Assembly (NCBI GenBank): GCA_947628675.1 | Contig: CANRAR010000011.1 | Location: 1 to 37,808 of the forward strand | Length of the DNA stretch: 37,808 bases | Origin: an uncultured Clostridia bacterium | GTDB lineage: Bacteria; Bacillota; Clostridia; Christensenellales; Borkfalkiaceae | Reading direction: 5' to 3' | Shown: piece by piece, positions 1 to 37,808 of the stretch | Numbering within the stretch: position 1 is the stretch's first letter | Layout: each line of letters opens with the position of its first letter | Made by a program: the position numbers and the translations under genes | The notes under the pieces: generated by a model | What the model saw: the letters and a program-made list of their open reading frames with translations, nothing else | Databases searched by the model: none | Told to the model about the DNA's origin: nothing

Positions 1-1134
1 GCCCTCACCAACAACATTGCAAAACCCGCAGTCGCCTTCGGCGCGAAATATCGCATCATCGATTTTCCGCTCTCCAACTGCATCAACTCGGGGATCGACA
101 CGGTGGGGGTGCTCACGCAGTACGAACCGCTCGAACTCAACGAGTACATCGGCAACGGCCAGCCGTGGGATTTAGACCGCGCGTTCGGCGGCGTCCACAT
201 TCTCTCGCCCTATCAGGCGAAGAAGAAGTCGTCGTGGTTCGAGGGCACCGCAAACGCCATCTATCAAAATATGTCGTTCATGAAGCGGTACAGCCCCGAC
301 TACGTGCTCATCCTCTCGGGCGACCACATCTATAAGATGAACTACGCCGAGATGCTCCGCGCGCACAAGGCGACGGGCGCGGACTGCACCATCGCCGCCA
401 TCGAGGTGCCCTTAAAGGAAGCCTCCCGCTTCGGCGTTCTCAACTGCAACCCCGACGGTTCCATCTACGAATTCGAGGAGAAGCCCAAGGTGCCGAAGAG
501 CAACCTCGCCTCTATGGGCATCTACATTTTCACGGCGGAGAAACTCTTCAAATATCTCGCCGCGGACGACGCCGACCCGAACTCCGAGAAGGACTTCGGC
601 AAGAACGTGCTGCCCGCCATGCTGAATGCGGGCGAGAAGATGTTCTCGTACCGCTTCAAGGGCTATTGGAAGGACGTGGGCACCATTTCCTCGCTCTGGG
701 AATCCAACATGGATCTTCTCGGCGAGGAGCCCGTGTTCGACGTTGCCGACAGCGACTGGAAAATTCACTCGCGCAACCCGCTCGCGCCGCCCGAATACAT
801 CGGCGACAAGGCGAAGGTGGGCAACTCCATGGTGGCGCTCGGCTGCGAAGTGGAGGGGACGGTGGAAAATTCCGTGCTCGCCGCGGGTGTCGTCGTCGAG
901 GAGGGCGCCGTCGTCAGGGACAGCGTTCTGATGGCGGGCACCGTCGTGAAGAAGGGCGCCGAGGTCGTCTACTCCATCGTCGATGAGAACGTCGTCATCG
1001 AGGAGGGCGCCGTCGTCGGCGAGGACAAGGAGCAGAAGGCGGGCATCGCCGTGCTCGGCAGGAACATCACGATCGCCGCGGGCGCGAAGGTCGCGGGCGG
1101 CCAGATCATCGATAAGGATTACAAGGGGGAATAA
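1..1134 (+). CDS. glgC: Glucose-1-phosphate adenylyltransferase, catalytic subunit (5' end outside window)
   Basis: Makes ADP-glucose from ATP and glucose-1-phosphate, the committed step of bacterial glycogen synthesis. The frame is open from base 1 and already reads [20 protein letters not shown], the conserved block just after the GxGTRL nucleotide loop, so only about the first 20 residues are missing. An internal GTG at 103 is not the real start. Further family landmarks are [11 protein letters not shown] (active-site Asp region), [18 protein letters not shown] (sugar-phosphate pocket) and [18 protein letters not shown]. The last third is a left-handed beta-helix of hexapeptide-like repeats ([18 protein letters not shown] and following). 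The stop lies 3 bases before the glgD start, so the two are one transcription unit and probably form a GlgC/GlgD heteromer, as in other Firmicutes. The promoter lies upstream of the window. Confidence 0.96.
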
Positions 1135-1137
1135 AAG

Positions 1138-2250
1138 ATGGCTCATTCCATGGTTGGCGTTATTTTTTCAAATATTCATGACGAAAACGTGCCCGAACTT
1201 TCCCGCCACAGAACGATGGCGTCCATTCCCTTCGGCGGGCGGTACCGCCTCATCGACTTCGCGCTCTCCAACATGGTGAACTCGGGGATCACGACGGTGG
1301 GCATCGTCACCAAGAACAACTACCAGTCGCTCATCGACCATTTGGGCAGCGGCAAGGATTGGGATCTCGCCCGCAAGGACGGCGGCATCATTTTGCTTCC
1401 GCCGTACTCCGACGAGACGGATACGCCGTACACGACCCGCCTCGAGGCCTTGAAGAGCATCACGGGCTTTCTCAATCACCGCAACGAGGATTACGTGGTC
1501 ATCTCCGACTGCGACGGCATCGCCCATATGGACATTGCGGACATCGTGCGCTACCACGAGGAGAAGGGCGCGGACATCACGATGGTGTACCACGAGGAGA
1601 CGGACGTCGAATCCTCGTACTACATCACGCTCACGCCCGACGAGACGGGGCGCATCAAGGGCCTCAAAATCAACCCGAAACTCAACGGGAAGAAGTTCAA
1701 CCTCTACGTGAACGTGATGGTGATGAGCAGGGAATTCCTCATCAACACCATTCAGGACGCCGTGACGCGCGGGCTCGTGAGTTTCGGGCGGGACATTCTC
1801 ACCAAGAATGTGGATACGCTGAAAATTTACGGCTATGCCTTCAAGGGCTTCTACGCGAACATCTCGTCCATCCAGAAATATTACGAGTACAACATGGCGC
1901 TCCTCAAAAAGGACGTCCGCGACGAACTGTTCGGCGCGCGCGACATCTACACCAAGGTGCGCGACAGTGCGCCGAGCAAGTACAACGACGACGCGACGGT
2001 GAAGAACTCGCTCATCTCGGACGGGTGCATCATCGACGGCACGGTGGAAAACTGCATTCTCTTCCGCGGCGTGAAAGTCGGGAAGGGGAGCGTCGTCAAG
2101 AATTCCATCATCATGCAGGACACCGTCATCGGCGACGGCGCGCATCTCGACTGCGTCATCACGGATAAGAACGTCGTCATCCGCGACAGGAGAAATCTCG
2201 CGGGGTGCGAGGCGCTTCCGTACTTCGTGGCAAAGGGCAGGATGCTGTAA
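1138..2250 (+). CDS. glgD: Glucose-1-phosphate adenylyltransferase, regulatory subunit GlgD
   Basis: A 370-residue paralogue of GlgC that in Firmicutes joins GlgC to raise ADP-glucose pyrophosphorylase activity; it is usually weak or inactive alone. The N-terminus MAHSMVGVIFSNIHDENVPE is typical of GlgD and lacks the glycine-rich GxGTRL nucleotide loop of GlgC. FGGRYRLIDFALSNMVNSGI matches the GlgC block in divergent form. The C-terminal third carries the beta-helix (VKNSLISDGCIIDGTVENCI). An AAGGGGG ribosome site lies inside the end of glgC. The loss of the nucleotide loop is seen directly; the regulatory role is family knowledge. Confidence 0.95.
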   Translation: MAHSMVGVIFSNIHDENVPELSRHRTMASIPFGGRYRLIDFALSNMVNSGITTVGIVTKNNYQSLIDHLGSGKDWDLARKDGGIILLPPYSDETDTPYTTRLEALKSITGFLNHRNEDYVVISDCDGIAHMDIADIVRYHEEKGADITMVYHEETDVESSYYITLTPDETGRIKGLKINPKLNGKKFNLYVNVMVMSREFLINTIQDAVTRGLVSFGRDILTKNVDTLKIYGYAFKGFYANISSIQKYYEYNMALLKKDVRDELFGARDIYTKVRDSAPSKYNDDATVKNSLISDGCIIDGTVENCILFRGVKVGKGSVVKNSIIMQDTVIGDGAHLDCVITDKNVVIRDRRNLAGCEALPYFVAKGRML

Positions 2251-2301
2251 GCCGTAAATTGGGAAAATGCGCGTTTTGCGCTTGAATAAGGGGAGAAAAA
2301 G

Positions 2302-3858
2302 ATGAGTACAACCAAGAAAACAACCAAAAAGCAGGCAAATGTGCAGGCAGAAGAGCCCAAAGTTGCGCCCATCGAGGCCGTAGCGCTCAACGAAGTCGCC
2401 GCCGAGGAAGTTCCCGCGGAGGTCACGGTGGAGGCGAAGAAGAAAATTCTGTTCGTCGCCTCGGAGGCCGCTCCCTTCATTGCGACGGGCGGCCTTGCGG
2501 AGGTCATCGGGTCTCTCTCCAAGGCGCTCGCAAAGAATGACCGCTACGATGTGCGCGTCATCATTCCGCTCTATCAGGACATCAAGAAGGAGTTCCGCAA
2601 GGACTTCAAGTTCATCGGCAACATCTTCGTGCCGCTCTCGTGGCGCAACCAATACTGCGGCATCTTCGAGTACACGGTGGATAATGTGACGTACTACTTC
2701 GTGGATAACGAGTACTACTTCAAGCGCCCCGGGTGCTACGGCTACTACGACGACGGCGAACGGTTTGCCTTCTTCTGCCGCAGCGTGATGGAGATCTTGG
2801 GCTTTGTGGGGTTCTATCCCGACGTTTTGCACTGCCACGACTGGCAGGCGGCGCTCGCGGCCTTGTACCTCAAAACCATTTACTGCTTCCGCCCGGAGTA
2901 TCAGTTCATCCGCGCGGTGTTCACCATCCACAACATCGAATATCAGGGTAAGTATTCCCTCGATATTTTGGAGGATCTCTTCGGAATTTCCTACCGCTTC
3001 CAATACCTCGTGGAGTACGACCGCTGCATCAACCTCATGAAGGGGGCGATCGAGTGCTGTGAGCGGTTCTCGACGGTCTCCCCGACGTATGCGGGCGAAA
3101 TAAAAGACCCGTACTATGCGCACGGGTTAGACCAGATCGTGCGGCGGAACGAGTTCAAACTGTGCGGTATTCTGAACGGCATCGACCCCGACTACTACGA
3201 CCCCGCGACGGACACGGCGCTCTTTGCAAACTACTCGGCGGAGGATATTTCGCCCAAGGCCATCTGCAAAGAGGAGTTGCAGCGGATGCTGAATTTGCCC
3301 GTGAAACCCGAGACGCCCGTCATCGCCATGATCACGCGGCTCGTGGCGCACAAGGGGCTGGATCTCGTGAAGGAGGTCATCGAGCAAATTTTGCGGCAGG
3401 ACGTGCAGTTCGTGCTGCTCGGGACGGGCGACGCTTCGTATGAGGCGTACTTCTCCGACCTCGCGCGGCGGTATCAGGGCAAGGTGGCGACGGTCATCAC
3501 CTTCAATTCCGACCTCTCGCGCAAAATTTACTCGGGCGCCGACCTCTTCCTCATGCCCTCCAAGAGCGAGCCGTGCGGGCTCTCGCAGATGATCGCCTCG
3601 CGCTACGGCACCGTTGCAATTGTGCGCGAGACGGGGGGACTTCGGGACAGTATCACGCCGTACGGCGCGGGCGGGAACGGGTTCACCTTCCACGACTACA
3701 ATGCGCACGACATGATGTACGTCGTCAACGAGGCGCTGGGCGTGTACCGCAAGAAGGACGAGTGGGAAAAACTCGTGAAAAAGGCAATGAAAACCGACTT
3801 TTCGTGGGCTACCTCCGCGAAATATTATGAAGGGCTCTACCTCGATATGCTAAAATAA
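2302..3858 (+). CDS. glgA: Glycogen synthase (ADP-glucose type, GT5) with an N-terminal extension
   Basis: Transfers glucose from ADP-glucose to the non-reducing end of an alpha-1,4-glucan. 518 residues. The GT5 fold starts near residue 48 (KKILFVASEAAPFIATGGLAE). The usual KTGGL motif is ATGGL here; I recall the same variant from other Clostridia. Other landmarks are CHDWQAAL, FTIHNIEYQGKY, NGIDPDYYDP, ITRLVAHKGLDL and the C-terminal SKSEPCGLSQMIASRYGTVAIVRETGGL donor site. The first about 47 residues are a Lys/Glu/Ala/Val-rich, low-complexity tail absent from textbook GlgA. The start is supported by AGGGGAG spaced 7-8 bases before ATG 2302. It sits 51 bases after glgD and 18 bases before glgP. 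Confidence 0.95.
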   Translation: MSTTKKTTKKQANVQAEEPKVAPIEAVALNEVAAEEVPAEVTVEAKKKILFVASEAAPFIATGGLAEVIGSLSKALAKNDRYDVRVIIPLYQDIKKEFRKDFKFIGNIFVPLSWRNQYCGIFEYTVDNVTYYFVDNEYYFKRPGCYGYYDDGERFAFFCRSVMEILGFVGFYPDVLHCHDWQAALAALYLKTIYCFRPEYQFIRAVFTIHNIEYQGKYSLDILEDLFGISYRFQYLVEYDRCINLMKGAIECCERFSTVSPTYAGEIKDPYYAHGLDQIVRRNEFKLCGILNGIDPDYYDPATDTALFANYSAEDISPKAICKEELQRMLNLPVKPETPVIAMITRLVAHKGLDLVKEVIEQILRQDVQFVLLGTGDASYEAYFSDLARRYQGKVATVITFNSDLSRKIYSGADLFLMPSKSEPCGLSQMIASRYGTVAIVRETGGLRDSITPYGAGGNGFTFHDYNAHDMMYVVNEALGVYRKKDEWEKLVKKAMKTDFSWATSAKYYEGLYLDMLK

Positions 3859-3876
3859 ACTTCGGAGTATATTCAT

Positions 3877-6303
3877 ATGGCAAAACTCACCGAGCATGAC
3901 GCACAACAACTCATCGCAAGCAAACTGACGCGGTACTTCGGCGTGAATTCGCAGGAGGCTTCGCGGGAACAAATCTATAAGGCCGTCGTGATGAGCGTAC
4001 GCGATATCATGCTCGAAAAACGGCAGAAATTCCATGTGAAGATGAAAAATGCGCGCGCAAAGCGGGTGTACTACCTCTGCATGGAATTTTTGATGGGCAG
4101 ATCGCTCAAAAACAGCATCTACAATCTCGGCATCGCGCCGCAGTTCTCCGCGGCGGTGAAATCGTACGGGATGGAACTCGACGACCTCTACGAGGAGGAG
4201 CCCGATGCGGGGCTCGGAAACGGGGGGCTCGGCAGGCTCGCCGCGTGTTTTTTGGACGCGCTCGCCACGCAGGATTACCCCGCGATGGGGTTCTCCATCT
4301 GCTATCAGTACGGGCTCTTCAAGCAGAAGATCGTGGACGGCTGGCAGATGGAACTGCCCGATGTGTGGCTTCCCGGCGGCGAGGCGTGGCTGACGGAGCG
4401 CTCGGATAAGCAGTTCATCGTGCGCTTTGACGGCGAACTCGAGGAGAAGTGGACGGATCACGGCATGGAGACCATCTACCACAACGCCAAAGAGGTGGAG
4501 GCCATCGCCTGCGACATGATGGTATCGGGCGCGGACAGCGACGCCGTGAGTGTTTTGAGGCTGTGGCGTTCCCGCGCCGTGCAGAAGTTCGATATGCAAC
4601 TCTTCTCGCAGGGCAACTACGACGAAGTCATGCGCGACGAGAGCGAGGCGCAACTACTTTCCAAGGTGCTCTATCCCTCGGATAACCACTACGAGGGGAA
4701 GTCGCTCCGCTTGAAACAGCAGTATTTCCTCGTTTCGGCGTCGCTGCAGTGCATCGTCTCCGACCACAAGCGGCGGTACGGCTCCTTGGCGCTCCTGCCG
4801 CAACTTGCCGCCATCCACATCAACGATACGCACCCCGCGCTCGCCATTCCCGAACTCATGCGCATTCTCGTGGATGAGAATTACTTCAACTGGGAAGTGG
4901 CGTGGAACATTACGACGGCGACGTGCGCCTACACCAACCACACCGTGCTCGCCGAAGCCCTCGAGACGTGGGCGGAGGACCTCATTGCGCGCAGACTGCC
5001 GCGTATCTACGGCATTCTGAAGGAGATCAACCGCCGCTTCTGCGACGATCTCTGGCACAAATACCCCGGGGATTGGAACAAAATTTCGCGGATGTCCATT
5101 CTCTCGCACAACACCGTGCGCATGGCGAACCTGTGCGTCGTGGGCACTCACAGCGTGAACGGGGTCTCCGAGCTGCACAGCGATATTATCAAGAACAGCA
5201 TCTTCCGCGATTTTTACGACTATTCGCCCGTGAAATTCACCAACGTGACGAACGGCATTGCGCACAGGCGTTGGCTCAACCAATCTAACCCCGAACTGTG
5301 CGCGCTCCTCGATGAGTGCATCGGCACGGGCTACGCGAAGGACGCTTCCAAACTCGCCGAATTCAAGCAATTTGAAAACGACGCGAGCGTTTTGAAGCGG
5401 CTGGATGAAATTAAGCGCATCAAAAAGGAGCAATTCTCCGCCTACGCCAAGAAGGCGCAGGGGGTGGACATCGACCCGAATACCGTGTTCGATGTGCAGG
5501 CGAAGCGGCTCCACGAGTACAAGCGGCAACTTTTGAACGTTCTCCACATCATCGCCGACTACAACGCCCTGCGCGAAAATCCCGACCTCGACATTCTGCC
5601 CAAGACGTACATCTTCGGCGCGAAGGCCGCCGCGGGCTACGACATGGCGAAGCAGATCATCAAACTCATTTGGTTCCTCGCCGAGGATATCAGAAAAGAT
5701 CCGCGCATCCGCGAGAAACTCAACGTCGTCTACATGGAGAACTACAATGTGACGATGTCGGAAAAGCTGATGCCCGCTTCGGAGATCTCCGAACAAATTT
5801 CGCTCGCGGGCAAGGAGGCGAGCGGTACCGGGAACATGAAGTTTATGATCAACGGCGCGCTCACCATCGGCACCTTGGACGGCGCGAACGTGGAGATGGC
5901 GGAGCGCGTGGGCGACGAGAACATCTTCATCTTCGGGCTCAAAGCCGACGAAGTTGCCCAAATTTGGGAGCGCCGCTACAATTCGAGCGTCTATTATAAC
6001 CAAGATTATACGCTCCGCCAGATCATCGAATCGCTCATCGTGGGCTTCAACGGGCAGTCGTTTGCCGATATTGCCAACTATCTCCTGCGCAATACGCCCG
6101 TTGCCGACCCGTATATGTGCCTCGCGGACTACGAATCGTACTCTCGGACGCAGAATAAGATGGCCGACCTGTATCGGAACAATAAGACGGACTGGAACAA
6201 AAAGTCGCTCTGCAATATCGCCGCGGCGGGGTATTTTTCGGCGGACAGGAGCATCCGCGACTACGCGACCAAGATCTGGAATATCAAACAACTGAAAAAG
6301 TAA
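3877..6303 (+). CDS. glgP: Glycogen/maltodextrin phosphorylase (GT35)
   Basis: Releases glucose-1-phosphate from the non-reducing ends of glycogen or maltodextrin using pyridoxal phosphate. 808 residues, normal length for the family. CMEFLMGRSLKNSIYNLG and EEEPDAGLGNGGLGRLAACFLDALAT are the classic N-terminal blocks; AIHINDTHPALAIPELMRIL and KRLHEYKRQLLN follow. The PLP lysine is K655 in GTGNMKFMINGALTIGTLDG. GGAG lies nine bases before ATG 3877. Its position after glgA in one operon pairs synthesis with breakdown and suggests that flux is controlled at enzyme level rather than by separate transcription. Confidence 0.96.
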   Translation: MAKLTEHDAQQLIASKLTRYFGVNSQEASREQIYKAVVMSVRDIMLEKRQKFHVKMKNARAKRVYYLCMEFLMGRSLKNSIYNLGIAPQFSAAVKSYGMELDDLYEEEPDAGLGNGGLGRLAACFLDALATQDYPAMGFSICYQYGLFKQKIVDGWQMELPDVWLPGGEAWLTERSDKQFIVRFDGELEEKWTDHGMETIYHNAKEVEAIACDMMVSGADSDAVSVLRLWRSRAVQKFDMQLFSQGNYDEVMRDESEAQLLSKVLYPSDNHYEGKSLRLKQQYFLVSASLQCIVSDHKRRYGSLALLPQLAAIHINDTHPALAIPELMRILVDENYFNWEVAWNITTATCAYTNHTVLAEALETWAEDLIARRLPRIYGILKEINRRFCDDLWHKYPGDWNKISRMSILSHNTVRMANLCVVGTHSVNGVSELHSDIIKNSIFRDFYDYSPVKFTNVTNGIAHRRWLNQSNPELCALLDECIGTGYAKDASKLAEFKQFENDASVLKRLDEIKRIKKEQFSAYAKKAQGVDIDPNTVFDVQAKRLHEYKRQLLNVLHIIADYNALRENPDLDILPKTYIFGAKAAAGYDMAKQIIKLIWFLAEDIRKDPRIREKLNVVYMENYNVTMSEKLMPASEISEQISLAGKEASGTGNMKFMINGALTIGTLDGANVEMAERVGDENIFIFGLKADEVAQIWERRYNSSVYYNQDYTLRQIIESLIVGFNGQSFADIANYLLRNTPVADPYMCLADYESYSRTQNKMADLYRNNKTDWNKKSLCNIAAAGYFSADRSIRDYATKIWNIKQLKK

Positions 6304-6313
6304 CAATAAAGAC

Positions 6314-8140
6314 ATGGGATATTTTTACGATCCGCTGAAACGCGAATGCAAGAGCATGACGGGCGCAGTCCCGCGCGGCGGCGAGGTGACCTTTCACATC
6401 TATGAAGAAAAAAGCGGAGAAGCCGACTTCTCCGCTCAACTTTGCAGTATCGTCATCTTCGAGGACGGCAAGCACGAGACGGCTTTCCCCATGAAACGGA
6501 CGGCGGACGGGTTTGCAGTGACGCTGAAATTTCACCAAACGGGACTGTATTTTTACTATTTCCGCCTCGATGCGGCACTCATGGGCTGCGGAAGGGGACG
6601 GAAAGGGGAACTCGCCGAGCATCCGCAGTGCTGGCAAATTACCGTTTTCAGTGAGGACTACAGGACGCCGCAGTGGTTCAAGGGCGGCGTGATGTATCAA
6701 ATTTTCCCCGACCGCTTCTTCCGCGCGGGGCATAATACCGTAAAGCCGCACCAAATTTTGCGCGGGGACTGGGGCGGGACGCCATCGTTTCGCCCGAATG
6801 AGTTCGGCAAGGTGCTCAATAATGACTTTTTCGGCGGAGATTTGCAGGGTATCCGCGAAAAACTCGGGTATTTGAAGGGCTTGCACGTGACGGCGCTCTA
6901 CCTCAATCCCGTGTTTGAGGCGTACTCCAACCACCGCTACGATACGGGCGACTACCTCAAAATCGACCCGCTCCTCGGCACGGAGGCGGATTTTAAGGCA
7001 CTTGTCGGCGACGCCGCGGGGCAGGGGATGCGCATCATCCTCGACGGGGTCTTCAACCATACGGGCGACGACAGCCGCTACTTCAACAAGTACGGCCGCT
7101 ACGATTCGCTGGGCGCGTATCAGTCGATGCAGTCGCCCTATGCCGATTGGTACTGCTTCCGCCAATTTCCCGACAGTTACGAGAGTTGGTGGGGCATTGA
7201 GACGCTGCCCGCCGTCAACGAAAAATCCGAGAGTTACCAGAATTTCATCTGCGGCGAGCACGGCGTGGTGCGGACGTGGCTGAAATGCGGCGTGGGCGGA
7301 TACCGCCTCGATGTTGCAGACGAACTGCCCGATTTCTTCCTCGAAAAAGTGCGCAGCGCCGTCAAGGCGGAGAACCCCGACGCGCTCATTGTGGGCGAAG
7401 TGTGGGAGGACGCCTCCAACAAAATCGCGTACGACGTGCGCAGGAAATATTTGCAGGGCGGCGAACTCGACAGCGTGATGAATTATCCCTTGAAAAACGC
7501 CATAATTGCGTTTTTGCTCACGGGAGATTGCACGGCGCTCCGCGAGACAGTTGCGATGCTCATCGATAACTACCCCAAGGAGACGCTCGATTGCCTCATG
7601 AATATCCTCGGGACACACGATACGCCGCGCATTTTAACGGTGCTCGGCGGGAAGGAATGCGCCGACAAGGAAGAGATGGCCGTGACGAAATTGAGCGGGG
7701 AGGAGCGTGTACGCGCACGGGCGAAATTGAAGATGGCGGCGACGCTGCAATTTACGCTCCCCGGAGTGCCGTGCATCTACTACGGCGACGAGATCGGCAT
7801 GGAGGGCTACCGCGACCCGTTCTGCCGCGGCTGCTACGACTGGACGCACCCCGACGAGGAACTGCGAAGATTTTACGAAAAGTTAGGCGAGATCCGCACG
7901 GTGATATGCGGGGATATTTTCCGCGACGGTGAGTACCGCGAAATTTTTGCGGCGCCCGGGTGCATCGTGTTTGAGAGGAGAAAAGGCAGCGAGGCGGCCG
8001 TCGTATTTGTAAATAATTCGGCAAATGAGTACACGATGCGCGCCGCGGACGGGTTTTACGAACTTCTGACGGGGCAAAACGCGGGCGGGACGTTTACCAT
8101 CGGGAAATTTACCTACGGGATCCTTGCAAAACGCGAATAG
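6314..8140 (+). CDS. GH13 alpha-amylase-family enzyme (neopullulanase/cyclomaltodextrinase-like)
   Basis: 608 residues, no signal peptide, so cytoplasmic. Residues 1-110 look like a beta-sandwich N domain (CBM34-like). The catalytic barrel starts near VMYQIFPDRFF (about residue 130). GH13 signatures are complete: DGVFNH (about 244), nucleophile D333 in GYRLDVADE, acid/base E362 in VGEVWE, and stabiliser D436 in GTHDTPR. MNYPLKNAI and the 'PGVPCIYYGDEIGMEGYRDP' block point to the maltodextrin-cleaving subfamily (GH13_20-like) rather than branching or debranching GlgB/GlgX. It follows glgP by 10 bases, so it probably trims dextrins left by the phosphorylase. The TAG stop at 8138-8140 abuts a copy of the dispersed palindromic element. 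The exact substrate is not readable from sequence. Confidence 0.85.
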   Translation: MGYFYDPLKRECKSMTGAVPRGGEVTFHIYEEKSGEADFSAQLCSIVIFEDGKHETAFPMKRTADGFAVTLKFHQTGLYFYYFRLDAALMGCGRGRKGELAEHPQCWQITVFSEDYRTPQWFKGGVMYQIFPDRFFRAGHNTVKPHQILRGDWGGTPSFRPNEFGKVLNNDFFGGDLQGIREKLGYLKGLHVTALYLNPVFEAYSNHRYDTGDYLKIDPLLGTEADFKALVGDAAGQGMRIILDGVFNHTGDDSRYFNKYGRYDSLGAYQSMQSPYADWYCFRQFPDSYESWWGIETLPAVNEKSESYQNFICGEHGVVRTWLKCGVGGYRLDVADELPDFFLEKVRSAVKAENPDALIVGEVWEDASNKIAYDVRRKYLQGGELDSVMNYPLKNAIIAFLLTGDCTALRETVAMLIDNYPKETLDCLMNILGTHDTPRILTVLGGKECADKEEMAVTKLSGEERVRARAKLKMAATLQFTLPGVPCIYYGDEIGMEGYRDPFCRGCYDWTHPDEELRRFYEKLGEIRTVICGDIFRDGEYREIFAAPGCIVFERRKGSEAAVVFVNNSANEYTMRAADGFYELLTGQNAGGTFTIGKFTYGILAKRE

Positions 8141-8171
8141 TATGTCAGACATAATAACTATGCGTGACATA
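8141..8171 (+). repeat. Dispersed palindromic element, copy 1 (double dyad)
   Basis: TATGTC-A-GACATA (8141-8153) is followed 18 bases on by a second, weaker dyad TATG-CGT-GACATA (8159-8171). It begins at the base after the GH13 stop codon. The same core recurs at 18544, 25639 and 31750. Confidence 0.8.
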
Positions 8172-8191
8172 ATATGGATTGCATAAACCAT

Positions 8192-8233
8192 GCGGCGCGA
8201 CGCGAAAAAGTGCGGTTTGCGCCGCGTTTTTTT
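8192..8233 (+). terminator. Intrinsic terminator of the glycogen operon
   Basis: GCGGCGC (8192-8198) pairs with GCGCCGC (8219-8225) across a 20-base loop that can fold further, followed by a run of T at 8227-8233. It lies about 50 bases after the last gene of the operon. Confidence 0.75.
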
Positions 8234-8584
8234 ATGATTTTTTATGGAAAGAACGATGCGCGAGGCGCAATACAATATAATGTGCCGCGATGTGCCGCGC
8301 GAAAAAATAATTTTTTTCTGCTGAAAAATGTTACGAAAAAATTTACCAAAAAAATTTATGAAAAAAATCAGATGTGCGCAAAATTGCGGTTTTTTCATAA
8401 GGATACGCGTAAAATATGCGTTTTTTGCCCAGTACTATTCGTAAAATGTGCCTTTTGCGAATAGTTTGATGTGTCGGGGTGGCGGTTTTTACCTCTACCC
8501 CATGGGGCGGATTTGTATCCCTTAAGCGGATTTTGAGCCCTATCGGGTCATGGTTGAGGAAATATTTTTGATAAAATTAGATTT
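8234..8584. other. AT-rich intergenic stretch with a hairpin and no credible gene
   Basis: 8234-8430 is strongly A/T rich with poly-A and poly-T runs. A hairpin with arms ACTATTCGTAAAA and TTTTGCGAATAGT (one G-T pair) spans 8434-8465. I see no ORF with a ribosome site here. A 96-codon frame at 8174-8464 runs through the operon terminator and has low-complexity Lys/Phe composition. Confidence 0.6.
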
Positions 8585-8785
8585 TTTATGAACTTTCCAC
8601 TCGTATTCTGACCTGCAACGGGCATCCATTCCCAATTGATGTTCTGAAAATATGAACTTTTCACTTGAATGCGCTGCTGACGTGTGACAAGCCCCTTTCC
8701 CCATACCAATCTGGGAATATGAAATTTCTACTTGTATGCAGTCGAGCCCGCAGGTCGCCCCTTCCCAATGGCAATACGGAAAAAG
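8585..8785. repeat. Degenerate tandem repeat, three units of 64-67 bp
   Basis: Units begin with ATGAACTTTCCACT (8588), ATGAACTTTTCACT (8652) and ATGAAATTTCTACT (8719). Each runs on to a CCTTTCCCCAT- or CCATTCCCAAT-like block about 40 bases later. The spacings (64 and 67) are not multiples of three together, so this is not a repeat protein. Function unknown. Confidence 0.6.
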
Positions 8786-8890
8786 ATTAAGAAATAACAT
8801 TTACGGCCTCGGACGCGACTTTGGTGATTCAGCGGAAGCGATACAGTTTGCTATCTAATGCGGCTAACTCCACTCCCCTTTTTTCGCGCT

Positions 8891-9014
8891 CTCTTATCAC
8901 AGCGCTTCCGTAAAGTCAAGGGGCAAGCGGTCGTATTTTTTTTGCAAGGACAGCAAAAAAAATCTCCACCGCGCAGTAGCGCCTCTTGACTTTCCTCTCG
9001 CGCTGTGATAAACT
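8891..9014. repeat. Long imperfect inverted repeat with divergent promoters on its arms
   Basis: The left arm (about 8894-8924: TTATCACAGCGC, then AAAGTCAAGGGGC) matches the reverse complement of the right arm (about 8980-9011). The loop adds a nested pair, TTTTTTTTGC/GCAAAAAAAA (8937-8961). Each arm carries an outward promoter. On the minus strand TTGACT (8914-8919), 17 bases, TAAGAG (8891-8896); on the plus strand TTGACT (8986-8991), 17 bases, TAAACT (9009-9014). Both share TGTGATAA. It could be the remnant of a small mobile element or a structured regulatory locus. Confidence 0.6.
8986..9014 (+). promoter_or_regulatory. Sigma-A-like promoter for the 38-aa ORF
   Basis: TTGACT, 17 bases, TAAACT, with TGTGA just upstream of the -10. 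Predicted start near 9021, giving a leader of about 57 bases. That leader contains a 12-bp hairpin (arms 9023-9034 and 9039-9050, one mismatch). Confidence 0.55.
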
Positions 9015-9077
9015 CCAAATAAGAAGTGTAAGGCGCAGGCCTCACACTTCCAATTATGAAAAAGGTAGGTAAAGGAG

Positions 9078-9194
9078 ATGGACGAAGAAATGAGTTTGTC
9101 GGACAAGGCTATCCAGCGGTTACGGGAATACCTTCTCGGTATCGGTTGGACAGCCGAGCAAATCCTCGAATTACTTGACTACTTGACCAAGTAA
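9078..9194 (+). CDS. 38-aa small protein, unknown function
   Basis: Reads MDEEMSLSDKAIQRLREY and then LLGIGWTAEQILELLDYLTK. It is an acidic, amphipathic two-helix peptide with no membrane segment and no cysteines. AAAGGAG lies directly before ATG 9078; a second ATG at 9090 has the same site 12 bases away and may be the true start. I do not recognise a named family, though small proteins with a GWTAEQI-type core are familiar from Firmicute accessory DNA. A promoter at 8986-9014 and a terminator at 9330-9357 frame it, and a minus-strand promoter at 9298-9326 points back over it, so antisense control is possible. It is too short for most gene finders. Confidence 0.6.
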   Translation: MDEEMSLSDKAIQRLREYLLGIGWTAEQILELLDYLTK

Positions 9195-9214
9195 GCGAGG
9201 CGGAACAAAAAACC

Positions 9215-9254
9215 GAGCCGTTGCAACAAGGCGCTTCCAACACCGCAACGGCTC
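9215..9254. other. Perfect 10-bp stem-loop after the small ORF
   Basis: GAGCCGTTGC (9215-9224) and GCAACGGCTC (9245-9254) form a perfect stem with a 20-base loop. No T-run follows. A second, weaker stem GCGGGAACC/GGTTCTCGC lies at 9262-9293. Confidence 0.6.
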
Positions 9255-9297
9255 AACCAAAGCGGGAACCTAACAACCTACCTCGGTTCTCGCCTTT

Positions 9298-9326
9298 ACT
9301 TTATCACAAGAAATTCCGTTTGTCAA
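9298..9326 (-). promoter_or_regulatory. Sigma-A-like promoter facing back over the 38-aa ORF
   Basis: On the minus strand TTGACA (9321-9326), 17 bases, TAAAGT (9298-9303), again with TTGTGA before the -10. It would make RNA antisense to the 38-aa gene and its 3' stem-loops. Confidence 0.45.
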
Positions 9327-9329
9327 GAA

Positions 9330-9357
9330 AAAACTCCCCTTTTCGGGAGTTTTAATA
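9330..9357 (+). terminator. Terminator-like hairpin
   Basis: AAAACTCCC (9330-9338) pairs with GGGAGTTTT (9345-9353). With A/T tails on both sides it could act in both directions. Confidence 0.6.
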
Positions 9358-9489
9358 TAATATTAAGACCGGGGGGGACGGAATCAATGTATTCGGGGAA
9401 CTTGCTGTCGAACCGACCATTCGCTACCGTTCTTTGCGCTACATACGCCGTTTTCGCTGCCCTGATCTTTGTGTCTCCCCTCTTCTTTC

Positions 9490-9509
9490 GTTAAAAAATT
9501 ATTTTTAAC
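9490..9509. repeat. AT-rich 8-4-8 inverted repeat upstream of the recombinase gene
   Basis: GTTAAAAA-ATTA-TTTTTAAC, a perfect dyad ending 47 bases before the recombinase start. It could be a recombinase core site, an operator or chance. A dif-like role is only a suggestion. Confidence 0.4.
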
Positions 9510-9520
9510 TCTTCGTAAAA

Positions 9521-9549
9521 TTGACACAGTTTGCGGGCTGTGATATAAT
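9521..9549 (+). promoter_or_regulatory. Consensus sigma-A promoter of the recombinase-hflX unit
   Basis: TTGACA (9521-9526), exactly 17 bases, TATAAT (9544-9549), with a TGTGA extension. The start codon begins 7 bases after the -10, so the expected transcription start is the A of the ATG. Confidence 0.85.
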
Positions 9550-9555
9550 GGCGGT

Positions 9556-10611
9556 ATGAAAAACAACCCGAATTACTATCAGCAGAGAAATCTCGACAAT
9601 CTTGACCGCATCGACAGGCTCATGGAGGAGCTTCCCTACTTTTGCGAGGATTTTTTGCGGGGCGTGGAGACGCGCACGAGCACCCTCACCCGCCTCAATT
9701 ATGTGTACGATCTGCGCATTTTCTTCGATTTTCTCGTAAAAAAACGCTTCCGCGGCAAGGAAGTGCGCGATTTGACCCTTGAGGACATCGAGCGCGTGAC
9801 GGATACCGACATCGAGATCTTCCTCTCCTACCTTTCCAACTATGAGTTCGGCGGCAAGCGGCTTGCCTGTGACGAACGCGCAAAGGCGAGGAAACTTTCG
9901 ACGGTGCGCTCCATGTATAAGTACTTCTTCAACAAGGGGCTCATCGAAGTCAACAACACTGCCAAGGTCTCGACACCCAAACTCCACGAGAAGGAGATCG
10001 TGCGGCTCGAGGGCGACGAGGTCTCCTCCATTCTCGATACCGCCGAATACGGCAACGGGCTTTCGCGCCATGCGAGCGGCTACCATGACAAGACGAAGAT
10101 CCGCGATACAGCCATTCTGACTCTCTTTTTGGGCACGGGCATCCGTATCTCCGAACTCGTGGGGCTCAACGACGAGAGCATCGATTTTTCCACCAATTCC
10201 TTTGTGGTGACGCGCAAGGGCGGAAATCATGCGATCTTATACTTCTCCGAGGAGGTCGGCGACGCCCTCGCTGCCTATATCGCCCAAAAACAGGACGATC
10301 CCAAGGTGCCCTCCGACGAACACGCCCTCTTCCTCTCCATGCAGTACAGGCGCATCACTGTGCGCGCCGTTGAAAATCTCGTGAAGAAGTACGCGCGCAT
10401 CGTCTCCCCTCTCAAAAAAATTACGCCGCATAAACTGCGCTCGACGTACGGCACCGAACTGTACCGCGAGACGGGCGACATCTACATCGTCGCCGACGTT
10501 TTGGGGCACAAGGACGTGAATACGACGCGGAAGCACTACGCCGCCATCACCGAGGACCACCGCAAGGCCGTCGCCGGCAAGGTGAAACTGCACAGGACGG
10601 ACGACAAATGA
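9556..10611 (+). CDS. Tyrosine recombinase, XerS-like integrase
   Basis: Site-specific DNA strand exchange enzyme, 351 residues. All catalytic residues are visible: R197 (GTGIRISE), K221 (TRKGGN), H292 and R295 (HKLR), H318 (GHKDVN) and nucleophile Y328 (RKHYAAI). The N-terminal ELPYFCEDFLRGVETRTSTLTRLNYVYDLRIFFDFL matches the core-binding domain of the single-chain XerS type seen in streptococci and Clostridia, which acts alone in chromosome dimer resolution. No SD sequence precedes ATG 9556, and the promoter places transcription start on the ATG, so the mRNA should be leaderless. It overlaps hflX by 4 bases. An AT-rich inverted repeat at 9490-9509 may be related. Confidence 0.9.
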   Translation: MKNNPNYYQQRNLDNLDRIDRLMEELPYFCEDFLRGVETRTSTLTRLNYVYDLRIFFDFLVKKRFRGKEVRDLTLEDIERVTDTDIEIFLSYLSNYEFGGKRLACDERAKARKLSTVRSMYKYFFNKGLIEVNNTAKVSTPKLHEKEIVRLEGDEVSSILDTAEYGNGLSRHASGYHDKTKIRDTAILTLFLGTGIRISELVGLNDESIDFSTNSFVVTRKGGNHAILYFSEEVGDALAAYIAQKQDDPKVPSDEHALFLSMQYRRITVRAVENLVKKYARIVSPLKKITPHKLRSTYGTELYRETGDIYIVADVLGHKDVNTTRKHYAAITEDHRKAVAGKVKLHRTDDK

Positions 10612-11822
10612 ACGAAAAGCCGGAGGTAGTCTACATCATTCAGCCCATTTTGGGCGCGGAGAGCAAGGCGGTGCACGAGGAGGCCGTCTCGCTCATCGAG
10701 AGCGCGGGGGCGTCCTACGCGGGGACGATCTACCAAAATATCCGCGAAGTCAACCCCGCAACGTATGTGGGCGAGGGAAAACTGCAGGAACTCAAGGAAC
10801 GGCTCGAGGGCTTGGACGACGTGACGGTGCTCTTCAACGGGGAACTCTCCCCTTCCCAGACGCTGAACATCTCCGAGGCGCTCGGCGGGAGGAAGGTCAT
10901 TGACCGCACGACGCTCATTCTCGATATCTTTGCCCTGCGCGCCGAGAGCAGTGAGGGCAAGTTGCAGGTGGAACTCGCCCAACTCAACTATCTCTATCCC
11001 CGCCTTCGGGGCAAGGGCGCGGCGCTCTCGCGGCTCGGGGGCGGCATCGGGACGCGCGGCCCCGGGGAGACCCGCCTGGAGACGGACAGGCGGCATATCC
11101 GCGCGCGCATCCACGCGCTGGAAACACGGCTTGCGGAGACGGAGAAGCGGCGGGCGCACCTCACCGAAAGGCGAAAAAAGGATCGCGTGATGACGGTGGC
11201 GCTCGTCGGATACACGAATACGGGGAAATCTACCCTCTTGAACGCGATAACGGGCGCTGATGTTCTGACAAAGGACGCCCTGTTTGCGACGCTCGACCCG
11301 ACGGCGCGGGCGTTTGAAATTGAAGGCGTCCCCTTCCTCATGGTGGATACCGTAGGATTTTTGCAGGCGCTTCCCCATCACCTCATCGAGGCGTTCAAAT
11401 CGACGCTCGAGAGTGCCCTCCACTGCGACCTCGCGCTCATCGTGTGCGACGCGGCGGGCGACTATGAGATGCAACTTTCGACCACCCTGAAAACGCTCGG
11501 CGATTTGGGGTTTTCCGTACCCCATGTCGTCGTTTTGAACAAATGTGACCTCGCGCCCGAGGGGTATTTCCCGCGCGACGCCGTGCGCATTTCCGCCAAG
11601 ACGGGCGCGGGGCTCGATGATTTGAAGCGGCGCATCTTTGACGTTTTGCAGGACAATTTCGTGCGGGCGGAACTCTTCATTCCCTACGCGCAGATGGGCG
11701 ACTACGGGAACTTGCGCCCCCTTCTCACCGAGCGCGGCGTGGAGTACACCGACGACGGCGTGAAGGTATGTGCCATCATTCCCGCTATTTATGCCGAAAA
11801 ATTTCGCCGATTTATAAAATGA
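10608..11822 (+). CDS. hflX: Ribosome-associated GTPase HflX
   Basis: GTPase that binds stalled or hibernating 70S ribosomes and splits them under stress. 404 residues. The N-terminal HflX domain contains VGEGKLQELKERLEG and FNGELSPSQTLNISEALGGRKVIDRT. A helical linker and GGIGTRGPGETRLETDRRHI follow. The G domain has P-loop GYTNTGKST (near residue 200), DTVGF (G3) and NKCD (G4). A short C-terminal domain ends in IYAEKFRRFIK. ATG 10608 overlaps the recombinase TGA (ATGA), indicating translational coupling. Confidence 0.95.
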   Translation: MNEKPEVVYIIQPILGAESKAVHEEAVSLIESAGASYAGTIYQNIREVNPATYVGEGKLQELKERLEGLDDVTVLFNGELSPSQTLNISEALGGRKVIDRTTLILDIFALRAESSEGKLQVELAQLNYLYPRLRGKGAALSRLGGGIGTRGPGETRLETDRRHIRARIHALETRLAETEKRRAHLTERRKKDRVMTVALVGYTNTGKSTLLNAITGADVLTKDALFATLDPTARAFEIEGVPFLMVDTVGFLQALPHHLIEAFKSTLESALHCDLALIVCDAAGDYEMQLSTTLKTLGDLGFSVPHVVVLNKCDLAPEGYFPRDAVRISAKTGAGLDDLKRRIFDVLQDNFVRAELFIPYAQMGDYGNLRPLLTERGVEYTDDGVKVCAIIPAIYAEKFRRFIK

Positions 11823-11848
11823 GCGCTGCCTGACGGCAACGCCCTTTT
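11823..11848. terminator. Bidirectional terminator between convergent hflX and the Cys-rich gene
   Basis: GCGCTGCC (11823-11830), TGAC loop, GGCAACGC (11835-11842), then CCTTTTCTT on the plus strand. The minus strand reads the same hairpin followed by TCATTTTAT. Confidence 0.7.
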
Positions 11849-11849
11849 C

Positions 11850-12032
11850 TTATTCCTTATAGTCCTTGGGGTCGGTGAAGATCTTATCGATTTTGATGCT
11901 CGCAAAGTCCTTGATGTCGAGACACTTGCCGCAGTTATCGCAAATTTTGTTGGGGTCGAGGTCGCACACTTCGCATTCAAGGCAACCGTCGCACTCCTTC
12001 GTCTCGTCGAGGACGCACATTTTGACTTCCAT
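11850..12032 (-). CDS. Cysteine-rich mini-protein, probable metal or Fe-S binder
   Basis: 60 residues (MEVKMCVLDETKECDGCLEC onwards). It has a CX2CX2CX2C array (CDGCLECEVC) and a second CDNCGKC cluster, suggesting zinc or an Fe-S cluster; the rest is acidic. I recall similar conserved hypothetical proteins in Clostridia but know no function. A good promoter (12039-12067) puts the transcription start on ATG 12032, so the message is probably leaderless. The alternative is ATG 12020, which has GGAAG six bases upstream. Longer in-frame extensions upstream are ruled out because they cross the promoter. Convergent with hflX and divergent from lexA. Confidence 0.75.
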   Translation of the reverse strand: MEVKMCVLDETKECDGCLECEVCDLDPNKICDNCGKCLDIKDFASIKIDKIFTDPKDYKE

Positions 12033-12038
12033 ATATCT

Positions 12039-12067
12039 ATTATACCCCCTTTTTCGGCGTATGACAA
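12039..12067 (-). promoter_or_regulatory. Sigma-A promoter of the Cys-rich gene
   Basis: TTGTCA (12062-12067), 17 bases, TATAAT (12039-12044). Six bases separate the -10 from ATG 12032. Confidence 0.75.
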
Positions 12068-12097
12068 GTGAAATAAAAAATTTTTTTGAAAAAGTTA

Positions 12098-12136
12098 AAA
12101 CAAATGTTTGCAATTTTGCTTGACGTGTGCTATAAT
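12098..12136 (+). promoter_or_regulatory. lexA promoter with LexA-box-like operator
   Basis: TTGCAA (12108-12113), 17 bases, TATAAT (12131-12136). Overlapping the -35 is AAAC-AAAT-GTTT (12098-12109). This resembles the Firmicute SOS box GAAC-N4-GTTC with A/T at the outer bases, as expected for autoregulation. Confidence 0.55.
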
Positions 12137-12153
12137 AACATCGGAGGTGAGAG

Positions 12154-12762
12154 ATGCTCAAGCAGGATAAACTCTTGAATGTGCTCGACTATATCAACCG
12201 CTACATCGAGGAGAACGGGTTCCCCCCCACCGTGCGCGACATCGGGAGAGACCTCGGCATCAAGTCCACCGCGACGGTGTATGACTATTTGAACCGCCTC
12301 AAAGATATGGGAATGCTGCAAAAGGCGGACAATAAAAAGCGCGCCGTTGCCGTGCGGAGTGGCGGGAATATGTTTCGCGCGCCCCTGCTCGGCACCGTGA
12401 ATGCAGGCCAACCCATCCTCGCCGTGGAGGAGAACGAGGGCTATTATCCCCTTCCTACCGCCGAGTTTAAGGGCGACGACCTGTTCCTTTTGAATGTGCA
12501 CGGCGAGAGTATGATCGAGGCGGGCATCTATGACGGCGATAAGATCGTCGTGCGGCGGCAGGAGACCGCGGAGAACGGCGACATTGTGGTTGCCATGTTC
12601 GATGAGGGATTCGGCGACGGGGCGACCGTGAAGCGGTTTTTCAGGCGCGACGGGAAAATAATTTTGCACCCCGAAAACGAGACGATGGCGGACATCGTGC
12701 CCGAAAACCCCGACGGCGTGACGATTTTGGGGAAGGTCATCGGGCTGTTGAGAAGTATTTAA
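12154..12762 (+). CDS. lexA: SOS repressor LexA
   Basis: Represses DNA-damage genes and self-cleaves when bound to RecA filaments. 202 residues. The N-terminal winged helix (YIEENGFPPTVRDIGRDLGI, then STATVYDYLNRL) is followed by an S24 peptidase domain. The cleavage site is A84-G85 (TVNAGQPI), with catalytic S119 in HGESMIEAG and K160 in ATVKRFF, so it should be functional. GGAGGTGA precedes ATG 12154. A terminator follows directly. Confidence 0.96.
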   Translation: MLKQDKLLNVLDYINRYIEENGFPPTVRDIGRDLGIKSTATVYDYLNRLKDMGMLQKADNKKRAVAVRSGGNMFRAPLLGTVNAGQPILAVEENEGYYPLPTAEFKGDDLFLLNVHGESMIEAGIYDGDKIVVRRQETAENGDIVVAMFDEGFGDGATVKRFFRRDGKIILHPENETMADIVPENPDGVTILGKVIGLLRSI

Positions 12763-12775
12763 TCGAAAAGTATGG

Positions 12776-12799
12776 AAAAACGCGGCAATGCCGCGTTTT
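12776..12799. terminator. Bidirectional terminator between lexA and rluB
   Basis: AAAACGCGGC, AAT loop, GCCGCGTTTT. It is symmetrical, with T-runs on both strands, and lies between the convergent lexA and rluB. Confidence 0.85.
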
Positions 12800-12814
12800 A
12801 TATTGCGATATAAT

Positions 12815-12845
12815 CGCGCCGCCGCGGCTTTGCCGCGGCGGCGCG
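12815..12845. repeat. GC-only perfect hairpin, 14-bp arms
   Basis: CGCGCCGCCGCGGC (12815-12828), TTT, and its exact reverse complement (12832-12845). There is no T-run on either side, so it is not a standard terminator. It could back up the neighbouring terminator or protect the rluB mRNA end. Confidence 0.8.
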
Positions 12846-12860
12846 TTCCTATAAATACAA

Positions 12861-13565
12861 TCACAAATTTTTTAAGTAAAAGACCTCTTCGGGGGTGAGT
12901 TTGCGGCAGGCGCCGCGGTCGAGACCCGTGAGCGTTAACTCCCCCACCTTGATGCGCTTCAAAAAGGCGACGGGCTTGCCGCAGGCCTCAAACATCTTGC
13001 GGATCTCGCGGTTCTTCCCCTCGGTGAGCGTGACGTGCAGTTTGGTGTATGCCTTGTCCGTCTCGACGACGTTTATCTTGCACTTTTTGGTGACGACGCC
13101 GGGCTCGATCTCCACGCCCGCGCGGAGGCGGTTGAGAAGATTGGGCGTCACGGTGCCCTCTACGCGCACGAGATAGGTCTTGGGGATCTCGTTCTGCGGG
13201 GCGGTGAGGCGGTAGGCAAGGTCGCCGTCGTTGGTGAGAATGAGAAGCCCCTCCGTGTCGTAATCGAGCCTTCCCACGGGGACGACGCGCCCGACGCCCG
13301 CAGGGAGAAGTTCCATCACCGTCTTCCTGCCCTTGTCGTCGAACACCGTGCAGAGGTAACCCTTGGGCTTGTTGAGGAGATAATATTCGTACTTTACCTT
13401 GTGAGAGAGAAGTTTGCCGTCGAGCATGACGGCGTCGTCCGCGCCCACATCGTCGCCCGCCTTGGCGGTCTTTCCGTTGATGGTCACCCTGCCCTCGGCG
13501 ACGAGTTCGTCCGCGCCCCTGCGGGAGGCGACGCCCTGTTCGGCGAGGAATTTATTGATGCGCAT
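12861..13565 (-). CDS. rluB: 23S/16S rRNA pseudouridine synthase, RsuA/RluB family
   Basis: Isomerises a uridine in rRNA. 234 residues. The N-terminal S4 RNA-binding domain (MRINKFLAEQGVASRRGADE) is followed by the catalytic domain with D in PVGRLDYDTEGLLILTNDGD. The KTYLVRVEG and TEGKNREIRKMFEACGKPV blocks are typical of RluB. GGAG lies seven bases before ATG 13565. It is the last gene of the scpA-scpB-ytfI-gerW-dac-rluB run, an order familiar from Clostridia. Which rRNA position it modifies cannot be told from sequence. Confidence 0.92.
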   Translation of the reverse strand: MRINKFLAEQGVASRRGADELVAEGRVTINGKTAKAGDDVGADDAVMLDGKLLSHKVKYEYYLLNKPKGYLCTVFDDKGRKTVMELLPAGVGRVVPVGRLDYDTEGLLILTNDGDLAYRLTAPQNEIPKTYLVRVEGTVTPNLLNRLRAGVEIEPGVVTKKCKINVVETDKAYTKLHVTLTEGKNREIRKMFEACGKPVAFLKRIKVGELTLTGLDRGACRKLTPEEVFYLKNL

Positions 13566-13590
13566 ATTGCCGCTCCGTGAATTTGTTCCT

Positions 13591-14598
13591 CTAAATCATA
13601 AACAAATTCTGCGAAAAAAGCAACTGCTTTTCGAGGTATATTTTCATCTCGCCTGCGATTTCCCCCGCGTTTTGGGGAAGAGGCTCGTACAGTTCCACTT
13701 CCCGCGTAATGTTCGCCGCCTCCTCTTCGGTGAGCGGATAAGAGAAGCCGTAGCGGACGGCATAGCCCTCTACCTTCTCGGCGGGGTCGCAGAGCGTGTG
13801 CATGGAGTACGCCGCAAAGGCGCCGTCCAAGAGTTCCGCCGTGCGCTCGTACATCTCGGGGCAATCCAGAACGACGGAGACGAGTTTCATGCCGCCGCGC
13901 TCGGCGCTCGTGACGAGGCACCTGCCCGCCGAAGTCGTGAAGCCCGTCTTGACGCCGTTTGCGCCCTCGTAGGTTTTGAGCATCTTGTTCTTGTTCGCCC
14001 AGCCGCGCGGCGCGTAGTACTTGCAGGAGACGATGGTGCGGAAGGTCTCGTTCTCCATGGCGTAGGCGGCGATGAATGAAAGGTCGCGCGCCGTCGTAAA
14101 GTGCCGCTTATCGGGCAGCCCGTGCGGGTTGACGAAGCGGCTGTCGCTCGCGCCGAGGGAGGCGGCTTTTTCGTTCATGCTCTGCGCGAACGCCTCGATG
14201 CTGCCGCTGTGGTGAAGGGCGAGCGCGACGGCGCAGTCGTTCCCCGAACGCAGCATGAGCCCGTATAAAAGTTCCTCCACGGTGTAATTTTCGCCCGCCT
14301 TCAAATAGACGCTGGAACCCTCCACCCCCTCTGCCTCCTTGGGAATGGTGACGGTATCCTCGAGGTTGCAGTCGTCGATGACGAGGATGGCGGTGAGAAT
14401 TTTTGTGGTGCTTGCCATGGGGAGATTGGTCTCGGCGCCCGCGGCGTGAAGGACGCGCTTTGAGGTGATCTCTACGACGCATTCCGCTTGGGCGGGCGTA
14501 AAAGCCGCCGCGGGCGCCGTCTCCCGTGCGGAGACGGGGATGAGCGGCGCGAGCAGCATGGCGAGTGCGCAGGTCAGGACGGTAAATTTATTCCGCAT
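13591..14598 (-). CDS. D-alanyl-D-alanine carboxypeptidase (S11, DacF-like)
   Basis: Penicillin-binding protein that trims the terminal D-Ala of peptidoglycan stem peptides. 335 residues. A signal peptide (FTVLTCALAMLLAPLIPVSA) is followed by the SxxK motif S63-K66 (ASTTK), SGN and KTGFTTSAG. ATG 14598 was chosen because the signal peptide starts there; the 54-codon upstream extension is an out-of-frame reading of gerW. It overlaps the gerW stop by 11 bases. Being next to gerW suggests a sporulation role (DacF in B. subtilis modifies spore cortex), which is an inference. Confidence 0.92.
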   Translation of the reverse strand: MRNKFTVLTCALAMLLAPLIPVSARETAPAAAFTPAQAECVVEITSKRVLHAAGAETNLPMASTTKILTAILVIDDCNLEDTVTIPKEAEGVEGSSVYLKAGENYTVEELLYGLMLRSGNDCAVALALHHSGSIEAFAQSMNEKAASLGASDSRFVNPHGLPDKRHFTTARDLSFIAAYAMENETFRTIVSCKYYAPRGWANKNKMLKTYEGANGVKTGFTTSAGRCLVTSAERGGMKLVSVVLDCPEMYERTAELLDGAFAAYSMHTLCDPAEKVEGYAVRYGFSYPLTEEEAANITREVELYEPLPQNAGEIAGEMKIYLEKQLLFSQNLFMI

Positions 14599-14971
14599 CT
14601 TCCCCCACTTTCCGCAGGCATTTTCCGACGATCTCCCCCGCCTTCTCGATGAGCCCGTCGATGGGGTCGTCGGTGATGCGCACGACGCGGCATTCCACGC
14701 CGTCGTCGATGAGAAAGCCCGCGGGCTTGATGTTGACGACGGTTCCCGCGCCGCCCGCATACGGGAAGCACTCGTCCTCCTTGATGGCCTTCACCTCGCC
14801 GTACTCGCCCCCGCCCGAAAGATACCCCATCGTCACCTTGGTGAACGGGATGATCTGCGCGCCGCTCGCGGAGTAAACGGGCTTCCCGATGACGGTGTTG
14901 ACGTCTACGAGCCCCGTCAGTTGCTCGGCAGTCTTTTCCATGATGCCGTCGATCTTTTTTGTCTTATCCAT
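14588..14971 (-). CDS. gerW: Spore protein GerW/YtfJ family
   Basis: 127 residues; family needed for normal spore germination in Bacillus. IMEKTAEQLTGLVDVNTVIG, then KPVYSASGAQIIPFTKVTMGY and the glycine run LSGGGEYGE are diagnostic. The start is ATG 14971, with GGAGG nine bases upstream. An 18-codon extension further up reads through ytfI. Its first 55 bases overlap the end of ytfI, the same pairing as ytfI-ytfJ in B. subtilis. Confidence 0.92.
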   Translation of the reverse strand: MDKTKKIDGIMEKTAEQLTGLVDVNTVIGKPVYSASGAQIIPFTKVTMGYLSGGGEYGEVKAIKEDECFPYAGGAGTVVNIKPAGFLIDDGVECRVVRITDDPIDGLIEKAGEIVGKCLRKVGEDAE

Positions 14972-15498
14972 TTCAGTAATTCCTCCAAACCTTTTTTGAT
15001 GAGCGCAAGGGTCAAAAGAAACCAATTGAACACCGTTGCGAACTGTACCGTGACTTTGAGCGCCGCCTCTTCGGTGAGCAGGACGTTGCTCTTCAGCGAG
15101 ACGAACGGGTGGCGGGTTTTAAGGACGGAAAATGCCGCCGACGCCGCCGATTGCAGGGACGCCGCGAGCAGGACGCCGTACAGTTGTTCCGCCCCGCTCA
15201 CCTCGACGATCTGATGATACCGCCACAGCTGAAAGCCCTTGGTGATCTCAAATTTTTTGCGGGTATCTGGCATGGTGCCGTAGGGCAAAAAGACCGCCTT
15301 CTTATCGGTGAGATGCAGGGCGACGCCCCCCTTGCGCAGTTCCCCGTAGCCGCCGTAGACTTTCAGCCGCCGAAAGAGACAGAGAGCGAACCACGCCTTG
15401 TTCTCCGCCGCGTCCACATACCCGTCCACGTAGACGAATACGGGGAAAAAGAAGAACAATACCCCGAAAAACAGGGAGTAAACGAAAAGTTCGCCCAT
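14917..15498 (-). CDS. DUF2953-type membrane protein (YtfI-like)
   Basis: 193 residues with one strong N-terminal transmembrane segment (FVYSLFFGVLFFFFPVFVYV) and a soluble remainder containing LRKGGVALHLTDKKAVF. Assignment rests on the hydrophobic start, length and position just before gerW, as with ytfI in Bacillus; the sequence match alone is weak. ATG 15498 has no clear SD and lies in the 3' arm of a perfect 12-bp hairpin (15489-15517). A role with GerW in sporulation is inferred. Confidence 0.7.
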   Translation of the reverse strand: MGELFVYSLFFGVLFFFFPVFVYVDGYVDAAENKAWFALCLFRRLKVYGGYGELRKGGVALHLTDKKAVFLPYGTMPDTRKKFEITKGFQLWRYHQIVEVSGAEQLYGVLLAASLQSAASAAFSVLKTRHPFVSLKSNVLLTEEAALKVTVQFATVFNWFLLTLALIKKGLEELLKWIRQKRSTASWKRLPSN

Positions 15499-15517
15499 AT
15501 CCGTAATATGGGCGAAC
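15489..15517 (-). promoter_or_regulatory. Hairpin burying the ytfI start codon
   Basis: On the minus strand GTTCGCCCATAT (15517-15506), loop TACGG, ATATGGGCGAAC (15500-15489). The ATG at 15498 and codons 2-3 form the 3' arm. Four T's follow, so it could also act as an attenuator after scpB. Confidence 0.65.
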
Positions 15518-15545
15518 GGTGAAAAATTATTTATTTTTTTGAAAC

Positions 15546-16262
15546 TCAGGAAATTTTTACGAGTTCCTCGTCGAGCCCGCGCAAAAAGTCGGGCAGTTCG
15601 TACCCGCCCTCCGTGATGGGGCGCTCCTCGGGCTCCTCCTTGGGTGCGGGCGTGGGGGAGCGGGCTTCTTCCACGGCCGCCTCCTCGTTCTCCTCGCTGT
15701 ATTCCTCGCGCGCGTAGAGATAACTGTCGCGCTCGTCGCTCTCCCCCGCGATCTTCGCCATGAGTTCGTCGTAGTCGGGCAGGTCGGCGAGGGAACTCAA
15801 TTTGAACCGCTTCAAAAATTCGTCAGTCGTCGCAAAGAGCACGGGGCGGCCGACGGCATCCTTCCTGCCGCACGGATAGATGAGCTTCAAGTCGAGCAGC
15901 ATATTGACGGCGTAATCGCTGTTCACGCCGCGCAGAAGTTCGATCTCCGAGCGCGTGATGGGCTGTTTGTAGGCTATGATGGCGGCGCATTCCAGAATGG
16001 TGCGGGTGAGTTCCTTCTCCCGGATGGGGTTTAATACGGCGGCGACCTCCTCCTTATATTGCGGATTGGAGGCGAGTTGCGCCTTTTTGTTGTATTCGAG
16101 GAGCTGGATGCCCCCCTCTTCGCCGTATTTTTCGCGGAGTTCTTTGAGCGCGGCGTTTATTTCGCGCACGGTGACGTTCAGCTTGTCGGCGATATCCGAA
16201 AGGGCGACCCCCTTCCCCGAGGCGAATAAAATTGCCTCAATTGTATTCGTCAATTTGTTCAA
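15546..16262 (-). CDS. scpB: Segregation and condensation protein B
   Basis: Kleisin-interacting winged-helix subunit of the SMC-ScpAB condensin. 238 residues. IEAILFASGKGVALSDIADKL, then AALKELREKYGEEGGIQL and ILECAAIIAYKQPITRSEIE with RGVNSDYAVNMLLDLKLI are the family blocks. After residue about 180 there is an acidic, disordered tail (EENEEAAVEEARSPTPAPKE) that is longer than usual. ATG 16262 overlaps scpA by 26 bases, indicating translational coupling. Confidence 0.95.
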   Translation of the reverse strand: MNKLTNTIEAILFASGKGVALSDIADKLNVTVREINAALKELREKYGEEGGIQLLEYNKKAQLASNPQYKEEVAAVLNPIREKELTRTILECAAIIAYKQPITRSEIELLRGVNSDYAVNMLLDLKLIYPCGRKDAVGRPVLFATTDEFLKRFKLSSLADLPDYDELMAKIAGESDERDSYLYAREEYSEENEEAAVEEARSPTPAPKEEPEERPITEGGYELPDFLRGLDEELVKIS

Positions 16263-17028
16263 GCGTCTCCTCCTTTCTCTCGGGGTTGAGCGCGATCGTG
16301 ATGGGCGCGAAAAGTTCGTGCTGGGTTACCGTGAGATATTGGTGTTTTAAGAGTTCCAAAAGGGCTTGGAAGGTGGTGATGATCTCCGATTTCGTGTAGT
16401 CGCGGGAGAAAAGTTCCTCGAATTGCACGGGTTCGCCCCCTTCGAGGCACTCCATGATGAAGGAAATTTTCTGCCGCACCGTGTATTCGTCGCGCGGGAT
16501 CTCGCGGGCTTCCTGCGCCGCCATCTCGCGGTCACGGGTGCGCATGAGCTGGGCAAGTGCGCCGATGAGGCCGTTCGTCGTGAGATTATCGAGGGAAAAG
16601 ACGGTGCGCACTTCCCCCACGTTGCGGTCGGGCTCCTTGAAGTAGTAGCCGATGGTCTCGAGTTCCTTGAGTTTTTTGGTCTCTTCCTTGATGAGGCGGT
16701 ACTCTTCGAGGGCGCGGATGATGGCAGCCTTGTCTTCTTCGACCTCTGCGTCGATCTCGGGGTTCTCCTCGAGGTTGGGCACGAGCGCCTGCGCTTTTAT
16801 CTTGATGATGGTCGCCGCGATGTTGAGATAGTCGGTGACCTTTTCCACGTCGAGATAGGGAAGCCCCTGCATATACGCCAAAAATTGCTCGGTAACTTCG
16901 GAGACGAACACGTCCTTTATCTCGATCTCCTCGCGGTTGATGAGATAGAGAAGAAGGTCGAGCGGCCCCTCGAAGTTGTTGAGAACCGTGGTATAATCGA
17001 CATTGGATTCAAAATCTTCGCGCTTCAA
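16237..17028 (-). CDS. scpA: Segregation and condensation protein A (kleisin)
   Basis: Kleisin that bridges the SMC heads in chromosome condensation. 263 residues from the chosen start. VLNNFEGPLDLLLYLINREEIEI and YLNIAATIIKIKAQALVPN are diagnostic; the C-terminus has a winged-helix-like QKISFIMECLEGGEPVQFEELF. The start is TTG 17028, with GGGAGG seven bases upstream. A GTG at 17070 in the same frame would lie upstream of the predicted transcription start (about 17052), so it cannot be used. First gene of its operon. Confidence 0.95.
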   Translation of the reverse strand: MKREDFESNVDYTTVLNNFEGPLDLLLYLINREEIEIKDVFVSEVTEQFLAYMQGLPYLDVEKVTDYLNIAATIIKIKAQALVPNLEENPEIDAEVEEDKAAIIRALEEYRLIKEETKKLKELETIGYYFKEPDRNVGEVRTVFSLDNLTTNGLIGALAQLMRTRDREMAAQEAREIPRDEYTVRQKISFIMECLEGGEPVQFEELFSRDYTKSEIITTFQALLELLKHQYLTVTQHELFAPITIALNPERKEETLEQIDEYN

Positions 17029-17058
17029 ACTGCTTCCTCCCGTATCCGACGCTGTTTT

Positions 17059-17087
17059 ATTATAGTGCAAACAGACGAAAAAGGCAA
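17059..17087 (-). promoter_or_regulatory. Promoter of the scpA operon
   Basis: TTGCCT (17082-17087), 17 bases, TATAAT (17059-17064). It lies right after the lysA terminator. Confidence 0.75.
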
Positions 17088-17088
17088 G

Positions 17089-17120
17089 AAAAAAGCGGAC
17101 ATTTTGGGAAATTTCCGCTT
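17089..17120 (-). terminator. lysA terminator
   Basis: On the minus strand AAGCGGA and TCCGCTT form a 7-bp stem with a 14-base loop, followed by TTTTTTCTT. Confidence 0.75.
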
Positions 17121-17147
17121 AAATCATCAATATCTTGTGGCTACGGG

Positions 17148-18473
17148 CTATTTGAGGCGCGCGGGAATGACGTCGGCGCGGACGAGGTCTTCATAGGTCT
17201 GCGGCCTTACGATGTATTCTGCCTTGCCCTCGTGCACGAGCACGGCGGGCGGAATGAGGTTGCGGTTGTAGTTGCTCGCCATGGAGTAGTTGTAGGCGCC
17301 CGTCGTGAGCACGGCGACGATGTCGCCGAGGCGCGCCGCGGGGAGATTGAAGTCGTCGCCGATGAGGTCGCCGCTCTCACAGCACTTGCCGGCGAGGGAG
17401 ACGCGCTCCGTGCAGGGCTCCGTGGCGCGGTTTGCAAGCATTGCCGTGTACTTGGAGCGGTACAGGCAGAAGCGCGGGTTTTCAAACATACCGCCGTCGA
17501 TGGCGATATACTTTCTGATGCCGGGGATCTCCTTGATCGCCCCCACCGTGTAGAGCGTGATGCCCGCCTCCGCGACGATGGAACGGCCGGGTTCGATGAG
17601 AAGGCGGGGAAGTTCCAAGTGATATTCGGCACACGCCTTTTTGACGGCGGAAATGAGCGCGGAGAGGTAGGTGCGGTAGCCCTCTACGGGAATTTTTTCG
17701 TCCGCATCGGTGTACCAAACGCCGAAGCCGCCCCCAAAATTGAGCACATGGGGTGCGAAATTCAACGTTTTTTTGACGTCGGCTGCGAATTTCAGGCACT
17801 TTTCAGCGGCGAGCACAAAGGACTGCTTTTCAAAGATCTGCGAGCCGATGTGGCAGTGGTAACCGAGGAGCCGAAGATGCTTTTTGGTGAGAACGTAGGC
17901 GGCGATCTTCTCCGCCTCGCCCCCTGCAATGGGGAACCCGAACTTGGAATCGGGCGTCGCCGTTTGCACATAGGCGTGGGTGTGCGCCTCGACGCCCGGG
18001 TTGATGCGGATGAGCACATCCTGTATGGCGCCGCGCTTTTCCGCCTCCGCCTCGATGCGGTCGGCCTCGGAATAGGCGTCCACGACGATGAGTCCCACGC
18101 CGCAGTCGAGCGCGTAGGAAATTTCCTGTGGAAGTTTGTTGTTGCCATGCATACAAATGTCTTTTGCGGGAAAACCGGCCTGCATTGCCGTGTAGAGTTC
18201 GCCGCCCGAGACGACGTCCGCGCCGATGCGCTCGGACTTTGCGATGGCGTACATCGCCTCGCAGGAGAACGCCTTGGAGGCGTAGAGCACGAGGCCGTTC
18301 CCGCCGTATTCTTCTTCAATGGTCTCGCGGTAGATGCGCATCATGTTGCGGATGTGCGCTTCGTCATAGACGTAGAGCGGTGAGCCGAACTCTCGGACGA
18401 GATCGACGCAGTCGGCGCCGCCGATCGAAAGATGCCCTTTTTCGTTGATTTTCAGTGTTTCGCGGAAGTTCAT
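17148..18473 (-). CDS. lysA: Diaminopimelate decarboxylase
   Basis: PLP enzyme converting meso-diaminopimelate to lysine, the last step of lysine synthesis. 441 residues. The PLP lysine is K67 (YASKAF); further blocks are HIGSQIF, NFGGGFGVWY, IEPGRSIVAEAG, KCCESGDLIGDD and GAYNYSMASNYN. A single-gene unit with its own promoter and terminator. ATG 18473 has no SD. The -10 box ends six bases before it, so the transcript is predicted to be leaderless. Confidence 0.96.
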   Translation of the reverse strand: MNFRETLKINEKGHLSIGGADCVDLVREFGSPLYVYDEAHIRNMMRIYRETIEEEYGGNGLVLYASKAFSCEAMYAIAKSERIGADVVSGGELYTAMQAGFPAKDICMHGNNKLPQEISYALDCGVGLIVVDAYSEADRIEAEAEKRGAIQDVLIRINPGVEAHTHAYVQTATPDSKFGFPIAGGEAEKIAAYVLTKKHLRLLGYHCHIGSQIFEKQSFVLAAEKCLKFAADVKKTLNFAPHVLNFGGGFGVWYTDADEKIPVEGYRTYLSALISAVKKACAEYHLELPRLLIEPGRSIVAEAGITLYTVGAIKEIPGIRKYIAIDGGMFENPRFCLYRSKYTAMLANRATEPCTERVSLAGKCCESGDLIGDDFNLPAARLGDIVAVLTTGAYNYSMASNYNRNLIPPAVLVHEGKAEYIVRPQTYEDLVRADVIPARLK

Positions 18474-18479
18474 GTAAAT

Positions 18480-18509
18480 ATTATATCATGCGCGCGGCGT
18501 TTCGGTCAA
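18480..18509 (-). promoter_or_regulatory. lysA promoter
   Basis: TTGACC (18504-18509), 18 bases, TATAAT (18480-18485), then exactly six bases to ATG 18473. Confidence 0.8.
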
Positions 18510-18510
18510 G

Positions 18511-18549
18511 AAAAAAGGCATAACAACCGCAAAAAACAGTTATTATGCC
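18511..18549 (-). terminator. Terminator of the dac (18578-19738) gene
   Basis: On the minus strand GGCATAATAAC and GTTGTTATGCC form an 11-bp stem with one G-T pair, followed by TTTTTT. The T-run abuts the lysA -35. Its upstream arm overlaps dispersed-element copy 2. Confidence 0.85.
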
Positions 18550-18565
18550 AGACATAGTACTATGC
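18544..18565. repeat. Dispersed palindromic element, copy 2
   Basis: TATGCC-A-GACATA (one mismatch in the dyad), then GTACTATGC. Intergenic, between dac and lysA. Confidence 0.8.
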
Positions 18566-18577
18566 AAAACCGCTTAT

Positions 18578-19738
18578 TTATGCACTCCAATGCTTTGCCC
18601 CGTCGCGGAAGGCATCCCACCAACTGTACCGCTCCGCCTCCTCGAACGCGACGAGCGCCGTCCTTGCAACCTCCACGCCATTGCGGTACAGAACCGCCGT
18701 GCCGACCGCTTCGCCCTTGGCAATGGGCGCGCGCAGGCCCTCATTCAACTCATAGGCGACGGTAAACTCCCCCTCTTCCGCGCGCTTACAGAATGCCGCA
18801 AGCGAGGTTTCGGGGGCAATCGCAATGTCCTTTTGCTTGCCACCCTCTACGGATGCGCGCTCCGCAAGCGGCTCGCCGCCCTTCAACATCGTGCGCGTCG
18901 CGTACTCGGCAAACGTCTCGTCGAACATCGCGGCGATGGAGGCGTTGCGGATCTTGGCGCTCTCCGCGCCGATGACGACGGCGATTAGGCGGGTGTCCCC
19001 CCTGCGGGCGGTCGCGGCGAGGCAGTAGCCCGCCTCATTGGTGAAGCCCGTCTTTCCGCCGTCGCACCCCTCGTAGTGGCGGATGAGCTTGTTGGTATTC
19101 GTCATGCTCGTCGTCCTGCCGTCGGGGTGGACGAAGTCCTCGAGCCACACGCGGGAAAATTCAAAGTATATTTGGTGCCTTAAGAGCGCGCGGAGCATAA
19201 TGGAGACGTCCTTCGCGCAAGAGTACTGCGGGTCCTTCGGGAGCCCCGTGCAGTTGGAAAAGAGCGTGTTCTCCGCGCCGAGTTCCCCCGCGCGCTCGTT
19301 CATTTTGGCGACGAAGGCCTCCTCACTGCCCGCAATGCGCTCCGCAAGCGCCACGCAGGAGTCATTTGCCGAGCAGACGGCGACGCTCTTCATGAGCGCC
19401 TCCGCGGGATAGGTGAGGTTTGCGCCCAAAAATACCTGTGAGCCCCCCATTCCCGCGGCGTGTTCGCTCACCGTGATGGGCTCATCGTAGGCGATCTCGC
19501 CCCGTTCCGCCGCCTCGAAGGTGAGAAGCAGCGTCATGATCTTGCACATACTTGCGATCGGCAGGCGCTCCGTCTCGTTTTTGGCGTAGACGACGGTGCC
19601 CGTCTCGTAGTCGCAAAGATAGGCGGATTTGCCCGCGGGCTCCTTGGTGAGCGCCGCCGCGCGCGACGCCGCCCCACCGCCCAAAACCATTGTTCCCGCC
19701 GCGAGGGCGGAAAACATCAACGCGAAAACTTTTTTCAT
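18578..19738 (-). CDS. D-alanyl-D-alanine carboxypeptidase (S11), second copy
   Basis: 386 residues. Signal peptide (VFALMFSALAAGTMVLGGGA, then ASRAAA), catalytic S63-K66 (ASMCK), SAN in CSANDSC and KTGFTNEAG. The C-terminal 110 residues form the beta-domain of PBP5/DacF proteins, ending in YSWWDAFRDGAKHWSA. The start is ATG 19738, where the signal peptide begins; the long upstream frame is antisense-like reading of the neighbouring membrane gene. It sits 35 bases after the SpoIIM-like gene, so it is probably co-transcribed with spoIVB and spoIIM and may act in spore cortex formation. No strong SD is visible. Confidence 0.92.
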   Translation of the reverse strand: MKKVFALMFSALAAGTMVLGGGAASRAAALTKEPAGKSAYLCDYETGTVVYAKNETERLPIASMCKIMTLLLTFEAAERGEIAYDEPITVSEHAAGMGGSQVFLGANLTYPAEALMKSVAVCSANDSCVALAERIAGSEEAFVAKMNERAGELGAENTLFSNCTGLPKDPQYSCAKDVSIMLRALLRHQIYFEFSRVWLEDFVHPDGRTTSMTNTNKLIRHYEGCDGGKTGFTNEAGYCLAATARRGDTRLIAVVIGAESAKIRNASIAAMFDETFAEYATRTMLKGGEPLAERASVEGGKQKDIAIAPETSLAAFCKRAEEGEFTVAYELNEGLRAPIAKGEAVGTAVLYRNGVEVARTALVAFEEAERYSWWDAFRDGAKHWSA

Positions 19739-19773
19739 ACCCGCAGTTTGCGCAGTTTTGGGGAAAATACGCG

Positions 19774-20379
19774 TCAAATGATATTTCCGAGCGGGTGGAA
19801 GAGCGCAAGAAGCAGCAGCATTTCGAGAAGCCCTACCGCGAGCACGAGGCAGAAGTAGACGAGAAAGTCGGTGAAGAGCAGCGCCCAATCGTGGCGCGAA
19901 AAGCAAAACCTTCGGCACCGCGCATAGGAAAGCGCCCCCGCGCAGCAGAGGATGGCGTCGATGAGAAGGTGCACGGGCAAATACAGCCCAATGACGATGA
20001 GCGCGCCCTCGAAGCGGTAGACGGAGAAGAAAATGTAGAGGCTTCCGCCGAAGGTGTAGGCGCGGAACAGGAAAATTACGGGCGGAAGGATGCACCCCAC
20101 CGCATGGATGCCCGCGAGCATGATGACGAGGAGCAGAACGGTATGCCCGAGCGTTCTCTCCAAAAAAATCTCCAAGACACTGCGGTCGGAGAAGCAAATG
20201 CGATTGACAAAGCGGTCGCAGACGGTGATGTGGTAATCGTAGATGGCGGGCGTCGTGACGAAGATGAGCCCGAGAATGGTGGCGACGAGCAGAAGAACGG
20301 CAAAGACGAGCAACGTCTTTTTTCTGTCGAATGTCCGCGCGAGGCAGTCGCGGAAACAAAAGGAAAGGTTCATATACAA
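19774..20379 (-). CDS. SpoIIM-like polytopic membrane protein
   Basis: About 200 residues with five or six transmembrane segments. The central part (LERTLGHTVLLLVIMLAGIH, then ILPPVIFLFRAYTFGGSLYI) lines up by pattern with B. subtilis SpoIIM (DUF95 family), a partner of SpoIID/SpoIIP in engulfment. The match is by topology and a few residues, so the name is tentative. Possible starts: TTG 20379 (GGGAGG nine bases upstream, chosen), ATG 20373, or TTG 20421 with no SD. ATG 20373 lies inside a perfect hairpin. Follows spoIVB by 38 bases. Confidence 0.6.
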   Translation of the reverse strand: MYMNLSFCFRDCLARTFDRKKTLLVFAVLLLVATILGLIFVTTPAIYDYHITVCDRFVNRICFSDRSVLEIFLERTLGHTVLLLVIMLAGIHAVGCILPPVIFLFRAYTFGGSLYIFFSVYRFEGALIVIGLYLPVHLLIDAILCCAGALSYARCRRFCFSRHDWALLFTDFLVYFCLVLAVGLLEMLLLLALFHPLGNII

Positions 20380-20391
20380 TGATATGAACCT
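20366..20391 (-). promoter_or_regulatory. Hairpin over the start of the SpoIIM-like gene
   Basis: On the minus strand AGGTTCATAT, loop CATTGT, ATATGAACCT. The 5' arm takes in the end of the GGGAGG ribosome site and the 3' arm holds ATG 20373. Confidence 0.6.
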
Positions 20392-20417
20392 CCCTGCCGC
20401 AATATCCCCTTTTTTCG

Positions 20418-21431
20418 TCAATTTCCGAGCATATTCTCGATGCCGATGCCATAGCCGCGCGTCGGGTCGTTGATAAATACGTGCGTGATCGCCCCGATGA
20501 GTTTGCCGTTCTGCACGATGGGACTGCCGCTCATCCCCTGCACGATGCCGCCCGTCTCCTCGATGAGCCGCTTATCCGTCACTTTGATGACGTAATTTTT
20601 GTGCTCCGCGTGGCTTGTATCCACCTTTGCGATGGCGATCTCGTACTGCTGCGGCGTGACGCCGTCGATCGTGGAGTAGATGAACGCGCGCCCGATCGTC
20701 GCCTCCTTGGAGGGAGCGGCGGGAACGCACTCGCAGGCGGATAGATCGTAACACGGGTCGAACGTTCCGTACAGCCCCACGTCGCAGACGGTATCTGCAG
20801 AGGCGATGGTCTTATCGTTCATAAAAAGACCTCTGAGTTCCCCCGCGCGCCCCCTCTTGCCCTTGTTGACGCCGATGACACTGCAAAGATATACGCTCTT
20901 TTCGGCGATCTCGAGTTCGCTCTTGTTCTCGTCGCAGACGGCGTGTCCGAGCGCGCCGAAGCGCAAATCGCTTTTTCGGATATAGGTGACTGTCCCGATG
21001 CCCGAGAGCGTATCGCGGATGAGAACGCCGAGTTTGTATTTCCCGCTCTTCTTGTCCTTGACGGGGGTGACGGTCGTCTCCGCCGTCTCGCCGTTCCGCC
21101 TGACAAGAAGAACGACGCTCTTACCGCCGCACAGTTCGAGCGCCGCTCCCAAATCGCCGATCTTTTTAATTCGTATGCCGTTCAGGGCGCAGATGGTGTC
21201 TCCGACCTTCAGCCCCGCTTCCTCCGCCGGTCTGTGGCGGCCGTTTTCATCTTCGATCTCGGTGAAGCCCACGATCTCGGTGCCGCCCGCCGAGAGCGAG
21301 AACCCCGCCGTCATGCCGCCGAGATAATATTCCTCCGTTGCCGCGGCGGCTGTTCCGTACCCCACGCCGCAGAATGCTACGGCGAGCACGGCGACAAGCA
21401 ACGCCGCAGATAAAAATTTCAGCCTACGCAT
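20418..21431 (-). CDS. spoIVB: SpoIVB serine peptidase
   Basis: Forespore-made protease that crosses to the outer compartment and triggers SpoIVFA cleavage and sigma-K activation. 337 residues. An N-terminal membrane/signal segment (LKFLSAALLVAVLAVAFCGV) is followed by a PDZ domain (PAEEAGLKVGDTICALNGIR) and a peptidase domain with His in FGALGHAV and Ser in GGIVQGMSGSPIVQNGKLIG. CGGAGG lies directly before ATG 21431. It follows recN, as in most spore formers, but is not followed by spo0A here. Confidence 0.95.
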   Translation of the reverse strand: MRRLKFLSAALLVAVLAVAFCGVGYGTAAAATEEYYLGGMTAGFSLSAGGTEIVGFTEIEDENGRHRPAEEAGLKVGDTICALNGIRIKKIGDLGAALELCGGKSVVLLVRRNGETAETTVTPVKDKKSGKYKLGVLIRDTLSGIGTVTYIRKSDLRFGALGHAVCDENKSELEIAEKSVYLCSVIGVNKGKRGRAGELRGLFMNDKTIASADTVCDVGLYGTFDPCYDLSACECVPAAPSKEATIGRAFIYSTIDGVTPQQYEIAIAKVDTSHAEHKNYVIKVTDKRLIEETGGIVQGMSGSPIVQNGKLIGAITHVFINDPTRGYGIGIENMLGN

Positions 21432-21453
21432 GAAAACCTCCGTATGCAGAAGT

Positions 21454-21482
21454 TAATTTGCGTAAGCTGACCTGTTCTATGC
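21454..21482 (-). promoter_or_regulatory. Possible forespore (sigma-G/F-type) promoter of spoIVB
   Basis: On the minus strand GCATAG (21477-21482), 16 bases, CAAATTA (21454-21460). It fits sigma-G loosely (GHATR and CATNNTA), as known for spoIVB in Bacillus. The match is weak. Confidence 0.3.
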
Positions 21483-21499
21483 GCGGCGGGCGCGTTTCG

Positions 21500-23191
21500 T
21501 CAAAGGGAGTTTTTGTAAATTGCCGCGTCCTTCAAGAGTTTTTCGGCGTGGGCGAGGGCAATCTCGCTCTCCGAACCGTCGATGAGGCGGGCGATCTCGC
21601 GGCGGCGCCCCTCCTCGTCCAGCGGATGCAGTTCGGTGAGCGTACGGCCGTCCGCCTCCTTCTTTTCGATGTAAAATTGTTTATCCGCGAGCGCGGCGAT
21701 CTGCGCGAGGTGCGTCACCGCGATGACCTGCACGTCCTTTGCGATCTTGCAGAATTTTTCCGCCACGACGTGTGCCGTCTTTCCGCCGATGCCCGCGTCG
21801 ATTTCGTCGAAAATGTACGTCCCGATGCCGCCAATGCCCGAAAGTTGGGACTTGACGGCGAGCATGAAGCGGCTCATTTCGCCGCCGCTGATGATGCTCC
21901 CCATCTCTTTGAGCGGCTCGCCGGCGTTCGCAGAGAAGAGGAATTTGACTTCGCCGAGCCCCTCCGCCGTCGCCTTCCCCACGTCCTCGCGGCCGTAATC
22001 GCCGAAGAACACCTCAAACCGCGCGGAGGAAATGTTCAGCGTCATGAGTTCGGCCGTAACACGGGCGGTGAAACTCTCCGCCGCGCACTTGCGAGCATCG
22101 GTAAGGGCGACGCACTTCGCATAAATCTCGTCTTCGAGCCCCGCAAGTTCCTCCGTGAGCCGCGCGTAGCGTTCGCCGCTCTCCGAGAGCATCTCCTGCT
22201 CGCGCTCTGCGGCTGCGAGAAATTCCAGCGCGGCCTCCACGCTTCCGCCGTATTTTTTCTTCAAGGTGCGGATCTCTTCGAGGCGCTCCTCGACGCGCTC
22301 CTCCTCGCGTTCGTCGAGGTTGAGTTCATCGAGACAGCGCTCCGCCTCGTCGGCAATGTCTTCGAGTTCCGCGGCGGCGTTTTCCAGCCGCTCATCGAGG
22401 GAAGCATATGCTTCGGATAGCGTCGAGAGCCCGCCGACCGAACGCTTTGCGCCGTTCACGCCGTCGATGCCCCCGCCGTCCGCGCGGAGAAAATCCCGCA
22501 CCCCGTTTAAGCCCTGCATGATCTTTTCGGCGTTGCGGAAGCGGGCGCGCAGGGATAAAAGTTCCTCCTCCTCGCCGCTTTTGAGTTCTGCGCGCGTGAG
22601 TTCGTCGATTTGATAGCGCAGAATATCCAGCCGCCGCGACCGTTCCCCCTCGTCGCCGCCGAGCATCCGCATATCGGCGAGGACGGCGCGCCGCCTCCCG
22701 AGCGCCTCGGAAAGCGCCGCCTTGGCCGCCGCGACGGGCTCGCCCGCCACACTATCCAAAAGGCGGAGTTGGTTGCTCTCCTTGAGGAGGAAAAAGTGTT
22801 CGCTCTGGCCGTGGACGTCCACGAGGAGCGCGGTGAGGCGGCGGAGCATCGCAAGCGTCACGCCGCATCCGTTGACGCGGACAGTACTCTTCCCGTCCGC
22901 CGTGAGTTTGCGCGAGATAACAAGCAGTTCTTCCGCCTCGATCTCGAATTCGTCGAGGAGCGCCCTCACTTCTTCGCCGTATGCGGAAAATTCGGCGCGC
23001 ACCGAACATTCGGCCGCGCCGTAGCGGATCATGCTCTTATCCGATTTCGCCCCGAGGGCAAAATCGATACAGTCGAGAATGACGGATTTTCCCGCGCCCG
23101 TCTCGCCCGTAAGGACGTTGAGCCCGCGCGAAAATTCCAATTCCGCGCGGGGGATGAGCGCCACGTTTTGTATGGAAAGCCGTTCTAACAT
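21500..23191 (-). CDS. recN: DNA repair protein RecN
   Basis: SMC-like ATPase acting early at double-strand breaks. 563 residues. Walker A GETGAGKS (near residue 30), a long central coiled coil rich in Glu/Arg/Leu (about 150-350), signature SGGEMSRFMLAVKSQL, and Walker B YIFDEIDAGIGGKTA followed by VTHLAQIAALAD. ATG 23191 is 5 bases after the argR stop. The argR-recN pair is standard in Firmicutes. Confidence 0.96.
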   Translation of the reverse strand: MLERLSIQNVALIPRAELEFSRGLNVLTGETGAGKSVILDCIDFALGAKSDKSMIRYGAAECSVRAEFSAYGEEVRALLDEFEIEAEELLVISRKLTADGKSTVRVNGCGVTLAMLRRLTALLVDVHGQSEHFFLLKESNQLRLLDSVAGEPVAAAKAALSEALGRRRAVLADMRMLGGDEGERSRRLDILRYQIDELTRAELKSGEEEELLSLRARFRNAEKIMQGLNGVRDFLRADGGGIDGVNGAKRSVGGLSTLSEAYASLDERLENAAAELEDIADEAERCLDELNLDEREEERVEERLEEIRTLKKKYGGSVEAALEFLAAAEREQEMLSESGERYARLTEELAGLEDEIYAKCVALTDARKCAAESFTARVTAELMTLNISSARFEVFFGDYGREDVGKATAEGLGEVKFLFSANAGEPLKEMGSIISGGEMSRFMLAVKSQLSGIGGIGTYIFDEIDAGIGGKTAHVVAEKFCKIAKDVQVIAVTHLAQIAALADKQFYIEKKEADGRTLTELHPLDEEGRRREIARLIDGSESEIALAHAEKLLKDAAIYKNSL

Positions 23192-23195
23192 TCTT

Positions 23196-23651
23196 TCAGC
23201 CCTTCATGATGGCCTGCAAGCGTTCGCAGACACTCTGGGCTTCCTCCGGCGTTTCGCAGATGCTGAGCACGGTATCGGTGCCCGCGATGGTTCCGATGAC
23301 CTCGTGATATTCGAGTTTATCGATGACGACGCCCGCGTTGCCGCCGTTGCCGTAGAGCGTCTTGATGACGATGAGATTGCCGACGAGCCTTATGTTGAGC
23401 ACACAGGCCTGAAAGAGCGTACGCATCTTATCGGAGATGCCGCTCTCGCTTTCCGATATGGAGGCGTAGCGGAACCGCTTGGTGTTGCCCTTCACCTTGA
23501 AGAGGTGCAACTCCTTGATGTCGCGCGAGACGGTCGCCTGCGTGACGGCGAAGTTGTGTGCGGCGAGTTCTTCGCAGAGTTCCTCCTGCGTCTCGATCTC
23601 TTTTTCCTCGATGATCTCGAGAATTTTGCTGTGTCTGGAATTTCTCAACAT
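23196..23651 (-). CDS. argR: Arginine repressor ArgR
   Basis: Arginine-dependent hexameric regulator of arginine biosynthesis and catabolism. 151 residues. An N-terminal winged helix (SKILEIIEEKEIETQEELCE, then VTQATVSRDIKELHLFKV) is followed by the oligomerisation/arginine-binding domain with IKTLYGNGGNAGVVIDKLEY and IGTIAGTDTVLSIC. GAGGG lies seven bases before ATG 23651. No arginine genes are nearby. Confidence 0.96.
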   Translation of the reverse strand: MLRNSRHSKILEIIEEKEIETQEELCEELAAHNFAVTQATVSRDIKELHLFKVKGNTKRFRYASISESESGISDKMRTLFQACVLNIRLVGNLIVIKTLYGNGGNAGVVIDKLEYHEVIGTIAGTDTVLSICETPEEAQSVCERLQAIMKG

Positions 23652-23667
23652 AGTTTTTCCCTCTTTA

Positions 23668-24459
23668 TCAGTTGATTTTTTCTGTCAAACGGCGGAAATA
23701 ACGGTTTTTGTCGCGCGTGAGGAAGGTGGCGCTGCGCACCGATCTTCTCACGGTGACCACGTCGTTCCCGCTGACCGAACCGAGATACATTCCGTCTCCG
23801 TAGAGAAGGAGCGCCTCCTCCTTGGGCAGGAAGAAGGAAAGTTCGCTCCGATCGGAATAGGCGATGGGTCTGCTGCGCATGGAGAGCGCACATACGGGCG
23901 TAAGCATGAAGGCGGCGCAATCGGGCGTCAGGATGCTCCCGCCCGCCGAGAGAGAATACGCCGTAGACCCCGTGGGCGTACACACGATGATGCCGTCGGC
24001 ATGGAACTGCGCGGCGGGCGATTTGTCGATCTCCACGGAAATATCGACGACGCGGTTGTCCCTCCCCGCAACGACCTCGTGCAAAAGCGCAAACTCGTTG
24101 AGGCAGTGCGTCGTCTTGCCGCCGACGTTTATCTCGAGCATCGTCCGCTCGATGGTCGTCCCGCCCCCGCCGAGCACAAATTGTGCCGCCTCGTCGAGTT
24201 CGTCCCGCTCGAATTCCGTGAGGAATCCCAGCCTTCCGAAGTTGACGCCGACGAGCGGAAGATGCAACAATGCGGCACGGCGCGCGGCGCGCAAAACGGT
24301 TCCGTCTCCGCCGAGCACGATGAGTTTTTCGACGCCGGAAAGTTCCTCTTCATCCGAGAAGAGAACGCATTCTCCCCCGCCGCGTTCGATGAGGGAGACG
24401 AGCGCTTTGACCGTGCTCTCTTGCACCTGCTGTGCGTTGTACAGGACGCCGATTTTCAT
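23668..24459 (-). CDS. nadK: NAD kinase
   Basis: Phosphorylates NAD to NADP. 263 residues. GGDGT at 50-54, NFGRLGFLTEFERDEL, NEFALLHEV and the HADGIIVCTPTGSTAYSLSA block are all intact. It has its own promoter (24469-24497), unusual in this cluster. The -10 ends nine bases before ATG 24459, so the leader would be only about 3 bases and carries no SD. Confidence 0.96.
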   Translation of the reverse strand: MKIGVLYNAQQVQESTVKALVSLIERGGGECVLFSDEEELSGVEKLIVLGGDGTVLRAARRAALLHLPLVGVNFGRLGFLTEFERDELDEAAQFVLGGGGTTIERTMLEINVGGKTTHCLNEFALLHEVVAGRDNRVVDISVEIDKSPAAQFHADGIIVCTPTGSTAYSLSAGGSILTPDCAAFMLTPVCALSMRSRPIAYSDRSELSFFLPKEEALLLYGDGMYLGSVSGNDVVTVRRSVRSATFLTRDKNRYFRRLTEKIN

Positions 24460-24468
24460 ACCGCAACA

Positions 24469-24497
24469 ATTATACGTGTATTTTTGTATAATTGCAA
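24469..24497 (-). promoter_or_regulatory. nadK promoter
   Basis: TTGCAA (24492-24497), 17 bases, TATAAT (24469-24474). Confidence 0.7.
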
Positions 24498-24534
24498 GTA
24501 CTTTTATAAAAATTCTTTGAAAATTTATGAAATT

Positions 24535-25295
24535 TCAGAATAAATGCGCCGCGCCGTTAAGGAATTTTGCCTCCGCGGCGGCCTGCCCGCCCTTGACGAG
24601 GCGGACGATATATTCGACATTTTTCGCGGGGCGGAGCGGAGCGTTCACAATGCCCTGCGGAGAGAGCCCGCAGGCGCAGGCATCCGCATAAAATTTGCGG
24701 AGAAGCGCGGCGTGGCGCGACGTCGGCAGGATGCCGCTCTTGCCGATGCCCTTCCCCTCGCACTCGAATTGCGGCTTGAAGAGAAGAAACGCCTCGCCCC
24801 CCTCGCGCAGAATGGCGAAAATCGCGGGCATGACGAGCCGCAGGGAGATAAAACTGAGGTCGGCAACGACGCCGTCGATGGGCTCGGGGAAGTCCGAAGC
24901 GGAGAGATACCGCGCGTTGGTCTCATCCATCACGACGACTTTTCCGGTCTCTATGAGCGAGCCGTCGAGTTGGCACTTTCCCACATCCACGCAGTAGACG
25001 CGCGCCGCGCCACCTTGCAGGAGACAGTCGGTGAAGCCGCCCGTGCTCGCGCCGAGGTCGGCAAACACCTTGTCCGTGACGTCGGCGGAGAAAAAAGAGA
25101 GCCCGCGGGCAAGTTTGAACCCGCCGCGGGATACGTATTCCTCTTTTTTGTCGGAAATGACGAAATCGTCCCCCTCCGAGACCTCGTCCTTGGGAGAAAG
25201 CGGCTTGCCGTTGCGGAAAATGCCCCCTCTGCAAGTGCATCGTGCGCCTTGGTGCGCGAGCCGAACCGCGCGGCAAAGAATTTATCCGCGCGCAT
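24535..25295 (-). pseudogene. tlyA: TlyA-type rRNA 2'-O-methyltransferase, split by a one-base frameshift
   Basis: An S4-domain plus FtsJ-like methyltransferase that methylates rRNA riboses. The N-terminal part MRADKFFAARFGSRTKAHDA, LAEG (from ATG 25295, overlapping the dxs stop) is in one frame. The rest (GIFRNGKPLSPKDEVSEGDD, then EEYVSRGGFKLARG, FADLGASTGGFTDCLLQGG, DVGKCQLDGSL and ADLSFISLRLVMPAI) is in another. The break falls at a run of five G (plus-strand C 25223-25227); six would restore GAG-GGG-GGC-ATT and a full product of about 253 residues. A recent mutation, slippage or assembly error are all possible. No other damage is visible, so the break is recent or artificial. Confidence 0.85.
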
Positions 25296-26994
25296 AGAGC
25301 GAAATGACGAGGCTTTCGAGCGCCTCGCGGCTCAAACCGTGCTTTTCGGCAAGCGAACGCGGCGTTCCGTGCGGAATAAAGGCGTCGTCATAGCCGAAGG
25401 AGTAGATCTTTTTCTCCGAATTGCGGTAGAACCGCGCGACGGCGTCGCCGAGCCCGCCGATCTTCACATTGTCTTCCAACGTGATAACGTGTTTTTGCGG
25501 CAGACTTTCAAGAAGTTCGCCGTCGAGCGGCTTCAAAAACCGCGCATTGACGACGGCAAAATCTTTGCCCTGCGCCGCGGTCTTTTTGCGCACATCCTCG
25601 GCAAGAGAAATGCACCGCTCGCCCGCCGCAAGTACAACTATGTCAGACATAGTACTATGTAAAACTTCCATTTTCCCAATTTCGATGGGCGAAACGGGGC
25701 TTTCAACGCCCGCACGGGGATAGCGGATGGCGAGCGGGGCGTTCCAATGGGCGCCCGCGCGCAGCATCGAACGGAACTCCCCCACGTCCTTGGGAATGGC
25801 AATGGTGAGATTGGGGATAAAGGAGAGGTAGGAAAGGTCGAATACGCCCTGATGCGTCTCGCCGTCGGCCCCCGTGATGCCCGCGCGATCGATGCAGAAC
25901 GTCACGGGAAGGTTCTGCCCGCATACGTCGTGAATGATCTCATCGAAGGCGCGCTGTAAAAAGGTGGAATAGATGGCGTAGTACGGCCGCAACCCCTCCG
26001 TCGCCATCGCCGCGCAGAGGACGGAGGCGTGTTCTTCGCAGATGCCCACGTCGAAGGAGCGTTCGGGGAAGCGGCGGAAAAATTCACGAAGTCCGAGGCT
26101 GTCCGTCATGGCGGCAGTCACGGCGACGATGCGCTCATCCTCTTCCGCGAGCGCGCAGAGTTCTTCGCCGAGCGCGGCGGAGTACTCCTTCTGCGCCTCG
26201 CCCCCCTGCGGGCTGACGCCGTGCGTCGCCTCGGGCGCGTTTTCGCAGAAGGGATAGCCCTGCCCCTTCCGCGTGACGACGTGCAGGAGAACGCTGGAAT
26301 TCGCAAGCGCCCTTTTCGCCTCGTCGAGGGCGGGGAGCAGTTCGGAAAAATCGTTCCCGTTGTACACGCCCATGTACGTGAGCCCGTACTGCTCGAAGAG
26401 CGCGATGCTCTCGGGCTTCATGCCCGCCTTCAGTTCGCCCAAAATATCGTGGGTGCCGCCCACCGTGGGCGAGATCGACATCCCGTTGTCGTTGACGACG
26501 ATGAGCACACGCGTGTTCAAAATATGCAGGCTGTTGAGCGCCTCAAACACGAGCCCGTTGTTGAAGGAGCCGTCGCCGATGAGAGCGATGACGTTGAAAT
26601 CTTCCCCCTTCAAGTCGCGCGCCTTGGCGATGCCGAGTGCGGCGGAGATCGCCGTGCCCGCGTGACCCGTATCGTAGCAGTCGTACGCGCTCTCCTGCCG
26701 CTTGGGAAAGCCCGAGATGCCGCCCTCCTGCCGAAGCGTGGAGAAGCGGGCGGCGCGGTCGGAGAGCAATTTATGCGTGTAGCATTGGTGCCCCACGTCG
26801 AAAATTATCTTGTCGCGCGGGAAATCAAACGCCCTATGGAGGGCGACGGTGAGTTCCACCGTGCCCAAATTGGACGAAAGGTGCCCCCCGCACACGGAGA
26901 CGGTATCGAAGATCTCCCTGCGGAGCGTTTCGCAAATCTCTTTCAGTTGTGGAATGGAAGCCGACTTGACTTCCGCATCGGTGATGATTTTCAT
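25282..26994 (-). CDS. dxs: 1-deoxy-D-xylulose-5-phosphate synthase
   Basis: Thiamine-diphosphate enzyme starting the MEP isoprenoid pathway. 570 residues, about 50 fewer than usual. GGHLSSNLGTVELTVALH, then FDVGHQCYTHKLL, the ThDP site GDGSFNNGLVFEALN...VVNDNGMSISP, CEEHA and DRAGITGADGETHQGVFDLS are all present. The missing residues come from the linker between SISP and YGLTYMGVYNG. A dispersed palindromic element at 25639-25660 is translated in frame as LHSTMSDIV, replacing a variable loop before the C-terminal domain. ispA lies 33 bases upstream and tlyA overlaps downstream. No clear SD. Confidence 0.95.
   Translation of the reverse strand: MKIITDAEVKSASIPQLKEICETLRREIFDTVSVCGGHLSSNLGTVELTVALHRAFDFPRDKIIFDVGHQCYTHKLLSDRAARFSTLRQEGGISGFPKRQESAYDCYDTGHAGTAISAALGIAKARDLKGEDFNVIALIGDGSFNNGLVFEALNSLHILNTRVLIVVNDNGMSISPTVGGTHDILGELKAGMKPESIALFEQYGLTYMGVYNGNDFSELLPALDEAKRALANSSVLLHVVTRKGQGYPFCENAPEATHGVSPQGGEAQKEYSAALGEELCALAEEDERIVAVTAAMTDSLGLREFFRRFPERSFDVGICEEHASVLCAAMATEGLRPYYAIYSTFLQRAFDEIIHDVCGQNLPVTFCIDRAGITGADGETHQGVFDLSYLSFIPNLTIAIPKDVGEFRSMLRAGAHWNAPLAIRYPRAGVESPVSPIEIGKMEVLHSTMSDIVVLAAGERCISLAEDVRKKTAAQGKDFAVVNARFLKPLDGELLESLPQKHVITLEDNVKIGGLGDAVARFYRNSEKKIYSFGYDDAFIPHGTPRSLAEKHGLSREALESLVISLYARG
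25639..25660. repeat. Dispersed palindromic element, copy 3, inside dxs
   Basis: TATGTC-A-GACATA then GTACTATGT. Here the dyad extends to ACTATGTC/GACATAGT (17 bp), and a second overlapping palindrome, ACATAGTACTATGT, follows. Encodes STMSDI in the dxs frame. Confidence 0.85.
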
Positions 26995-27027
26995 AATCTA
27001 TGCGGCAAATTTCCGCACCCCATCTGC

Positions 27028-27900
27028 TTATTTTTTGCGGCAACGAACAAAATTCACGAGTTCTTTGAGGAACCCCGTCTCGCCGCGAAAACCTGCGAGT
27101 GCGCAGTGCGCCTCGGAGGCGTAGAAGTCGGCGAGGCGCTCCGCCCCCTCCACGCCGTAAACCCTGATATAGGTGAGTTTTTGCTCTGCGCTGTCCTTGC
27201 CGAGCGTCTTGCCGACCGTCTTCTCGTCGCCCTTTACGTCCAAAAGGTCGTCGGTAATTTGGAAGAGCATCCCGAGCGCATTGCCGAACGCCCGCGCCGC
27301 CTCCGCATCCCTTCCCGCAAGGCAGGCCGCCATCACGACGGGCGCCGCAATGAGGCGCGCCGTCTTGCGCTCCACCACAAAGGCAAGTTCGGTTTCGCCC
27401 GCCTCCTTCCCCTCGTAGAAGAGGTCGGCGGACTGCCCCGCGATCATCCCCTCCGCGCCCGCGGCACGGGAGAGTTCGCGCGCCGCCTCGATGTGCGCCT
27501 CCCCCCGCTCACATGAACGTAGAAGCAGGTCAAAGGCGAGAGAGAGCAGCGCATCGCCCGCGAGGATGGCGTTTCCCTCGCCGAATTTTTTGTGGTTGGA
27601 GGGGCGTCCGCGGCGAAAATCGTCGTTATCCATCGCGGGGAGGTCGTCGTGGATGAGCGAATAGGTGTGGATGCACTCGAGGGCGAGCGCACAGTCCGCC
27701 TCCGCCGCATAGGATACGCCAAATGCATCGAGCGCGGCGAAAAAGAGCACGGGGCGGATGCGCTTCCCTCCCGCGAGCAGAGAATACCGCATACTCTCCG
27801 TGAGGAGCGCAGGCTCATACGCCATCTCCCCGCACATCGTTTGCAGTGCGCCCTCAAACGCCTGCAAATAAATTTGATATTGCTGTTCGAACGTCTTCAT
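27028..27900 (-). CDS. ispA: Farnesyl/geranyl diphosphate synthase
   Basis: Condenses DMAPP or GPP with IPP; feeds undecaprenyl phosphate and quinone synthesis. 290 residues. LLAGGKRIRPVLFFAALDAF, first Asp-rich motif DDLPAMD (85-91) and second motif ITDDLLDVKGDEKTVGKTLG are intact. ATG 27900 overlaps the folD TGA (ATGA); the longer frame upstream is folD read out of frame. It directly follows folD, where xseA and xseB would normally lie. Confidence 0.95.
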   Translation of the reverse strand: MKTFEQQYQIYLQAFEGALQTMCGEMAYEPALLTESMRYSLLAGGKRIRPVLFFAALDAFGVSYAAEADCALALECIHTYSLIHDDLPAMDNDDFRRGRPSNHKKFGEGNAILAGDALLSLAFDLLLRSCERGEAHIEAARELSRAAGAEGMIAGQSADLFYEGKEAGETELAFVVERKTARLIAAPVVMAACLAGRDAEAARAFGNALGMLFQITDDLLDVKGDEKTVGKTLGKDSAEQKLTYIRVYGVEGAERLADFYASEAHCALAGFRGETGFLKELVNFVRCRKK

Positions 27901-28745
27901 GACAGCGTACGCTCCGCGGCCTCCACGGTATTTTGCAACAGCATGGCGATCGTCATGGGGCCGACGCCGCCGGGGACGGGGGTCATGTAGGCAACCTTCG
28001 CCGATGCCCCTTCGTAGTCCACATCGCCGCACAACTTGCCGTTCTCGTCGCGGTTCATGCCCACGTCGATGACGACGGCGCCCTCCTTCACCATGTCCCC
28101 CGTGATAAATTTGGGCTTGCCGACGGCGGCGACGAGAATATCCGCCTCCCTGCAAATTTCTTTAAGGTTTTGCGTCTTGGAGTGGCATATCGTTACGGTC
28201 GCATCGGCGTTCAGAAGCAGCATCGCCATCGGTCGGCCGACGATATTGCTCCGCCCCACCACCACGGCGCGCTTGCCCGCCACCGGAATATGGTAGCGGC
28301 GCAGAAGTTCCATGACGCCGAGCGGCGTACAGGCGACCGTTCCCCTCTCGTTTTTGGCGAGTTTCCCGATATTTTCGGCGGAAAACCCGTCCACGTCCTT
28401 TTCCGCGGGGATGGCGGCAAGCAGAGCCATGGCGTCGAGATGGCGGGGAAGCGGGAGTTGGACGAGGATGCCGTGTACGGAGGGGTCAGCGGCAAGCGCC
28501 TCGATGAGCGCGAGCGCATCCCTCTGCGGCGTCTCCTCGGGCAAAAAGTGCGCAAACGAGCGAACGCCCGCCTCTTCGCAAGCGCGGATCTTATTTCTCA
28601 CATAAATTTGAGAAGCGGGATCGTTGCCGATGAGCACAACGGCAAGTCCCGCTTTTTTTCCGCACTTTTCTTCGAATGCCGCGGCGCGCTCTTTGACTTC
28701 CGCGCGGATCGTCGCCGCCGTCGCCTTTCCGTCGATGACCGTCAT
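27897..28745 (-). CDS. folD: Methylenetetrahydrofolate dehydrogenase/cyclohydrolase FolD
   Basis: Bifunctional NADP-dependent enzyme interconverting methylene-, methenyl- and formyl-THF. 282 residues. The catalytic Tyr/Lys lie in SQIYVRNKIRACEEAG; VHGILVQLPLPRHLD, VVVGRSNIVGRPMAMLLL and ATVTICHSKTQNL form the substrate and Rossmann parts, and TPVPGGVGPMTIAMLLQNTV the C-terminal signature. Overlaps nusB and ispA by 4 bases each, so the three are translationally coupled. Confidence 0.96.
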   Translation of the reverse strand: MTVIDGKATAATIRAEVKERAAAFEEKCGKKAGLAVVLIGNDPASQIYVRNKIRACEEAGVRSFAHFLPEETPQRDALALIEALAADPSVHGILVQLPLPRHLDAMALLAAIPAEKDVDGFSAENIGKLAKNERGTVACTPLGVMELLRRYHIPVAGKRAVVVGRSNIVGRPMAMLLLNADATVTICHSKTQNLKEICREADILVAAVGKPKFITGDMVKEGAVVIDVGMNRDENGKLCGDVDYEGASAKVAYMTPVPGGVGPMTIAMLLQNTVEAAERTLS

Positions 28746-29134
28746 TGGTTGATGACTCCCCCCAACACGCCGTTTACAAAGTCGGCGGATTTTTCCGTGG
28801 AATATTTTCGCGCCAACGCCACCGCCTCGTTTACCGAGACGACGGGCGGAATATCGTCGAAATACTTGATTTCGGCGAGCGCGATGAGGAGCGCCGCCCT
28901 GTCCGCGGGGTAGATGCGCGACTCGGCAAACCGCTGTACCTTTTCCGTAAGCACGGCGGAAAGTTCCGCGCCATGCTCGGAGACGGCGGCATAGAGCCGC
29001 TCCGCAAACGCGCGATCCTCCTCATTCAGCTTATCCGCGCGATAGAGCGCACTGCGGAAAGCCTGCGGACACTCATTTTGAAATTGCTGTGCAAATACGA
29101 TCTTAAAGACCGTCTCTCTCGCCTGTGTTCTCAT
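28742..29134 (-). CDS. nusB: Transcription antitermination factor NusB
   Basis: All-helical protein that with NusE binds boxA RNA during rRNA transcription. 130 residues. ARETVFKIVFAQQFQ, KYFDDIPPVVSVNEAVALAR and KYSTEKSADFVNGVLGGVIN are diagnostic. Only a weak GGTGA precedes ATG 29134. It lies 50 bases after asp23, with an imperfect hairpin in that gap (TTTCCCTT / AAGGGGAAA). Confidence 0.95.
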   Translation of the reverse strand: MRTQARETVFKIVFAQQFQNECPQAFRSALYRADKLNEEDRAFAERLYAAVSEHGAELSAVLTEKVQRFAESRIYPADRAALLIALAEIKYFDDIPPVVSVNEAVALARKYSTEKSADFVNGVLGGVINQ

Positions 29135-29184
29135 GCGTCACCGAATACGACAATTTCCCCTTCCGTCGGGAAAGGGAAACCGCA

Positions 29185-29586
29185 TTATTTTTTGTTTTCT
29201 TCCTGCCCCGCTGCGGGCGCCTCTGCCGTCGGCGCTTCTGCCGCCGTCTCTGCCGCGGGCGCCTCATTTGCGGGGAAGATAACGCTCTGCACGTGCACAT
29301 CCACCTTGGCGATTTTGTATTTCGTCATGGATTCGACCATCTGCTTGATCGTCTGTTGGATGCGGAAGGCAAGTTCGGGCACGTTGTAGCCGTAGTGGGC
29401 GATGACGGAAATATCGACGAACACGCCCTCCTTCTCGAAGCACAGTTTGATGCCTTTCCCCTTGGCGGGGACGAGTTCGATGCCCTCCGTCTCTTGCAGG
29501 CTCAAAGCGACGATCCCGCTTACAATATCCGAATTATACGTGATCCTACCCTTCTGTCCGTTGGGGTTATACTTGATGCTTGCCAT
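29185..29586 (-). CDS. Asp23/Gls24 family envelope-associated protein
   Basis: 133 residues. The Asp23 domain (GRITYNSDIVSGIVALSLQE, then GVFVDISVIAHYGYNVPELA and IQQTIKQMVESM) is followed by an Ala/Pro/Glu-rich tail of about 28 residues. The family sits at the membrane and is linked to envelope stress; in Clostridia it commonly precedes nusB. ATG 29586 has AAGGAG six bases upstream; the 8-codon extension to 29610 runs through the promoter. First gene of the nusB-folD-ispA-dxs-tlyA run. Confidence 0.9.
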   Translation of the reverse strand: MASIKYNPNGQKGRITYNSDIVSGIVALSLQETEGIELVPAKGKGIKLCFEKEGVFVDISVIAHYGYNVPELAFRIQQTIKQMVESMTKYKIAKVDVHVQSVIFPANEAPAAETAAEAPTAEAPAAGQEENKK

Positions 29587-29608
29587 AACATTCTCCTTTT
29601 CAAGGAAC

Positions 29609-29619
29609 ATTATAGCACA
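29609..29619 (-). promoter_or_regulatory. Extended -10 promoter of the asp23-nusB operon
   Basis: On the minus strand TGC-TATAAT (TATAAT at 29609-29614). The -35 position is poor (TAGTAA), typical of extended -10 promoters. Confidence 0.55.
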
Positions 29620-29647
29620 TCTTTTCCGAATTTACTACTGTTTTTCC

Positions 29648-30133
29648 TCAACTTTCCGCATAAACAGGCATAATTACGACGTCGCCGTTCTCAATTTGGT
29701 ATTCATATTCGAGCGCGTAGAAGATTCTGGTCAAATCGTCCTCGTTGAGTTCGCTCGCATTGACGAACACGTTGATGTGATCGTTCTCGGTGAGCGTGAC
29801 GGCAGCATCGGAGAAACCGAGTCCCTTGATGATGGATTCCATCACGAGTTCGTCCTCCATGAGCTCCACGAGTTCCATCTTTCTTTGGTACGCGGCGGCG
29901 TATTCGTCGGAGCCCTCCACACTGCTTGCGATGATGGCGTCGAGTTCCATAAATTCTTCGCTGCGGGTCGAATTGCGGATATCGCGGTAGCTCGTGAAGT
30001 AGTTGACGGGCGTATCCGTTGCGCCGTCAACGGTCTCCGCTCTCGTGCCCGCGAGGATGAAGTTGAAGATGGCGGTCACGGCGAGGACGAGGACGAGGGT
30101 AGACATGAGTGCGATTTTTTTGGTGTTTGACAT
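29648..30133 (-). CDS. spoIIIAH: Stage III sporulation protein AH
   Basis: Mother-cell partner of SpoIIQ in the channel joining mother cell and forespore. 161 residues, shorter than the roughly 220 of Bacillus. One N-terminal transmembrane segment (IALMSTLVLVLAVTAIFNFI) and a periplasmic-side domain with FTSYRDIRNSTRSEEFMELD and the ring-building-motif fold (SDAAVTLTENDHINVFVNAS). GAAGGAG precedes ATG 30133. Last gene of the spoIIIA operon, 28 bases after spoIIIAG. Confidence 0.93.
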   Translation of the reverse strand: MSNTKKIALMSTLVLVLAVTAIFNFILAGTRAETVDGATDTPVNYFTSYRDIRNSTRSEEFMELDAIIASSVEGSDEYAAAYQRKMELVELMEDELVMESIIKGLGFSDAAVTLTENDHINVFVNASELNEDDLTRIFYALEYEYQIENGDVVIMPVYAES

Positions 30134-30161
30134 GGTTTTATCTCCTTCTGATAAAATTTAC

Positions 30162-30527
30162 TCAATTGTCGGCGGGATAGACGAGCACATCCTGCCTTGC
30201 GATATGGAGGGCGTTGGCGGTCGCATCGAGGACGCGCATCCGGGTGACGAGCCCGAGGTCGCCGCGGATGATGACGACCGCGCTGACGGCCTCCCCGTCC
30301 TTTTCGCCGATCATCACCGTCGCGCCGTCCACGCCCTCTATTTCACCGAGCAGTTGGGCGAGCCGCTCTTCAAGCGTTGTCGGGCTGTACCCGTCGGATG
30401 ATTTGCTCTGTCCGCCCGAAAAGAACACCCGCCATACGGCAAACAGCAACAGGAACGCCCCGATCCCCACGGCGACGACGCGAAAGCCTCTGCTCTGGAA
30501 CAATTTTTTGATGCGCTCCGTGTTCAT
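30162..30527 (-). CDS. spoIIIAG: Stage III sporulation protein AG
   Basis: Forms a ring in the mother cell-forespore channel. 121 residues, about half the Bacillus length. One transmembrane helix (VVAVGIGAFLLLFAVWRVFF) and a ring-building domain with LLGEIEGVDGATVMIG and VRVLDATANALHIARQDVLV-type ending. ATG 30527 overlaps the spoIIIAF stop (ATGA). Confidence 0.92.
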   Translation of the reverse strand: MNTERIKKLFQSRGFRVVAVGIGAFLLLFAVWRVFFSGGQSKSSDGYSPTTLEERLAQLLGEIEGVDGATVMIGEKDGEAVSAVVIIRGDLGLVTRMRVLDATANALHIARQDVLVYPADN

Positions 30528-30979
30528 GATACCTCCGCAATGTCGCCGTACTGCTCTACGAGGAAGGCTTGGACGCGGTCTAAAATATCTTTATGCTCCC
30601 CTTGTCCGGATATGCCGAAATCGGAAATTTTTACCGTGATTTTTTCCCGCTCGAACGTCGCATCCGCCCTGCGCACGACCTCGGCGGTCGCCTCCAGCCC
30701 GAACTCTTCGCGGACGGCGGCGGCGATCTCCTCCTCGTCCCGCGCGGAGAGCATCTCGGCGCAGGCGGAAAAGTACCCGTCGTCCTCGTCCAAAACGCCC
30801 GCCGAGAGCGATAGTTTCCCGCTTTGGAACCAGCTCACGAAGGGCGCGATGAGCACGACGAGGGTGAAGAGTTTCATCCCGCCCTTCACGAATTTCCCCA
30901 TCTTGCCGCTCGGCGCGATCATCGTGATGACGGCGGAGATGAGCACGGCGCCCACGATGCTCAAAATGTAGGCGCGCAT
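30524..30979 (-). CDS. spoIIIAF: Stage III sporulation protein AF
   Basis: Membrane component of the SpoIIIA complex. 151 residues. Two N-terminal transmembrane helices (YILSIVGAVLISAVITMIAP and KLFTLVVLIAPFVSWF) are followed by a soluble ring-building-type domain. ATG 30979 overlaps the spoIIIAE stop by one base (TGATG). The longer in-frame extension is spoIIIAE read out of frame. Confidence 0.92.
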   Translation of the reverse strand: MRAYILSIVGAVLISAVITMIAPSGKMGKFVKGGMKLFTLVVLIAPFVSWFQSGKLSLSAGVLDEDDGYFSACAEMLSARDEEEIAAAVREEFGLEATAEVVRRADATFEREKITVKISDFGISGQGEHKDILDRVQAFLVEQYGDIAEVS

Positions 30980-32202
30980 CAGAAGATGACCCCCGTCGCG
31001 CAGATGAGGAGGATGAGCGTCAGAAAGTACAGGAAGGCGACGCACAAAATTCCCGCCAAAAAGTAGCCGCAATCCCCCGCGAGGCGGGAAAGGAAGGGCG
31101 AAATTTTGCCTCCGACGGGCTCGGTCGCCGCGGCGGAGAGCCGCAAAAAGAGCTGAAACGCGGCGATGAGGAGGACGGGGCGCAGGACGGTCGCAAACAG
31201 CAGAAAGACGGCAAACGAGCCGAGCGCGTTCTTGATGAGGGCGCTCCCCGCGACCACGAGTTCCATGCCCCCCGACAAAAATCCGCCCACGAGTGGCACG
31301 GAGCCCGAAATGACGTACTTTGCGGCGCGGAGCGAGAGCCCGTCGTACTGCGCGGAGGTGAGCCCCTGCACGGTGAGAAAGATGCTCATGAGGGCGAGCG
31401 TAAACCCCACGAGCCACTTGCAGATGCTCTTGAAGAGGTCGCCGAGCCGCTCGGTGCGCACCTCGTCCGTCAAATTCCCGATGAAGGCGAGAACGATGAC
31501 GATGACGGAGGAAGGCAGCACGACGGTCATAAAGAGTTCGCAGATGGCGCTGCTCATGAAGGCGACGGCGGGGCGGAATACCCCCGCGGAGACGGCGCCC
31601 CCGCTCGCCGCCATCAGCGTGAGCAGCAAAGGATAGACAATTTGCATCTGCCGTTGCATCTCCCTGAGCGCAGAAAAGCCGCTTTCGAGGACGCCGATGA
31701 GGCAAGCGAGCACGGTCGCCCCCACCGCGATGTACCCCACAAAATGTATTATGTCTGACATAGTACTATCAATAAAGCCGCTTTTCGCAGAGTTTAAGAT
31801 GCCGCATAGGAGCGCGATCGCCAAAATAATGGCAAATGCGGGGATCATCGCCTTCCCGTCCTCCCAGACGAGCGCCAAAATCGCCTCCGTCATGGAATCG
31901 TATTCGAGCGAGTAGTCCCCCGTGATGAGTTTTTTCAGCCGCTCCTTGAAGTTGACGCCGTGAAATTCCGTGAGCGAATTGAGGTATTTTTGCAGTTCCT
32001 CCGTGTCCAGCCCCTTCATGAGTTCGTCGATGTTCTTCTCCACCTCCTCCATGCCCTCCCCCTGCTCCTCGGTAAGGGGCTCCGCGGGCAGGGCGTTGGC
32101 GCATAGAAGCAGCACGGCGGCGAACAGCCCGAGAAGCAGCCACATAACTTTTTTGCGCGGGCGTTTCTCCGTCCGCGTCCGCAGCGGATAGCGTTGCATC
32201 AT
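30979..32202 (-). CDS. spoIIIAE: Stage III sporulation protein AE
   Basis: Polytopic, permease-like core of the SpoIIIA channel. 407 residues. A signal-like first helix (VMWLLLGLFAAVLLLCANAL) and an acidic extracytoplasmic segment are followed by about eight transmembrane helices. PLLLTLMAASGGAVSAGVFR and KYVISGSVPLVGGFLSGGME are family hallmarks. An element copy at 31750-31770 is read in frame as DSTMSDI at the end of the second helix, where Bacillus has a similar-length KKAVSKI. ATG 32202 overlaps the spoIIIAD stop. Confidence 0.95.
   Translation of the reverse strand: MMQRYPLRTRTEKRPRKKVMWLLLGLFAAVLLLCANALPAEPLTEEQGEGMEEVEKNIDELMKGLDTEELQKYLNSLTEFHGVNFKERLKKLITGDYSLEYDSMTEAILALVWEDGKAMIPAFAIILAIALLCGILNSAKSGFIDSTMSDIIHFVGYIAVGATVLACLIGVLESGFSALREMQRQMQIVYPLLLTLMAASGGAVSAGVFRPAVAFMSSAICELFMTVVLPSSVIVIVLAFIGNLTDEVRTERLGDLFKSICKWLVGFTLALMSIFLTVQGLTSAQYDGLSLRAAKYVISGSVPLVGGFLSGGMELVVAGSALIKNALGSFAVFLLFATVLRPVLLIAAFQLFLRLSAAATEPVGGKISPFLSRLAGDCGYFLAGILCVAFLYFLTLILLICATGVIF
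31750..31770. repeat. Dispersed palindromic element, copy 4, inside spoIIIAE
   Basis: TATGTC-T-GACATA (13-bp dyad) then GTACTATC. Read in the spoIIIAE frame as STMSDI, the same frame as in dxs. Confidence 0.85.
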
Positions 32203-32591
32203 ATCAACCTCAAAAGTTGCAAAACGAGCGAGAGCACACTGCGCAAAATGGGGATGGCGAGCACCAGAATGACCACTTTCCCGCCCAAAATCAGCTTGTC
32301 CGCCGTGGAATTTTGCCCGAAATCGTTCAAAATGCCCGCACTGAACTCCACGAGATACCCGATCCCCACCATCTTCAACAAAATTTTTACGAGCGAAGAA
32401 TCGATCCCCGTCGCGTCGGCGATCTCTCCGAAGATGGCGAGGTTGTCCCTCAAAACGTCAAACACAAAGAGGAGCAAAATAATGCCCCCCGCCACCGTCA
32501 CGGCAAACGCAAGTTCGGGCTTCGTCTCCTTGAGGAGCAGGGCGGCGACGGCCGTGACGAACGCAATGCCGATGAGCTGAAAAATTTCCAT
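32199..32591 (-). CDS. spoIIIAD: Stage III sporulation protein AD
   Basis: 130 residues with four transmembrane segments; works with AC and AE in the channel. Contains LGGKVVILVLAIPILRSVLS and AFAVTVAGGIILLLFVFDVL. ATG 32591 is preferred over TTG 32597, two codons earlier; GGAG lies ten bases upstream in the end of spoIIIAC. Confidence 0.93.
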   Translation of the reverse strand: MEIFQLIGIAFVTAVAALLLKETKPELAFAVTVAGGIILLLFVFDVLRDNLAIFGEIADATGIDSSLVKILLKMVGIGYLVEFSAGILNDFGQNSTADKLILGGKVVILVLAIPILRSVLSLVLQLLRLI

Positions 32592-32593
32592 CG

Positions 32594-32791
32594 TCAATAG
32601 ACTCCGAAGATCTCCTGTATGGTAGAAAAGAGGTCGCCGATCATCGTGACTGCCACCGTGAGCGCAATCACGAGCCCCACGATGGTCACGACGGTTGCGA
32701 TGTCGTCGCGGTCGGATTTTTTGAGAATTTGGCAGACGATGGTGATGATGATGCCGATCGCCGCGAGTTTGAAGATAATCGAAATATCCAT
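32594..32791 (-). CDS. spoIIIAC: Stage III sporulation protein AC
   Basis: 65 residues, two transmembrane helices (IIFKLAAIGIIITIVCQILK and VVTIVGLVIALTVAVTMIGD), the expected size for SpoIIIAC. Sits 1 base after the spoIIIAB stop. Confidence 0.94.
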   Translation of the reverse strand: MDISIIFKLAAIGIIITIVCQILKKSDRDDIATVVTIVGLVIALTVAVTMIGDLFSTIQEIFGVY

Positions 32792-32792
32792 G

Positions 32793-33263
32793 TTACACGA
32801 TGAGAATGACGACGGCGATCCCCGCGAGGATGCCGAGTTTCAAATAGAGCGAGCCCCGCGCCTTGGCCTCCTTCTCGCTTGCGGCGCGCTTCTCCTCGAG
32901 CCCCGCCTTCTTCGCGGCAAAAAAATTCCTCTGCGAGAGGCTGTCGCCTTTGCCGAGCATGGAAAAATAGTCGGCGCACTCGGTTTTCTCCTCCGCCGTC
33001 AGGTAAGAATAGTTGATTTTGGGGTCGCGCCGCTCGGAAAACCCCTTCAGTGATTTGGAGAAGTCGCCCGTATACTGGTACTGCTTCAAAAAGGCGTCGA
33101 GCGGCTTCCGCGCATAGCTGAGTTCGTTGAGATAGCGCTCGTTGAAGGCGGCAAACTGCGCAAAAAACTTCTTCCTCGCGCGGTATTTGTTGGCGGTGAA
33201 GTACCCTCCCGCCGTCCCCGCAGCAACGACGGCCGCCGCGACGAGAATTTTAAGCCACAACAT
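32793..33263 (-). CDS. spoIIIAB: Stage III sporulation protein AB
   Basis: 156 residues. N- and C-terminal transmembrane helices flank a helical cytoplasmic domain (FAQFAAFNERYLNELSYARK), resembling type II/IV secretion F-type membrane proteins. ATG 33263 overlaps the end of spoIIIAA by 14 bases; the 29-codon extension is spoIIIAA read out of frame. Confidence 0.92.
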   Translation of the reverse strand: MLWLKILVAAAVVAAGTAGGYFTANKYRARKKFFAQFAAFNERYLNELSYARKPLDAFLKQYQYTGDFSKSLKGFSERRDPKINYSYLTAEEKTECADYFSMLGKGDSLSQRNFFAAKKAGLEEKRAASEKEAKARGSLYLKLGILAGIAVVILIV

Positions 33264-34086
33264 GGCCGTCCTCCCCGAGGATCGCCCCCACCTTGCCGAG
33301 CCCGTCCAACACGACATAGCGCGCGAACAGTTTCTGCGGCACGTCCTCATACCGCTTCAGGTGCGCCGAGGCGAGCACGGCGATCCCGCTCTCCACCGCC
33401 CGCCGCACGGCAGCATAGTCCTCGGGGAGAAGTTCGTCCGTCACGATGGCCTCTGGTCGCATGGCGCGGATGCCCGCGGTGAAGGCGGTCAGCTTGTCCG
33501 CAAAGCGGATGACGTCCGCCGTCTCGCCTAAATCCCCCGCCGAGAGTTCGCCCCGCTCGTCGCTCACGAGCACATTGCACTTCATGCGGCGGCAGACGAG
33601 CCTGCACAGGTCGCGCAAGAGCGTCGTCTTGCCCTCCCCGGGTGGCGCAAGCAGGAGCACCGACTTGACGCCGTCATGGAAACACGCCGTGTAAATTTCC
33701 TCCGCGCACCCTTCAATAGCGTGGGGAATGCGGATGCACAGCGAGGTCACGCCGCGGACGGCGAGCACCCCCTTCTCGTCATAGACGTACGCGCCCGCAA
33801 TGCCCACGCGCTCCCCCTCTTTTGCCGTTACGAACCCGCGGCGGATCTGATTTTCCACCGCGTAGACGGAATACCCGCTCGCGGCGAACAGCGTATCCTC
33901 CACCTCGCCCTGCGTGGGAATGAGCGCGCGCCCCTCCTCGCAGACGCCGCAGTCGCCGAGGCAGACAAATTTGCCGGCGAGATTGGCGCGCAGGGGCTTG
34001 TCCGCGCGGATGCGCAGTTCATAGAGCAAATGGAGATTGACGTACCGAAGCGCATCGGCGAGCCGCGGCGGCAGAAAATCAAGCAT
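33250..34086 (-). CDS. spoIIIAA: Stage III sporulation ATPase AA
   Basis: Secretion-type ATPase powering the SpoIIIA channel. 278 residues. Walker A is APPGEGKTT (147-155); VLVSDERGELSAGDLG and GIRAMRPEAIVTDELLPEDY follow. First gene of the eight-gene operon. ATG 34086 has no SD; a sigma-E promoter ends six bases before it. Confidence 0.95.
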   Translation of the reverse strand: MLDFLPPRLADALRYVNLHLLYELRIRADKPLRANLAGKFVCLGDCGVCEEGRALIPTQGEVEDTLFAASGYSVYAVENQIRRGFVTAKEGERVGIAGAYVYDEKGVLAVRGVTSLCIRIPHAIEGCAEEIYTACFHDGVKSVLLLAPPGEGKTTLLRDLCRLVCRRMKCNVLVSDERGELSAGDLGETADVIRFADKLTAFTAGIRAMRPEAIVTDELLPEDYAAVRRAVESGIAVLASAHLKRYEDVPQKLFARYVVLDGLGKVGAILGEDGHVVA

Positions 34087-34092
34087 CGCTAT

Positions 34093-34121
34093 AATATATG
34101 GGACGAGCCGTAAAAATATGA
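34093..34121 (-). promoter_or_regulatory. Sigma-E promoter of the spoIIIA operon
   Basis: On the minus strand TCATATT (34115-34121), 14 bases, CATATATT (34093-34100). Consensus is KMATATT, 14-15 bases, CATACANT. Sigma-E control of spoIIIA is established in Bacillus. The -35 begins right at the base of the abfA terminator hairpin. Confidence 0.8.
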
Positions 34122-34153
34122 AAAGCCCCGCGCGGCAGAGCCGCGCGGGGCTT
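34117..34153 (-). terminator. Terminator of the GH51 gene
   Basis: AAGCCCCGCGCGGC and its exact complement (arms 34140-34153 and 34123-34136), loop of three, then TTTTCAT on the minus strand. Confidence 0.85.
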
Positions 34154-34166
34154 CAAAAAGCAACCC

Positions 34167-36770
34167 TTATTCAATCACAAACACATTTACACTGTTGTTC
34201 TTGATCTGCGCTTTCAGCACATTGTCCTCGATGACGATCTCGCTCTCCTTGGGCTCGATGTTCATCTTCTTGCCCGCCTTCACGAGGATCTCATTGATGG
34301 CGGTCACGTCCTCGTTCCACAGCGTGATAACGCGCGCCCGCTTCCTCTCGCCGAACCCGACGAGGTTGGCCTTCATCGTCTCGTTCTTGCCCGAGACATT
34401 CACCACTTTCAGGTAAATCTTTCCGTCCTCGCCCACCGTCGCGCTCTGGAAGATGCGCTCGTTCACCTTCCAGACGTGCTTATACAGCACCTCGTGCCAT
34501 TCGCCGTCCTTGAAGATGGCGGCGACGAACTCCTTGCGCGTATAGGTGAGTTTGAGGATATTCCCCTCGGGGCTGTACCCGAGGAACTTATCCTTGCCCA
34601 TCATCTCGCAGACGGTGCGCATGAAATCGACACGCTTGTCGAAGGAGACGTCATACCCTTTGTGGTTCTTGCCGTATTGGCAGCAAACGGAGAAGCCCGC
34701 GCTGTCCATCGTGCCCACGTCGCGGACGTCCTCTACGCCCACGCCGCCGATGAAACTCTGCTCGCCCGAGAGTCTGCGGAAGGAGATCTCCACGGTGCAG
34801 TCGCCGAACTTCTGCGCGTCGTAGTAAAATCCGTTGAACGCCTCGCTCTCCTCGATGATGAGTTCGCCGTTCTCGATGTGTCCGCCGTAGCAGTTGGGAT
34901 AGACCTTCCAGCCGCCCATACCGTCCTTGAAGTCGTGGTCGTAGAGCGTCTTGCCCGTCTTGATGTCCTTGACGACGACGCGCGAGACGGCGCTCGCCGT
35001 GCGGTGTCCGCCGAGGAGGAGCCCGCCCGCGTTGTCGTCGTTGACGGGCGCAACGTCCGTCAGGGTGTACGCGCCCGTGTTGCCCGCAAACATCTGCTGC
35101 ACGTAGTAGTTGGGGGTGAGCATCACGTCGCGCGCATTGAACCAGATCATGTTGGGCGTCCAGCGGTAATGGTAGGTCGAGGCAAAGAGCGGCGCGTAGC
35201 ACGTCATCTTCACGACGTCGGAATTGCGCTCACAGCCCGTCAAAAAGGCGGCCTCGGCGAGCGCCGACTTCAAATTATTGTCGCCGTTGAGGCGTCCGCG
35301 GCCGTCCGACATCGTGTGCATGGCGTACTCGCCCATGAACACCTTCGCGCCCTCTCTGTCGTAGCAGTCGTAGCGCTTGGTGTTGTCGATGAACCACTGG
35401 TAGGAGTTGTATACGTGTTCGTCCACGATCATATCGCGGTACTTTTCGTTGATGGTCTTCCACGAATCGTTGGAATCCTGCGGGCGGATATCCACGCCCG
35501 CGCTCGTCACGACGGTGATGTCGAAGAGTTTGAGAAGGTCGGTGAGCCTCCCCTTGTACATATACTGCCGAACCCCCAAGAGGCAGGAGGCGAAGTTATC
35601 GAAGTACTCGTAGCCCCAATTCTCGTTGCCGATGCCGATATATTTGAGTTCGAAGGGCGCGGGGTGTCCCATATCCGAACGCACCTTTGCCCAGTACGCC
35701 TCATTGCGGTCGGAGGAAGAAATGTCCCCCTTCGCAAAGTAGATGAGGTCGGCAACGTTGTCGATGACCTCCTTCTGGAACTTCTCCGTCCCGGGGACGA
35801 TGCGTTGATAGCCCGTCTTGCGCTGTTCGCCCATGCGGATCTGGCAGAGCACCCCGCAGTGGAGCACAGGCAGCGGCGTCATGTTGAGGTCCTCGCACAG
35901 CGCGAAATATTCATAGAACCCGATGCCGTAGGACTGCATATACCGCCAAAGGTTGGGAATTTGGCGGCGCTTTTCCAAGGGGCCCACCGTCTCGCGCCAC
36001 TTGTATTGGTAGTCGAAGGAGACGTCCCCCTCCACGACGCACCCGCCGGGGAAGCGCAAGAACGAGGGATGGCAGTCTTTCAAAACCTGCACGATGCGCG
36101 GGGAGAGTTTCCCGTTGCGGTATTTATCGGGGTCGCCCCACGTCTTGGAAGGAAGGAGCGATACATAGTCGATGCCGATCTCGCCGTTGCCCTCGAGTTT
36201 GATGCAGAGCCTGCCCATCGTGTCCTTTTCCGCCACAACGGAAGTTGTTACCTTGATCCACTCGCCGTCGTCCCCCTCGGGGATCCTGATCTCGCCCACC
36301 GTCGTATGCCTGCCGTGCGCGCCGCGGATATACACTTTCGCAACGCCCTTAAAGCCGAGGCGCTTCACCCACATGGAGAAGTTGTACGTCTCGCCGTTCT
36401 CCACGGGCATCCCGTACATATCGTAGCCGCCCGCGCAGTAATAGCCGGGATTTTCGAGATGATAGATGCCGCCCACGCTCAAATGCAGATAGTGCGGATT
36501 ATTTTCGTTCATGCCGCCCACCGACATAATTTGGCGGGGGCCCGCGCCATACATATCCCAATAGAAAGAATTTGCCTTGCGCACGTCCACCAAACTTTCG
36601 CAGTTGTAGTCGTCGCAGGCAAAATACGCGAATTCAAAGGAATTGTTGATGACCATCTCGGCGTTCAGACCGCCGTCGGCGGCTTGGTTGATGTCCTCAA
36701 AGAAAAGGCCGTAGAGGTGCTTGGAAATATCCACACCTCTCTTCTTTGCGTCCAAAGTGTATTTGATCAT
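34167..36770 (-). CDS. GH51 alpha-L-arabinofuranosidase
   Basis: Removes terminal arabinofuranose from arabinan or arabinoxylan oligosaccharides. 867 residues, no signal peptide, so it acts on imported oligomers. An N-terminal part (ISKHLYGLFFEDINQAADGG) and a CBM4/9-like beta-sandwich (about 100-210) precede the TIM barrel with FLRFPGGCVVEG. The acid/base is E383 in GIGNENWGYEYF and the nucleophile E481 in FMGEYAMH. About the last 300 residues are beta-rich, longer than in minimal GH51. The start is ATG 36770 with AAGGAG five bases upstream; TTG 36785 is rejected because that site would then lie inside the gene. It stands alone, without transporters or regulators nearby. Confidence 0.92.
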   Translation of the reverse strand: MIKYTLDAKKRGVDISKHLYGLFFEDINQAADGGLNAEMVINNSFEFAYFACDDYNCESLVDVRKANSFYWDMYGAGPRQIMSVGGMNENNPHYLHLSVGGIYHLENPGYYCAGGYDMYGMPVENGETYNFSMWVKRLGFKGVAKVYIRGAHGRHTTVGEIRIPEGDDGEWIKVTTSVVAEKDTMGRLCIKLEGNGEIGIDYVSLLPSKTWGDPDKYRNGKLSPRIVQVLKDCHPSFLRFPGGCVVEGDVSFDYQYKWRETVGPLEKRRQIPNLWRYMQSYGIGFYEYFALCEDLNMTPLPVLHCGVLCQIRMGEQRKTGYQRIVPGTEKFQKEVIDNVADLIYFAKGDISSSDRNEAYWAKVRSDMGHPAPFELKYIGIGNENWGYEYFDNFASCLLGVRQYMYKGRLTDLLKLFDITVVTSAGVDIRPQDSNDSWKTINEKYRDMIVDEHVYNSYQWFIDNTKRYDCYDREGAKVFMGEYAMHTMSDGRGRLNGDNNLKSALAEAAFLTGCERNSDVVKMTCYAPLFASTYHYRWTPNMIWFNARDVMLTPNYYVQQMFAGNTGAYTLTDVAPVNDDNAGGLLLGGHRTASAVSRVVVKDIKTGKTLYDHDFKDGMGGWKVYPNCYGGHIENGELIIEESEAFNGFYYDAQKFGDCTVEISFRRLSGEQSFIGGVGVEDVRDVGTMDSAGFSVCCQYGKNHKGYDVSFDKRVDFMRTVCEMMGKDKFLGYSPEGNILKLTYTRKEFVAAIFKDGEWHEVLYKHVWKVNERIFQSATVGEDGKIYLKVVNVSGKNETMKANLVGFGERKRARVITLWNEDVTAINEILVKAGKKMNIEPKESEIVIEDNVLKAQIKNNSVNVFVIE

Positions 36771-36818
36771 AGTATCTCCTTGCAACCGCCCCCCCTCGGC
36801 GGCAATTTTACTATCAGT

Positions 36819-36847
36819 ATTATATCAGCGAAACACAATTCCGTCAA
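36819..36847 (-). promoter_or_regulatory. GH51 gene promoter
   Basis: TTGACG (36842-36847), 17 bases, TATAAT (36819-36824). The leader of about 42 bases holds a GC hairpin just before the ribosome site. Confidence 0.85.
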
Positions 36848-36893
36848 TCGTTTGGGAAAAAGTTTCCATGGGCGATTATTTTTATTTTTTCAA

Positions 36894-37455
36894 AAAAAGT
36901 ATGTCATATATCTCTTTTTTGCGGCAAGCGATATGATAAGATAAAAGTATGAAAACCTTCTTTTCTTTCAGCAGACGTCCGCATGACCGTCATCGCCCCG
37001 AAAAATATCCTTGCACCAATTTTTTTGCCTTGATATGCGAAAAAAGTTTGGCATATATCCCCCATTTCCGCCAATCGATATGTTACGATAAAAGTATGAA
37101 AACCTTCTCTCTTTACAACAGTCGTTCTCGCAATCATCAGACTGAAAAATACCCTTGTTCTCGAATACTTCTTATTTGTGAAAAAGATATGTCAAATATA
37201 AGCATGAAAACCTTCTTCCCCAATAATCAACGTTCTCGCAATCATCAACAAGCTAAAAAATATTTTTGTGCACGATTATCTCTTATTTGCAAAAAAAGTA
37301 TGGTAGATTTAAGTATGCAAAACTTCTTTCACAATAACATTCGTTCTCGCAATCGTCATCGGTTTGAAAAATATCCTTGTACTCCATTACTTCTTATTTC
37401 TAAAAAAGGTATGTCGAATATATGTATGAAAAATTTCTTTTTGAAAAACAGTATC
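36894..37455. repeat. AT-rich tandem repeat array, four units plus partial ends
   Basis: Units carry an AAGTATGAAAACCTTCTT-like start (ATG at 36949, 37096, 37204, 37315, 37426), a CGTTCTCGCAATCATCA middle and a GAAAAATATCCTTGT...CTTCTTATTTG end. Spacings are 147, 108, 111 and 111 bases, all multiples of three. Much more A/T rich than the rest of the window. Confidence 0.85.
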
Positions 37456-37808
37456 CGTTACCCTCGCCCCCTCTGCCCCGCGCGCGCCGAGCAAATTACC
37501 TCTCCCGCGCCCGCGCGCAGTTCCCCCCTACGGGGGGAACTGCGCGCGGGCGCGGGAGAGGTAAAAGATGAAAAACAAAATTTATTGCAGACCGCCGAAA
37601 AAAATAAATTCCCCCGAACAAGCAAAATGAAAAAGCGTTCCCTTCCCGAAAAAACTTTCCAAAAAAATGCCGCCCCACGCCGCGCCTTCGGCTTTTTCCG
37701 CACGAAAAAAGAGAAGGCAAAAACCTTCCCTCTTTGGTGCACCGAGACAATTATAATCCGAACACGAAAGCTCGTCAAGGCTGACCGTTTGCGTTCCGTT
37801 TTTGTAGT
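36949..37808 (+). CDS. Candidate repeat-protein ORF, open to the window end
   Basis: From ATG 36949 there is no stop for 286 codons, to the last base of the window. The first 160 residues are four repeats of 36-49 aa: MKTFF-x-NN, RSRNH, EKYPC, LLLIC, EK-x-MSNIS. Copy-to-copy indels are always in frame, which argues for coding. Against it: no ribosome site, no clear promoter, no recognisable family, odd composition, and the second half runs through a GC palindrome and Lys-rich sequence. In the partial copy just upstream the same frame holds TGA and TAA. It may be a real but unusual gene or a non-coding repeat open by chance. Confidence 0.25.
   Translation, partial: MKTFFSFSRRPHDRHRPEKYPCTNFFALICEKSLAYIPHFRQSICYDKSMKTFSLYNSRSRNHQTEKYPCSRILLICEKDMSNISMKTFFPNNQRSRNHQQAKKYFCARLSLICKKSMVDLSMQNFFHNNIRSRNRHRFEKYPCTPLLLISKKGMSNICMKNFFLKNSIRYPRPLCPARAEQITSPAPARSSPLRGELRAGAGEVKDEKQNLLQTAEKNKFPRTSKMKKRSLPEKTFQKNAAPRRAFGFFRTKKEKAKTFPLWCTETIIIRTRKLVKADRLRSVFV
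37496..37564. repeat. Perfect palindrome with 33-bp arms and a 3-base loop
   Basis: The left arm (37496-37528) runs from TTACCTCTCCCGCG to AGTTCCCCCC, then TAC, then the exact reverse complement (37532-37564). It is about 70% GC between AT-rich flanks. No T-run directly follows on either strand. Confidence 0.9.
37705..37735 (-). terminator. Terminator-like hairpin just after a promoter
   Basis: On the minus strand AAAGAGGGAAGG, loop TTTTTG, CCTTCTCTTT followed by further T's; a two-base bulge in the stem. It starts about 8 bases after the predicted start of the promoter at 37750-37778. Confidence 0.55.
37750..37778 (-). promoter_or_regulatory. Strong sigma-A-like promoter, minus strand
   Basis: TTGACG (37773-37778), 17 bases, TATAAT (37750-37755). 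Predicted start near 37743, next to the palindrome GGTGCACC. Confidence 0.7.

Follow-up and report, generated by a model that had tools for sequence, protein, structure and literature searches.

A directional site scattered about the replication terminus of uncultured Clostridia, and a candidate PadR-based terminus system

What purpose could be served by a short palindrome that recurs both within and between the genes of a single locus? The question is raised by a stretch of 37,808 nucleotides (the window; GenBank assembly GCA_947628675.1, contig CANRAR010000011.1) from an uncultured Clostridia bacterium of the Borkfalkiaceae. The original prediction, made from these letters, counted a 21-mer with a palindromic core four times and proposed a chromosome-organisation or protein-binding site, a small mobile element or a regulator operator.

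The element and its copies

Allowing at most 3 mismatches, the 21-mer TATGTCWGACATAGTACTATG is found at three places in the window, 18544 (1 mismatch), 25639 (0) and 31750 (1), rather than at four, and its predicted excess over chance was borne out, as 100 shuffles of the window gave a mean of 0. The 13-bp palindrome TATGTCWGACATA does occur at four places, exactly at 8141, 25639 and 31750 and with one mismatch at 18544. The copy at 8141 is without GTACTATG and consists, as had been described, of two spaced dyads, that is a pair of 13-bp palindromes with 5 bp between them (TATGTCAGACATA-ATAAC-TATGCGTGACATA, 8141..8171), starting directly after the stop codon of ORF 6314-8140 and lying 267 bp before the dif-like dyad presented below. 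The same double palindrome, TATGTCAGACATA-N5-TATGCGTGACATA, is also found no more than about 300 bp from dif in three relatives (G251, G029 and G009).

The placements given for the copies were all recovered. The intergenic site (18544..18564, plus strand) overlaps the terminator-like stem (18517-18549, minus strand, a consensus match) of the gene 18578-20452(-), and in G029 a site at 39503(+) likewise lies immediately 3' of this gene's orthologue. The two other sites, both on the plus strand, fall within dxs (25639..25659) and spoIIIAE (31750..31770), where they are present in 5/6 and 4/5 of the orthologues examined, respectively. Both in-gene sites originated by substitution and not by insertion, as each gene aligns ungapped with an orthologue that lacks the site, and their third-codon-position bases are conserved among orthologues, so that the sites are maintained at the DNA level.

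The element is not confined to the window. The genome from which the window comes has 15 places for the 21-mer at up to 3 mismatches and none for the reversed pattern, and the core, ATTATGTCWGACATAGTACT(A/T)(T/C)G(C/T)AAAA, is found in all 37 genomes of the genus examined. Both outcomes that the original prediction had named as fatal to it, confinement to its four places and a frequency no higher than in shuffled sequence, are contradicted by these counts. The full site is about 26 bp long and asymmetric.

The terminus and the orientation of the sites

The window spans the replication terminus. At 8438..8461 it carries a dif-like dyad, TTCGYAAAA-N6-TTTTRCGAA, a predicted chromosome-dimer resolution site that stands ahead of a gene for a XerS-like tyrosine recombinase (9556..10611, plus strand; Pfam PF00589), its presumed partner, whose best NCBIfam match is XerS with 200.8 bits, under the cut-off of 267. 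This dyad, first spotted in terminus sequences and then tested across genomes, is found with at most one mismatch in 33/37 genomes of the genus and in 13/24 genomes of other families, and 42 of the 46 genomes carrying it have it at one place. The B. subtilis and E. coli consensus sites of the canonical 28-bp dif gave no good match, and a resemblance of the tail of the element to a dif arm did not reach significance, the observed score being attained in 539 of 2000 column shuffles. The GC skew switches at dif in G251, G116 and G136, together with gene strand in G251; the window and G029 show weak skew, and for these two the terminus call therefore depends on the gene strand, on dif and on relatives.

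The orientation of the sites relative to the terminus, which the original prediction did not mention, is their key property. On 17 dif-bearing contigs from 17 genomes, 106 of the 113 sites listed point away from dif (42/45 on the left arm and 64/68 on the right), a count taken from the matches listed, to which the contigs of G001, G019, G027 and G006 may add further sites, leaving out five places less than 500 bp from dif and deciding between overlapping two-strand matches with a matrix derived from these sites themselves. Of the seven exceptions, three are on one contig (G016:C1) and three are two-headed places, with overlapping matches on both strands. The binomial p of 8e-24 overstates the evidence, as the genomes share ancestry. 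On 13 contigs without dif, some with a strand bias as weak as 0.49, 24/25 sites lie on the strand to be expected from that of most genes, ORFs being greedy longest-ORF picks. In a gene-strand control of 36 sites using ORFs picked in the same way, the orientation is kept at 25/25 sites in leading-strand, 4/4 in lagging-strand and 6/7 in mixed contexts, and 15 of the 36 fall within ORFs.

Site density reaches 7.0 per 100 kb up to 25 kb from dif and is about 1-5 beyond 100 kb. A second genus, g32 (genome G116), has 15 sites in 400 kb and none in the reversed control; 12 of its 14 sites outside the dif region are polar and two are against, one place 175 bp from dif being left out. The element is thus a directional site scattered about the replication terminus in a group of uncultured gut bacteria, which supports the proposal of a chromosome-organisation or protein-binding site. 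Its palindromic half-sites and its fixed orientation within each replichore, whatever the gene strand, also agree with the earlier view that it acts through protein rather than RNA.

A PadR-type gene with its own site

A terminus-linked gene encodes a PadR winged-helix protein (PF03551, residues 37-108, 69.3 bits against a gathering cut-off of 27), which has no other Pfam match at E 0.001, DUF536 included. Its model shows, besides the winged helix, a long helix (about 165 residues) and, at the C terminus, four hydrophobic helices, which are apparently membrane helices as read from the hydrophobic sequence and the model. Fold comparison placed PadR-family chains on top and the RTP-DNA complex 1f4k at rank 45 (E 9e-3), amid other winged-helix proteins; VIA-align had no RTP among the 50 matches listed. 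RTP itself (PF02334) was above cut-off in none of 41 genomes, with a positive B. subtilis control, and at E 0.001 it was found in none of 25 genomes of this genus, with one sub-cut-off match in another family.

In six of six genomes one site lies directly ahead of the -35 hexamer of the PadR gene, and for this one site the earlier suggestion of a regulator operator is supported. Having excluded the PadR-promoter sites of these six genomes from the training of the matrix, we scanned the upstream regions of 50 of 53 loci (L326, L381 and L382 left out). A site scoring at least 19.7 is present at 29 of the 30 top orthologue loci, in 28 cases on the strand of the gene, and a score of at least 12 is reached at 42/50 loci, the best reversed control among the 50 regions being 7.5. 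The scores of 10-20 in genus g27 fall mostly on a -10 box and amount to chance; those of L307, L325 and L327 are negative, the scanned stretch still being coding there. The PadR gene is transcribed away from dif in 18/18 pairs from five families, hand-picked as those with dif and a long PadR gene on one contig.

In genus g27 the single-site matrix gives 3 matches at a score of at least 20 in 320 kb, and the element takes a double form in which both palindromes are strong and the polarity lies in a GGTAT spacer; a simple model of one strong and one weak half therefore does not fit everywhere. Genera g26, g30, g31 and g37-g41 do carry a PadR relative, yet the matches listed for the single-site pattern there are few or none. 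In distant families, no clear element was seen in the terminus stretches of G041 and G038, and none was recognisable upstream of the PadR gene in G041, G038, G045 and G255; G053 has the element upstream of its PadR gene.

A fork trap or another use of the sites

The best explanation, in which we place about even confidence, is that the element serves as the site bound in a PadR-based chromosome-terminus system, most likely a fork trap of RTP/Ter design. Each genome would carry roughly ten to thirty polar copies on the two arms around dif, the full palindrome TATGTCWGACATA facing dif and the degenerate half GTACTWTGCAAAA facing the origin; the sequence layout in this genus is of two adjoining half-sites, the fuller one towards dif (g27 having two full halves). 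A PadR-type dimer would sit on the palindrome and a second dimer, more weakly, on the adjoining half, and one copy of the site would let the protein control its own promoter; that it both binds the sites and regulates itself we consider very likely. Forks coming from the origin would meet the weak half and pass, and those overrunning dif would meet the strong half and stop; about such fork arrest we are slightly more doubtful than confident. Through its membrane anchor the protein would, in addition, keep the terminus at the envelope, and this tethering seems to us rather likely. Taken as a whole, a third, independently evolved fork trap, in which a long helix and membrane helices would connect a PadR winged helix to the membrane and one protein would both arrest forks running past dif and keep the terminus at the envelope or septum, is a tentative proposal. 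To our knowledge, the fork-trap proteins known so far are soluble, and we know of no precedent for a membrane-anchored one.

The design proposed has close parallels. The B. subtilis RTP/Ter system also has polar sites on both sides of dif in opposite orientation, a site in the promoter of the protein's own gene and a winged-helix protein, and the sequence layout in the present genus resembles its two adjoining half-sites in that they look unequal, with the fuller one facing the terminus; here, by contrast, the protein belongs to the PadR family, includes a long helix and hydrophobic helices at its C terminus and comes from an unrelated clade. Tus is a monomer of a different fold; matS is a palindrome without polarity, whereas the present element is asymmetric and polar, and MatP is not PadR-type. 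MatP/matS, the Ter macrodomain system, shares multi-copy sites concentrated around dif, and Tus/Ter of E. coli shares polar, non-palindromic sites around dif and a ter site within the promoter of the protein's gene (PMC10331603, PMC6549158). The tus and rtp promoters are each described as carrying a ter site (PMC10331603), PadR and RTP as alike in topology and dimer (PMC3506622), and MatP as also contacting membranes (PMC6538776). The PadR regulators LmrR and cdPadR1 share the winged-helix family and ATGT/ACAT inverted repeats, and cdPadR1 is reported to bind its own promoter via a motif starting GTACTAT (PMC5050560); they differ in the spacing of the repeat (8-10 bp against 3 bp here) and from the present system with its long helix, hydrophobic C-terminal helices and polar terminus sites. 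In titles and abstract openings, mostly of open-access papers and with bioRxiv outside the search, no PadR terminus protein or further fork trap was found.

The main rival, which we regard as somewhat unlikely, is a tether without fork arrest, where the membrane-anchored PadR protein would keep the terminus region at the membrane or septum in the manner of E. coli MatP-matS-ZapB or pneumococcal RocS. The architecture of the model, in which a winged helix is combined with a long helix and four hydrophobic helices at the C terminus, speaks for it, as do the concentration of sites around dif and the Streptococcus protein RocS, which is described with the same order of N-terminal DNA-binding domain, coiled coil and C-terminal membrane anchor (PMC11500499), although RocS has an amphipathic helix and DUF536 where the present protein has four hydrophobic helices and Pfam PadR alone. 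A tether, however, needs no polarity, yet 106/113 listed sites are polar about dif and the PadR gene runs away from dif in 18/18 pairs. Polarity is also what recommends KOPS/SRS-like guides steering DNA to dif for a translocase (FtsK/SpoIIIE), but KOPS and SRS are octamers present in hundreds chromosome-wide (PMC6549158), whereas this element measures about 26 bp, has 15 places in the genome at up to 3 mismatches and lies at one of them upstream of a PadR gene, which makes such guides improbable.

We judge hardly more probable an ordinary PadR regulon, with operators for many genes and polarity as a by-product of gene orientation. The site just ahead of the PadR -35 in 6/6 genomes and upstream at 29/30 top loci would suit it, but 15/36 sites lie within ORFs and orientation follows the replichore in 4/4 lagging-strand and 6/7 mixed contexts. 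The small palindromic mobile element of the original prediction (REP/MITE-like) is scarcely credible: a multi-copy palindrome within and between genes invites that reading, but polarity about dif does not, viral contigs held no exact copy of the pattern searched, and for the two sites in dxs and spoIIIAE it is contradicted by the ungapped alignment and third-position conservation.

Relative to these alternatives, the PadR-based terminus system is probably a replication fork trap that evolved convergently and is anchored in the membrane, and a terminus machinery with a membrane-anchored protein whose own gene carries a site would be of a new kind. Two unrelated fork traps, in four clades, had been described as of 2019 (PMC6549158), and why bacteria keep them is presented as debated (PMC10331603). 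If true, a third of the same logic in Clostridia (polar sites, a site at its own gene, a winged helix) would mean repeated convergent invention, and the link to PadR proteins would suggest a source of RTP. A single protein would link the termination of replication, the positioning of the terminus and division, provided that its membrane anchor does act on the terminus. For the fragmented genomes of uncultured gut bacteria, the sites provide a marker of orientation and of the terminus.

Copies of the element and their anatomy

In the window, the palindrome TATGTCWGACATA is exact at 8141, 25639 (within dxs) and 31750 (within spoIIIAE) and carries one mismatch at 18544; the complete 21-mer, first noted at all four places, stands at three of them and is lacking at the fourth. 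The genome to which the window belongs (1.53 Mb, 34 contigs) has 15 element places at up to three mismatches, against 0 for the reversed pattern. Each of the 37 same-genus genomes examined, the window's own included, holds 6 to 36 matches (raw counts, in which palindromic places may count twice), and the reversed control gave 3 matches in total over the same 37 genomes. Searched alongside them, 24 genomes from other families yielded 0 to 2 matches each, as did their reversed controls. Of the 201 genomes of the wider family, 108 match a pattern at one mismatch, and so do 9 of its 17 genera. Among 80 listed of at least 120 stretches with an exact copy, the named records are mostly "uncultured Clostridia bacterium" and include Candidatus Borkfalkia faecigallinarum and Candidatus Gallimonas gallistercoris. 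No exact copy was found in viral contigs.

The motif built from 66 sites reads ATTATGTCWGACATAGTACT(A/T)(T/C)G(C/T)AAAA and is flanked on both sides by A/T-rich patches about 10-11 bp apart, the spacing that one would expect if the DNA were bent or wrapped by a protein complex. Sites with an ACGCATA core and sites with a WGACATA-type core lie on separate contigs of the window's genome (C2, C10, C12, C15, C20 and C24 against C3, C7, C11, C21 and C25), and the two types are mixed on contigs G009:C4 and G029:C1 of two relatives.

The two copies within genes were made by substitution, since the site is present in 5 of 6 dxs and 4 of 5 spoIIIAE orthologues and the site-less orthologue aligns without a gap in both cases. 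Among the site-bearing orthologues, third codon positions are better conserved in the element than anywhere else along the gene: none of 536 windows in dxs and none of 373 in spoIIIAE reaches its level, and when all codon positions are counted, 2 and 4 windows, respectively, do so. The third-position conservation points to selection on the DNA.

Orientation about the replication terminus

On G251:C1, a 270-kb contig of a relative, GC skew and gene strand both turn from plus to minus at about 101-103 kb, and the strand of the element reverses at the same place. The long genes of the window that are conserved in relatives change from plus to minus strand between about 8.1 and 12 kb, where GC skew is weak. 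A perfect dyad of the form TTCGYAAAA-N6-TTTTRCGAA lies at 8438-8461, about 1.1 kb upstream of a XerS-like recombinase gene (9556-10611, below the XerS cut-off), and we take it as dif. With up to one mismatch allowed, 33 of the 37 genomes of the genus and 13 of the 24 from other families carry the dyad, and 42 of these 46 have it at a single place; dif-like sites are seen in many families of the order. The copy at 8141 consists of two palindromes and is separated from dif by 267 bp; this double form also stands within about 300 bp of dif in three relatives (G251, G029, G009). Genes are sparse from the double palindrome to the recombinase gene, where a small ORF stands at 9078-9194 (38 aa by eye, start MDEEMSLSDKAIQRL), and an arm-like string, CTCTTCGTAAAA, recurs beside a TTGACA just before the recombinase gene; scpB, scpA and a RecN/SMC-like gene (15546-17070 and 21500-23191) lie less than 15 kb from the terminus.

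Of 113 listed sites on 17 dif-bearing contigs from 17 genomes, 106 are oriented away from dif (minus for 42 of 45 on the left arm, plus for 64 of 68 on the right); the other seven include three two-headed places, which match both strands. For 13 contigs that lack dif, the strand of most genes served to infer the replichore, and the strand thus predicted is found for 24 of 25 sites. Gene direction does not explain this polarity: among 36 sites on five contigs, 15 of them within ORFs, the orientation agrees for all 25 in a leading-strand context, all 4 in a lagging-strand context and 6 of the 7 whose context is mixed. On six contigs, site density drops with distance from dif, from 7.0 per 100 kb in the nearest 25 kb to about 1-5 per 100 kb at distances over 100 kb. 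The sites of the window's genus have their full palindrome towards dif and a degenerate half towards the origin. Exceptions cluster at 14367, 29936 and 53574 on G016:C1 and at 641035 and 646916 on G116:C1, perhaps because of inverted segments or wrongly joined assemblies; beside the G116 pair, GC skew stays close to zero between 647 and 659 kb, which is not decisive.

Contig G116:C1, of genus g32, has 15 sites scoring at least 20 in 400 kb (reversed sequence, 0), and 12 of the 14 outside the dif region are polar about dif, where its GC skew also flips. In genus g27 (G136:C5) each site has two full palindromes, with a spacer mostly GGTAT right of dif and ATACC left of it. Ten places pass the scan there: seven fit the polarity, including one at 4358 that only just passes the mismatch threshold, a level at which the reversed control too yields one match; two, each standing second in a closely spaced inverted pair, do not fit; and the tenth, at the PadR gene, has no assignable orientation.

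A PadR-type protein and its possible role at the terminus

In 6 of the 6 genomes examined first, a gene encoding a PadR-type protein has one site immediately ahead of its TTGACA hexamer. With a matrix trained without these six genomes' PadR-promoter sites, the element was found upstream of the gene at a score of at least 19.7 in 29 of the 30 best orthologue loci, 28 of these copies having the same strand as the gene. Of the 50 loci scored, 42 reach at least 12, the highest reversed control being 7.5. The gene is transcribed away from dif, against replication, in 18 of 18 same-contig pairs (five families; 0.6 to 150 kb), the direction that would be required by a polar site placed ahead of its promoter. 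At locus L380 of G053, from another family of the order, TATGTCAGACATAGTATTTTG stands directly ahead of TTGACA upstream of a PadR gene, so the promoter site may predate the family.

The protein of the window's genome, encoded on contig C21 outside the window, has 571 residues and PadR as its sole Pfam domain. A structure model (mean pLDDT 73, pTM 0.34) predicts a winged helix at 16-127 and a single helix spanning 175-340, followed at 439-565 by four hydrophobic helices, which may be membrane helices. The protein is present in 171 of 201 family genomes (E 1e-20) and in 31 of 32 of the window's genus. It was not found at E 1e-20 in genera g28, g33 and g36, from which the motif is nearly absent (a single match in all, from one g33 genome out of nine); other genera have the protein and few or no motif matches.

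In the RTP/Ter fork trap of B. subtilis, as reviewed in PMC10331603, each site is made of two half-sites, a fork is halted when the strong half is the first that it meets, and the promoter of the RTP gene contains a ter site. The element fits this pattern in its sequence layout, but the RTP family was not detected above its profile cut-off, at which the B. subtilis control was. Other papers count two unrelated fork traps described so far (PMC6549158), liken two PadR dimers to RTP in topology and dimer form (PMC3506622), and give PadR operators ATGT/ACAT repeats and the cdPadR1 motif a GTACTAT beginning (PMC5050560). The RTP-DNA complex 1f4k ranks 45 in Foldseek (E 9e-3), amid other winged-helix proteins, and is not among the 50 rows of VIA-align, which argues for a shared fold at most.

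To our knowledge, membrane helices play no role in known fork traps, and for this reason a tether of the terminus that acts without fork arrest is the main rival explanation. The RTP/Ter-like layout, the likeness of PadR to RTP and the resemblance to PadR operators lead us to prefer a membrane-anchored fork trap built on PadR, in which the PadR-type protein would bind the sites and regulate its own gene, replication forks would be arrested at the sites, and the terminus would be tethered to the membrane.
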